64,000 nucleotides of DNA from Clytia hemisphaerica (Eukaryota; Cnidaria; Hydrozoa; Leptothecata; Clytiidae): assembly GCA_902728285.1 (NCBI GenBank), contig CACVBU010001176.1, forward strand, positions 67,858 to 131,857, in the 5' to 3' direction. Positions 1 through 64,000 of the stretch are shown here, in pieces. The notes under the pieces are model-generated. The model did not search any database, was not told the DNA's origin, and saw only the letters and a program-made list of their open reading frames with translations. The stretch's first letter is position 1, and every line of letters begins with the position of its first letter. The translations under genes and the position numbers were made by a program.

Positions 1-368
1 TTGTCTAAATCATAGAGAACTCCGCTGAATTTTGCTCATTTTTAATTGACCTCAGCCTTGGATTTTCCCACAAATTTCACCGACCCCTGAGTTGTTAAAT
101 TTTGTTATTTTAGCACTTCCCTCTAAATATCTCCTAATAGCTTTGCGAATAGCTAAATATCAAGACGAGTTCATATACCAGTAAATAGAATTTTGATTGA
201 TCCTTTCTTTTGCTGCCGAAGTCCATAGGTATTTTCGAGAGATTTTAATTTGCAGACTAGCAGGTCAAATTAGTAAATGACTTCACGTATAACAGTTTCG
301 TGGCATGTCGGGCTCACACCTTGCCGAGTGAGATTAATTCTATCTTTGTTATCTTCAATTTTCATTAG

Positions 369-500
369 GCGAATTCAAAAGATGTTATAAGGAAGACGAT
401 CTGATCAGAATTTTGAGTTGGTACGAGCTCTTCTTCGCCATTGGCATGGCTGTTGGACCTGGTGCACCAGTCATTTTCTCGTGGGTGAATTTGAAAATTG
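369..500 (+). CDS. MFS transporter exon (penultimate)
   Basis: The exon follows a pyrimidine-rich tract and TTCATTAG and ends at a GT donor (gtaaat). The open frame starts with two bases of a split codon and reads EFKRCYKEDDL and onward to FFAIGMAVGPGAPVIFSW. The phase fits the next exon exactly. Confidence 0.7.
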
Positions 501-1621
501 GTAAATATAATATATTTCATAAATTCGTGTAAGATAGCTCTAGTTTAGTGATCGACTTTCTACCTGTCTATTATAATTCGGAATAAAAGTTGGCAGAGAG
601 TTGCTGGCTGTCTAAAGACAAGTTAAAGCTAATAAGGGATGCCGGATTGAATATAGGATATTTAGGTACAAAAATGGGCTAAAGGTTTGTATGGGAATCA
701 TTCTCATTTGTAATGAAGCCTCTCCAGTTTTATTTCATTAGTTGTCAATACAATTTTACAGGACATTGGTGGATCAATAAATACAACGCATTGCATGTTT
801 TCCTGACACTCTTATTGGTATTATTGTTAATTTTACTATGGTTCCAACTCACTGATCTATCGAAAGATCTAGACTGTATGAAAGAAAAACATTTGCGTCA
901 GCGATCACAATTGCAATGTAAGAAAGATGAGCAACGTGGTAGCTTAGCTTCTACAGAGCACCATGATAACGAGAGGTACAATAAGAAAGGACAATCACGA
1001 AAACTCATGAAATGGAAAGAGCTTTTGCAAATTGATATTATTACATTGTGCGGTTGTTATACTATTTTACGATACGCTGCAAATGCATCCGCAGCATTAA
1101 TTGCAATGGACGCTACTACATTATTCCATTGGCCAGTCAGTTGGATTTCATGGCTCACCATAGCTGGAGCTGGCACTAATTTTCTTGGAATAACAATGTT
1201 GATAAAATGCGGTGTCTTCAAAGGAATAAAACGAAATTATTTTTGCTTTTTATCGGCGATAAATACAACTATGTTTATTCTTGCACTGATGCTGTTACCG
1301 AAGATTACAAGCATTAAGAGTTACACTTTTCAATTACTTTATTTGACTTTCCAAATACTTGCTAAAGGATGGATTTATTTCAATGCCCAGTCAGCAGGGA
1401 AGATTTTGGTTTTTAATACTGTAACACCAGAGAATTCTTGTCTGATTGACAGTATCAGGTCAGCTGTTGGTTGCTTGGCTCGACTGTTTGCTTTTGCTAC
1501 AAGTTTCTTATGTTTTAATTACCCAGAATTTTTCTTTTTACCAATTGGAACAATTTTGTTTCTAGGGAATTGTGTTATAGTTTACAGATATAAGGCTCAT
1601 ATTTATAGACAGGGTCAATAG
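369..1621 (+). CDS. MFS transporter, MFSD8/CLN7-like, 3' part (two exons)
   Basis: This is the C-terminal part of a 12-helix major facilitator superfamily transporter. Coding exons are 369-500 and 762-1621, joined across a 261-bp intron in phase 1: the last G of the first exon plus GA makes the Gly of KIGHWW. About 329 residues are seen. In order they are a helix with the MFS-like AVGPGAP turn, a very hydrophobic helix (LLLVLLLILLWF), a charged cytosolic loop of about 55 residues rich in K, R, E and Q, then about six further hydrophobic helices and a short polar tail ending at TAG. The order and the NKYNALHVF segment before helix 6 resemble lysosomal MFSD8/CLN7, but identity looks low, so the substrate and location are inferred. 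The N-terminal half must lie left of the window. Another divergent MFS subfamily is possible; membership of the superfamily is fairly sure. Confidence 0.75.
762..1621 (+). CDS. MFS transporter last exon
   Basis: The acceptor is AATTTTACAG. A single open frame of 286 codons encodes helix 6, the central loop and the six C-terminal helices. The ATG at 713 upstream of the acceptor lies in the intron, so it is not taken as a start. Confidence 0.75.
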
Positions 1622-4034
1622 GACGTCAGTCTCATCGATGCACTTGGATAAGGGGGTCAACTTGCTTATTTCCAATCCAAAACCCGGAATTAAATAGATA
1701 TCTAGCCAATTCTAAACAAAATTCAAGTATTTACTACAATCGGCGCCGAAATATATTGGATATCTTGGGAATGCAGAATTTAAAGATCGGGCGAGAATTG
1801 CAGTTTTAGTACTTCCACTTTGTTTCATTGGATTTTTCGATTTGGAAGGGGTTAAGTGACTTCCAGGCTATATTATCAGCCTTATTATAACATTTTTGAG
1901 CTTTTACATCCAAAGATTTTAAGTGTTAAGTCTAATGTTAAAACTCTACCTTTAAACCATACTTCAAAGAACCTAAAAATCACTTACGGTTTTAAAGTTT
2001 CGAGATAATTATCCTTTTGTGTCAAATTTTCGGCGCCGATTGTAAGTCTCACTTTTTATTGCCAAAAAGTCCGGGTTTGACTCTTTTCTGCTATACTATT
2101 GACAAAAGAGCCAAATTACCCATACAAAAGTGTCACAAATATATTGTTGAAAAAATTATTTAGGGTGAAAGCTTATTTTACCTAATTATCCTTCTAGTAA
2201 TACTTTGACCCTTCATTTACTTAAAATTTAGCATCGATGATTCGAGTCTTCCACTCCAGCTCGAATATCTCGAGATATTTTGGTTTAAATATTGAAAATG
2301 ATCGATATTTTTTGCTGAGTCAGCAGTTTTTCGGCATATTTAGCAGCCTTAAAAATGAATTATCTCGAGATTTAGACATCGAAAAAAAATCCATTTTTAG
2401 ATACTACTAATTCAGGGCTATCCAGCTGTGAAAATGATTTTTTTCTGAAAATTCCCCCAGAAAAATGCTGACGTCTTCGGAAAACACCCAAAACGTCGAT
2501 TTTTCGCCTTAAAGATGCAACTTTTCGGCATCACGTGGTCGAAACTCAACAAATAACCCTCATTTTCTTTACTTACTTTTCACACTGAATCCGTTGGTAA
2601 TCTCAGATATTTGATTTTCAGACTTCAAAAAAACCGTTAGTAAATTGGGGACCCTTAATAAGTTCATCGATTAACTAAAAACTGACTTACTCGAAAACAG
2701 CAGGAGATACAAAGGGAATTTTTTTGTCGATTCTACACCCTATTAGGAGCATAATATCAAAAATTTGCCCTGATCTAAGGGGTGCCCTACGAAAACTACA
2801 GTGGACTACTCGGACGCTGGTCTAGTAGCTTGTTAAATTTTATGCCATTTATCATTCTTTTATAATTTTATAATATTCTTTTATAATTTTATAATATTCT
2901 TTTATCATTTTATAATATTCGTTGATCATTGACTTCCAAGCCCAAAGGGCTAAACTCGAGACTGGATTGAGTTCTGCAAAGAGACGAAAAATTATTTCCT
3001 AGATAAAGCTCTTGCTAGAAGCCTGCAGTACCTAGTACAAGCCTTATTATAAAGCTTTTTCTCGGCTTGATATCTTCTGCTATCTTCTCAGCATAAGCTT
3101 TTGTTTTACGTATACTGACACTCAATCTCTAGTTTCTCGTATGCAATATCTCCCATAATTACTAAATGACGAACTGCTTATTGTTATACTTTGTTATATT
3201 GCAATACCCATATTAGTTTGTTAACAAGTCACAATTCTAGATACATTACAATCTCTTCTCTAGCACAAGCCATACTATTACGTCAGTAAGCAATACATGT
3301 TTCTTAATTTCATTAAAATTTTAAACCAAATATGTTACTTGAAATTTATTTTTATATACAGTATATGTTCATAGGCACTGGTACAGACCCCTGCGCACTC
3401 TTATTTATATTCTATATGCCTATTCAGTTGTTCGTTTACTTATCCACATGGTCTCAATCAGCTAATTAGTATTTACAATTCCTATCTCCAATCCAATTTT
3501 ATTTAGTCCAACCTAATTCGGTAATTTCATATTTCATCATCTATTTCATTGGTGGTCTACCAGTATTATGTTGTTGTTTTTTTCGGTAAAGTTATTAAAT
3601 TTATTTCATGTTCACCTTAAAATATTGAAAATGACAAACAGGCCTTGCAATACCGGTTTATCTTCTTTTGGCTGCATTGTAATTTTATTACTTCTGGTCG
3701 CAGGGACCAGCTATCGTCCCAATTCTGAGTTAATCTTCTAGATATAGAAGGTGCATTCTACTTACCAATTCTACTTTGTTAGCGTAGCCGGTCAGAGCAT
3801 CTCACTAGTATACATAATGATTTTCTAAATATAAATATTTTTCTAGACTTCTATACTATATAATATTTTCAGCCGAAGAGCCAAATGTAAATTTTGGAGA
3901 TTGAAATATATCATTAAATATTTCCCGTTTTCCAAAAGGTAATATTTGTTAAAACGGGCTTTCTTCTCCATTTTCAGATATCAAAACGCCTTCAGTACGC
4001 CCTGACTGACGCCCGTTTTAGCGCTTAAAGAAAG
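1622..4034. other. Non-coding stretch downstream of the MFS gene
   Basis: No supported gene is seen. The first few hundred bases are presumably 3' UTR. The rest is AT-rich with many stops in all frames. It includes the 21-bp tandem repeat at 2857-2919 and a small inverted pair (TTAAAACGGGC at about 3950, GCCCGTTTTA at about 4011) that may bound a tiny degenerate element. Confidence 0.5.
2857..2919. repeat. 21-bp tandem repeat, three units
   Basis: Three head-to-tail units begin CTTTTATAATTTT and end ATAATATT. The third differs by one base. It is an AT-rich minisatellite. Confidence 0.85.
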
Positions 4035-4430
4035 TCTACTTTATAAGAATCAAATCAATATCTCTTGATTGAAGGCAATATGCCTTTCGGTAATTAGTTC
4101 TTACAAAGTAAACAAAGGATGGCAAAAATGATGAGCATATTTATCTTTATTATAAGCATCTACTTTATAAGAATCAAATCAATAACTCTTTATTGAAGGC
4201 AATATGCCTTTCAGTAATTAGTCCTTGCAAAGTAAACAAAGGATGGCGAAAAAGATGAGCATATTTATTTTTATTATAAGCATCTACTTTATAAGAATCA
4301 AATCAATAACTCTTGATTGAAGGCAATATGCCTTTCGGTAATTAGTGCTTACAAAGTAAACAAAGGATGGCGAAAAAGATGAGCATATTTATTTTTATTA
4401 TAAGCATGTGCTTTATAAGAATCAAATCAA
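4035..4430. repeat. 124-bp tandem array, three units plus a partial fourth
   Basis: Unit starts are at 4035, 4159, 4283 and 4407, exactly 124 bp apart. Each unit starts TCTACTTTATAAGAATC, holds the inverted pair AAGGCAATATGCCTT, and ends ATTATAAGCA. The units differ by only a few bases, which shows recent local amplification. No open frame runs across the units. Confidence 0.9.
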
Positions 4431-5858
4431 TTTCAGAATTTTTGGCGTTTTCACTGTGATAACATATGAGCGATAACTTCTCTTTTTGAGATGTGAGCGA
4501 CCGTCTATCCCATGTCATCTCAAAAGTAAAGTTGAAACCAAGCTTTCTTCCTCCAACTTAAACTTTATCGATAAAACGAATTTAAAATCTACACATGCGT
4601 AATTTTGCTTACTTAGGGATATTTTGATAGGAATCTCTGCGGGGCATTCTTAGCGACAGCTACTTGCTAGTATATGTCAATAATTACCTTCAATTTTAAG
4701 GAAATATTTAGTCGCAATTTTGCGATTCTTGTTATTATTATTATGGGAAATGAAACGACTTATTTCCCATTCAGAACGCCCGTGCGTTGTTTTTCCAAAA
4801 ATGCCGGATTGAAACTAAAATCTATCGCTAGATTTCAAAAGATGCAGTCCTCAAAAACAAAGGAACCGTTAGATACAATCCGTCCTCATGATTATGCCGT
4901 GTTCTAGGCGTGTTTTTGGATGGGAAATAAAAGTGGCTTCACTTTTTCTTGCTTGGGAAAGGTTAGAGATTCCACTCTAGCCCGTCGATCTTTAAATCAA
5001 TGTCGTTAATCCTCTTAGCCTGATCCATAAGTTAAAAAAGCCCACTCAGTTTTACCTAAAGTTCTGATGGTTGGTTGATTTAGCGCACCTCCAGTCGGGT
5101 TCATCTGCCCTTAAGCTTAAGCCTGAAATATTTCGGTTGGACCTGTCAATCCCCGAAAACGAGGGCTGGGCGGTCTGGCGAAATTTTGTAATGTAAAGCT
5201 TCCAGATGTTGAAAACTTGTCCGACTTTCACAGCTTTAGCGTGCTGGAAGAAAATTTCTGCATTAGGGCGAAAATAAAAAAAATGTAGTGTTTCCGGAAA
5301 CCGGCCAGGTGTTGTTGTTGTTTTTTTTGTTTTGTTTTGTTTTGTTTTTTTAATATTTAGCGATTAATTCTATTAGCGACGTATCACATTCCTCAACTCA
5401 AACGCCTCATCGAATCAACTACAATAGTTTTTTTCACAATCTTGTTTCAATGCCTATTCCTCAGCCTAAATAAAATCATAACATATTTACGAGATATTAT
5501 TTATCTAAGAATAGTTAGTTTATTTATTTCTTACTGTCTGCCATAATTTATCTAGGACGACTATCTTGCGAAGAAGCCGTTATCCAGTCTAATTATTACT
5601 AATCGAACAAACTTCCAAACGTCATATCTCAGTATTCTGATTCCGAGCATCACTTAGTTTTCCTTATTCCTTCCCGATGAGTCTTTCTTCCCGTATCTGT
5701 TCGAGTTGTTAGTTATTTATATATTTTATACACACAGCATATACATTATATAACACTTTTCTTGTAAGAAGAACCAATATTTTTGGAGATCAAGGAAATA
5801 ATAATGTTTAAAAAAAAATTAATTAAGTAAGGAAACATTCCAGTGTAAACGCGCTCAT
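4431..5858. other. Non-coding, AT-rich stretch
   Basis: No gene is supported. The 77-codon open frame at 4674-4907 has no family resemblance and no splice partner. A T-rich low-complexity tract (GTTGTT then TTTTG repeats) lies at 5310-5352. Confidence 0.45.
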
Positions 5859-6345
5859 TGGGTGGTTTCACACTGTTGCTTGAAACTTTTGGTAACAAAA
5901 GAGGGTACGATCCTATATTTTGTTTTCTATTTTATGAAATTGGCACGATCGCTTGAAAGTTTCAAGCAAAATTCAAGCAAAAACGATTAAGCTAACGAGT
6001 AATTCATTTCGCTTTGTAAACTCAAATTTATTTGCGACTTTATTTACGACCAACATTTATAAGGATAAGTTTGTTTCTTATGCGTGATTTAATAGAAAAA
6101 CTGTTAATTTGATTTGATAAGATATTCATATTAACACAAAGTTTACTGTGATTAATATTCCGGTTTCACAAAAATATTTTGTTCTTTTCAACTCATCTCA
6201 CGTTTTGTTGATGAAATCTGAACAGTCATTTGCTCTCGTGCTTTTCAACATTTGAAGCGGATCGAAACCTCCTCCAAGAAACAAAGGCAATTATTACTTT
6301 CGTTTGAACGCTTCACGTGAATTCGAGAAAGAAGCAGTAAAAATG

Positions 6346-7287
6346 GGGAGTTTCTAAACATCGACCAGAAATGGCGACCACGACCAGCGACCACGACCGG
6401 CGACCAGATAAATTTGGGTTATCGAGTTTATCTGCTCTCACCACCGTAGAGAATGTTTAAATCAAGTCCTCAGAATACTAAAATTTGACCTTTGAAGTAA
6501 CCAGTCATTTCCATGACAAAGTGACACTATTTGACACAAAAATATTGACAGGGTCATTAAGTATGATGTTTGTAAGCTTCGTTACACCAAATATTTTACT
6601 TATGCTGAATGAGATGCCTTTAGTATGAATAGATAAAACTTGTCAGTAGGAAAAGAATTGGGAAGGCCAGTTTTAGAGATATGAATCTAATCAATTATTC
6701 TATTGTCATTATGCTGACAAAATGATTGATATCGACAGAAATAACAATCTGATGATGAAATACAAAGCTTCTCAAACCATTTTCAAAGAAAATTGTGCCA
6801 CTAATTATTGTGATGCTGATAATACAAAAGGATCGAAATTGACACCATAATCAAGCGTATTTGGCACGTGGCTTTAATTAGATGAGACAGGGGTGAGCTT
6901 ACTTTTCAATACAGGGTGTCCCTAATTAAAGTATCGAGTTTGAACATGCGATTGAGTAGAAAAGTTTGTGTGTGTTATAGCTAAAATATAAGAACGTTCT
7001 CCATCACACAGGCTTATTACAAAAGGTATAAATTAATCGTAATGACAAAGAAAAAAGAGGGAGAGCTTAAAATACAATTTTGTGAACACGCACATAAAAC
7101 TTTCTACTCATAGTTGTGTTTCGACTCGATACTTTAATTAGGGACACCCTGTATTAAATATATTCAAATGATTAGAGACACTCTACGTTGGAGAAAGAGA
7201 AAAAACTCGATAACCCAAATTTATCTGGTCGCTGGTCGTGGTCGCCGGTCGTTGGTCGTCATTTCTGGTCGACGTTTAGAAACTCCC
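6346..7287. mobile_element. Mutator-type non-autonomous element with 85-bp terminal inverted repeats
   Basis: The arms at 6346-6430 and about 7203-7287 are near-perfect inverted repeats. They start GGGAGTTTCTAAAC and contain tandem GACCA/GACCG motifs. A perfect 9-bp direct repeat, GTAAAAATG, flanks the element at 6337-6345 and 7288-7296. Long TIRs with a 9-bp target duplication are the hallmark of Mutator/MULE elements. The interior of about 770 bp has no transposase frame, so it must be mobilised in trans. It carries a mariner-type MITE at 6912-7151. Confidence 0.85.
6912..7151. mobile_element. 240-bp Tc1/mariner-type MITE nested in the Mutator-type element
   Basis: Both ends start CAGGGTGTCCCTAATTAAAG as inverted repeats of about 27 bp, extended by a weaker inner match (GAGTAGAAA and its complement). 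TA dinucleotides flank it at 6910-6911 and 7152-7153, as expected for Tc1/mariner insertion. It has no coding capacity. Confidence 0.85.
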
Positions 7288-7296
7288 GTAAAAATG

Positions 7297-8187
7297 CTTT
7301 TCTTTTCTAGACTTTCTTTGTTTTATTGACAAAAAAAATTTATGATTATACACGTTAAGCCTATTAGCTTGTAATTTTCAGTGTGAAACCACCCATTCCC
7401 CCGCACGAAAATTACAAAAACGTAATTTTTATCAAAAACTAATATTTGGCTTCTATCGAAATTTACATAATCACACTTCATCAAGTCGACGAAAACGTTA
7501 AAATGATGAGGATTTGCCTGTTTATGGGTCACAGAAAAAATTAGTTAAACAAAACAGATTGTATTACATTTCTTTTGTTTTTATGTCATGTATTTGATTG
7601 ACAAAACAAGCCCTTATGTTTTTAATGAATAATCTCATGTATATTGTAATTTAATCAAACCCACCCTTATCAATTTTTCGGTTAGATCATCGAAACGTGT
7701 GCATATCATCAAAATCACAAGACAACATTTGATGTGACAAAGAAGGAAGTAGAAAGGAGAAGAAAAGCATACATAACTTTTTTATCGACTTATGGAATTA
7801 AGACGGGTAAGTTACGTAAATTCTAAAATCTTTTACTTTTAACCTTTTCGGTTAAGTGTTACGTAAAGGTTTAAAATCTTACGTCATATCGTAATATCAA
7901 CCCTTCACGTTACAGAAAAAGGCACTTTACTTTTAGGCTTCTAGGGTATTTCCGAAGGACAGGGTGTCCGCTTTTTTTATTTCACATTTCTTGACAGAGT
8001 AGATGGACACGATCAGTAAACTTAGGAAATTGGGCATTTGTGTGAGCCATAAGGGCTCCTTTTTCAGACCGTTGAAAGTCCCTCAAGGGATACAAAAGCC
8101 ATTTTAAAAAGCATAAATTTTGACACGGGTCAGATATTTTCGACAAGTTTTGAACTGATATGTTTTCTCAAAATCTCTACCCTATAG
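7297..8187. other. Non-coding stretch with degenerate repeat remnants
   Basis: No gene is seen. A segment at about 8034-8110 (GTGTGAGCCATAAGGG, then AGTCCCTCAAGGG) resembles the interior of the CCGGGG-type element at 16587-16941 and is probably an old copy. CAGGGTGTCC at about 7963 and CACCCTGTA at about 8932 may be worn mariner-type ends. Confidence 0.4.
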
Positions 8188-8440
8188 ACACCCCTGTCTC
8201 ACAGCCCCAGTGGAACTTTTTTCCTCAATGGGGATAAAAATTCCTATTTAAATCCCAATGGGGATAGAAATTCTATTATTCAAAGGTAAAAAAATCCAGT
8301 GGGGATGGTTTTGGAGTGCAATTTTTAAACATTTAATTTCGAGTGGGGATGAATTATAAGTCAATTTCCCAGTTGGGCTGAAATTCCAGGGTATTTTCCT
8401 ACCGGAGACGAAATTTTTGCAAGATTTTCCAGTGGGTCTG
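8188..8440 (+). mobile_element. CCCCACTGG-ladder element, forward copy, 3' end cut
   Basis: It starts ACACCCCTGTCTCACAG and contains about six spaced AGTGGGGAT/AATGGGGAT motifs in AT-rich spacers. It ends abruptly at CAGTGGGTCTG, where the next copy begins in the opposite direction. Confidence 0.75.
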
Positions 8441-8725
8441 ACACCCCTGTGTCACAGACCCGGTGGATCCCCCACCCCGGTGGAAAAATAAGCCAAAAAA
8501 TCGTCCCCGGTGGAAAAAATATCCTACAATTTCATTCCCACTGCGAAATTGCTCTATGATTTTATCCCCATTGAAAACTGAATGTAAAAAATTGCACTCC
8601 AAAACCATCCCCACTAGAATTCTCGAGCTGGAAACAATAGATTTCCTATCCCCATTGGCATTTTGATAGAAATTTTCATCCCCACTGAGGGAAAAAGTTC
8701 TACCGGGGCACTGAGACAGGGGTGT
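8441..8725 (-). mobile_element. CCCCACTGG-ladder element, full reverse copy
   Basis: Termini are ACACCCCTGTGTCACAG on the left and CTGAGACAGGGGTGT on the right, forming inverted repeats. Seven ladder motifs (CCCCGGTGG, CCCCACTNG, CCCCATTGG types) start at 8475, 8505, 8536, 8566, 8609, 8650 and 8680. The copy is very similar to the one at 51418-51700, so this subfamily was recently active. The open frames here on both strands are by-products of the repeat. Confidence 0.85.
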
Positions 8726-8749
8726 TGTCTGTGACACAGCGGTGTCAAT

Positions 8750-10640
8750 AGTGAAAATACGGGCCTGATAAAATCTGTACGAGGCTTCATTTTGACCTCA
8801 AACTTTTTGTTGCTTGAAACTTATGGAATATTTTGTGCTTATATCAACTAAAATCTCAACTTATTTTCAACGTTTTGTGCTATTAGCTCCACGATTAATA
8901 TATGAATAGGAGATTTTTTATTGAGCACCCTGTATTGTTCAACAAAATCTCATAAACTTTGACGGAAGGTGTCAGTTTTAAGACGGGCAAAACTCCAGAT
9001 AGTTATTTATGTATTTAAAAGGCACTATTTGTATTTGTGTCTGATTTAAAATGACGGAAATTTATCGTCCAAACCTCAATCTATCATCAATTAGACGAAA
9101 ATCCCGGTTTTAAAGTGCATCGCATTGTTGAAATGTCAAGAAACACTGGTGCCCCCGGAAAAAAACTTCATCTAAGGAAAAATCCCTATATCTTTCGCAA
9201 CATCTTTATGATTTGATTCCTTCGGGATTAATTGATTTCTGTTTTCAAATTCACCTTTTTTGAATTGAGACAAATAAGACAAATTCTAAATTTTAACTAT
9301 TTCACAAGTTAGGTCTCATAAATGAAAGTAGTTTTCTCCTTTCCTGCCAGTGACAATTAGGGCCCACGCTCTATGGCCCTCGATCATAGTATGAATTTTG
9401 ATCTTGTTAGGGAGATTGCTTTGTGAGTTTGCCCTTATCTATAGATCAAGTCTGGTATTCTACTTTCTTGCTATATAAAAGATCCTCGCAATTTAGTAAC
9501 CATGGTAGTATATTATCATAGAGACCTGAATCCCATTGATATAATCAAACAATTCCACGTTCGACTTGTATGTAAGCGATCGTTGTTATAAGAACATCAA
9601 AAAATAAAAGAACTATCTTCCTTCCAGAACTAGAATCTTGCAAAATTTTATCAGAATATCATCAAGTGATACGTAAAAAAACGTGCGTTGAAATTGCTAA
9701 GAATATTATAGTGACAACACAAAGGTATTTTTGACGGGCGATAACCAAGTTAGCTTTTATAAAATAATTTTCTAATACTCAAAAATGCTAATTTGGAATG
9801 ACAAGTGCTTTACTATGATTCAAGAGCAAATCCATGAGAGCTCGTGATAGTACAACATGTACTAGTCATTGAGAAAACAGCTTGTCACCAACAAAAACAC
9901 TAAGATAACCATAAGAAAAATATTCACATGGTTTTTGATTTGTGTTGTTGTAATGCTTGAAGGGGGTGCTCTCTATTGCGTTAGGGGTCAAGAAAATATA
10001 ATCATTATTAGAATATTGAATCTACTACTAGTACTGTAAAAAAACAATTTGTAAATTTTTTTAAAGCATGGGTGTTTGAGAATGATGGTAAAAGCTTAGA
10101 CACGGAAAAGCCAGATTTTCTTTTCGCTTAACCTTGTTAATGGTTTTATGTAAGGTTGACTTGAAAAGGAAACTTTCTTTCATTTTTTTATTTTTGACAT
10201 GGTGATGTGATAAAGCATCCTTTGAATTAAGCTTGGTGTTCACTTCACAAATGGGAAGGAATTTGACGATATTTCTTTTTGGCATTTTTATTTGCATCCT
10301 TCATCTTTAGGGGTTAATTTTCTGCGTTAACAAGATGTTTGTTTTTCGCTTTTTATGGTTTGATTGAAGGATAATTGTTCTTTCTCTAGTTTGATAGTGC
10401 CCAAAATCTAAAAAATTAAGGATTTATTAAAAATGTTTATCAATGATCTTATCGAACGCATGGAATGTCATCGAGTATTCTTCAAAGGTTCTGGAAACTT
10501 TACCAATAATTTCGGATCGTTTATTAACAATCGCATGTATATTTTTACTCCTGTGTGTCAAAAAGTCCGTGTTCTTCGACACGTTGCTCGAGTTGCTCAG
10601 GCACGTCTTTGTACGTTATCTTCTCTTTTCTTCGGTAACT
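8750..10640. other. Non-coding, AT-rich stretch
   Basis: No gene or clear element is recognised. Open frames such as 10061-10297 on the minus strand are short, low-complexity and without splice context. Confidence 0.4.
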
Positions 10641-10868
10641 CCGTAAGTTGGTCTAATGTCGACACCCCTCTTCTAATTTCGACATCCTTCTTTACAAATA
10701 GGAATAATAGGAAGGTCGGGATTGCTGATGGAAACTATTTTCCCTTGCTTAGCTTTCAGATTGAAAAAATCTTTTGTCTATAAGTGATCCCGACCTTCTG
10801 ATCATTCCTATCTTTAAAGGAGGGTGTCGAAATTAGAAGAGGGATGTTGACATTAGACCAACTTACGG
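10641..10868. mobile_element. 228-bp fold-back MITE
   Basis: Arms of about 80 bp are inverted copies, starting CCGTAAGTTGGTCTAATGTC and ending with the complement. A loop of about 70 bp separates them. A transcript would form a long hairpin. The arms match at roughly 90 percent by eye. The open frames crossing it (10433-10783, 10443-10646) are not convincing genes. Confidence 0.8.
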
Positions 10869-12194
10869 TATGTGAAAAAGAACTTTCAGTTACCTTAACG
10901 GACAACGAGTGTATGTGAGGGTGGATGCCGCTATTATTGCAGTGGCTGAAACACTTATTACACTGGCTAAAAAGAGTATGCCATTCGGTGCAAAATTTCT
11001 AATATTTGTTATCACAGCTTGTATTTCATTAAAAAGTTCAAACTGCAACAATCACCCTTTCATCTGTATCCTTATCTTCATATCTGTCTTCAAAAGCTAC
11101 CTTATGACGTATGCATACCAGCGCTTTTGAAATTCCCTTTTTGATCAAAACTAATCTTGTGAGCGCTTAAAAAATTATTTATTTACTTGAAAATCCCCAA
11201 AAAGAATGTCATTGTTTTCTGGTTCTTGTCTCACAACTTTCGTTTTTCGTCTTTTTTGCAAATATTTGTCTTACAATATTTTTGAATCAAAGGGCCAAAA
11301 TCTACATTTACCGAAATAAATCGTCAATGTACAAAATTCCTTTCTACCATTGTAGGCGCTATTTAAACAAACATGATAACCAAAGTGTAAAAGGGAAGTA
11401 AGAGGAGGCCTTGGAGACGCTTTGTAGAGACATTAGAGACAATTGACTTTCAAAGTTCAAATATTTAGACGGTTTAGCAATCATTGACCGTTGAAAATTC
11501 AAGTGCCGTCATCTGAGTTAAAAAAAAAACATTTTTATGTGATTTCAGCGAAAAAAAATATTCTTTGAGTGAAAATACGCACAATATCTTTCAAATTTGC
11601 GTACAGTAAAGTTGAAGCAACGAAATGAGTTTTGTTTCAATTTGTTTTTGATGATGTCTTCACTACTACTTGAAGGAAAGATTGAGGAACTAGAAAATTT
11701 TACATTAAATGCTACGGGTGATTCAACTATGGTTGGAAATGTATGTTTGCAAATGGCCACTGATTTCACTACCAAATACCAGGTGAGCTCATAATTTATT
11801 TTGATTTCATTAATTCAGGTTTGATTTTAAATATATGGCCTGTAACAACCCATAAAAAACAGTCCTCTAAAATCAAATTCAAAATACTCAAATTTGGGTC
11901 CACCAGTGAGGTTTCTTCTGTGTATATAAACTGTTGACCATTGCAGACTTTTTCATCATAATAGGGAGTTTTTTCCATCTGGTAGAACCTTTGGTTTAGC
12001 TCCTTTAGCTTTATATATTTTTTTTTAAACTCGACTAGCTAAGATGTATTCGGAAAGTCTTTGAAGCTCCTATTTTCTCCAAAGTTATAAATTAAACTCA
12101 GAGACTTTAATCTCTTCGGTAATTGGTGTGGTCTTTTGTTCCGTGTTAATTCGCTAGGCTTTGTTTTTTGGTGATACCGTATTTAATCGATCAT
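10869..12194. other. Mostly non-coding stretch around a possible exon
   Basis: Apart from the weak exon candidate at 11597-11782, nothing is supported here. Confidence 0.4.
11597..11782 (+). CDS. Possible orphan coding exon
   Basis: An open frame ends in a good donor (TACCAG followed by gtgagc) in phase 0. The peptide includes MMSSLLLEGKIEELENFTLN and CLQMATDFTTKYQ, with more normal composition than the surrounding non-coding frames. It could be a first exon starting at one of the internal ATGs. I do not recognise the family. A phase-0 exon with a stop at 25177-25374 could in principle join it, but nothing else supports that. Chance is a real alternative. Confidence 0.2.
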
Positions 12195-12345
12195 AGTGCA
12201 AAGGTTTAGCATTCGGCTACGGTGTGCAAGATTTCAATCCCTGACTGGGTCATACCAAAGACTTTGTAATTGGTTTAAAATACTACTTGAGGCGTCTCTG
12301 CTTAAAGTTAAAGTTAAAATAAAGATGAAGGGTAAGTTGGACATT
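12195..12345 (+). repeat. tRNA-derived SINE fragment
   Basis: The core GCATTCGGCTACGGTGTGCAAG, then a worn B box and CTGGGTCATACCAAAG, match the fuller SINE copies at 16509-17137 and 33365-33624 (minus strand). The tail diverges. Confidence 0.6.
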
Positions 12346-12532
12346 CCGGAAATCTAAGCAGTTGCAGACTTACTTAATTAATCTACTAAATAGTGCGTAT
12401 AACACGGTGATCTTTGGACACTAATTCAAATCTAAAATTTCACTGTGAAATGAAATACTTTACGTTCTTAATCGATGAGTCAATACAATCTGTAAACAAA
12501 AGCGTCTCTGAGAAAATATACCAAGTCTGCAG

Positions 12533-12875
12533 TAAACGCTTTTTTTAATAAAAATACGCTTTATAAGAATGTCCATATGATGAAAATGGCAAAAAAATTG
12601 AGAATATCACCATCATGCAATTTTGCTACTGAAGCTAAGGATGCCATTATTAGGGCATTTTTAATTACAAATTGTCAATTACCCCAAGTAAGGCTCACTC
12701 CTTTCACAAAAATGCCATTTTATGCTTGAGATGCATGTACTAAATGTTAAATCTAGTCTGAATTAGGATTCTAACCTAAGAATGCTGTAACAATATTTTA
12801 GGATGATTTTCCCAAAAAAGTTAAGAATATCCATGATGAAATGGATTTTACACCATTCTTATAAAAAAGCGTGTA
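12533..12875. mobile_element. TACACGC-type MITE with TAAGAAT ladder
   Basis: Inverted ends are TAAACGCTTTTTT on the left and AAAAAAGCGTGTA on the right. The interior repeats TAAGAAT and AAGAATRTC motifs many times in one direction. TA at both ends suggests Tc1/mariner-type insertion. It is close kin to 13406-13761 and 41533-41806. Confidence 0.8.
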
Positions 12876-13240
12876 ATAACCACAAGAAAAAGTGGACAAC
12901 TTGAAACTTTTTTTGTTTTTGATGCAATAGTTATGTAGTTATTTTTTTGTCATTATGAACCTCCTGGTACTTAAAGTCCAGTGAATGTTTTAGGGTGTGT
13001 TTCTATGGAACCCCCGAAGAAGGATGAGAAGTTATTGATAAAATTTTTTTTTGACGAATAAGATTACTAGAATTAGATCACGTGATGCGAAATAAAACCT
13101 TTCATTAAACCTTTCCAGTCGACCCACTTGCCCACATCCATTTAGACAGTCCCTTGTTAAAAGATCGACATATTTTTAAATACTACAACACAAATTTTAA
13201 GGGCAATGCTGAATCAACAGTTTGGAATATTTGGTCTTAA

Positions 13241-14471
13241 CCCTTTGCGTACCGCTGTCGGCAAATGCCGACAAGAGCATTTTCGATTTCTTTGCCGGTG
13301 TCGTCATTTGCTGACAAGAGAGATCTCGACCTATTTGCCGGAGGTTTTTTTAAGTTTATTGAAAGTTCGATTTTGAACTAGATTTTATTAAATAGCATAG
13401 ATGAATACACGCTTTTTTTTTATAAGAATACACTTTATAAGAATGTCCATGATGAAAATGGCCAAAAAATTAAGAATATGCTAAGAATATCACCATCATA
13501 GAATTTTGCTACTCAAGCTAAGAATGCCATTTTTAGAGCATTTTCAATTATAAATTGTCAATTACCCCCAAGTAAGGCTCACCTCTTTCACAAAAATGCA
13601 ATCTTATGCTTGAGACTATGTATTAAATGTTAAATCTAGTCTGAATTAGGATCCTAACCTAAGAATGCTGTAAGAATATTTTAGGATGATTTTCCCAAAA
13701 AAGTTAAGAATATCCATGATTAAATGGATTTACACCATTCTTATAAAAAAAAAAGCGTGTAATTAAAATATATTTCAAAGATGTTTTTCATAATTATAAA
13801 TTTTTTAACTCAAAGTATATTCTTATGATATTTCTGATATCTTTCAGAAAATAAAGCTAAATGTGATGGCAAATAGGTCAAACATTCATTTTTTTTTTCA
13901 GTGGCAAATAGAAAATACGAACGGCAGTAAAAAATTGGACCCTCTGATTATTATTTTGTATCACTGACAGTCTAATGTTTAAACAAAAACCCTTTTACGG
14001 GTGCAAGCTTGGGGTTAATTTTGAGTGTAATTTTAAATTATTCAATAAAAATGTTTGCAAATTCACGTTTCATTAAAATTAAAGAAGCTCGACTTTTGGG
14101 TCTTGTTTAAACCCTGAAAATGCGAAAATTGGACCAAATCCCTCTTATACTAGGGGTATCTAGGGGGTTTTCATAAAACTTGAATGTTGTTTTTGTATTC
14201 TACATGAAAAATTGGACAAAAGTGGAAAGTTTCATCGAAATTTGATAAACTTGATTTTTGGGTCATTTTTTGCCCCAAAAGCCCGGAATTGGGCCCAAAA
14301 CCCCCAATTTTACCCCCTATAAGACCCAAATAAACAAAAAAACAATATTGCCATTCAGTTCTACACCATTTAATTGTGTTATATTCGTAGTTTCATTAGA
14401 ATTGGACGACATCGACTTTTTTTGCATTTTTGCCCTGGGGACACTCATCGGGGACGCAAAGTCTTAAAGGG
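13241..14471. mobile_element. piggyBac-type non-autonomous element (interrupted by a MITE)
   Basis: TTAA target copies flank it at 13237-13240 and 14472-14475. Ends are CCCTTTGCGTACC and, inverted, CCCTTTAAGAC followed by CTTTGCGTCCCC. Near the left end are inverted GTCGGCAAATGCCGAC motifs. TTAA duplication and CCCTTT ends are piggyBac traits. No transposase frame is present. A MITE sits inside it at 13406-13761. A truncated relative lies at 33946-34150. Confidence 0.75.
13406..13761. mobile_element. TACACGC-type MITE inserted in the piggyBac-type element
   Basis: Ends are TACACGCTTTTTTTT and AAAAAAGCGTGTA. TA is at each border. The interior is a TAAGAAT ladder close to the copy at 12533-12875, so two members lie within 1 kb. 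Confidence 0.85.
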
Positions 14472-14475
14472 TTAA

Positions 14476-15080
14476 GCTGCTGGTTTATTAAATTATGTTT
14501 GAGTAACTAACTTAGCCAAGACAAGTAAGATGTAGACGTGAGGAGACAAAAAGCTTCACAACGATGAGGTGGATTACATTAACACAAACATACATGTTTT
14601 CTTACTTAATCTTTGCAATGATGCTTATTATTGGATTAATGTGCTATATATAGGTATATATAGGGATGTATATCTATAGAGGTCTGCAATTCAGACTAAA
14701 TGAAACCTAGTTTTGTTTTGTACTTACTTTAATTAGGACTAAGTAATTGGGTTATAGACCACGATGACTTTCCACGCTTTTAATTTCGATATTATACTTC
14801 CCCAAGTATAAAGATAGATCAAACTAGCTTGAATTATTTTCAAAATGCGACATTTATGATTTATTTCAAGATCCATAATGAAATGATTAATGGTTATGGC
14901 TTCGAAGATCTGTTTACTGGTTGTTATGTCTGTATTTAGAAAAGCATCTGATTAAAAAGGTTAACCCACTCCTGAGGCTCTCTACAATGACGACCTTGTC
15001 TATTTTGATGAATAATAAGGTTAAAAAATTAATGATTGAAAATGTTTGGACCGTGCAATAAATAACGCGGTATCCATGTC
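14476..15080. other. Non-coding, AT-rich stretch
   Basis: Nothing recognised. Confidence 0.4.
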
Positions 15081-15354
15081 CACATCCATGTCTCAAAGCC
15101 CACAGTGGGATGAAATTCCTATCATCGAAATCCCAAGGAGGTTAGAAATTCTATTGTTCCTAGATCCTAGGTTAAAGAAATCCACTGGGATTGTGTTTTT
15201 GACTTGGATTCCATTGGATTTGGATTTTCATGAGAAAGAAAGTCAATTTTTCAGTGGGTCTGAAATTGTAGGGTATTTTTCCTACCGTGCACGAAATATT
15301 GGCCAAATTTTCTAGTGGGGCGGGGTTCCACCGGAGCTGTGACACAGGACTGTA
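15081..15354 (+). mobile_element. CCCCACTGG-ladder element, old forward copy
   Basis: Degenerate CACAGTGGGAT, CCACTGGGAT and TCAGTGGGTC motifs lie in the same order as in the intact copies. It ends GTGACACAGGACTGTA, a worn GTGACACAGGGGTGTA terminus with TA. Open frames on both strands here are artefacts of the repeat. Confidence 0.7.
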
Positions 15355-15356
15355 AT

Positions 15357-16497
15357 GATGATCTCCAACATCATGCAACATCTCGATTAATCGTTAACGA
15401 TTATTCTTTGATAAAAATAACATTCTCAAATTAGCCCTTCAAAACCACTGAAAAGCTATTTTGGATAATCTGCTACTGATTACAACTCATCCTGGAGTGC
15501 TTTCAAAATTATATCTTTTTTTATTCTTTCAAGTTTTTTCTTCCAAGTGATTTTTGACGTGAACGGGGTGGGATACTTATAACTTATATTCAAGAAGTAA
15601 AGGGAAAATAACAGTCTAGGACGCCTGAACTGAAAAAAGAACTGTTGGCTCACTCGGGCTCAATCTCGTACCCAGAGCCTCTTGCACCACTATTAGATTT
15701 TACTGATGGGCCTGATATACAAACTTTCGTGAGCAATATCAGAATAAAACAAGCGAGCTAAAGGGACTGGTTTCGAGTTTACTTTTTGCTTAAACTCAGC
15801 TGGTTACATTTTTCATGATTTCAGGGCTGAAAGTTAAAATTTTCTTAAACGCTTTTAACATGCTTACTTTCTTCACCTATTATGACTAAATACAGGCATG
15901 AGATCAGCATTTTTAAATCACAGGCCAATTTGAGCCTCATTCTGTTATAAAATTGTTCCATAAAACAAGCGTGTGTTCTTAGACCATTCTAAGCTGCTCT
16001 CTTATTCTTCCAGATAATGTTTCTAGACCCTGTGAAATCTTTCAGTTCTTACTATGTTCTTAGATTTTCAGTATACTTTTTGTAACCTCGATGTCTCGCT
16101 TAGGGAGCTTAGTTTATTCCCCAAGATTCCAAGATTCTGGTTGGATTTGCATTTTTCTTACTAAAAAAGTATGACAATTTTCCAAATGGCTATTGAATGT
16201 GCTTAGATATGTTTTGCTTGACCCTAAGCATTTAAATTTTCGAAATGAGCGCTTAACGGCTTATTCTGACGGTTATCAGATTTAAAAAATGTGTAGGACA
16301 TTATAAGTACTGTTATTCATTAATCTTCTTATTCAATTACAGAAAACTTATAGAGGTATCAAGATAGGGTATAGAAATAATTAGTCGTCGTGTCAAAGGC
16401 ATTGGTTGCTAATATACACACTTAGAAAAATTCTCAACATTTTTTTCGTCGTTTCGTCTAAGAGAAAAAAGTACAAGCTTCGATAAAAGCTTACTTG
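15357..16497. other. Non-coding, AT-rich stretch
   Basis: Nothing recognised. Confidence 0.4.
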
Positions 16498-16508
16498 TAT
16501 AAACCCTC

Positions 16509-17137
16509 GAGTGACTGTAGCATGAAAGTAGAGAATCCAGCTACGGTGCGCAAGATTGTGGGTTCGATCCCCAGCCGGGTCATACCCCGGGGGGAGGGGT
16601 ACTTAGGCAAAATGGGTGCCGGGTATGTGCGAGCCATAAGGGTACCTTTTCTCATTCCTCAAAAGTCTCTCAAAGGGGTAATTCAAAAGTTAGTCTCTGA
16701 AAGGGTCCCAAAATCACAAAATTCAAAAATTTCTCTCTCAAAGGGTCACGATTTCCAAGAATTTTGACCAAAATTTGGTGAAAATCAAACCAAAATTTGG
16801 AAAAAATGGACCAAAATTTTGGAAAAAGTCTCTCAAAGGGTCCCAAAATCACCAAAATTTTGTCTCTCAAAGGGTCGATTTTCGATTTTCGGCTCGGACA
16901 TACCCGTCACCTCGCAAACCTAGTACCCCCCCCCCCCGGGGGTCATACCAATGATTCCCAAAAATAATACTTAATGCCTATCTGCTTGATGCCCAGCAAT
17001 TAAAGAGACGGATCAAAGGTAAGTGGGGGAAATCCAGGGAAAGGAGTGGCGCCCCTCCCCTACCTACCTTCGGGTAGACAGCTATAGAAAAGGGAGCCTT
17101 TGGGTCGCCCTCGACTGTGGTCGCAAACTTTCCTACT
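16509..17137 (+). repeat. tRNA-derived SINE, split by a MITE
   Basis: The head is tRNA-like (CGGCTACGGT-type core, then the B box GGGTTCGATCCCC at about 16558). The body ends in a GTCGCCCTCGACTGTGGTCGC segment shared with the copy at 33365-33624. A perfect 11-bp direct repeat, TATAAACCCTC, flanks it at 16498-16508 and 17138-17148, which shows retroposition. Without the inserted MITE (16587-16941) it is about 275 bp. The A box is damaged here. Confidence 0.85.
16587..16941. mobile_element. CCGGGG-terminus MITE inserted in the SINE (hAT-like)
   Basis: Inverted ends are CCGGGGGGAGGGGTACTTAGG and, on the right, the complement of CCGGGGG with poly-C then TACTAGG. The SINE motif GTCATACC is duplicated at 16579-16586 and 16942-16949. 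Because the ends are palindromic the duplication could be 6 to 10 bp; 8 would fit hAT. The interior repeats GTCTCTCAAAGGGTC five times in one direction at about 16665, 16693, 16733, 16828 and 16862. Confidence 0.8.
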
Positions 17138-17148
17138 TATAAACCCTC

Positions 17149-19050
17149 AATACTCCCATAACCATAGTGAGAATTTCCAAGGTATTTTATTTCCCACCTA
17201 CTTGACTACTACGTTTATTAATGCGTATATCAATGTCATAATAGGATAATTGTATAGGGTATACCTACGTCTGGGCTTATGGGGGTTCATTATATCATCA
17301 AAGATTTTGTTGAATACTTTGATAATTGTGAGTGTCCAATTAGAACAATGTTTCTAACTCTTAATGAGTTTTAATAATGATTATTATTAGAAAAATGGGG
17401 GAGTTTAGTATGTACTTAGCTGTGCGCGATTAATTTGTCTTTGCTCATGATTTGTGTATTTCTGCCATAGTAACCATGTGTTTAAATGGATTTACATGGG
17501 AGAAAATCTATGGCGACCACGTATGTGCCATTCGAACTTTAGTAAACCTACTCATCACTCCCTCTTTTAGAACTCAAACCCACCTAAGACCATGTTTAGA
17601 CGTTACGGTTTTGTATGGTTTACATTACGGATCGAGAGTGTTTATATTGGTTCCAGAACGTTTCGGAGTGAGAAAAGGGAGCTGTTACGTTTCGATAAAA
17701 AAAAAGGAATGCCTTAATTATTCTAAGTTCGAGGTCTAGAGATAGAAAAACTTGATATGTTAAGGAAAACGAAAACTGCGAAGCACTTTAGAAGAAGTCG
17801 GAAGTGATACGTTGAAATAATAAGCTGCAAGAAGACCTCAAGCAGGATTTTACCACGCGGATACTAAAAAGGTTCTATGTCACGACCTCAACATTCGGGA
17901 AAAGATTATGGTTACGGTTTGAAGTCTAAGTTTCTTACTTAATGAGAACTTATTCATTAACTCGTTGAATGTCATCGCACTTCATAACTTTAAGTTTTTA
18001 AACATTTTTTTTCCAACGCCAATATTCCTTGACTAAAGCAATTAGTACCCGAGACATGGAGAATTGCCAACATTACCGCTTAATTAGAAAGCTTGTTTGG
18101 TTTCGGATACGAAATTCAATGATGTTTGAATATTACTTCTGAGAAAAGATTGTGTTTCGTAATAATCAAACCACATAAATTTATAGGATTTTTTCTGTAT
18201 TTCAGTTTTGGATTTTTATCTAATCTTGGTTTGGAAATCAAATCAGAGAAGCTTCCTCCTAGTCAGAACCTGCTCTAAAATTGAATTCAAGGCTGAAAAA
18301 TTGATATGCTGTTTATAAACCGCCTTTCGCAAATAATGTATGATAATGATTTTAAGTTGGTATTTCAGAGTCTTCTTTTTAATCGAAATATCAAATTCCA
18401 AGAATTCAAAGTTTCGACTGCGGATTTTTTTAAGGACAAATGAGAAATCTTTATTAATTTTTTGACGTTTATTTGAATCAACAGTGTGTACAGCCATACT
18501 GTCTGTCAAAACGTGACAAAGCGATTTTTGAACTGGTTTTATGAGTCAAAGAGATAGGAAAATCCCGCGTTGGTAGGAAATGTGAGCTTACAATTGATAT
18601 GACGTCATCAAAAACAATTTACTGTTTTACAGCTCATTTTGCCGGAGATATTGACGGAGAGTATTAACTCCTGCATAAGAAAAATAGTTAAAACGATAGC
18701 TCTCCCTCTTATACTTTGAACCCTCAAAGTTTGCTTCTGCACGTGCAAGAGACACAAAAATTCTTGTTTGTAAGTTTATCTGTCTCTGTTGATATAAGGT
18801 CACCTCTCAAAAACACGACTCATTTCTGACACGTTCTTGTTATATTTTGTTAAGTCTCTTTAAATTATACGATTTGTATCAGGTATTGCAACATACATTT
18901 TAGTTCTTTGAACCTCAAAATCAGAACGTATCTTGTTGATTAAACTTTTTTTTATTTGCCACGCCCTTTTACAAAAGTTTCTCTATGCTAAAATTATTCA
19001 ACGATAGAGCCTCCCTCGAACACAGTGCTTGCCTGATCTCGTACACTTTA
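17149..19050. other. Non-coding, AT-rich stretch
   Basis: No gene is supported. The 95-codon frame at 17452-17739 has no recognisable domain or splice sites. Confidence 0.4.
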
Positions 19051-19260
19051 CACCTTTTCGACCGTAGTCGCGCGGTCCGAGGCGCGGTCAGACGCGTGCT
19101 ACTTTATTATTCAATTCACCACCCTAAACTCGGCCTAATCCTTTTTTAAACTTTTTACCATCGTCTTTAGGCGTGAAAAAAAGACTGCGACGCGTTTCAG
19201 GGTGGTAAAACGGACAAGAAAATGCCCGTGCGGCAGTTGGCGGCTACGGTCGAAAAGGTG
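19051..19260. mobile_element. CpG-rich fold-back element, 210 bp
   Basis: Ends are inverted copies CACCTTTTCGACCGTAG and CTACGGTCGAAAAGGTG, with an inner pair CACCACCCT/AGGGTGGT. The part at about 19061-19100 is packed with CG dinucleotides (GTCGCGCGG, GAGGCGCGG, GACGCGTG), unlike the surrounding AT-rich DNA. TA precedes the left end; CA follows the right. Confidence 0.65.
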
Positions 19261-22200
19261 CATTGATGACGCTGATAGATACGTTGACGGGGATATAAGA
19301 TATAAATGATTAACGATTCCTTGAATTTAAGGGCACTGGCCTCTTTACGTCGCAGAATCCTTTATCGGCCCTGGCTCTTGAGGGTGTAATACGTCATTGA
19401 CATCGCATAACTGACATATCTCAAAAAAGGCTTGCTTAATGCGCTCATATCAAATCTACGCCGTAGATCAATAAACCTAGATAATACGCAATTCTTTACC
19501 GTGGGATTACACTATAGCATGGGATTATGGGTATTCTAATATTTGCAAAAGTGACATCACGTTCAAATCTCCAAATCTGTTTTCTAGCCTGCCCCCTTTT
19601 CTTTTTTAATCTGCTACAGGAAAATTCACATTTTGCCAGAATGCTTCGTTACCTTCATCCATCACTGACCTGACTATGACTTTCTGATACTTTAAAATTT
19701 TCATCTTTTATTTACTTTCAACATTTCAATTTTACTTTTTCTCAGCCTTTAATTCCACTTTAAACCCTATTTCATATCCGAAACAAGATTTCTCACTTAT
19801 TATTAATCACTACTGAAAATGTAACTCTTTGAGTTAGCTGTTTCTTGGTGGGAGAAAGATGGAACCCTGTCTGAGTGAAAACTTGTAAGATGTTTTTTAG
19901 CTTTTGGGATGAATCAATAATGTGGTTATACGGTCTCCTGTTTTTTTAATGGTGTAGATTTCAAATTAAACGAATTGGCCAACAGGAACAGAATTTTTGC
20001 TACCAGGGAAGATTATTTAATCAGACCGTTTTAGTGGATGAAGTTGAGTCTTAAACACTTGGAAGTAGTGTCTTTGGACAAGTGTTACCCAATGGTAGCA
20101 TTACTCGATATTGGTGAAAATATTCCAAAGGAAAATTTCATTGAATTACTAATTGTCCCACATTGAGTAGTGCTACCATAAGGGTACCAACCGTCTAAAA
20201 TATCATCTCTTAGATGGCCTGCTAAAGCTTGGTCATCTAAAGGTCAGTTGGTACTAGAAAAGAGGAATGAGTATCGAGGTGTAAATACGTAACAAAATTG
20301 TGAACAAGTCTTCTTCATCTAAGATCTCAAATAGTTTTCATGGTTACCTTTAATTCTGACTGGAGGCATACCCGAGGCATATACTAAATAGAAAGTCAAT
20401 TCCTCTTCAATGTCCACATATGACGGTCATTTTATATCACACGTTAAATTTAGGGGTGAGAAGGATATTCATCTAAATAAGATCTTAATAACCATAGTTA
20501 CCATAATTTTATTTTCATTGAACATGCTGAATAAACTGTCTTCACAGTTTGGTTTTTGAATCTTAGCGTAAAACTTAAGGTTTGGAAGCATCGAGCCAGC
20601 ATTATTCTCACTAAGGATTTCAAAACTACATGTACATGCCCGAAAGGTATCAAGAGTATTACCCAAAATGTCAATATTTAAATTTTAGTACGATGATCTA
20701 CTTTACGTGACATATTTGTCATTAACATATGGGTCAATTTTGTATTTTTTCCTCGCATAGCATTACAATACTGTACAAACATGCAAACAAATAAACAAGT
20801 ACGCTGGCTCTCACTCTACCATCCGTAATTTTGTTTACTTTTGGATAGAGTATACCACTTGCTGGATTAGTAAACGTGTGTCCTTTTGCGTCATCAGAAA
20901 ATAAGCCTGTCAGGCTTGGGATTTGGCTTTCCTGCTGGAAATAGTGTATCATTACTAGCTGACATACCTTTTGGTAAATTCCTAGAAACACTGTGGCCAC
21001 TACTTTATCATTCTTTGTGAAATAGATAGATAGAGTCAGGTAGCTCCGTAACCTAGGACTTTTAGCAATACAGTCTTTTAATTGTTTTCAGGGGGTCCCC
21101 GACACGATCACCTTTATGAACTGAACAGAACGTTAGAAGAAGTGAGGGGTTCGAACCGTTTCTAGCACTGAAGACAAAACACTCAGCAATTGCTTCAAAA
21201 AAGGAAACAAGGAAACAAGCAAACAAGAAAAATTCATGTGAACTTTGCAAAATCTGAATATAAAATTTGGCTGAAATTCTCAGACAAGTAAATAATAAAT
21301 GTTCTGAATATAAAATTTGGCTGAAATTCTCAGAAACATAATTTCCTTATATTATAAAATAATTTGCATTGGCACATACAGATTTGAATTTTTCGTATAT
21401 CATTTCCTTCTTCAAAACATACATTAAAATCCTATAATTACCCTGTTAATGACAAGTCATTAAGAAGTTACCAGATAATCCTGTTCACCAATTTATTTAC
21501 ACCAATTATTAATATAGCCAGTACCCAACTCTCAATCCTATCATAAGAAAGGTTAAGAGTCAATGGATAGTTCAGTGCACGCTTGACTGTGACATACTGG
21601 TTACCACATACCGTACATTCCTTTTACCACATTCCTCAGCTTCATTCATTATTGCGTATGAAAACTGAAAACTACTAAAACCTGCAACATGTCATTAACA
21701 GGAGTTGGTATGTGTCATCGTTAATGATTCTCTATCCAATAATAATCTCGATTGTTGATAAGAAAGAGAATTGTTTTCTGTTAGAGTATTTTTAGGCTCT
21801 TCAATCGTGTTAAGGGTACGTTTATGTTGAGTTTTGTACGTAATTTTCGCTTGTTGTTATTTGTTGGTATCTTTTTACATGGCTGTTTTGGATAGTATCA
21901 TAGAAGGTTCGTTGATGTCAGAATGTCATGGAAGAAATAAAACACATCAGGTATTCATTCGTACTTCTAACTACAGAATTATGTGTTTGCATATGCGATT
22001 CAATGTTGTGTACACGTCCTTTTATAAGAGCAGTCAAAATTTTTAAAAAGTTCAGGTTCTTAACCTAACGAGTATTAAGCCTAAAAATGTTCTTAAAATA
22101 TTCTTATTTGCATTTGATTTGTCGCAGTATTATGATTGTGCTTTTTCTTAAGAGATTGGTTTTAATTTAAAGCCTTAAAATGGTATTTAACTTGTTCTTA

Positions 22201-22300
22201 ATATTTTGGCCAACAAAGCCTTATGTATCCTTACTGTATATAGTTTGTTCTAAAAAAATTTGTATCTGTTCAGTGCTGCTAAATTTTCTTGTCTAACTTA
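19261..22300. other. Non-coding stretch with small repeats
   Basis: No gene is seen. A short fold-back has arms ATGGTAGCATTACTCGATA (20092-20113) and the complement at 20158-20178. A 31-bp direct duplication beginning CTGAATATAAAATTTGG is at 21253-21283 and 21303-21333. A worn relative of the TAAGAAC-type MITE lies at about 22077-22232. Confidence 0.45.
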
Positions 22301-22311
22301 AAGCCGTGAGA

Positions 22312-22740
22312 AGGTATCGGGTATGTGCGGGCCAGTGGACTGCCAAAACTGATCCTTAGAGAGACTAAATATTTGCGATCCTTAAGGGAAGATTGTCTGC
22401 CCTTTTTGTAGTTCCAGTACCTTCAGAGAGACTTGAGAAGTTTGAGAAACCACTTGTTTACTGATAACCCGTACTTGGGCAAAAAGGGGTACGAGGATGT
22501 GCCGCTGGTCGCAGAGTACCTTTTTTCAATTCCATGAGTCTCAGGTAGTGTCGCAAAAACACCAAAATTGGGAGTGCCCTTGGGAGAATATGGGACAAAA
22601 ATAGGAAATTTTTGAGGAAATTTTGGAATTTCGGTTTCATTCAGAGTCACTTTTTTCAAAAAAACAAGTCTTACGTAGGGTCCATTTTTCGAACTTCAGC
22701 GGCACAGCCTCGTCGGTCGGCAAGGGTAGTACCCTCCCTC
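22312..22740. mobile_element. CCGGGG-family MITE relatives
   Basis: 22464-22740 has inverted ends built on GGGGTACGAGGATGTGCCGC and its worn complement (GCGGCACAGCCTCG). At 22312-22430 another fragment reads GGTATCGGGTATGTGCGGGCC. The GGGTATGTGC and TACTTGGGCAAA phrases are shared with 16587-16941. The 136-codon frame starting at 22623 crosses the element border and is not a credible gene. Confidence 0.55.
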
Positions 22741-23192
22741 AGGGACTGCTATTAAAGTTTTCAACCCGGCAGAGTCATCGACATTCATTGAGTAGATTGA
22801 GGTTGAAATTAGCACTGTTGTTTTTCCTCCAAACGAAAGGCGGCAGTTCCAAATCAGATCATTTGAAAAGCGTCCCAGGATTTTTATCGATAAGAAAGTA
22901 CGTGAGAAAGGAGATCGTCCTGACAGAAGCGAAAGTTAAGTCAATACATTCAAGTTTAAAATTGAACTACGACTCACAATATTTCAGATATCAAATTAGC
23001 AATCGAAGTAGTGATTACATACGAAATTCATAACATTATCTAATTTCTGACACCTGTCAAGAAATATGACAAGAAAATATATCCTTCAAATAAATATTGC
23101 ATCTCACAAGTCACGTAAGATTTATGATATGAATGAACCAGTGCAGTATATTTGATATTATAACTGCTCAAGACTGAGAACAGTTATGGTGG

Positions 23193-23459
23193 ACACATCC
23201 CCTTCTCACAGACCCGGTAGAATTTTTTCGGCCACAGTGGAGATAGAAATAACAGACTGAATCTCATATTCTTTTATAGGTGGGGATTTAAATTCCTTTG
23301 TTTTCAAGTCAGAACACCATATTTTGCAGTGAAGATTGGTTTATTTGATTATTTTCAGTGAGAACAAAAATTGGAGTATAATTTTCCACCGGGGACGATA
23401 TTTTGGCAAATTTTTCCAGTGGGAAAGGGTTCCAGTGGGTCTGTGAGAAGGGGATGTGT
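23193..23459 (+). mobile_element. CCCCACTGG-ladder element, divergent copy
   Basis: Inverted ends are ACACATCCCCTTCTCACAGA and TCTGTGAGAAGGGGATGTGT. The ends have changed together relative to other copies (CCCCTT for CCCCTG), so this is a separate subfamily. The interior keeps AGTGGAGAT, GGTGGGGAT and CCAGTGGGT motifs. Confidence 0.75.
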
Positions 23460-24118
23460 GAACAATTACATCCGCGATAAAACGTTTTCCATTACAGATA
23501 GATTTCCGTCTGAGCGAAGTATATAAAGAGAAACTTTTCCGTCTCAAAATTCTGCATGATTCACAAAGCTTTCAAGAATATATGCTAATTTGCTGTGAAA
23601 ACCATTTTCCCGTCTAAGACAAAAAACCTTGTTTTTGACCACTGTTAGAATACTTTGATAGTAGGCGAAAAGTGTGGGTCCATTGGCGATAACAAGTAAG
23701 ATTCTTATCATGTTCTGACATGTTCTCTTTTTTTTATACCTCTACGTAAATGACACGTTTAACCCCCGAAATAGTCTAGAAACATAAATTAGATCAGTTT
23801 AGCTTTGTATGTTTCGAAAGGTTTGATAATGATAAAAATACTAATTGAATTAATATTGCATGTACAGGCTAATCAAAAACGATCAATGATTACTTTCCTG
23901 TGCAAATTCTTAGCTAAGTTATGGTGGAAAGCACGTCATATTATCTGCTAATTGGTCTCCTCCAACTAAGACGGGACATATTGTCGGGGGTAATACCTAC
24001 TCAATTATCTAATGTTCCGATAATAGACCATTAGATAAGCCTAAACAATTCGTTTAAAGTAAACAAAGGTGATGTTATCATACGAAAAAATATGTAAAAT
24101 AGGCGGTAAATGGGCGGT

Positions 24119-24275
24119 AGACGGAAAAAGTGGTGGAAGAGCTTAAAGAACATACTGTGCCAAACATCTCCGTGACTGTTTACTCCACCCTGGGCTAACT
24201 TCCGTTTTCAAATTTATCCTGCCTCCTAAACTATTCCCTTTCTAATGAACTTGTATTGACGATAGGATCGTCTAA
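24119..24275 (+). repeat. Dispersed repeat, copy 1 (second copy at 28414-28565)
   Basis: The shared blocks are TTACTCCACCCTGGGCTAAC, CCGTTTTC and the palindrome GACGATAGGATCGTC. No termini are recognised. Confidence 0.6.
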
Positions 24276-24372
24276 AGTACCAATTAATAGAAAGATTTTT
24301 ATCGATTTTAAACGAATATATTTATGTCTCGCTATTTCGATTTTCAAGCTACCAAGAGTTTTCTTTTCGGAT

Positions 24373-24599
24373 ATCGCCGTTGACAAATCAAAAGGTCCAA
24401 TCTCAAAATTATTGCCTGAGAAAACTAAGAATTTTTCTATTTGTCTGAGCCTAAATTTTGAGATTAAGCCTAATTCATGTAGATGGAACCCTCTTCACTA
24501 TGCAAAATGGGCCAATCTCAAATTTAGCTAGACAGAAAAACTCTTAGCTTTCCCAGATACTAATTTTGTGATTTGCCCTTTTGATTTTTCAACGGCGAT
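24373..24599. mobile_element. 227-bp fold-back MITE
   Basis: Arms of about 95 bp are inverted copies beginning ATCGCCGTTGACAAATCAAA. Inner blocks (CAATCTCAAAATTA, TAAGAATTTTTCT) also pair. It is essentially one imperfect hairpin. Confidence 0.75.
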
Positions 24600-24912
24600 T
24601 AAGCTTTTTGAGCTTTTCTTGGAATTACTGAACTAATAACTAAAAAGTTTTGACAGTAGAACGATAAAAGATATATAAGTATCTCCATAATAAATGCTCA
24701 TTAGCCTACACCCATTTTCTACGTCACATTCCACTCTTTTGTTTTAATGCAATTTGCAAGTGATATATAATCATTCAATACGTCAATGGCGTAATTGCAG
24801 TTCTGGCTACGCATCACTTAAGACCCGGAAAATCCATAGTTTTTATTGGTTGACGTACGTATGATCACGCTAAAGTTCTTTTTTGGTGATGACGAAGTGT
24901 CTTTTTTTAGTA

Positions 24913-25067
24913 CAGTTGATTCTTTCTAAGTCGATCTGTCGATCTTCAAGGGACCAAAAGTTTTCTTTGAATTAGAGAAAGATTCGAATTAAAGAGAGCA
25001 TTTGACGAGGCTGAGAATTAATTCGAATTATAGAAAGATTCGAATTCGAATAAGCGAGAGCTCACTG
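24913..25067. mobile_element. pogo/Tigger-like MITE with TTCGAATT ladder
   Basis: Ends are CAGTTGATTCTTTCTAAGTC and, inverted, CAGTGAGCTCTCGCTTATTC, flanked by TA at 24911-24912 and 25068-25069. The interior repeats TTCGAATTATAGAAAGATTCG-like motifs. Short related pieces (TTCGAATTATAGAG) occur at 37611-37685 and 41112-41150. Confidence 0.75.
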
Positions 25068-25176
25068 TAAGAGTTTTTTCATTTGTTTGAGTGAGCAGAT
25101 TAGTGTATCTTGCCTTTACGGTGTCCTCTGGTACCTCTAAGTAAACGGTAATAAATTTTGAAATTTTCTTAATTAG

Positions 25177-25374
25177 GTCTGCTACTTGAGCCTACTAGGA
25201 TGTTCACGATGTGAAGAGTTCACAAGCTTTTTGGTCATTCCATACAGTATAGAAAAGTCCTTCAAACGCCCTAAATTTCGGGTAGAAGAAAAAATCTACC
25301 ATTTATCAATACTCAATGACCAGACAAACTTCACGGTAAACATACTGGAAATTCGCAGTTTTTTATCTGAATGA
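25177..25374 (+). CDS. Possible orphan terminal exon
   Basis: After TTCTTAATTAG a frame of 65 codons runs to TGA. The peptide (VCYLSLLGCSRCEEFTSF, FKRPKFRVEEKIYHLSILND, NFTVNILEIRSFLSE) has a protein-like composition but no domain I know. The phase-0 start would fit the donor at 11782. The acceptor has only a moderate pyrimidine tract. It may be a relic or chance. Confidence 0.2.
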   Translation, partial: VCYLSLLGCSRCEEFTSFLVIPYSIEKSFKRPKFRVEEKIYHLSILNDQTNFTVNILEIRSFLSE

Positions 25375-25807
25375 TGGAACTTAAATTTTTAGTTTTTGCA
25401 CAGCGTGCTGGAAAAATTTTTTAAACAATTTATAGCTAAATTGGATTTATAATTCCAATTTTGAATTGCGTCACTTTTTCCAAAAGGAAAACTTAAAACG
25501 ATTTTGGCTTTATTTCTTGGCAATCTATTGGCTCCGTGTTGAAAGGAAAAGAAACTGAGGGTGAGTTCAAAATATATAAACTTTTAACGCCCTACTCTTC
25601 ATCAATTTGTCCATAACGCCCTTATCGAGATCCAACCCATCAGTCACTGTTTCAACTAGATAATGTGGCTTTTAAGAAAACTTTTGAAGATTGTTTGGAG
25701 CTTCCTTCTTTTTAAAAGAATGATACAGGCATGGATTTTTTTGGTTATTTTGTTTTTGAATAGTCTTTTCTACTTTTCTAACAATCGATTGCACTAATGC
25801 CACTATT

Positions 25808-25995
25808 GAGGCTCCCCAGCGAACTTTCAAATTCACGCAATTACGCATTCTTCACCAAATTCCAAATTCACGCATTCGTGCAATTTCTTTTCACGCAAAG
25901 ATTTCCAATTCACGTAGTAACGCAGTTTTTAAAATTTTTATTCATTAACGCAAATTTAAAAGCCCATTCACGCATTACGCCAACCGCTGGGGGCC
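25808..25995 (-). mobile_element. GCGTGAT-ladder element, reverse copy
   Basis: Ends are GAGGCTCCCCAGCG and CGCTGGGGGCC. Inside, TTCACGCAATTACGC-type motifs recur about seven times in one direction. It is the same family as 45125-45388 and 61245-61335. Confidence 0.75.
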
Positions 25996-26840
25996 ATTCA
26001 ACATCACATACATTACTAATACCTGACCCAGGAATCATTTTTCATGCAGTAAGAAAGATATTATCAGATTGGGAATGATGGGCGTTGTTTACCGTAGGTT
26101 TTGTGGGCTGGGCAAAACACATATTTTTCAAACTTATCCATAACGAGTTCGGATAAAAGCAGGATGAAAGGGGTTGATAATAACATCAATTCTAATCTTA
26201 CATAAACATTATAATATCAAGATAATCCGAAAATAACATATACGAAATACACGGATGTTGTTCGGAACCTTGGCTGGCGTCAGAATATCACCCATTTGGG
26301 AACACATGTGGAAATATTAATGGTGTCAATCATTAATTAGTTACGGATATACAAATGCACACTTGTCAACGAGGTTATAATTTTTTTCTTCTCTTTTCAT
26401 TCCAAAATTATTTTTGATCCAATTTTCGATGAACTGTTAAGAATGCCAGATATAATTTTTCGATGTGTATTATGACTTCCTATCATTAGTTTCCACTCCT
26501 ACATGCTACACATACGTGGGACATGCGTGTACCATACACACAAATGTGTCGCCTTGTTTTAGTATTTTAATTTGATTTTCTTGGATAGAATTCAAGAATT
26601 TTGCATTTCAACATTTCTATGTCAGTCATTAAATGTTTCGATTAAGAGTTTAATAAGCGGAACTGAATAAGCTTATCTTTTGGCAAGAAACTCGATAATT
26701 TTCAAAGATTTCGCTTCCTGATTTTCTCTTTATCGAATTTTTGGAATAATTATCTTTGGTTTAATTATCTTTAAAAATCAGATAACAATTTAACTGTTTT
26801 ACAAATTTACGTCAAAACCTGTTGATGTGGCAATGACTGC
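25996..26840. other. Non-coding, AT-rich stretch
   Basis: Nothing recognised. Confidence 0.4.
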
Positions 26841-26850
26841 TATGTGCAAC

Positions 26851-27138
26851 CGCAGATATCTTGCATAAAACACTAGATAGAGCTACTCCGTCCCTATTTG
26901 AATTAAAATAATCCGCCATCTTTGATAAGTAGACCATAGTTCGGTGCCGGCAATTTGATCGATCAAGCCTATCTCTCGCCTCGTCGCGCCATATTCAGGT
27001 TTTTTTTGCTTGGTTGAACAAATTGCCGGTACCGAACTGTGATATACTTTTAGCAAAAATGGCGCATTATTTTGCTTCCCCTGCAGTTGTTCGGGAAATA
27101 CAGAGTAGCTCTGTCTAGTGTTTTATATAAGATATCTA
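26851..27138. mobile_element. 288-bp fold-back element flanked by a 10-bp direct repeat
   Basis: AGATATCTTGCATAAAACAC at the left pairs with the right end. Inner blocks CAGTTCGGTACCGGCAATTTG (with one difference) and AGAGCTACTCNGT also pair. TATGTGCAAC occurs directly outside on both sides (26841-26850, 27139-27148), a likely target duplication of 9-10 bp. Confidence 0.75.
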
Positions 27139-27573
27139 TATGTGCAACACAAGCACATCAAAAAGATGTTACCTAATTTACCAAAAGTTCAGTAACAAAA
27201 GTAAATTTCTAGAGAAGTGTCAGGGAAAATCAAGTTTGAAAATATTAATATATTTTGCGAAAAGAACTAGCCAAGCGTAGAAAATTGCTTTATGCTCTAC
27301 AGTATTTAAATTCGATTATCCTAACAGTCTTAGTTAGGCGTGTCTTAACCGTCGGGCAGACTATGAACTTTAAAAAAAACACTAGATGCCGGAAAACTAG
27401 TAAGATCCTCAAATTGAGACAAGAGTCTTTTGGCCATGCTGTATTGAATGGTACCACAATCTTTTTTATTTTTGTAACAATGTTGATTTATCCCCGGCAT
27501 CAGGAACCGACTTGAAATCTGTCACTTCCATTTTAGATTATCAACGGCTTATTACAGTGTCCAAAGGTTAACA

Positions 27574-27790
27574 TACACGCTTTTTTTATAAAAACATCCA
27601 AAATTTTCTTCGGCTGTTTTTAACTTTTTAAGATTTAAACCTAAAAATGTTCTTAAAATGTTCTTATTTTCACCATTTTTTCGTCTGTTTTCCTAAGAAA
27701 TCAGGTGTCAAAGTCCTCAAAGCCTTAAAATGTTCTTAATCTATTCTTAATATTATGGCCATTGAAGCCTTATGTTCTTATAAAAAGACG
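27574..27790. mobile_element. TACACGC-type MITE, TTCTTAAAATG variant
   Basis: It starts TACACGCTTTTTTTATAA and ends TTCTTATAAAAAGACG. The interior repeats AAATGTTCTTA and CTTAAAATGTTCTTA. A worn sister is at about 22077-22232. Confidence 0.65.
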
Positions 27791-29538
27791 TCAAAAGGTT
27801 AACTGATATGCTATCCTGAATGATTTTGTTATCACGTTTTGAGCAGCCAGTTAGTGAACACTCCGAATCTAGATACTATCTATAATCTAACGGGAAAATG
27901 GGATATTTCACTAGTGTTCTAACTATAGGTACAATACTATCCAGAGTTGAAAAAAATGCACGTCTGATGAGTAAAAGCTTTAAGAGAAAAGGGATATAAC
28001 ATCTTGTTCTGGAAAAAGTGTGATATTTAAAAAAATGAATTGGGTGCTACTTCTAAAAAAAAGAAGTACGTGTGCATTTAGTAGCAAAAGTTATGGTTGC
28101 AAATTTTCAGTCAAAAGTAAAAGAAAATCGAGGCTATAATACATTTAAATTCTAACTGGCCATGTACGTACCTAAAAATTAGGTCGGCCTGTAAATTTGC
28201 TTGTAAAATGTTGCTAAAAGGCTGCCAGTTCATATCTCATGGTAAAATTCTGTATATATTGATAAAAAATATGCATTTCTGTAAGGATTTTTTTCTTTGT
28301 CGTTCATTGCTTTTAGAGTCCGTGATGAAAGTTGACAATGCTATCGTCCGTCAGAGGCATAGTAAACGCGGAGAGATATACTTGTACAAATAACAGTTAT
28401 CACAGCGCTTTACGGATAAAAATAGTGGTAGTAGAGTTTGGAACACTGTAAATACCGCCGCTATTAATTACTCTACCCTGGACTAACCTCCATTTTCGAA
28501 ATTTTTCTCTTTTTAGTGATAGTGACCTTGTAGACTTTGTAAAGACGATAGGATCGTCTAGAAGAATATCAGAACTAAACTCCCATCAAATTTTTGCGAG
28601 TTACCTCTCTCTAGACTCACGTATGTTGACTTGAAATTTTAGACTGATGTTATTTGAAAGATTTTAAACGGTGAGATTTAATAAATCTTCGTTTAAATAT
28701 TACATACTATTGAGCACGTTTACTGTCGCTTTGTATTGACACAACGGTTTTAGAATGGGAATGCAAAATTTTCTTGAACGGAAGACTTTTTTTCAGAAGG
28801 GGTCCAGTTAAATAGTCAAGCAGGATTTCTTCAGGTGCGCGACTGACCATATTATGATTGCATGTATAAATTGATATGGTTCTGGCAGGGAAATTTCAAC
28901 GCAATAAAACTCAATTAAGCTCAATCCTGACGTGTGTTATTGTGAAGAGTTTCAAAAGATAGTTAGCAACCCAGGCGAACATAGAGAAAAGCTCTAAAAA
29001 TTCCATGAAAATAGCACAGACATCGTAGAATACAGAAAATCCTTTCAAAGTGATTTACCCCTTGTACCTTGGTAATGACACAATTAAATTTGCAATCCGT
29101 CGTTACATACAGTTTCCTTTAAACAGCGTCAGTTACTCGTTCAATTGATATTACATGTTCCTACCTAGTAATCAGACAAAACAAAATGGAAATTTCGTAA
29201 TTTTGAATTTATAGATATATACATTATAAATATTGCTACAAGTTTTTATGAAAGCATTCCAATCAGAGTTGCTTTTATTCTTTTATTGCGTAGAATTTTC
29301 CCTCAAATAAATAGCTCAATTGATTGCGTTTGCATCTGAAGTAATAGTTTATACCAGCAGTTTTGGTTACAACCTTTGTAATCAAGTTCGGTTAAGTATG
29401 ATTTCATATTTTCTTAAAATCATGAAAATGCTTATGGAATAAATTATGGATGTAATTAACATATATGCAGAGGATAGCTCGTTAAGACCTCCGTTAGGAA
29501 AATAGCATACTGTATATAATCATCAGGTCGAATATAAA
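27791..29538. other. Non-coding stretch upstream of the sorting nexin gene
   Basis: It holds the second copy of a dispersed repeat (28414-28565: CTCTACCCTGGACTAACCTC, GACGATAGGATCGTC). Nothing else is recognised. Confidence 0.45.
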
Positions 29539-29796
29539 TACACGTTTTTTTTATAAGGAACACGTTTATAAGGAACTCAGGGCTGAAAATGGTCCAAAAA
29601 ATAAGGAATTGTTAAGGAACTGCTCAGGCTGAGAATAAGAAAACAAGTTTTAAGGAATCCAATTTTTGCGAATCCAAACTTAGCAGCTACGTAAATAAGG
29701 AACTCGATAAGGAACTTTGAGGCTGAAATTCTTTGTAAAAATAAGGAACTCCAGGCTCAGAGCAAAGTTAAGGTTCCTTATAAAAAAAAGCTTGTA
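29539..29796. mobile_element. TACACG-type MITE with TAAGGAAC ladder
   Basis: It starts TACACGTTTTTTTTATAAGG and ends CCTTATAAAAAAAAGCTTGTA. It has about ten TAAGGAACT-type motifs inside. The same termini as the TAAGAAT copies surround a different ladder word, so this is a distinct subfamily. It lies about 400 bp upstream of the sorting nexin start codon. Confidence 0.8.
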
Positions 29797-30176
29797 GGAT
29801 TCTTAAATACACATTTAGTTGAATGCTTTTGTTTAATTACTCCACTTCCTTTTCTATTGGAATTAGGGAAGAAATAGATTTGGATACTGAAGTTTTTCTC
29901 CATCATTTTGACGTAATTAGCTTAAAATGATTCAAATACAAAGCTATTGTATTGTGCTCTTTAAGTATCATTGTTTTCATTTTCAATACGATTCATTGTT
30001 TTCTTTTTGACAACTTCAACTTGCAATAAATGTATAATTAGGTAGGGTCATTAGCATTGTACTACATATCAGGTGGCGGCTACAGTTTAGCATGGATCTG
30101 ATAAAAAGGTTATAGCGGTGTTTTATTTATAATTCGTTTTTTATGGAGAGTTAGTAATTTTACTGGTGCAGAAATC

Positions 30177-30242
30177 ATGTCTTATTCAAGGCAACGTTGC
30201 TCAAATTCAGAATTACAAGAATTTCCAGTTCCCTTTTCTGAG
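30177..30242 (+). CDS. Sorting nexin exon 1
   Basis: ATG followed by 21 codons ([10 protein letters not shown] and on to VPFSE), ending at a GTAAGA donor in phase 0. It was chosen because its end aligns with the short N-terminal segment that precedes the first PX strand in SNX10/11. An alternative first exon is possible. Confidence 0.6.
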
Positions 30243-33200
30243 GTAAGAAGTAGTATTAGGTATTTTTTCATTTGCGTTTTTCGTAAATTTTCTTATCATT
30301 TTATAGGGCTTTTACGTTTGGTCTTGTGAAAAGGTTTTACTCCTTTCTTTATAAGTCACTGTCTTGCTGAAAATGTATGTCAAAACAACGTCAAAACAAC
30401 GTCCATTTGACATTCATAACGTCCAAATAACGTTAATTAAACGTTAAGCTGGACTTTTTGGTTGAATTGAATTAATTGAGAAACGAAACAATATTGAATG
30501 AGTTAAGCTTGACCTAAATCGCGGTCCTTTGCCATGGGGTGTATTATCGTAGTAACTGCAAAATTCCTTTGATGTTTTAGCCCACTTCAATGGTATACGA
30601 TATTGGGGTCAATTTCATAACTGTTTCGGTGCCAATGATCCAATTTCATAATTTTTTGAAAATGATTTGATATTAAACTTTGGAGTCAAAAAGGTTGTCA
30701 GAAAAATAAATAAACATTCATATACATAATATTTAATATCGTGCGAAATTTAATTCAAAACAGTGCACCATGGCGTCAAGTCACACGACTTTCTTTGCAG
30801 TACAAGTAAATCGATATGCGCTAACCTGATACCCACCCCAGATCGCTCGCTCGAAAGTACTAGTAAATAATCCTTATGCGTGTATGACAAGTTTTTTGTT
30901 GTATGGGTGTGTCATTGGTATGTGAATTGCAGTGGAGGTAGAGGGGCTGTTAACATGTAAAAGTGGCAAGTGTTTTATTTTGCAGTGGCAGTCTCGTTAG
31001 TGCACCTATAGGTACGGTTTTACGGTGTGTCAGAATTGGCTTCTTTGTGTCGATGTTTTGGTGTCTGAAAAAACATAAGATGATATTTTGGTTTCAAAAG
31101 TGAAACGTGGTGACGAAATCAAGGATTTTAGCTGTTGGTGTCGATGGTGATTCAAGAAAAATACGTCGGCATTTCGGTAATGGCGAGCCCTGTGTGCTTC
31201 CGTTTCCGTCCCTATTGGCTATAGTCTTGTTTAAAATGCTTATCAGTCTACTTGAACTTTGATTTTGATTTGAAAGTAGCTACTGTTAAAAGGTGCAATA
31301 GGATATGTGTACAGGCCCTGTACATGCTAAGTATTATTGATTAGCAGACGGAAGAAGTGGTAACAGAATCATGTTGGTAAAGTATTGTACGTCGTCCCAG
31401 TGCAACTTCCTTTTAAAGATTGTCTTTAACATGCTGATAACTTTATCAGTTAGAATCTCAAACAACTTACACTAATTTCTTATCATTTTCTTGTTTTTCA
31501 TAGAAGGATACACAGAAATTTGAGGTAGTTCATTACCGCAATTAAAATCTTATAAGTGGAATAATTCAAAGTGTCTCTTTATGAAGGATTTAAGAATGTA
31601 AAGATTTCCACCTCTTTTTTTTGACATCTAAATTTCGTATGATGACAGTTGAGTTATTTGAGAAGGAAAATCTCCTTTTCTAAGGATTCATATATAGACT
31701 ATCCTCGCTAAGCCTTCGTACGAAAAGGTCACATTTTTTCCAAAATGGAGAATCGCATTACATTTACAAGTTTTTAAAGCGCTGGTAGCTTCGATTTCAA
31801 GTTAAAAAGTTATTGGTTGCAATAACGTGAGTTTTAATCAAGAAAGTCTTTTTCTGCACGTGAAACAAAAAAAATCGACTTTGAGTTGACTTAATATTTC
31901 ATTTCAGTATCGTTGTTTGATTGTCTAGTCTTATTGAATTTCTGATTCTGTCATTTTGGATTCTACTTTCTCTAGCAAATATTAAAGTTCATAAAAGGTT
32001 ATTTGGTATTGATTTACCTGGCTTGAAACACGCGAGTTAAGTTGAGATTTTCTATTCAGTCAAATGCAAGTCGTGTGCACAGTCAGTCTAATTGACAGAA
32101 CTAATACCTCCTATAGAAAATTGAATTAAGACATTTTCTCGCTTAGGAGGCGGATAGACCTAATGAGGATAGTGAGGAGCTGTATGTCTCCCCCGCACTA
32201 CTGTGTGTTCTGCGTGGTCTATTTCATGAACGTTGTTAAATATTGCAGTGTATTCAAAATGCTTTGCAGTCAGTGGTAAAGTGATTCTTGATCTTGGATG
32301 TTTTTTCAAAAGGAGATCATCTTTTTTTCCAAAGGCAGATTCTTAAACATAGCCGACAATTATTCTTAAGAGGAAATCTTCTTTAAAAGCTTTATGGTAA
32401 AGATTTTTATCAATATTTTAAAAGATTTCTCTGTTGTTGTTTACAAAGATAACTTGAGCAATAAACTAGGTAATAAAAACATTGATGAAAGCATTAAAAA
32501 GAATTGAAAATAAAATTTATGATTTTTCCGGGGAGACCGATTTGAATTTGAAGTTCTTTAAAATAAATTTGTCGTTATGGCGACATTTCGAAATAAGTTC
32601 AGATCTTTTGTTTACACGAGATCAAGCAATACGCAATAATTTTATGAAATTTTTCTTTGAGACAGAGGTTGCATCTTTTCCAGCCGTTGACATACGGGCG
32701 GGCGTGGTCGATAATTTCCGATGATAATTTTAGTTGTATCTTTTCGATTTGCATGTCCCAAACGTGGCTGGATGTTGATCTGTTGACGCTCTTTTGCTTT
32801 CATACTTGAAGGTGTAATTATGTCCGTACCATCTTTGTTTGAAAGCATTTGCTGTTAGACCGACATAAAAGTTTTCTGCATTTGTTTCGCGCTCTTTGAC
32901 TTTACATCGGTAGATAGCTTCTTTTTGAAGATATTTGCCGTTTTCTTTTGCAGTTGCATTGTATTATTAGTCGTCTTGAGGGTCTGGTTCATTCGAGTTG
33001 AGGAATTTTTTTGTTATGCGAGGAGATGATGCTTAAAACATTTGGCATACAGCTGTAATTAACTTTGAGATTGTTTCTGTTAAAAAGTTTATGATTTTTG
33101 GAAAGATTTAGATTTTTTTGGTAAGATTTACAAATAAGATTTGCCTGTAAAGGACAATCAAAGTTTTCTGGTGCTCACCAAAGATGATCAAAATAGTTTT

Positions 33201-36200
33201 AAGAAATGCTAGAACTTAACTGAACATAGGCTACGTCATATCTTCCTTCGTTTCGAGCGTAAAACTCCTAAGGCCTAAAAGCCTGGATCTGTCTATTGTG
33301 TAGACTAAACTGAACAATACTGCTCTATCTCACTGACCAGACGAGGATAACTATAGCTAACAAGGAAGTAAGTCTGCGACCGCAGTCAGAGACGACCCGA
33401 AGGCTCCTCTTTCGATAGCTATCTACCCAAAGGTAGGGAAGAGCGCCACTCTTTCTCCCTGGATTGAGCCACTTACCCTTGCTCCTTCTCTTAATTGCTG
33501 AGCATCAAGTAGAGAGGCATCAAGTACAAATTTGGAAATCTTTGGTATCAACGGCTGGGGGTTGAACCCACAACCTTGCGAACCGTAGCCGGATGCTCTA
33601 CCACTGCAGTACGGTCACTCAGCCAATAGGAAAATAGTAAAGAACCTAATCACAAATGGAAGATAAGGATACCATTGTTTCTATTGGTTTAGAACTTGGT
33701 CTCAGCCCTTCAATGATTTTGCACAATCCCTGCCTCACAGCTCCGATTTCTATTAAAATCTGGGAATATAAATTGTATTGTACTATTCTTGAAAAATCAC
33801 GTGGGGTGATTTCAGAGTGATGGAGCTGAAATTAGAGGATATTTTCCCCACCGGGTACGAGTCCCAGCGATCTGTTACACAGAGATGAGTTAGTCCTTAA
33901 AAGTTTTCGTAATATCTAACACCTATCGATGCTAATACTAAAAGCTTAACCCTTTAACTGCCGATATGCCGACACGGGCGCTTTATCGATTTCTTTGCCG
34001 ATGTCGCGCGGCAGTTGCCGACATAAGCACTTTTCTATACCACCGTTTTCTTTATTTGAAGTTTATTGAACTAGATTTCATTGAATAGCACAGTTGTATT
34101 TCTAATATTTTTCAGAAAATAAAGCTAAATGGGATGGTAAACTCTCTGATGGTCGTTAAAGGCGAGTTTGCAAGAATAAGTCGAATGTCTGAAAGAGTTA
34201 CATTACGTAGCATGCTCAATGAGAATATGAACTTCATTCTACCCTGGTAAACTTGAGATCTCCTACAAGCTTAAGGAATTGTAGCTTTTTTACTTCAAAG
34301 AATGTATTTTTCAACCTCGTCATCATGTCGATTTGCTTTTCAAATGGAACTCTAAACGACCATCAAAATTATAAAAAAAATGAGAATCGGGCCCTGGGAA
34401 CGAGGTTGTGTATTTATACTTCCAAATGTATCATAAAGATACACCTCAGTTTCTAATAACGAAATCTGTAATAAAGCTACGTCGTAACAAGACGGAGATC
34501 CTTTCAAAGGATACACAAAGACGGATGATCCCAGGTTTTTCAAACAAGATTTCCTATCTACCATTATGCTATTTTGATTTGTATTTTTTGTTTCACTGGG
34601 CGGTTTCTTTTTACATATAATTACAATTTTGTCTGTGTCGTTAAGGAATCTATGTCTCCGTGTTATCGTGTTTTTTCTTGGCTGTATTTGAAACCACAAT
34701 GTTCCTGGAGCTCCTTTCGTCATAGATTTTTTTCAGGGCAACAAAAGGTTTTACCGTAACAAATTTTGAGGATTTTTTGGAGTGTTATAGCCAACTAATA
34801 ACACGGCTATAAGCTCAGTGCGACAAGGGATTTCTCTTTTATTTTTGAAGTGACAATTTGTTCCTCCCTCATTGTTAATTTTGTGAGGTTTCTACCCCTC
34901 CCCTTGAAAAAGGGGAGGTGTTCGCACAACAATACGTAAACGGCTTGCTTGCTTGCTAAAAATGTTAGTCTTTTCAAATCTTGAAAACCCTTTAATTTTC
35001 ATCACGCCTTAGAGAATTCCCCAAAGTCTTCAAGATAATTCCTTCAAGATAATTGAAAATTTGTCGGAAAATTTCCTAGTCAGGCGACAGGTCAAACAAT
35101 CTATCAGAAGAAAGAATTCAGCAAAGGCTTCTGGTCTGGCAACGTTGTTTTTAATATTTTAGGTTCCTAAATTCAAAAGAATATAATATGATATTTGCTG
35201 GTTTTCACGTAATTTTCTCAGAGGTCCCAAAAGAAGATATTTACAACCTTTACAATAGGTTACATAAGGGTCTAATCAAAATCAAATTATCGTCGTCATC
35301 CTCATAAAATGCAATACGTAGTAGATTACCTACTATTTCCTGAATAGTATGGGTTGAAACTAAATTTTTAACTTTCTGTTATCGATATCAGTCATTAAAA
35401 AATGGTCCATCATAATTAGTGTGGAATTTTTATGAAAGTATTTCTTTTGGCAAATTGCCCTCCCCTTTCCCTTTTATATCCCGTGTGTATAGCATCTTAT
35501 GTGAATTGTCAACATTTTAAAATACTTTAATTGTTGACCACAAGCTACTTTTGTATTCTCGATTATTATTTCTGTGAAATCGTTTTATCATTTCGATATT
35601 AGTCGTTGTAGAATGTGCGTGAAGTATATGGAAGGCTAGCCAGGAGTATCAGAGGTGATGTCTAACCTCCGTCAAATCGAATTTTAACTACGCTTATATA
35701 CAGACACCTGATTGCAAATAATTCTTGTTGCGGCTCGTTTTATCGCATCCAATCAAATTCTTGTACTTTCGCTGTCAAAAAAAGGACAATTAACACCTTC
35801 CAAACAAAGAGAAAGAGTTTGTCATTTTTAATTGCTTTTTGGAATGGGCTTTTCCAGAAAAAAACCGTGTCCTCCCTGTTGAGGAGGTCGAACCTTTTGT
35901 GATCCACCCCCTTGGAATTCCAGGCAATTTTAGGATCATACCCCTCTGGAATTCCGAATTTTTACAAATTTTCAATCATTACCCCCTTGGAATTCCGCTT
36001 ATTTTTTACGGATTTTCGTCTACCCTTATGGAATTCCACGCATTTCAAACCTTACCCCCTTGGAACGGAAATGGACCTCCTCAACAGGGGGTGCACGATT
36101 TTTTTCTGGAAAAGCCCAATAACGTAGATGTTATTGTATTTTTTACTTTGATAACAAAATATCTTTATTGCTTTGGGATTTGAAAATTTTGTTTTTACCG

Positions 36201-39200
36201 ATTTTGTTATGCTACTAAGCTAATAGTGTACATCTTTTTAGTCAAAATTATACTATTAGTTTAGAACCTTGGCTAGTGGAAGGTTACTTTCATTGTCAGA
36301 TGGTGTTTTGATTGCGGAAGGTTGGGTCAGAATCAATGTTTCGATTGGTTTGACTTTATCTGTCCCAATGGGGTCCAAATTATGGAAAAACTTTCGATTC
36401 AATCCAGGACCTTAGCGGCCCGTGAAGTTTGTAGTTTGTTAGTTTGAAAGCCAGTAGAGAATATTATTTCAAAGTTTTTTGATTTATACCGTCGCTCTCT
36501 GGCGTTTTATGACCACACCCATGTCTCACACAGCCCCAGTGAAACTTCTTCTTTGCACAATGGGGATTAGAATTCGTATCAAAATTCCAATGGAGATAGA
36601 CGTTCCATTGTTCTCAGGTCAAAAAAACAGGTGGGATGGTATTGGAGTGCGAATTTTAAATGGGGATAAAATGAAAGTCAATTTTCCAGTAGTCCCTAGT
36701 GCTATTTTTCCCAGCGGGACGAAATTTCGGTCAAAATTTCCAGTGGGGCTGGGGTCCCAGTGGGTCTGTGACACCGGGGAGTATTACCGGGGGCTCATGC
36801 CAGTTGGGTTGCCTTAATCATATGGGATATTGCAAGAGGGCAATACAGATGCTCGTTGAATTTCTTTGGGAATCTCGCATCAATTTTCACCATATTAGGG
36901 AAATTTATTTAGACGACACTACAGTCTCCTTGATAAATGCTCCAGAGGAGTTTGCCGACAACAAGATCCCACTGAATTTAAAAACATAATGAGTCAAGAC
37001 ATAGTAGATCGAACGTCATTTCTTACTTCTTACTTTTTGTACAATCGAAAGAAAAGAAAAGACTAGTTGTTTGAAATGAAAACAAAATTAAATCTGTTTA
37101 CAAACTAACTTTTTATTATCTTATTTGTATATTTGTCAACTTTACTTGACGGGTTATATACGGGATAACATCGTTAAGTAGGCGATCAATTGCGAAATAG
37201 ACATTTAGCTGTATGCAATATTACCTTTTAGTGACTCGGAATTTTTCCCTTTTTTTCTTTCGATTGATGATTGGCTGAGAAGATGTATAGATATATTCTG
37301 CTTAATAATTGATTGTTTATAGGTTTGCTTTAACATGTTTTATCTTTCGGTTATACTTTATAGCAAAATAGAAATTGATAAACAAATTATCGTCTACATG
37401 AGCAATTATACAGATTTAGCGGAAAATCAAACCTTATAAATCTTTGATTTTACAAACACAAAATTGACTTGAATTTTTGAGACACTTTGAACAAGATATA
37501 AATGGGACTTTGTGCAGTTTGAATATTTCTTGTTGGCTTTGAATGTATTTGATGGCAATAATGGAGCAAGTACCAAGATATTTGGTAGGTATTGATCATT
37601 TATCACTCTCTCTTTAGTTCGAATGCTCACTATGTATGCTAATTTGTTCGAATTATAGAGAATTCGAGTGACAGAGTATATCGTTAATGTGTACATCGTT
37701 CATGTGTACGAGTCTGCTGAATGAATTTCAAATGGGTTCAATTTTCCAGTTCGGCTAAAATTTTAGGGTGTTTCTCGCACCGGGAACGAAATTTTCTAGT
37801 AGTCCCACCGGGTCGGTGACACAGGGGTGTAGTAACGGAAATATTGAAAGCCAGCTTTATTCCTTTGAATAGCCAATTAAACATACGCTTAAACAAGTCC
37901 CCGACCTGCAATGAGTTACAGAGTTGTACGTGCCTGTATGTATAATTAAAAGTTCAGTTTTGATATAAAACTCTGGTTCAAACAATTATGTACCAGTAAT
38001 CGGAAGTGTAAAAAATACCTCCAACTGCTTGCTCGTGACACTTCCTTGTCTGTTCGCATTTCACAATCAAAGGTCTTGAAAATAAGAAGAAAAACGCATG
38101 TCTGTTTAAGTTGATAATGATCTCTAAATCCTATCAATTAAACAAATATCTTAATGAGGCATTGTGACTAAAATGGGGATTGTCTACTTTAAGTTAACTA
38201 CTACAGTCTAATCTGGGGAGCATTCAGATACGGTCTTAGATTCAAACCAAAGTTAGTTCTCTTCCAAGTGATTAGAAAAGGTACCCGATGTATTTCTCTG
38301 AATCCTGTTCGCTATCATATGAAGGATGAAGGGTGGGTAAATAGAGAAATACACCTTCCAAGTAATCGAAAAAGGGCACCCTCACGAGCCAGGATGTCAG
38401 TTATAGAGAAGACGAAGACTCGGTACTTTGAGGCTTAAACTTCCCAAAAAATAAAAACAGTTAAGTATCAACAAAAGATTTATAGGTTCTATGAAAGTAA
38501 CCACTGCACACTCTTGCCGTGTACGGCCAAATTTTCTCTGAAATAGCTTAAAAATGCTTGTGATGCCAAGAGCATGTAGGTCTTTTGTTTTGTTTATTAT
38601 TTTACCCAGCGTGAGCTTGAGAGAGAGGTATTATTATTTCAACAGATTTTTGATGTTTTTTTTTCATAAAAACAAGGAACATTAAAATGCTTAAGAATTT
38701 CTTACAAGTCCTCTTTGGAACTCAATGTTTTTGTTATTGTATGCGACTAGTCGTTCAAACTCGGTACTTGGATGTGAAAAACATATGCCTTTGCCTCATT
38801 AGAATACTTGTAATGAATATATTTTGTTTTGTTCAAGACTTACTATGTGCCTTTTAAGAGCTGAATTCCAAGTTTACATGCGACTAGCTAGAAAGAATAA
38901 CGTTATCTGTTGTTGAATTGGAAACTTTTGCTTTCATTTCTGTAAAGGTTAAATTTAAAAGTTGACGCCATGTGTATAGTACGTGGTGTACTCTGAATGA
39001 AAATTGTTTTTCTTAGCGCTTACTTCATTTTGAAGGTTATAAATTTCTTAGGAGGGGCTGCTCAGTTATGGTTAAAGTATGATACTTCTTTGGAACATAG
39101 TGCAACAGAGAATAAACTTAGCAAAACCTAGAGAGTGCACAACTTTTCCGCTCAGCACATTGTATATTACTGCATGAAATTTTAGATTAAGTTACAGGCA

Positions 39201-42200
39201 AAGTCTAGCTAAGCAAGTGAAAGCAGCAGGATGTGTGAGTGCTTAAAAGCTTTGTCACAGCAACAAGCAAAGGATGATACTTGATCATGTTTCTTTTAAA
39301 TGAGAAAGGAAGGTCTTGATCTAAGTTAGGAAATCCTTTGACGATAGATTATTTAGATTGCTAAAGGAGATAGTTAGTATGGTGATAGTAGATGCTGGTA
39401 ACAGTATAGAGCAGCGTGTGAATGTGCTTCACAGTTATTATGGGTTGATTTATGTGATACCTTGTTTTGGATATTTTCTAGGGAGTTTTGAAGTCAGTCA
39501 GCAAGAGCTTATCATTAAAATATTTGGTTCATTTATATCAACCACGCTTGGAAACGTACTCTTTGTAGTTCTAAGCCCCATTTAAATTAAGAACATTCTC
39601 ATTGTTATTTTGGTTTTCGGTGTCAGTTTCCTTTTAAAGAATTTGACCTTGACCTTAATCTGGATAGGGTTCCTCAGTTGACCTTTGCATTTTTTCAAAG
39701 TTGGTTGATGACTTTAAAGTTAAACTATACTCTTTGCTTTTTGCGAACTGAACAAAAATATATTGTGTTCTCTGCTAAAACTTCAAGCAAATGCATTGGT
39801 AGAGCAAAAAGGAATGTTGGTATTATGAAAATTGTGTAAATTTTCCACAAGAGAGGAACATTGTAAAAATACTCGTGCTTCCTCATTTTGAGGTTAGCGT
39901 AAATATCATGTCAATTATCATCTTGTGTTCCTTATCCAAAGAAAATATTTATTCACGAAAAAAGAAGCAATTTCTTGATATTTAGATTACTGACAGATGC
40001 GGTAATGCATCGCGCTCCAAATATTTCCTGAGCTTCTCTTTTGTTTTCGTTGGTATTTTCGTCCGTAATTTTATAATGGTCCAGTTTAAAAGTTCATCGT
40101 GTGAAGGATAAACATCTATACGTGCTACTTGAGTTTTCTATGAAGGTCCGTTATTTTTGTAGAGTTGATATTTGGATTTAAGAATACATTGTAAACATTC
40201 TTTCCTTGTGTAAATGAACTTAATGATTTGAAATATTTTTGAGTTGCTTCTTAACTTTTGGTTCTTTGGGTTTTTGGATGATGTCTTTCCATGTTAGTAT
40301 TTTTTTGTATTTTTATACATGAAACAAACTTTTGTAGTTTATTGTATTGAGCTTGCCGTCGATCGTAAGGGTTTTTTTAACTGGTAAAATGTTTTTTAAG
40401 ACGTCCATTTAACATCCACGACGTCTTTATAACGTTAAATGGACGTTGAATTAAAGATTACCCGATTCTAATCCTACAAGGGTCAAATCAATTAGACGCA
40501 TTATCTTCCAGAAAATCTCCCTTTAAAAAGTGACCGTGCAGAGCTTTAGGAAAACCATTGTAAGGAATTACAGTATTTAATATGAATATAACTTCTACCA
40601 GTAGGTCTTATTACCACGCCTCTTTTCTCAAGATATTCAAACTTGATGAAATTATGGAGGATTTTCTATAGATCTTTTCTGGTTATTGTTAAAGCTTAAC
40701 CTTGATATTAACATTTTGCTTTTTTCTCGTTTCTTTCAGGAGTACATTAAAATCACAGTACGAAACCCAAGAACGCATATCAGTCGTGATAAAGCCTTGT
40801 ACACTGACTACGAAATCCGCATTGAGGTATGTTAGATTTAATCACTTCAATGATAAGTTTTCCGCCTATGATAGAAAAAATGTTTACTGATAGATAACAG
40901 AGAGCTTTATGACAGTTTTCCTAAAAAGAAGTGATAACGCAAAAATATGTTAATAGGTTTTTGTGGAAAATGCATAGAATTTTTCCAGCGGGATATACGG
41001 CCTACCATTTTCAAAATTGACATCATCTTACACCATATTTTGTTTACACTTATCACTATTTACATGACGTCATCATTGTAAAGAGGAGACACCACAAGGA
41101 AGTGGCATCCGGGATCGATTCGAATTATAGAATTTAGAGAAAGGGAAAAGAATACTTCCAAAGAAAACAAGACAGTGTTATAAATCTGTTTCCTTCAACT
41201 GTAATGAGTTATAAAGTGACATGTTTCGATTGGATATCAGTCATTCATGGGTGTTGTTTGTTGTTGTTGATGATGACTGTGGTACTTTGAGTTTGAGTAC
41301 CTGCTAAAAATAATTTTGTCTTTTAAGCGTTATAGTACAGATTCTAAGAGTTCAATATCTTCCATTCCAAAACGAACTTTACTTGTTTTGATACACTTTG
41401 TTCAACACCAACAGAAAACTCTTATATGCTTTTAAGAAATATCGTTTTGATCTTCCTCCCAGCAGTGCCAATTTGAACAACCCTACCAAATCCACCGACT
41501 TGCCAGCAATCTTTGGAGAGTTGACATTGAACTACACGCTTTTTTTTTTTATAAGAATACACTTTATAAGAATGTCCATGATGAAAATGGCCAAAAAATT
41601 AAGAATATGGTAAGAATATCACCGTCATGGAATTTAGCAACTGAACCTAAGAATGCCATTTTTAAAGCATTTTAACCTGTAGATTGCCAATTTCGATCTT
41701 AACCTAAGAATACCGTAAGAATACTTTTGGATAATTTTCGCCAAAAAGTTAAGAATATCCATGATGAAATGAAAAAACACCATTCTTATGAAAAAAAAAG
41801 CGTGTAGCTTAAGCTGAAACCTATATCTACTGCGTATGTTTCGAAGATTATATAATCAACTTATTTTCAATCGCAGTTTATAGACACTGGCTTTTTTTAA
41901 GTTAGGTAGCGCGAATGAGACAGTCTTTACCTTATCTCCCTAAGACTTAAATGAAATAGTCGATGGTTGGTTTTTCTAATTTTACGATTATGTCTCCAGT
42001 TTTGACCACAGCTATTGTCCATATCATCAAAATGTGGATTTCAAATTACATAAATTTGCGGACAATCTTAAATTGGTACCAAGGATTAAGTATTGCTTAA
42101 TATGATCACTTACCAATTGGTACTATTTTGAATTTTTATGGGGGGTTTTGAAGGCCAGCTTGTGTGGTTATTATGTGATTAGGGTATAATTAACCAATAT

Positions 42201-45200
42201 CATGGCCCTAATAACTTGATATTGGTCATTTTAAACAATGTAAACAATCAAGATTTGAAATGAAATGTTTTACAACCAGCCGGTTAAGAATTAACTCTCT
42301 TACATCTGTCAATTTCTTTCTGAGAATGTGGTCAAAATTTTGGTCTAAATGGTTCCAGTAATGAAAAGCCTCAAAAATCATTTATATAGCTGGTACTTGG
42401 CAAATTAATGTTATTTGAAAGCATTGCTAATAGTTTTAATTATAATTAAGCGTTGTTTATTTGGTGCCAAAAAATAAATTGCTTTAATTTCATGCTTTCC
42501 ATTTCAACCTACGCTTTTTAATGCTTTATTGTTTTCGACTAATGAACATTTTTTATGACGGTTCGAATTTCGTTCCAATAATAATTTTAAGTAACAAAAC
42601 CATGGGCTTGGTTCTTCCTTATACAATGGCCATTAGCGACCGTTATCATGAAAACAAAACGCTAATTACTTGATTGTAAACTAATTCAGCAAAAATAGAT
42701 AGGTCTAGGTTGTTTTTACGATAAACGAAAACACTAGCAATAAGAATAAAATCGGAAAAGAAAGTGAATATTGAATTTTGGAGTCGAAAGCTTTCTTGCT
42801 CCATTGCGCTCAAACTATAACAATGTAACAATTTCCTTCATTTTCCACTTTTAGACAAATAATATCGCATTTGCTTGTACAGACTCATGCGTCAGGAGAA
42901 GGTATTCGGATTTCCAATGGCTTCGAAATAGACTACTCAGCCAATTTGCTTTAGAAAGGTAAAATTTTGAATTTTTTTTTTGAATTTTGAAACTCGTTTC
43001 ATGTACTGAAGAGTGTACGCTGTCAGCAGCATATGGACAGACTTAGAATTTTCTGTGAGTGATTCAAATCTATAGATTGCTGGCTTAGAATGTTTCTAGG
43101 TGACACTTTTAATTCTTTATCATTGCCTTAAAAGGGTAAAAAAGTACAGAGAGTGAAGAAAATGGAGATCGACAAATATATAAAAGGATTAGATGGGACT
43201 AAATTTAAAACAAACTCTATTCATGATATGCACCACTGCAATGTCTTCTAACATTACATCACGGACCCAACAGCTGATTGGTTGTAAGTGACGTAAAATC
43301 AGTCAATACGTCACTTTGAACCAATCAGCTATTGGGTGGAATGGAAGACATTGCAATGGTGCATATCATGAATATAAACTTGATTTGTTTTCATAATTCA
43401 CTTTTTTCTAATCCCTAAAACTAGCATTGTACCACGAGTCAACCTTAGGCTTTTAAGTTCATTTTTCTGTGCATTAAGATTTTCATTATTCAGACTTTAG
43501 TTCGATATTTCGAAAGCAAAGGTTTTATGGTATTACAGGTATCGAATTTTATTTAGCGATTTTTCTTTTCAAACATACCTATTATAATTTTGTATCTCCT
43601 CAGTATATTTACTGGTAGTCTTAAAAATTTCAAAAAATCTCTAAATTATTATACCATGTTTGACAAGAAAAAACGTTAAAACGATTCAATATCTGCCTGT
43701 GTATACCAAATCATCGCATCGCAGAAATCTTTCGCATGTAGGTCTTTAACTACGTTGCTCTATAAAATCAAAATTTTTAATTCTCAAATAAAATGATATT
43801 TCTTTCAACAGGTCATTACCAGAGCTTCCACCAAAGAAAGTGTTTGGAAGATTCAAAAGGCAATTTCTAAAGAATCGACAGAAAGGACTGCAGGCATTTC
43901 TAGAAGAGTAAGTTTCTTATCAAATTGTGGATCAACACAGAAATTGATTTTTCTCTTCTTCATTTTCCATATTTATTTTAATCTATCTATTTGATGATAT
44001 TCCACTTCTGATTATCTTCTCAACAAACACAAAACTGCTATTTAGTTCGAATTCTATCAAATGTCAACAGTCATTTTTGTATCTGCTGCACAATATATTG
44101 AGACAGACTTTAGTATAAAACGCAAATTCGAATTCAGCTTTATTTTTCATTTTTCATTTTGAAGTTTTGAACAGTCCCCATAACGTATACGTATGAATAT
44201 GAAATAAATTTTTGCAGATATAGTAATCTAAGGATGTTATTCCAGGAGGTCAGTGATTTTAAAATGTTTTAACGCCTTTCTTGACCTCAAGGGACCTCAA
44301 GCGCTATTTAAAAATAACGTCACATTTTGAAGCGTGCTTTAGTTCAGACGAACAAGATTACTATAAGGTTGTTTTTATAAGGTGGAAATGTCCAAAAACT
44401 CACTAGCCTGATTAAATCCTTACACTAGGCTAATCAGCTGATTCGGCTTAAGGCGGGTTAGCTTTACATACAGGTGTGAAAATCTGAAAAATCATAAAAT
44501 CGTGAAATTATAGATAAACTCGCGGCGTCATCATTGAACTTTTTTTTTTACCAAACTAATGGACATTTGATTTGTTTTCAATAAAAACATCGTTAAAATC
44601 AAGTCAAACTACAGACGGCTCCGAATGAATGATAGTGTGTGTAGTAAAAAACTGGATTATCGTATCACGGGATAAACATGCTTTTTTCACGAGTGTAGGA
44701 AATAACTGTTATAACCTCAGCCGCTAAATACTCACGATTCAGTTCAAGTTTAAACGTTCTTTAAGAGATAAAAAGCTAATCATTTTCTGAGTCAAAATAC
44801 AGAAAATATTAGCCTCATAGTCATTCTTCCAAAATATGAGCCTCCGATTGTTCTTGTGAAATTGTTCTTATAAAAAGGCATTTTAGTGATCAGGGCTTTT
44901 GTTTTGGAAAAACAGGATATAGCTAATGATAAGTTACAACCCTTTAAAATTCATTACCTATTAACTGGATAATAATTGCAGACCTTTTTAATGATGGAAA
45001 GTGAAAATTGAGATCAAAAGTTCATTGACGCTCATACTCTCTTATGATGTATTTATTTGGTTATACAAGCCCTGTTTTGTCTTCAATATTTTCGTTAGTT
45101 CCATAAGCAAACAAACAACAGTAATGAGCCCCCCCCAGCAGTTTGCGTGATGGCGTGATTGGGACTTTTTCTTGCGTGATGGCGTGATTAGAGATTTTTT

Positions 45201-48200
45201 TTGGCGTGATGACGTGATCAAGATTTTGGCGTGATGCGTGATAGGGCAAAATTTGAGGCGTGATGCATGATTTGGGCTATTTTTCGCTATTTTTTGCGTG
45301 ATGACAAATTTTAGCGATTTTCGTGATGCGTGATGGAGAAAATTTTTTTGCGTGATGGCGTGATCAGGGGTGCCGCTGGGGGGCCTCAGTTATTGTATCT
45401 TTTGATGTCAAAATAATAAGTAAGAGTATAAACAACTTGAGTTGCAGCAAAGCTTAACAGTGTGATACGAGTTTTTCTTCTGATTCCAATGAAATTTCAG
45501 AGTATTCAATTTTAATTAGTATCAAAAAGAAGAATTTTGCCGGATCCAAAGGACCAATCTAAAAAATATGGATTCAAATTTTTCATAGTCCTCTAATATG
45601 AATTTGAAATTCATCAACTGTGCTAATGATTCACGCAAGCCAGACAAAAGCGATTTCCAGAGAGAGCTACTCGAAAGTCCTTTGACTGATTACTTTCAGA
45701 TCCTAATCGTATTTTAGTGTTAAAGTGAAAATCTCTACTTGAAAAGATAAACCATTTGCGAAAGGAAAAAGAAATGTAAACTCGATGTTATTTTTAAAAA
45801 GTTATAACTAAATGATAATGATGTCTGGCAGTTATTCACGGACGTCTGATAATTTCGTCAGTTTGATAAATCGTGACAAGCTTACAGGAAAAACGTACTC
45901 AATAGTTTTTTAATTCGAAAAGATTCTTCAACATGTAGATTAATTTTTTGAAAAGACTTCAATTCATTAGGCTGTTTGAATTCTCTTTGTGTTTGCAAAC
46001 AAATTGATAACAGCCTATCAAAAATCTATATTGCCAGAGAAACTTTAAAGATGAAACTTACATGTTCCATCCATCTTTTCTACATATGTTACTAATAGGT
46101 TTATTTTTAAACTGACATTTGGAAAATTTTGACTAATGGCTTAGCTAATTATCTAAACTGTTTGCAATACGAAGTTAATTAAAATAACCTGAAAATCATC
46201 CACCTAGCAACTCACGGATCTAAACGCTCAGCATGGAAATACATGCGACCTAACAAGCTGCAAAAGTATTCTTGTGCATTAAAAAAGTAACACATAAAGG
46301 GCCCTTATGATATCAAAAATCTTAATCCTGTTTTGTAAATATGTCTTACAGACCTTTTAGGGTGCGGTTTTAACTTTCTAATCTCCAACCCTTGTATTCT
46401 CATTGACTTTTTACACAGAACAGAGGGAAAAATGTAACAAATCTTATTGTCCTTAATGACGTCAACTTTCTTACTTTGACAATAGAGTGCTGAGCAAATA
46501 TGATGAGGTTATTTTTATAAGGTTACATATAATACGGTTGTCAGAGCGGTCACATTACAGACATAAAATATGCTCTAACTATCGAAGAGAAAAGGAGAGG
46601 TCTTTCAGTATTGTTTTCATAATCAATAGCTTGATTTAATGCAAGCTGTAAAAGAGCAGAGATCGATATTTTTTATGAGTTTGATGTTAAAAAGGGAGCT
46701 TATTAAACGAGGTTTTGTTCTCGCGTAGAAGGTATACGACAAAATTCATAACATAACAGGTTGCGTCTAAGTATTGGATTAACATCAACCTGTAATATAT
46801 AATTGAATCGCATGTTGCATACAACAAAAATAACATTATACTGATTTCGGATAATAATGTTTACATCTTACAGTATTACCGGACAATCAACATATCTATC
46901 GGACATTGCAGTGCACCTGTTTTTACAAACATCATTAAGTGTGTCAGAGATCCAAGACAAAATGACAAATGGTACTGACTCTGGTGGTGAGCTATTAGAG
47001 GAATATCAATCACCGTCAATACATGGTGGATGCACGTCGTTATCAAGGAGTTGTTCAGCTTATGAGGATCACGACTCCGGATTCAGCTACAGCACAGCAA
47101 GCTCGTTAAATGATTGTGGTAAGTGAGAATTTAGTTTTTGGTATTTTTTTTTCTCTGCAAAATATGAGGCTACATTGTGAACCCTTAAATAATAAGCAGG
47201 ACACACCCTTTAATATAGAGACATTTTAATTGTTTTTGGTGTTTTTTGTTGTTGTTGTTGTTGCTTTTTGCAGTCAAAGTTATTCTGTTTTTGAGAATGA
47301 GTCAATAGGGTTTTACCAGGTGCAGTTTGAGAATATGGTTTTCTAAACGTGAAGGTGCAGGAAAAAGGTTTTTATCTTGGGTTTTTTCTTAAGGACACAA
47401 CTTTCAATTTCAATTTATATGCGTGCAGTTTGTGAAACCTATTTTTAGTTTTTGATCCATCACTTTTTATTGATCAATCGTCTTACACTGAGGTGTAGTA
47501 GTTTACCAAAGAAAATGAATATTTGAAAGTTAATCGGATGAGTTTGTCTGCTTTATGAAGAATATCAGAGATTTGTTTGTTGTTCAGGACTTTCGTGAGA
47601 AATCTAGATAGATTATACTAGACAAAGTTTAACAGACAGAGTACTAGTAGATTAATGTTAAAAACACGGACCCGACACGAACCTGGTCAAGTCACTGTCA
47701 GGGAGAATGGTCTTGTTGAAAGATTAGATATAGCTTAGCTTTATCTTAATCAGGATAACCGTTTATTTAAAGGTTAAAATAAAGATGTGAAACTTTTGTT
47801 AATGTCAGGTTGGAAAGATTATAGCGTGTATTAAGCAGATTGAAAAGTTAAGCATTTCCGACATATGGATTAAGTAAAAGTTCTTGAACTTATCGTTTAA
47901 AGTAATCCCAGAAGTCATCCTGTCTCTGTGAAAATTGCCAAGAATTTTAAACATGGTTGAATTCTAGACCACGTAGCTATGAGTACACGTTTTTTCTTTT
48001 ATTAGAACCTAGTTTATAAGAACATATAGGCTGAAATTCGTCGAAAAATTAAGAACATCTTAAGAACATGCCCAGCCTCAGTTTGGAAAAATGACAAGAA
48101 ACTAAAATTTTTTCCTCTTTTTAAGCAGTTTTAACCGAATTTAGGGGTGGATCTTCAAAATTCGAGAGTCAAATATTGTCCAAATTTTGCCAAATTTAAG

Positions 48201-51200
48201 TGCTCTTTATTTTGTATCATATTGTCTATTTAGAGTAGTCTGAAAAATTAAGAACGCATTTAAGAACATTTTTAGGCTGAAAATTGCTAAAAAAAATAAG
48301 CACATCCTCAATAGGCTCAGCCAAATTTTAGGTGTTCTAATACAAAAAAAAACGTGTAGAGTTTAAAGAAAGTTGTAATACAGATTTCATAATTTCTCGA
48401 TACAAATTATTCAAATTCTCCGTCATATACAAAAATGGGATGCAAAATTAAATTATGTTGTAATTGTATTAGAAGGCGCAGTCTAATAAGGCTTTCAATA
48501 CATCATGCACTGCTGTGATTCATATTAAAATGAAAAGAAAAGGCATGATGATAATCCATAAAGTATGTAATGAAAATAGTATCTGATGGTGTATTGGGGG
48601 TTCCATTTGCATAAGATGTGGTTATGAAATCCTGTAATTTGTAATATTAATTTGGGTAAAAGGTTACATAAAAATTGTTCCTTTGTCATACTGTATAAAA
48701 TATCGCGTTTCACACAGCATGACCTCAAAAAATACGTCTTTCGATGATAAAATGTAATTTCACAAGGCCTTTGTAACCTGGACAGTAGACAAGCTGCGCC
48801 AACCTACCTATTTATCATAAGTCTTCCTCTTCGAGGTCCTTAACATTGTTAATAATAAAGTACGGGAATTCGATCTTATATTTCGCCTTGTGAAATAATT
48901 TTCGAAAAATTTAAAAGTTAAAACCACATTTATTACATAATGTGCCTAATGATCACAAGTATTGCAAGTCCAAAGTTCATTTATTATCAGCATGCTATTT
49001 TTCCACAGTGGAAAATACATCAAATTCCATCTTATTGATTGGGTGTAATGTTAATCCCCTTTGATAGTGATTGTGATTAATGCATGGAGATAATCAATTA
49101 TAGTGAGACAGGAGGCATGAAAAATCATTTAAATTCATTCCACTATTCAAGCATTTTCTATTATCAATAAACTCCTAAGTAGATCCATTAGGATTCAAAA
49201 TCTTAAAATAAAGTTACAGGGGTTTGTTAAACCACCCACTTTATAAAAGCACAAACAAATACAAACAGACGCTGTGAATCGAATTGAATCGATGTAGTCG
49301 AATTAATCGAACCGAATCAAATTTAGTCGTCTCAGTCAATGTGTATTTTGTTCGATTTTTGTTCGATGATCATTAATAATCAAACCAATCAAATCAAAAA
49401 TCGTGATAATAAATTTGATCGAGTTTGAAGTCCTACGACAATCGGAATTACGTTTGACTTGGTCGATTCGGCTTCGTTCGATTACCATTGACTAGACAGA
49501 ATATTTTAAAAGATCAAGGTGTGAACAGGAGCAAAACGATTTACATCAAATGTATTATGTACTTGCTTCAAATGTTTATGAGGAACGCAAGACTAGAATT
49601 CAAGTTTCTTTAGAGGTATCGTGCATCCTACACATAAAATTGAGTCTATTTTAGCGTTCTATAATAAGATTCTTGTATACACAAAATCACCGTTCCCAAC
49701 TTTAAACAATGACCTTGAACTTTAGAGTGTAACCTTTTCCTGACCACAATACAAGGCACAAAGGGTGACAAATACGTCAAAAAGGGGAAAAGAGGAAGTG
49801 CCCGGCCTTAGTTTCATGGCAATAGATCGCGTGATTTTTCACGCGATTGTCTTTTGTAAAATATACTGGATAAACATCAAGGTAAAATTAAACTGCAAAC
49901 AATGTCGACCTCCCATTAAAAAAAAACCCACAAGTTTTTAGAGTTTAAGTTTCTTTGTATTCAAACTTTTTGTAAGCACTCAAACTCAATCAAAAGTACC
50001 GTTTGCCATAGATAGATAGCAAGTTATTTAGATACAATTGGATGTTTCTTATTTTCAAGAAGCAAAGTGAAAGAAGGAACAAAGAATTTGTGAGGATAGG
50101 AATCAAAAACCTGTACTATATATTGGGATGAGTAGAGAAAAACTTTTTCTGAGAGTTCTTACAAAAAAATTGAATCAGCATGATTTTAGAGCATGAGAAA
50201 TAATCACGTGGATTTCTGTAACAAAGATGGTAGATTGGTTGTTTCAAAACAATAGAATTCTATTGACGTCAGCTAATGACTTGCCTAACGACGGCATATT
50301 TTTTCTTGCATTCCAATTTCAAAGACAAACAGAAAAAAACATGAGAGGTTCGATTGTCTATGTCGTTATAGTTAATTGTCTCCAGGGAGATATGCTATTG
50401 TTTGAATTACTTAGTTTAAAATAAATATTTTTTCTTTGTGCTATTGGTAATAGCTTTTCCTCAGTGCCCTTGCACTAGGCTATGAAAATAATGGTATAAG
50501 CTTTACATGGTATAGATTTTTGATTTTGAGAGTTCAAGGATAGTTCTCAAGAATAGCTTACTCCATGTGCAATTGACTATCTTTGGTATTGGTGAAGCAT
50601 TGGTGTAGAACTTGTTTACTTTATATTGTGGAAGATCGTAAATATTGAACCAAACCAAGAAGCAAACTAGCTCAAACCAAAAAAGTAATTATACTCTTTT
50701 CTAAATTTTTCTTTTTAAGCTATTTCGGGACCATATTGGACATACCAATATGGAGAAATAGAATGTCCGTAAATGAAGGCTTTATTGATTGAATTAAATT
50801 TGTCTTTTCGCCCTTCTTTTTTGGTAAAAATATAAATATAATATAATATCTTGAATACTCATGGTGACCTGGAAGAAACTTTCTTGAGCTCAATAGAGTG
50901 TACATAGTGATGATTGATGGAAAGTTTATAAAAGGATATAATAATGTTTCGGCTGACGTTTTGAAGTACAGGACATCAATTAGGAAGTGAACTAAATATA
51001 ACAGTAAGAGAGAGAAGAGAGTGAGATATCCATGGTAATGAGAAACAGTGTGAAACTCTGTAAAAACTTGTTGATAGTTTGTTTACTTTACTTTTGCTGT
51101 CCTGAGAAATTTGGTGACATACTCCTGATTTTTTAGTGACCTGTCATTTTCGGTTTTTTTGGTGGTGTAATCACTCTATCTTTCAGTCACCTAGGTTATT

Positions 51201-54200
51201 ATCTCCAAAGAACTTTACACACGTGAAGGCATTTTTTCTTTGCTCCTGATTCAAAGTGTTTACCTAATCAAAAGTAAATTATATTTGGGAGCTTCGTGAT
51301 GAAAAAACCTCCTTACTCGCCTCCTTACTTAAGCGATCGATCATATACCCGATTTGAACTCATTTCAGGATATTTGCGTTATTGTCTCATACGAGTAGGT
51401 CATTTGAACACATTTTACACCCCTGTGTCACAGACCCGGTGGACCCCTCGCCCCGGTGGAAAAAAAGGCCAAAAAATCGTCCCCGGTGGAAAAAATGCCC
51501 TACATTTTCAACCCCACTGGGAAATTGCCCTATGATTCTATCCCCATTGAAAATTGAATGGAAAAAATTGGACTCCAAAACCATCCCCACTGGAATTTTT
51601 GAGCTGGAAACAATAGATTTTCTATCCCCATTGGGATTTCGATAGAAATTTTCATCCCCACTGAGGGAAAAGGTTCCACCGGGGCACTGAGACAGGGGTG
51701 TAATTTTAGATATTTGACCTAAACAAGATTTTTTGGGAGGTATCAAAAGTTACTTCCTGAATTCCTGACATCATCAAAGGCTTTCTTTATAATATGCCCA
51801 CATACAGGATTTCAAATCTGTCAACACAAAATACACTTTAAACAAAAAAAGTTGTGAAATTTATGCCAATGTTAACCTGTGCCTTTTCAAAACATTTAAA
51901 ACATGGTATCGAATGCAAATAAAAATGTTCTAACTTCTGACGTCAGAGTATCTCTGGTATGACTCGTGATTTGAGGATGCATTCATTTTTTGTTTTGTTG
52001 ATTTTGTTCTATGGTATCCATATATCTTTATGTTTACGAGTTTTCTATCATTTTGGATAACGACAAGGTCAAAACAGGAGTTCGAATGAGGTTTTTCAAA
52101 AATAATATATGTCTCTGATTTCAAGTCGGTAATATAAAAGTAAGTTAGACCTTTCTTTTTCTTCATTTAAGTTGCTGATTTAAGTGAAAAGTTAACTTAA
52201 AGATATTGGTTTAAACCATGGAGACTGGTGGCTTCGAGCAATGGTTTATCGTATTTCTTTCATCACAGTAAACCCTTTACAACAATTTAGACAAGAAAGA
52301 GTTGCAAGCAGTGACAAACAACGAGAAAAAAATAGACATAAGACTCAGAGGAGCAGAGTGGACAGACAATATTAGAAACGAGAAAGCAAAGTAGATACAC
52401 GGTGCGAGTCGAAAGAATAAGTGTAAGCGTATATTCGCGTTGGATTTGCCGATTAAAACGATTAAATAATGGGAAAACATGCTTATACGATCATAGCGCG
52501 TGAAAAAAACAAGGTTTGAAGGAAAAAATGATATTAGTGTTATTGTAATGATTCTTAATCATAAACGATAATCTAAAGTTTTGACAAGCCGTTGAATTCT
52601 GTTTATTTAGATCATAGTGAATCGCTTTAGAGGCAGATTTACTTAATGAAAATATGAGAAAAAAAGGAGCGACTATGGGACAGACTATCATTTTGACTGT
52701 GTCTTTATCGCTGTCCCCTTTTTGTGTTTGCGCGTGAGGTGCTTTGAGGTGCTTTTGTTTATTGCTTGCGCTACATGGTGTTTTTATGACCAAAATTTGT
52801 ATTTTTTTATGAATGGGAAATTTTGCTTTTGACAAAGAGTGATTTGTTTGTAAGAAGAAAATTTCACATGATCAAAAAATTGTTTTTGAGACATTGAATT
52901 TGAATTTGTTGCTGTGGTGATTTTGTTTTCTTGATCATGATAGATATGAGAAATTGTTGGAAAGAAGAACTTGACTTATTTGTTGTACGCAAAAATTCCA
53001 TTGAAAAGGGTATCTACTTAAACTTACTTTTCGTGTTATCCAGGCTTGATATTTAATACTAATTATGGTCCACGCAATGAAATTGAAAGTTGGGAACCAA
53101 TGAATATAGAGTCTAAGGAAGCGCGACCAAACATTTTTACTTTGCAAAAAAATGGGCGTAGGCCCTGCTAATAATGGTTTTCTTGAAAAGAAAAAGAACA
53201 CTAAAGTGACTTTATTCAGCATTTAAATTATAACTCTCTCAAAGACAGTTTAAAAACACATAGTTACAGCAATCTGTAGTGTCTTTGCCAGGAAAGCTAC
53301 ATTGTAATAAAAAAAATTTGTCGAGACAGGGTGTGTCCAAGCAGATGTTCAGTAGGATACGCCTCAGTCCACCTTTAAAGGAAATACAATTGACCTTCTC
53401 TGAAATAGGCGAAAGAGGAAAAATGAAGTTCGATTAGCAATATGCAAACAATATTTAAGCTAGCATCCAGGATGGCTTTTAAAGGGCTGTAAAATGATCA
53501 AATGACATCATTAGGAAGTCGTAAAATCGCATCCTGGAATATGAAATGTTATTTGCTAAACAGAAGGCGGTAATTATTTAAAAAATGTCAATATAGGAGA
53601 ACTGTTCATATCAGTCAAGTATGCTTTTCTACTCAACAGTATTAAGTTCTTTTTTATATCAAATTTCATGAATTATTTTCTTTGTTTTTTACAGTGGCAC
53701 CTCACACTTCATGTGATTCAACAATCGATGGATGCGATATAATGAACCCTAAAGATGTCGAGCAGAATCTATCATGCTACGCTGACAGTACTGAACACGA
53801 GACGACGTTACAATCGTTAAATCCAATCTCTCAAGAGGTGTCGGGTAATGATACAGACCCAGATAACGTTTCATCGAATTATTATTTCACGTCGGACGAT
53901 GAAGGTTATTGCTGTAGTAACTATGATGCCGACGACGAGGACATTTACCGACAATCACCGAGAGACGAGGAAAACAATAACCGAGTACCGAGTCTTGCCG
54001 AGGATGATGACGACGACTCTTTATTTTGTTTTCGCATTAAATCCGACCATACCATTTACACAATAAATGATGCTATGGAGATTTTAAAACAACGACCAAA
54101 ATTAACCGATCGTTTGTATTGTCAAGAAGATAGCGACGACTGTTTCCGAGAATCAGAGTACGACGTCATCGATACCGACGATTCTGATAATGCTGATATT

Positions 54201-54920
54201 GTTGAAGTGATCAATGGTACGACCAATAATCCGGATACTTCAAGAATCGAAATAAAAGTTCGAGCACATACATTAAACGATGAAGGACGTCTTATTGAAG
54301 TTAAAACTACTCCTGTTCGAGACAAAAATAAACTCAAAATCGGTAAAGTCAGATCGTTACCCGGTATCCGTTTTCCAATCCGAAACGGGAAATCTAAATG
54401 TTATCGCTCAACATCAGAAATATCATTAGTTTCAGCAAAAAGTCAGCAAAAACTCGATACAGTTTACGATGAACTTATTTTAAAAGAAAGTTACCTAACG
54501 ACATGTACTACTCCAACAAAGTCACACCGCTCGGAATCTTCTGATGCTGATTACCTTACAACAATAAATCGCTGTTACAGCGCAGACAGTCAAATAGATA
54601 CAAATATAGAAACTCAAACAGAAGACACTGCACCTACCAAATTCTTTTCAATGCTTAAGTTGAATAGCAAAAAACGTAAAAAAACTATACAACGCTTAGA
54701 GTTTCAAACACAAGATCATTCTTCTAAAGGACGTTTTCAAGTAACTACAGTTGACGAAGTTGCAACTCCAGAAAATGAAGTCAAATTTACACTTGGTGGA
54801 AAACACTCCTTACTAACATCAAGTACAACAGATGAAAAACAATTAGTTAATGGCAGCTTGAAAATGCATAATCGTGATCTCTTTGAACATTGCTTTTTAA
54901 AATCATACGAAATCCTTTAA
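30177..54920 (+). CDS. SNX10/SNX11-like sorting nexin with long acidic tail
   Basis: Six coding exons join with matching phases: 30177-30242, 40740-40826, 42855-42958, 43814-43909, 46874-47118 and 53695-54920, giving about 607 aa. Residues about 22-145 form an extended PX domain of SNX10/SNX11 type: [20 protein letters not shown], then the phosphoinositide-binding signature [16 protein letters not shown] (residues 63-78), the proline loop LPELPPKK (88-95), RQKGLQAFL, and the last helices [17 protein letters not shown] domains of this group bind PI3P on endosomes; SNX10 also works with the V-ATPase. Vertebrate members are roughly 200-270 aa, so the tail of about 450 residues is unusual. It is rich in D, E, S and T (run EDDDDDS) and carries RFPI (425-428) and RFQV (546-549), both matching the RFx[VI] docking motif for SPAK/OSR1 kinases. 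Exon 1 is the least certain. Family call: sure; tail role: inference. Confidence 0.88.
30379..30450. repeat. AACGTCC/AACGTTA repeat cluster in sorting nexin intron 1
   Basis: Repeated AACGTC and CGTCCATTTGACA words; a relative is at 40399-40450 in the same intron, where GACGTCCATTTAAC pairs with GTTAAATGGACGTT as a small hairpin. Confidence 0.6.
30451..33360. other. Sorting nexin intron 1, left part
   Basis: No element is recognised. Short frames such as 32482-32724 are not supported as exons. Confidence 0.4.
33365..33624 (-). repeat. tRNA-derived SINE, minus strand, fullest copy
   Basis: Read on the minus strand it starts with GAGTGACCGTACTGCAGTGGTAGAGC, an A-box-like tRNA head, then CATCCGGCTACGGTTCGCAAG and the B box GGGTTCAACCCCC. 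The body matches 16980-17137. The order A box then B box at tRNA-like spacing supports Pol III origin. It is not a functional tRNA. Confidence 0.8.
33723..33888 (+). mobile_element. CCCCACTGG-ladder element, worn and shortened copy
   Basis: Recognisable pieces are CCCTGCCTCACAGCTCC at the left, GTGGGGTGATTT inside, and CCCACCGGGTACGAG then TCTGTTACACAGAGATGAG at the right. Confidence 0.55.
33946..34150. mobile_element. piggyBac-type element, left-end fragment
   Basis: TTAACCCTTTAACTGCCG at the start, then GATTTCTTTGCCGATGTCG and CAGAAAATAAAGCTAAATG, follow the left and middle parts of 13241-14471. The right end is missing. Confidence 0.65.
34151..35844. other. Sorting nexin intron 1, middle part
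   Basis: No element or exon is supported. Overlapping open frames on both strands at 34253-34759 lack splice context and family resemblance. Confidence 0.4.
35845..36118. mobile_element. TGGGCTTTTCC-type MITE with CCTTGGAATTCC ladder
   Basis: Inverted ends of about 45 bp begin TGGGCTTTTCCAGAAAAAAA and include CCTGTTGAGGAGGTC. Inside, CCCCCTTGGAATTCC-type motifs recur five times in one direction, with TGG at 35913, 35947, 35988, 36029 and 36061. Open frames here are by-products. Confidence 0.85.
36514..36784 (+). mobile_element. CCCCACTGG-ladder element, forward copy
   Basis: It runs from CACACCCATGTCTCACACAG to GGGTCTGTGACACCGGGGAG. Ladder motifs are CAATGGGGAT, CAATGGAGAT, CAGGTGGGAT, CCAGCGGGAC and CCAGTGGGGC. 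A loss of about 13 bp in one spacer is seen relative to 8441-8725. Confidence 0.75.
37738..37829 (+). mobile_element. CCCCACTGG-ladder element, 3' part only
   Basis: Only the right end remains, closing with GTCGGTGACACAGGGGTG and a TA at 37830-37831. Confidence 0.65.
37833..40739. other. Sorting nexin intron 1, right part
   Basis: No element is recognised except the small hairpin repeat at 40399-40450. The 75-codon frame at 39358-39585 looks protein-like in places but has no recognised family and no splice sites in phase. Confidence 0.4.
40740..40826 (+). CDS. Sorting nexin exon 2 (PX strands 1-2)
   Basis: The acceptor TTTCTTTCAG and donor GTATGT enclose 29 codons, phase 0 at both ends. [11 protein letters not shown] and YTDYEIRIE are typical of SNX10/11. 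Confidence 0.9.
41533..41806. mobile_element. TACACGC-type MITE in sorting nexin intron 2
   Basis: Ends are TACACGCTTTTTTTTTT and AAAAAAAAAGCGTGTA; the interior is a TAAGAAT ladder as at 13406-13761, with one internal deletion. Confidence 0.85.
42855..42958 (+). CDS. Sorting nexin exon 3 (PX lipid-binding core)
   Basis: The acceptor CCACTTTTAG and donor GTAAAA enclose the [16 protein letters not shown] signature. The basic RRRY cluster is the PI3P-contacting part of PX domains. Confidence 0.95.
43219..43373. mobile_element. 155-bp palindromic element in sorting nexin intron 3
   Basis: Arms of about 65 bp are near-perfect inverted copies starting ATTCATGATATGCACCA. The centre holds CCAATCAGCT/AGCTGATTGG (CCAAT-box like) and two TGACGT (CRE-like) sites facing each other. 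Confidence 0.8.
43814..43909 (+). CDS. Sorting nexin exon 4 (PX proline loop and helix)
   Basis: The acceptor TTTCAACAG and donor GTAAGT enclose SLPELPPKK and [11 protein letters not shown], in phase with exons 3 and 5. Confidence 0.95.
43910..45124. other. Sorting nexin intron 4, left part
   Basis: Nothing recognised. A small open segment at 44221-44250 between TTTTGCAG and GTCAGT keeps the frame but is not conserved in the family and is skipped. Confidence 0.4.
45125..45388 (+). mobile_element. GCGTGAT-ladder element
   Basis: Ends are TGAGCCCCCCCCAGCAG and, inverted, TGAGGCCCCCCAGCGGC. Inside are eight doublets of GCGTGATGGCGTGAT type, starting near 45145, 45174, 45204, 45229, 45258, 45296, 45321 and 45350, all in one direction. 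Confidence 0.85.
45389..46873. other. Sorting nexin intron 4, right part
   Basis: Nothing recognised. Confidence 0.4.
46874..47118 (+). CDS. Sorting nexin exon 5 (last PX helices and start of tail)
   Basis: The acceptor is CATCTTACAG and the donor GTAAGT. It encodes [20 protein letters not shown], matching the C-terminal helices of the extended PX domain, then a Ser/Gly-rich linker. The ATG at 46857 is in the intron and is not the start. Confidence 0.93.
47984..48358. mobile_element. TACACG-type MITE with TAAGAACAT ladder
   Basis: It starts TACACGTTTTTTCTTTTATT and ends AAAAAAAAACGTGTA. The repeated words are TTAAGAACAT and AGGCTGAAAT. It is another subfamily of the TAAGAAT and TAAGGAAC elements, in sorting nexin intron 5. 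Confidence 0.8.
49276..49489. mobile_element. AATCGA-rich element with loose inverted ends
   Basis: GAATCGAATTGAATCGA at the left pairs loosely with GATTCGGCTTCGTTCGATT at the right. ATCGA/TCGAA words recur about a dozen times between them. Confidence 0.5.
49490..51415. other. Sorting nexin intron 5, middle part
   Basis: Nothing recognised; short frames at 50227-50424 and on the minus strand at 50720-50905 lack support. Confidence 0.4.
51418..51700 (-). mobile_element. CCCCACTGG-ladder element, full reverse copy with TA borders
   Basis: It is flanked by TA at 51416-51417 and 51701-51702, with ends CACCCCTGTGTCACAG and CTGAGACAGGGGTG. Ladder motifs start at 51451, 51481, 51512, 51542, 51585, 51626 and 51656. 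TA borders suggest Tc1/mariner-type mobilisation. The open frames on both strands are artefacts of the ladder. Confidence 0.88.
51703..53694. other. Sorting nexin intron 5, right part
   Basis: Nothing recognised; minus-strand frames at 51930-52166, 52277-52835 and 52935-53222 are low-complexity and unsupported. Confidence 0.4.
53695..54920 (+). CDS. Sorting nexin exon 6 (long acidic C-terminal tail)
   Basis: The acceptor TTTGTTTTTTACAG completes a GTG codon with exon 5. A 407-codon frame runs to TAA. It is low in hydrophobic residues, with acidic clusters, a basic patch ([11 protein letters not shown]) and two RFx[VI] motifs at 54369-54380 and 54732-54743. No globular domain is recognised. 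Confidence 0.9.
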
Positions 54921-56253
54921 ATTTCAACTGCCGATTATTTTAAAACTTTTATGTTATATTTTATCGAACAATATATACGATATGTTGCTGGAACCTTCAT
55001 TAATGTTTGCTGGTCAAAACTTTTAATACAATTATTTCTAAAAAAAAGATTTGTATATAATGTCAAATTTGTTTACAAAATCGAAAGTCATTAAGAATCT
55101 TCGATCTGACAGTAAACTTTAACCCATGAACAAACAATAAGTTAAATCAAGCCAAGGTCCTACAATTTAACAAATCTTACTTACCCTTTTTCAGTAGCTG
55201 GTCTATTGTAGAAAGGGCTCGGTCTTTTTATTTTAAAATAAGGCCTCAAGGCTTGAGGACGAAAATGTTTGTTTTGGATAAAAGTTAATAGTCAAAAATA
55301 TTTTACATCCATTAATTTTATTAGTCAAAAACCATAAAATCTAATTTTAAAAACGTTTTATTTTATATATTTTAATTTATCAATTTCCTTCTCGCCACAC
55401 TAACTTTTATACCTTAACCAAACTTTGTACATAAATTTCTCATATATTATTTTTTAGATACGCCAATTAAAATTAAAATAACTTAAAAATTTCATGAAAA
55501 ATAAATACTTTCTTGAATTTGGTTGGCCAACATACCTCCATCTCCTCGTTGAAAAGATAATTTTAAGCGAAACATTTTAAGATTTCAAAATTTTGAACAT
55601 TTTTGAAACTGAAGATCTTTTTTTAATAGACCAAAAGTTTTGAATTTATTTTTAATTTAAAACTTGGAACTTCGTTGATTTCAAATATGTTTCCAAGATT
55701 TTCATACCTTTTTCAGAACAACAACCCTTTAAAGTAGGCTAAAAGTGGGTAAAATGTACCCATTTTGGAGGACTGTAACTTTTGTTTAGTAGAAACTATA
55801 AAAAATCTGAATACAGCGAGACCTTATTTTATAGTAAGTTTCAGACATATCCGCATTGACATTTATTCCTGTATCTATGAAGGACCACGAAGGAAAATTT
55901 GAAAAATCTTTTTATTCTTGAACGTTGAAGGAGCAGAATTGTGATCATTGGTCAAAAATCTGGAATCTATGAATTTTCAAAGAAAATCCTGACTAATAAT
56001 CGATGAAAGATCTTTGAATTTTCTTTGAATCCATCAAAGTTTTTGTAGTTTTAAAGAAAAATATTAAGATTTTCGTTCAAAATAAAATTTGGTTTAGGAC
56101 CTCCTGCAGTAATGTGTAAAGTATTACGAAATCCATGATTTTCATTCAGTGTCAAGTCTCAACAAAAACATATCTACTACAAAATAACAAACAACTAGGA
56201 AATAGTTCAAATTTTTTGTATAAAAAAATGTTTTGATTTGACGAAAAATTGTG
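54921..56253. other. 3' flank of the sorting nexin gene
   Basis: Very AT-rich, presumably 3' UTR at first. An AATAAA at about 55499 could be a poly(A) signal but AT-rich sequence makes this weak. No gene is seen. Confidence 0.35.
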
Positions 56254-56262
56254 AGAGTAAGT

Positions 56263-57238
56263 AGGGACCGCAATGATTTTTTCAAATTGTTTTTAGCGCA
56301 TTGAAACCATGCTCATTGGAAAGAGCATCAAAAAAGAAAAAAAATGAGGGGTCATTCATCAAAATCGGCCAAGCCGTTCTCGAGATATGAAATTTTCTAT
56401 CTCCTGAAAATGACCCTTTTTTTGGAACGATTTTCGAGGATTTTTGTAAAAATCATGGTTAAATAGGTTTAAAAGTGAAAATCCGGGGGTTATGTCGAAA
56501 AATACATTTTTTGCAATAACTTTACTTCTATTAATGCTATAACATTGAAACTTGGCACGAAGGTTCTCAAGACAAAGTTTTAATTTTTTATCAATTTTTT
56601 TTTCAAAATTCTCGTTTGCCGTACGAATGAATCGAAAATATCCTGTATGCCAGAGAGCTGGCAGATTGTCACTCTCCGTGGACTTTGAACTTTCGAATTG
56701 TAAACAAACACGCGCTCGACAATTCCAGAATTTCTCGAATACCAATAAACTTTGAGCCAAAAAAGACAGCAGAGCGCGGTTGAAAATGTTAATTTTTATT
56801 AACAAAGAATATGTAAAAAAGGTTGAAATTTCATATTATCTTTGTCTTAATGCCGGGGAGGACAGCTAAAGCCCTCAAAAGTGGCTTTTTCCCAGAAAAA
56901 ACTGAATAATTTTTTGTAGGATTTGATTGGGTCAATGAGACAAAAAAAACAAACAGCGCTGATCTCTTCCAGTTCCAAAAATGTATAACATCATGGGGGT
57001 TTGAGGACGCGCTCACCTGTCTAAATCCAATTTTCTGTTGGTAGGTCGTCATTCAAAATTTTACAAAATTGCTCATATTTTCATAAAAAATAAAGTTATG
57101 GCCACCAAACTTTTACAGGACATTTATTTAATGATAAGAATGCTTCTAAAACTTATCCCATGGTTATAGGTGGTCTAAAACCTAAAAACAACATTTTGGT
57201 CGATTCCAACCATTTTACCCCCGTCTTTCGCGATCCCT
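56263..57238. mobile_element. 976-bp non-autonomous DNA transposon with 9-bp target duplication
   Basis: Short inverted ends are AGGGACCGC and GCGATCCCT. A perfect direct repeat AGAGTAAGT lies at 56254-56262 and 57239-57247. If the border T/A is counted inside the element the duplication is 8 bp. The size fits Mutator or hAT types; the superfamily is unresolved. The interior carries a phrase (CGGCCAAGCCGTTCTCGAG) but no transposase domain. The minus-strand frame 56359-56805 falls wholly inside and is not a recognised protein. Confidence 0.75.
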
Positions 57239-57499
57239 AGAGTAAGTAATACAAATGTTTTAAGGGATTAGAAACCATTAATGGACCCAAAAAACAATAA
57301 ATATTAGATTAGGAAGTCAACAAAAACTACTTTTAGACTGTGTCGTTAACTTTTCAGGAAAAGACACGTTTTTTCAACTACCCCTCAAATTCGAATCAAA
57401 ATTTTACGTTCTTAAAAAAAATAGTTCCCTGGGAGGTTATTACCTTTATTGATCGACAGGGTGTTTAACTTAAGGGGAGCTCATAAGCTTTAAAAGGTA

Positions 57500-57662
57500 T
57501 AATTTCCTATATGCCCACCCTTAGGCAAAAATGGATGCTTAGTATGTGCTGACGGAAACCATCAAAAGTTTAAACAAACTCGAGTTTTAGTCCCTCGAAA
57601 GGCTGGTTTTTGGAGAGATCCGGTCTGCACATATCCGATATTTCCCAACCATAGGACCCTCC
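57500..57662. mobile_element. CCGGGG-family MITE remnant
   Basis: TATATGCCCACCCTTAGGCAAA then GCTTAGTATGTGC at the left and GGTCTGCACATATCCGATA at the right recall the GGGTATGTGC ends of 16587-16941. The terminal G/C runs are lost. Confidence 0.45.
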
Positions 57663-58291
57663 ACCGGGCCAGTTGCATGTTCCTTCTAACCCCAAGTTTG
57701 TCTTAGAAATACACACTTTTCGAGATAAATCAACAACGTTGCAAATGAAATAGTTATTTCAAATGACATTTTATACGTGAAATATGTTTTCCCATAAAAA
57801 GACCATTTTGAAAAATTTAATACAAAACCGTAAAGGTTTGCAAACATAAAATATGTCTGGTGGCGTTGCAAGATCTTGGATACAAGATCAATAATTACTT
57901 TGAAATTGGCTCGCAATAATTCCATGCATTTCGAGAAGAGCTTATCAAAATAATAATTAGAAACATATGCTAATCCCTCATGTAAATTTGTTCGATAATT
58001 GATTTGTTCTTAATTGTTTCGTTATTTTGAAAGATTAATTGATATTTCCGATTTTTTGAATTATGTTGTTTGAGTAAAGTTTGTGTAAAGCATTAGACTT
58101 TGCAATTGCGTTTTTGATAATAAACGTAAAAAAATCAAGAGCAGTGCCATAACTACATGAACAATTACAGACTCCAAATTTTTTTTTTTTTTGGTTGGAT
58201 TTTTAGTATCGAAGAAAAGACTTTCACCAGGATCAAGAAACGGGGATTTCAGATTTATCAAATTTTACAATAAACAAAAAAGGTTCAAAGG
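57663..58291. other. Upstream region of the coiled-coil gene
   Basis: AT-rich. No clear TATA box or initiator can be singled out. The minus-strand frames 57686-57925 and 58061-58261 are unsupported. Confidence 0.35.
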
Positions 58292-58975
58292 ATGGATGAT
58301 AAAGAATTGAAATTCGAATACAGCGTTGTCAAATATCAATACCAATGCGCTCGTAACGATTTATGGAAACAGAAAAACACGCTTAAAAGACTAAAAATGG
58401 TTGAAGAAATTCGCAAAGAATCAACATCTAACAATAATTTTGTTGGTAGTTACGATTTAGCGAAAGATGAAGCGCAGAGAAAAGCTTTGAATCAAGAACT
58501 TGTCACCTTGCAGCAAAGACTTAGAAACTTGAATTCAGAGTTGAAAGGATTTGTTCGTCAACGCGATGCAATACAAGAACAAAACTTCAAAATGGAGGAC
58601 CAAATTGATCGAATTTTATCTGATAGAGCTCTAAAAAGCCGTTCAAAATCAGTTCCAAGTTTCAAAAAGTCACTCTCTGAACCGAACGTCTTTAAGGCTA
58701 GCTCTTTAGGAACCTCGCCTACTAATCTAGGAGTTCCACAGCCAAGAGCTAGACTAGGATCTGCAGTAGTGGCTAACAGAAAGATGCAACTACCTTCCAT
58801 AAAGACAACTATCAAATTGAAAATGAACTTAATGGCGCTGAGAAAAAAAGCGCAAATGAAAATCGAGGCCCGGAAAAATGGGGAGGATGGAAAAAATGAC
58901 TTTATGCCATTCCCTAATTTAGCAACGCGTGGTTCGAGCAGGTTAAACCCGAGAAGAGGCTCTTTTAAAAACTGA
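58292..58975 (+). CDS. Single-exon coiled-coil protein of unknown function (227 aa)
   Basis: The frame runs from ATG (AGGATGG context) to TGA without introns. Residues about 15-45 and 60-115 are rich in E, K, Q, R and L with heptad-like spacing (ELVTLQQRLRNLNSELKGF, QEQNFKMEDQIDRIL), so they should form coiled coils. Residues about 115-227 are basic and Ser/Pro-rich (RSKSVPSFKKSLSEPNVF, RKKAQMKIEARK, RRGSFK), probably disordered and with several likely kinase sites. There is no signal peptide or membrane segment. I do not recognise the family; cytoskeletal or ciliary coiled-coil proteins look similar in kind. Codon composition and length favour a real gene over the many chance frames nearby. 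The lack of introns could mean a retrogene. The minus-strand frame 58558-58998 is its shadow. Confidence 0.7.
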   Translation: MDDKELKFEYSVVKYQYQCARNDLWKQKNTLKRLKMVEEIRKESTSNNNFVGSYDLAKDEAQRKALNQELVTLQQRLRNLNSELKGFVRQRDAIQEQNFKMEDQIDRILSDRALKSRSKSVPSFKKSLSEPNVFKASSLGTSPTNLGVPQPRARLGSAVVANRKMQLPSIKTTIKLKMNLMALRKKAQMKIEARKNGEDGKNDFMPFPNLATRGSSRLNPRRGSFKN

Positions 58976-59071
58976 CGCATATTAAATTGACGCCACATTT
59001 ATCCAGTAATGTTCAGAATGTCAAAGTGAATTTTATTCTGTTTAAATTACGGATTCAATATTACAAATCTT

Positions 59072-59453
59072 TTGATTAATGATATCCCCAATTGTCAGGT
59101 CAAAATTACTTGTCAGAACTCGATAGATTTTTTACATTCAAAATATCTTGTATTTGGAAGTGATACACCGACTAATGTTGAATATTATGACAAGTCTTTC
59201 TCATTTAACTTAAATGTTAACAGATTCTTCATTCAACAGGACAAATTCGGATCAGAATTCGTTTTGAGTGGTTTACTTACTTTTTACTGGTGATCAATTT
59301 TCAACCGAAAATGTGAAGCTCGAAAATGGGGAACGTTTTAGAATATCAGATTATGCATGTCATTCAGATTCTAAATTCATGGTCATAATTGGCAATGATC
59401 CAAGATACTCTCTCTCTCAAATCAATAAAATTCTTTTATATCACTCATTCTAA
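59072..59453 (+). pseudogene. Possible decayed coding segment in two frames
   Basis: One frame reads CQVKITCQNSIDFLHSKYLV and on to FGSEFVLSGLLTF until a stop at 59293. The next frame continues in protein-like style from about 59283 (STENVKLENGERFRISDYAC, SKFMVIIGNDPRYSL) to 59453. The switch suggests one frameshift in a former coding region. No family is recognised. It lies about 100 bp past the coiled-coil gene and could be unrelated or chance. Confidence 0.3.
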
Positions 59454-59740
59454 CGAGATAATTTATACGAAAGATATATTTTAAGGTAAAAAATAGAGAA
59501 TTATTATCTTTAGAAAAGATACTCGGGTAAATTAATGCGTGTCCAAATTTTCGTTAATTCTTCGGACCCATCATCACCCCTCCTAGCATAATAAATTTTA
59601 CCTTTAAAGAAGTGCATTACGATGTAGAACATGAAAATCGGTGTTACTTAAATTTAGGTTTTGCCAATTTTGCGAAAAACCGCAAAAACCAAAAAATGCT
59701 GACGTCAGCAAAACTTGTTTTTTAAATAACTTCAGTTTGG

Positions 59741-60301
59741 GTCATTCTTCTAATTTAATCCGTCCTCTAATTAGTACGAATTAATTATTTTGGCAAAATG
59801 AAATAATTTATCTAACTCTAATTATTAGTACGAGTCCATGATCACGAATTTCTGATTTTCCTCTAATTTAGTACGATAAAGGTCAAATTTTCCTCTAATT
59901 ATAGTACGAATAGTAAAAATAAACGAATTTTTTTTGTTTCAAAGACACTTCAAAGACAAGGAGGTATGGAGATACCAGCTGATTTCATTTTCAAATCGGT
60001 CAATGCAAAACTTTACAGTCAAATGAGAGAGAAAGTTCTCAAGGAACTGGAAACTTTTGAAGAAAAGAGAAAAGTTGGTAAAAATAAGAGTTTGAAAAAG
60101 AAAGAAAAAATAAATAAAAAGTACCAAAAAGTGTGTTTTTAATTTTTCAACCCCTAATTTAATACGATTTGATATCTCTTTTACTCTAATTATTAGTACG
60201 ACAATCAACGTCAATTTCCAAGGTATTTTATTTCCTCTTATTATTAGTACGACCCCTTCAAAATAATTATTTTTTCCGGAGGATTAAATTAGAAGAATGA
60301 C
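59741..60301. mobile_element. Inverted-repeat element with TCTAATTATTAGTACGA ladder and internal open frame
   Basis: Perfect 21-bp inverted ends begin GTCATTCTTCTAATTTAAT (59741 onward) and close at 60301. Seven TCTAATTATTAGTACGA-type motifs, all in one direction, start at 59766, 59817, 59862 and 59894 on the left and at 60153, 60185 and 60236 on the right. The centre holds a non-repetitive frame (59942-60142). No certain target duplication is seen. Confidence 0.85.
59942..60142 (+). CDS. Lys-rich open frame carried inside an inverted-repeat element
   Basis: The frame stays open from upstream and codes for 66 residues to TAA. It includes GGMEIPADFIFKSVNAKLYS and MREKVLKELETFEEKRK, then a Lys-rich tail. 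The segment TTTTTTTGTTTCAAAG just before it could be a splice acceptor. Composition is protein-like and helical. It sits between the left and right ladders, as a captured host-gene exon would. No family is recognised, and it has no clear start codon except Met within GGMEIP. The minus-strand frame 59939-60214 is its shadow. Confidence 0.4.
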   Translation, partial: KTLQRQGGMEIPADFIFKSVNAKLYSQMREKVLKELETFEEKRKVGKNKSLKKKEKINKKYQKVCF

Positions 60302-61244
60302 GGTAAACATGAAATTTGGACCAAAGTCGTGTTTAAACACGGCAATTATGAAAAATTCACTATGGTCAGAGCCCTTAATACGTTATTGTTAGCCAAGTAT
60401 GCCTTGTTTTGTCGCACAATTATTTTGAAAATCTTTGATTTTATTTAGCACTGACCATTTGTTGGCAAATATCTGGTACGGCGATCGACGTACCTGCCGT
60501 CCCCGGTGTGGTGTTCCAAGAGTTTCGCCCAAGAGAAAACATTTAAAATTTAGAATGCCTAGATTGCTTGAAAACGCATCATGTACATCATTATCTATGA
60601 GAATTATTTTTTAATTGTTCGATGCTGCATACATACAAGATGTTTTAGAACTATCTACTTTTGCAAATTATTGAAGGAGCAAAAATCCTGCTTTAAGTCT
60701 CTTAAGTTAACACGGTATCATTTTGTGTAACAATAAAAGCGACTACGGAGAGACGACCATTATTAAACGCTGACGGAGAAAGACTTTTTTGTTTTGGCTG
60801 AAAAGGTTTTCGTTGGATGCAGTCCCGATACAGTATTTGCATCACAAAAATTTTCATTAAAAATGAAAAAATACGCCCTCAGAAAAATAACGAAAATATT
60901 TGATGATTTTAATATTATAAAGTTTTGATTATTTTGAATGACTTTACCATGACAATGTTACCAAGTTGATATTACAATAAGTTAATTAGTTAGCGAAGCG
61001 AGCAAGAAAATTTACAGATTTAGTTACATTTTTAGTTACATCTGATGATTGCTTAGAGCATGAAACTCCGAGTTATGGATTTTTAAATTTTTTGGTTTTG
61101 AAATATATTTTTGATTAAAGAAGCTCTACTCCTGGTTGGTTTTATTTTTATCGAGCACTCTTTGAATATGATCACCTTATTTGATTCATCAGATTTAGTT
61201 CTTATATTTTTAGAGTTTCCTTGTGTTTTAGACAATGATTTGCT
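60302..61244. other. Non-coding, AT-rich stretch
   Basis: Nothing recognised. Confidence 0.4.
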
Positions 61245-61335
61245 TTTCACGTTCACGTTAAAAATCTCGATTCACGTATTCACGTCAGAAAAAAGGCTCA
61301 TTCACGTGTCACGCCAGCCCCTGGGGGGAGCCCCT
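61245..61335 (-). mobile_element. GCGTGAT-ladder element, short copy
   Basis: Five TTCACGT/TCACGCC words lead into CCAGCCCCTGGGGGGAGCCCC, the G/C-rich terminus of the family. The other end is lost. Confidence 0.6.
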
Positions 61336-61583
61336 ATGAGAGGTATTGGAGGTATGAATTTTCGATTTTTGCGATCTAACAAGAATCTCTTAGCTCGGAA
61401 GACAAGCAAACATTGAAATAATTTTTCAGAAATCTTTTAGATGTTCAATATACAATAAGGACGTTCTCGGCCTAGTGGGTCATATAAGCTGGGCCGGTGG
61501 GCTGTGATATATCTGTCACCTTTACTCATCTTTTTGCTCATTTCGACCCTTACAGTGCACTTTGGCCCCCCTTTGGGTAGCTT

Positions 61584-61805
61584 GGAAAAGGGAGAGGATA
61601 ATTACAAGGTCTCAAAAGAAGGTTGTCTATTGCTCATTCCGACATCGACTTATAACCTGACTGAAATTCGAGCCGTTACTAGCAACCCTGACCCTACCTA
61701 ACTTTTAGTTGATCAATTCCAAACAACAAAACCCCTGGAAAATTTAAAATGTCGGAATGAGCAGTAGACAACCTTCTTTTGAGACCTTGTAATTATCCTT
61801 TTCCC
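61584..61805. mobile_element. Fold-back element with arms of about 60 bp
   Basis: The left arm (GGAAAAGGGAGAGGATAATT, then ACAAGGTCTCAAAAGAAGG) pairs with the right arm at 61750-61805. A loop of about 105 bp lies between. A strong hairpin is expected. Confidence 0.75.
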
Positions 61806-61898
61806 TTGGGAAAAGTGACCCTTAAGAGCCGCACGTACGTACGTTAGGTAGCTTATATCTCGAATGCCCCAGCCCCGACGCAAAATTTTTTTCCGTAA

Positions 61899-62105
61899 GC
61901 GACCCAAGCCCTCATTTAGCGGTCCAAGCCCTCTTTTTAGAATTCTCTGATTGCGCCAGCGGCCCAAGCCCTACTTTAGCGGTCGTTGCCCTCCTAAAAG
62001 TATTCTGCGGCTCAAAATAGCGGTCCAAGCCCTCAAACAACGGTCCAAGCCCTCGGAAACTTAGTCACTTTTTTATTCTGGGTGATAATCAGCGGTCCAA
62101 GACCT
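61899..62105. repeat. GCGGTCCAAGCCCT ladder
   Basis: GCGGTCCAAGCCCT-type motifs start at about 61899, 61919, 61959, 61979, 62007, 62020, 62040 and 62092, all in one direction. AAAAGTGACCCTTAAG at 61811 and CTTAGTCACTTTTT at 62060 may be its worn inverted ends. Confidence 0.7.
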
Positions 62106-62351
62106 GAATATTTCTGACAACGAATTTCCTAAACCAACTTGGCCGGAAAACAAGAAATGTGATTTTTTTGTGCGCGAAATTATTATGACTTTAACGGCCC
62201 AAGGCCTTAAAGCATTATATTTAGACTTATCATTTCATGCTACTTTTCACGGCGAAAGTGAGAGGTGTGATTTTAGACAAAATGCATATAAAGCGAGTGA
62301 GTGAGTAAAAATTACGAGTGTTTGGAGATTTTAACTTGGAGTTTTTGTTGA

Positions 62352-63293
62352 ATGAGTAATATCTGTAATGTTGATTTCTTTCTTTCTTCTCAAGATTTAA
62401 AATGTCTTTTTAAATTCAAAATGGACGAACATGCACGTGGAAGGGTAGAATTAATTTTAGATTACTTCAAGGAAGCTAAAATCCTTATTCAGGATGGGAA
62501 GGAAGAGGATGGACAAAGTCCGAGCATAGTGTTCGAATGTTGATGTCAAAAATCAAGAGGATATTGACAACTTTTTGGATTTTTATATGAATGAGACGAA
62601 TGAAATCATGAAAATAAAAGTAAAAAAAAACACCAGGTCAGAAGAGCATTTATGCAATCAAATCAATTTACCGATGCCATTTTGATACAAGATATGAGAA
62701 TACCAGAGACGCTGAATCTATTTTGAGGAAGGACCCATCAAAACGATTCAAGAATACAATGTGTCCTTTTCAAATTTCATTCAAAGTAATCAAAATGCCC
62801 CTCTCATTCGAATGCCTCTTGTCAACTCACTATGACTTACGAGCATAACCACCCAGTGAATTCCTTAGAAGCACTAAGCTTTAAAAGAATTTCGGAGGAA
62901 ATTCTGATCGAAGTTCAGAACCTTTTTGAAAAGGGTAATACATCATCCCAAGCATATCAGGAATTTCTCAGAACTCTCAAGCTACATTGTGAAGACCAAA
63001 TCAAATTTCATTTGAGTAAAGCGGACAGATCAAAATGCCCACGACGAAGAGACTTTGATTCACTTTATATAAAGTTTTGCAAAGAAAAATTTGGTGGAAA
63101 GAATGGAGCTGATATGTTTGAGAAGCTTGAAGAAAGAATTAATCAGTTTGAAGAAAACATGGACGGGATAAAAGTCGCATACCAGCTTTACAACGAGGAC
63201 GAAAATTCGGCATTGATTTTGGCTATTTTGACACCTTTGATGATAAGAGTCCACAGAATGGTAAAGACAACTCTATTACATTACATTTTTTGA
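62352..63293 (+). pseudogene. Mutator-like (FAR1/MULE) transposase, N-terminal part, frameshifted
   Basis: The coding signal moves through frames. 62352-62543 reads HARGRVELILDYFKEAK and QDGKEEDGQSPS. About 62542-62640 reads EDIDNFLDFYMNETNEIMKI. 62651-62831 reads IYRCHFDTRYENTRD and KRFKNTMCPFQISFKV. 62832-63293 reads TYEHNHPVNSLEALSFKRIS and onward. The CxH, then CPF, then HNHP series is the zinc-binding FAR1/WRKY-GCM1-like domain of MULE transposases; the NSLEALSF and LFEKGNTSSQAYQEF region normally follows. At least three frame changes inactivate it. The catalytic DDE part is not found in the window; the frame stops after a possible donor (GAATGGTAAAG). Family call fairly sure; it could have supplied mobility to Mutator-type elements such as 6346-7287, but that is inference. 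Confidence 0.75.
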
Positions 63294-63311
63294 ATTTTAA
63301 GACATGGATTT

Positions 63312-63462
63312 CCGATTGGGGATGAAATGAAAGTTAATTTCCCAGTGGGGCTTAAATTACAGGGTATTTCCGGGTATTTTCCGGGTATTTTCCCAGTGGG
63401 GACCAAATTTTTGCCAAATTTTCCAGTGGGGCTGGGGTCCTAGTGGGTCTGTGAAACAGAGG
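63312..63462 (+). mobile_element. CCCCACTGG-ladder element, 3' part
   Basis: CGATTGGGGATG, CCCAGTGGGGC, CCCAGTGGGGACC, CCAGTGGGGC and GTGGGTCTGTGAAACAGAGG follow in the usual order, with TA at 63463-63464. A short GGGTATTTTCC word is duplicated inside. Confidence 0.75.
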
Positions 63463-64000
63463 TATAATAATTGATTATTCACAAGAGCAGCCACCGGCTA
63501 GGAAGTATGAAATACTTGTTCTTGAGGTCCTTTTTTCCTGGAAAAAACGAGCTGTTTTGTATCCTGGACTCTCCTGGATTATATCATTTGCTCTGGGAAA
63601 AAATGAGACTCCTGTATATCTGTTCTCTTGAAATATTATGCTCCTGGAAAAATATAACAGCTATTTTCTAAGAAAGTTATAATGTTCCTAGAACACTTAC
63701 TACAATACTGGCAATAATATTTGGGAAAAAAGGGAAAACTTAACCTCTGATACTCAGGGTAGCCATTACGCCTAGAAAATTTAGTTTTCACGCTCATATT
63801 TTGTTATATAATAAAGCTTTACAGGTTTGCAGGCCACCGTGAAGACACATGGGCCTCTATAAACCGCTCGTACTTTTTACAATGATCTTTTTGAATTAAA
63901 TTTTTTTCGCGGGCTTCCCCGGACTTTCCATTTTGTGTTGTCTCCCTTGATTTTAGCATTCATTTTTTCGGCTTCCTTACACCATTCTTTGATTATTTGT
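63463..64000. other. Non-coding right edge
   Basis: CTCCTGGAAAAA-type words recur at about 63535-63690 (six loose copies), perhaps another worn ladder repeat. No gene is seen. Confidence 0.4.

Follow-up and report, generated by a model that had tools for sequence, protein, structure and literature searches.

In a 64,000-nucleotide stretch of the genome of the hydrozoan Clytia hemisphaerica (hereafter the window), eight repeat families carry a "ladder" in which one short word recurs along the element, and in one of these families (B) homologous elements have had nearly all nine rungs replaced by another word, with rung places and spacers still homologous, arguably a degree of parallel change beyond what would be expected of simple drift. 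Judged from the sequence, these ladders are most plausibly arrays of binding sites for each family's transposase or for a helper encoded with it, and the eight families are probably non-autonomous DNA transposons with putative transposase-binding-site arrays. Ladders are a known kind of design; the evidence for coevolution between sites and protein is unusually clean here. The original prediction had held the families to be unrelated, and a sensitive self-comparison (E 1e-4) indeed detects no similarity between them; a single ancestor for all ladders is rejected on the same result.

Eight of the nine predicted ladders were found where they had been placed, with CCCCACTGG (8441), TAAGAAT/TAAGGAAC/TAAGAACAT (13406, 29539, 47984), TCTCTCAAAGGG (16587), TTCGAATTATAGA (24913), CCTTGGAATTCC (35845), GCGTGAT (45125), TCTAATTATTAGTACGA (59741), and GCGGTCCAAGCCCT (61899), whereas the ninth, AATCGA at 49276, is at chance level. 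A blind scan of 424 overlapping 450-bp segments, scoring the best 9-mer at ≤1 mismatch with spacers of at least 3 nt, returned counts of at least 7 in 5/424 segments against 0/1500 dinucleotide shuffles, these segments corresponding to three elements (B2, F6, and F9); at counts of at least 6, the figures were 13/424 and 5/1500, some of the segments scoring 6 coming from AT-rich sequence or from a 124-bp tandem array. When elements were shuffled individually, with the best word picked anew in each shuffle and a pass set at ≤4/400 under one or more of three settings, a ladder was present in 18/21 copies of the named families, the test being failed by A at 15099, B1 at 12533, and F7 (49265–49500). 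None of the 12 other repeats serving as controls passed (P1 was run with 120 shuffles and one control is nested inside another), and neither did non-element tiles, save 3/158 (cut of ≤2/200 in at least one setting, similar to that for elements). Element boundaries were set with the ladder already in view, a choice of which the blind scan is free. The idea that the ladders are chance words of AT-rich sequence, selected by eye, fits AATCGA, rejected as a ladder at 34/400 at best, but it is hardly credible for the other eight families, which reject chance in the shuffles with re-picked words, the blind scan, and the comparison with tiles.

Table 1. Ladder-bearing elements and their relatives in the window (TIR, terminal inverted repeat).
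Element	Position	Strand	Features
A, complete copy	51415..51703	+	TIR (TA)CACCCCTGTGTCACAG; 8 same-direction CCCC(A/G)(C/T/G)TGG-type words and one inverted in right TIR
A, nested in another A copy	8439..8726	+	GTCTG at both flanks
A, split by insert 8439–8726	8188..8747	-	
A	36511..36783	-	
A, decayed ladder	15085..15356	-	Alone not significant
A	23183..23469	-	
A, short derivative	33720..33895	-	Spotted by eye, then aligned
A, fragment	37738..37832	-	
A, fragment	63293..63471	-	
B1	13402..13764	+	TIR TACACGCTTTTTTT; 8 exact TAAGAAT on +, one inverted at right TIR
B1, second clean copy	41527..41812	+	TAAGAAT, 8 and 1 inverted
B1, decayed copy	12533..12878	+	Alone not significant
B2, homologous to B1	29537..29802	+	TAAGGAA at 8/9 rungs
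B3, homologous	47981..48361	+	C at 7th base (TAAGAAC type) in 8/9 rungs
B4	27574..27790	-	Word TAAGAACAT
B4, second copy	22011..22260	-	
F3	16587..16931	+	Inserted in SINE-like repeat; C/G-rich TIRs; 5 TCTCTCAAAGGG words; GGGTCATACC both sides (9-10 bp)
F4	24905..25072	+	ATTCGAATTA(T/A)AGA words; palindromic core, both strands
F5	35845..36118	+	45-bp TIRs (91%); five CCCCCTTGGAATTCC-type words; AAT both sides
F6	45122..45388	+	C/G-rich termini; CGTGAT words partly doublets, 14 on +, 0 on -
F6b	25810..25992	-	Termini F6-like by eye; CGTGAA (5), CGTGAT 0
F6c, partial F6 relative	61250..61335	-	CGTGAA (5), CGTGAT 0
F7 (AATCGA)	49265..49500	.	3 words per strand; not above chance
F8	59741..60301	+	Perfect 21-bp TIRs; two-part word TCTAATT..AGTACGA, 0-3 nt between parts
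F9	61860..62215	+	8 GCGGTCCAAGCCCT-type words; spacings 20,40,20,41,20,52,102

Homologous B elements differ in their word, which is TAAGAAT, TAAGGAAC, or TAAGAAC; their spacers show descent place by place, whereas their words resemble the other words of the same element and not the same rung elsewhere. Between B2 and B3, with rungs defined from B1c only and left without hand correction, in a MAFFT alignment possibly anchored on the words themselves, word identity is 0.75 within an element, 0.56 for the same rung between elements, and 0.56 for other rungs, a pattern reached by 0/2695 random sets, and non-rung positions show the opposite one (0.29 within, 0.60 for the same place between elements, and 0.29 for other places). 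The comparison of B1b with B2 agrees (0/2756 random sets), and that of B1b with B3 is weaker (0.06 vs. a maximum of 0.04 in 5000). In B3, C stands for T at the seventh word base in 8/9 rungs vs. 5/49 spacer T's, and the inverted last rung of B carries the same difference as the other rungs. A second switch case is found in the F6 group, where the counts of CGTGAT and CGTGAA are 14/0 in F6, 0/5 in F6b, and 0/5 in F6c; this difference, observed for the words, is all-or-none like that of B.

B and F6 could be natural records of switches in transposase specificity, a suggestion that we regard as rather doubtful; such parallel change would call either for very strong selection of each rung by a single reading protein or for active word-limited copying. 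On the preferred reading, which we hold to be likely, the ladder would be an array of sites for the DNA-binding domain of the family's own transposase, or of a helper from the same autonomous element, kept in non-autonomous deletion derivatives (MITEs) alongside the TIRs that are cut. A single trans-acting protein would read all rungs, and its specificity may have shifted between subfamilies, each rung being selected singly to match. Many short sites could provide a specificity and avidity that, in a large genome, a lone short site lacks, and the design may recur because several transposase superfamilies face this one need, rather than through shared ancestry of the families. Inferences about the coevolution of transposases and their binding sites usually draw on only a few sites; in the present case, a single element supplies as many as nine internal replicates that changed together, with the spacers as a built-in neutral control. 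With the whole genome, specificity changes of unknown transposases could be ordered, and terminus plus word makes a search key for autonomous partners.

The binding-site reading is favored by the concerted word switches and by spacers close to random in A, B, and F6b, whose word flanks are near null (their word identity of 0.69-1.00 is partly by construction, the rungs having been chosen by word). The same two observations weigh against neutral tandem duplication, under which the ladders would be decayed minisatellites born of slippage inside MITEs, the word being merely their best-preserved part: neither slippage nor decay can produce B spacers that descend place by place and words that do not, when selection by one word-reading protein would. 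We consider this origin unlikely, although flank similarity on one or both sides lies above the 95% bound of the null in F3, F4, F5, F6, F8, and F9 (F8 from 3 rungs only), the 20/40/20/41/20 spacings of F9 and the doublets of F6 resemble 60-bp and 29-bp units, and the literature describes a minisatellite in a bacterial MITE and the seeding of satellites by Tetris. The replication process expanding short units that had been proposed is not favored for B, where words and spacers differ in history, but local tandem duplication may have contributed to those six families. It is also very improbable that very short conversion or template switching copied rungs onto one another without selection: this would yield the same concerted pattern, the altered inverted last rung of B included, but its tracts must end at the edge of a 7-9-nt word at most rungs, with the spacers keeping their own descent, and we know of no process with such word-edge precision.

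The words might instead be sites for a host transcription factor or architectural protein by which the element is either helped or silenced. The sequence evidence for this is the same as for a transposase, and words differ from family to family as different factors would require; however, coordinated word differences between related elements would need the host factor to be changed or swapped each time, and an element-encoded protein presumably changes more readily, so that we judge host-factor sites to be quite unlikely. With regard to the preferred transposase or helper arrays, some observations point the other way, among them the word positions relative to the TIRs, the phasing result, and the possible anchoring of the B alignment on the words, all given elsewhere in this text. 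No transposase partner was found by Pfam among the 187 of 230 ORFs scanned, and in both A and B1 one decayed copy fails to show a significant ladder. Moreover, the arrays of F6, F8, and F9 point one way, in F8 at both ends, yet the cut ends are inverted, in conflict with a simple symmetric synapsis model, which predicts inverted arrays. Overall, of the initial interpretation, the sharing of a ladder by several unrelated families is retained, with sites for a transposase or another factor favored, but not its generality: eight palindromic elements tested in the window have no ladder, and a general design of MITEs is not supported here.

Families A and B are short, multi-copy, and bounded by TIRs, their 9 and 7 copies, counting fragments, measuring 0.1-0.56 kb; beyond what had been predicted, the window holds at least nine A copies (8 from the sensitive self-comparison and 33720 by eye), seven B copies (from self-comparison), and two F6 relatives, one at 25810 from the blind scan and one at 61250 from the self-comparison. 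Within A and B elements, no ORF reaches 200 aa, and none of the scanned ORFs matches a transposase in Pfam. The Pfam scan covered stop-to-stop ORFs (the 43 not scanned mostly overlap others) and gave weak matches to ten other families (E 0.0046-0.047); a separate Pfam check of 3 ORFs found no transposase, two ORF pieces searched against viral contigs gave no confirmed relative, and nothing was found by Rfam at gathering scores, by ARAGORN, or by comparing the 713-1618 ORF with PDB sequences. F9, whose right end was not found, lies 5' of a broken ORF region (62400-63290), of which the ORF at 62790-63290, which looks MULE-like, has no transposase Pfam match and no relative in viral contigs.

As for superfamily, the reiterated subterminal motif of CACTA (EnSpm) elements is found but their termini are not, A ending in (TA)CACCC and B in (TA)CACG (TA in 4/4 copies examined of 7, and possibly part of the TIR). 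hAT elements make 8-bp target duplications, which are not seen in the families where duplications could be read (9-10 bp in F3, 3 bp in F5, and about 6 bp in 4/7 copies of A, where 6-bp flanks match at 5/6 positions, the other 3/7 being without such flanks). MULE duplications are of about 9 bp, beside which the 9-10 bp of GGGTCATACC around F3 can be set. The marks of pogo/Tigger elements are a TA duplication, CAGT ends, and a transposase; F4, whose ends were seen by eye, has a pogo/Tigger-like look, and this type (TcMar) bears comparison with F4 only, through TTCGAATTA-type words at CAGT... ends. In F3, the top-scoring word is CCAAAAT/CAAAAATTT and not the predicted TCTCTCAAAGGG, of which 5 instances lie within 1 mismatch of a 13-mer core.

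Partial likenesses can be found in several systems, and the binding of such site arrays has experimental precedents in Herves, Spm-type CACTA elements, and Galileo. The 8-bp motif CGATTCAT of the hAT element Herves is repeated at both ends and binds the transposase, four direct repeats being sufficient (PMC3143072), but readable target duplications here are not 8 bp and no hAT transposase was found. CACTA elements with TNPA-bound repeats (Spm/En, soybean Tgm1/Tgmt) have a reiterated, end-asymmetric word that differs between soybean subfamilies, for which coevolution with the binding protein has been raised (PMC2613891); unlike the CACCC (A) and CACG (B) elements, whose words run mostly in one direction, Tgmt carries direct and inverted words. 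Multiple THAP transposase sites, thought to give specificity, lie in the ends of Galileo/Foldback elements (PMC3688188), though inside long inverted TIRs, whereas the arrays here cross the element mostly one way. The Tetris foldback carries internal TIR-220 repeats in its element end, tied to extra transposase sites (PMC4079207), but these are tandem units of 220 bp, unlike the short words with their unrelated spacers seen here. Coral CMITEs are invertebrate MITEs with conserved internal sequence, but have TTAA duplications, are about 100 bp long, and come with no mention of a ladder in the available text (PMC2872659). Our literature search brought up no description of a ladder whose words switched in concert, although such a description may exist.

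The predicted single direction of words is seen in F3, F5, F6 (also F6b and F6c), and F9, with the named word on one strand only, but not in F4 and F7, with words on both. F8 has 4 words to the left and 3 to the right of an ORF piece (59960-60139), all in the same direction, and a single weak match, at 5 mismatches, on the opposite strand. The right TIR of B holds its one inverted exact word. For A, inversion of the strict word is likewise confined to the right TIR, that of 51415; this word, however, is quasi-palindromic (CCANTGG), and with 2 mismatches allowed the other strand scores too (9 to 7 in 51415, 7 to 7 in 36511), which weakens a one-way reading of A. Words lie clearly within the TIR only in A and B, partly so in F4 and F8, and just inside it in F3, F5, and F6 (by eye).

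The ladders are not mainly foldback structures, and a hairpin design was rejected, since folding is better than in shuffles for A (z -4.65) and B (z -4.43) but not for F9 (z +1.57), vs. z -15.41 for the long hairpin of the palindromic element at 43186, the only palindromic element folded. Helical phasing was likewise rejected as a common rule: the pooled p of 0.013 (39 spacings, 7 families, F8 left out) is driven by A (p 0.022) and F9 (0 of 5000 jitters), the other values being 0.09 (F5), 0.11 (B), 0.21 (F6), 0.54 (F4), and 0.74 (F3). The phasing of F9 may reflect a 60-bp unit.

The window has a GC content of ~34%, holds only three ORFs of at least 200 aa and, by self-comparison, is rich in dispersed repeats, one of them SINE-like. 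Stretches that look like exons by eye suggest eukaryotic, probably animal DNA, a reading to which Pfam lent no support. Nine words had been predicted to form ladders here, that is, one short word repeated, mostly in one direction, inside a small transposon relic, and we assessed them by a blind scan and by element-level shuffle tests. The scan counted same-strand, non-tandem 9-mer copies (≤1 mismatch) in 424 overlapping 450-bp windows against 1,500 dinucleotide shuffles: at least seven copies occurred in 5 windows (three elements, belonging to ladder families B2, F6, and F9) vs 0 shuffles, and at least six in 13 windows vs 5 shuffles. In the element test, with boundaries set non-blind by the analyst, the best word was re-picked per shuffle under three word settings, a pass being 4/400 in at least one; 18 of 21 copies passed, the rows comprising five of nine copies of family A, all seven of B, and one each of F3, F4, F5, F6, its relatives F6b and F6c, F7, F8, and F9. 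The failures were the A copy at 15099, the B1 copy at 12533, and the AATCGA words (F7) at 49276, so that the prediction stands above shuffles for eight families and fails for AATCGA. None of 12 other repeats passed (ten terminal inverted repeat [TIR] or palindromic elements, one SINE-like, one two-copy repeat), and 3 of 158 non-element tiles passed at 2/200 in at least one setting.

The predicted single direction of the words is borne out in F6 (CGTGAT, 14 on one strand and 0 on the other) and in F8, whose two-part word (TCTAATT and AGTACGA, gap 0 to 3 nt, by eye) stands four times to the left and three times to the right of a short ORF piece. It also holds for B1, with eight exact TAAGAAT, and for A at 51415, with eight CCCC(A/G)NTGG-type words, save for one inverted ninth word at or in the right TIR of each; the A spacings (17, 30, 31, 30, 43, 41, 30) are identical in copies 51415 and 8441. 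It is weaker in some A copies at two mismatches, where the opposite strand scores nearly as often because the word is quasi-palindromic (7 and 7 in copy 36511). The eight words of F9 lie upstream of a broken ORF region (62400-63290), which may resemble the N-terminal portion of MULE-type transposases of animals; database searches gave no support for this. F3 is inserted in the SINE-like repeat and flanked on both sides by GGGTCATACC; two insert-free copies of this host align across the insertion site, and ARAGORN called no tRNA in its three copies.

Within families B and F6, the words appear to have switched in concert. The rungs (word places) of B1, B2, and B3 fall at the same places in an alignment possibly anchored in part on the words themselves, with rung places for the comparison taken solely from one B1 copy, B1c. 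TAAGGAA occupies eight of the nine B2 rungs (with a one-base register shift at one), and C stands at the word's seventh base in eight of the nine B3 rungs, inverted terminal rung included. Between B2 and B3, word identity is 0.75 within an element vs 0.56 for the same rung between elements and 0.56 for different rungs, while non-rung positions behave ordinarily (0.60 at the same place between elements, 0.29 both within an element and at different places). This word pattern was matched by 0 of 2,695 random position sets, with the same outcome for B1b-B2 (0 of 2,756) and a weaker one for B1b-B3, where within-element identity exceeds same-rung identity by 0.06 and the largest difference in 5,000 null sets is 0.04; since the random sets overlap each other, this is a strong contrast and not an exact p-value. 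In a comparison covering words alone, CGTGAT/CGTGAA counts are 14/0 in F6 and 0/5 in both F6b and F6c, the kinship of F6c coming from self-comparison and that of F6b from termini by eye only.

Local duplication could also generate repeated words, and would extend into their flanks. Over 12 nt on either side in 12 arrays, pairwise flank identities were 0.17-0.58 vs null means of 0.25-0.30, word identity being 0.69-1.00, in part by construction. The flanks of B2 and B3 lie inside the null and those of A 36511 and F6b equal their bounds; the B1 downstream flank (0.38) slightly exceeds its 95% bound (0.36), as does the A 51415 upstream flank (0.34 vs 0.32); in both cases the real word may be longer than drawn. 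Flanks above the bound in F3 (upstream), F4 (downstream), F5, F6, F8 (upstream, three rungs), and F9 indicate that local duplication probably helped build those arrays.

The pattern calls for a reader of the word that would act in trans on all rungs. Published work describes CGATTCAT repeats bound by the Herves transposase (PMC3143072), CACTA subterminal words that are bound by TNPA-like proteins and differ between soybean subfamilies, with coevolution of words and proteins being raised (PMC2613891), and further THAP sites in Galileo TIR repeats, proposed as a source of specificity (PMC3688188). On this basis, we infer protein binding in these families and read the ladders as putative transposase or helper binding arrays, which would have been kept in deletion derivatives. 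Flanking duplications are unlike between families (9-10 bp in F3, AAT in F5, about 6 bp in four of seven A, TA in four of four B examined), which argues for several superfamilies.

The ladder is not a general design, as none was found in eight palindromic elements. The only one folded (43186) has a z of -15.41 vs -4.65, -4.43, and +1.57 for ladder elements; two architectures thus occur side by side.

Coordinates of palindromic elements and other repeat features in the window
Feature	Position	Details
Palindromic elements	6905, 10641, 19051, 24373, 26797, 43186, 43536, 61587	Self-inverse in self-comparison
SINE-like repeat	12189-12347, 16509-17138, 33362-33620	tRNA-like boxes by eye
TIR element	6346-7287	GGTCGCTGGTCG-type repeats in ends; GTAAAAATG on both sides (9 bp)
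Second, palindromic element	6905-7158	Nested in the TIR element
Tandem array	4035-4431	124-bp unit, 3.2 copies, 94% matches; includes TATAAGAATC
F3 word GTCTCTCAAAGGG, three matches	22310-22460, 57480-57680	2-3 mismatches; near stretches like the F3 terminus (by eye)
AAAAATCTT-like words	55800-56060	AT-rich; four at 51-52-bp steps; may be another weak ladder
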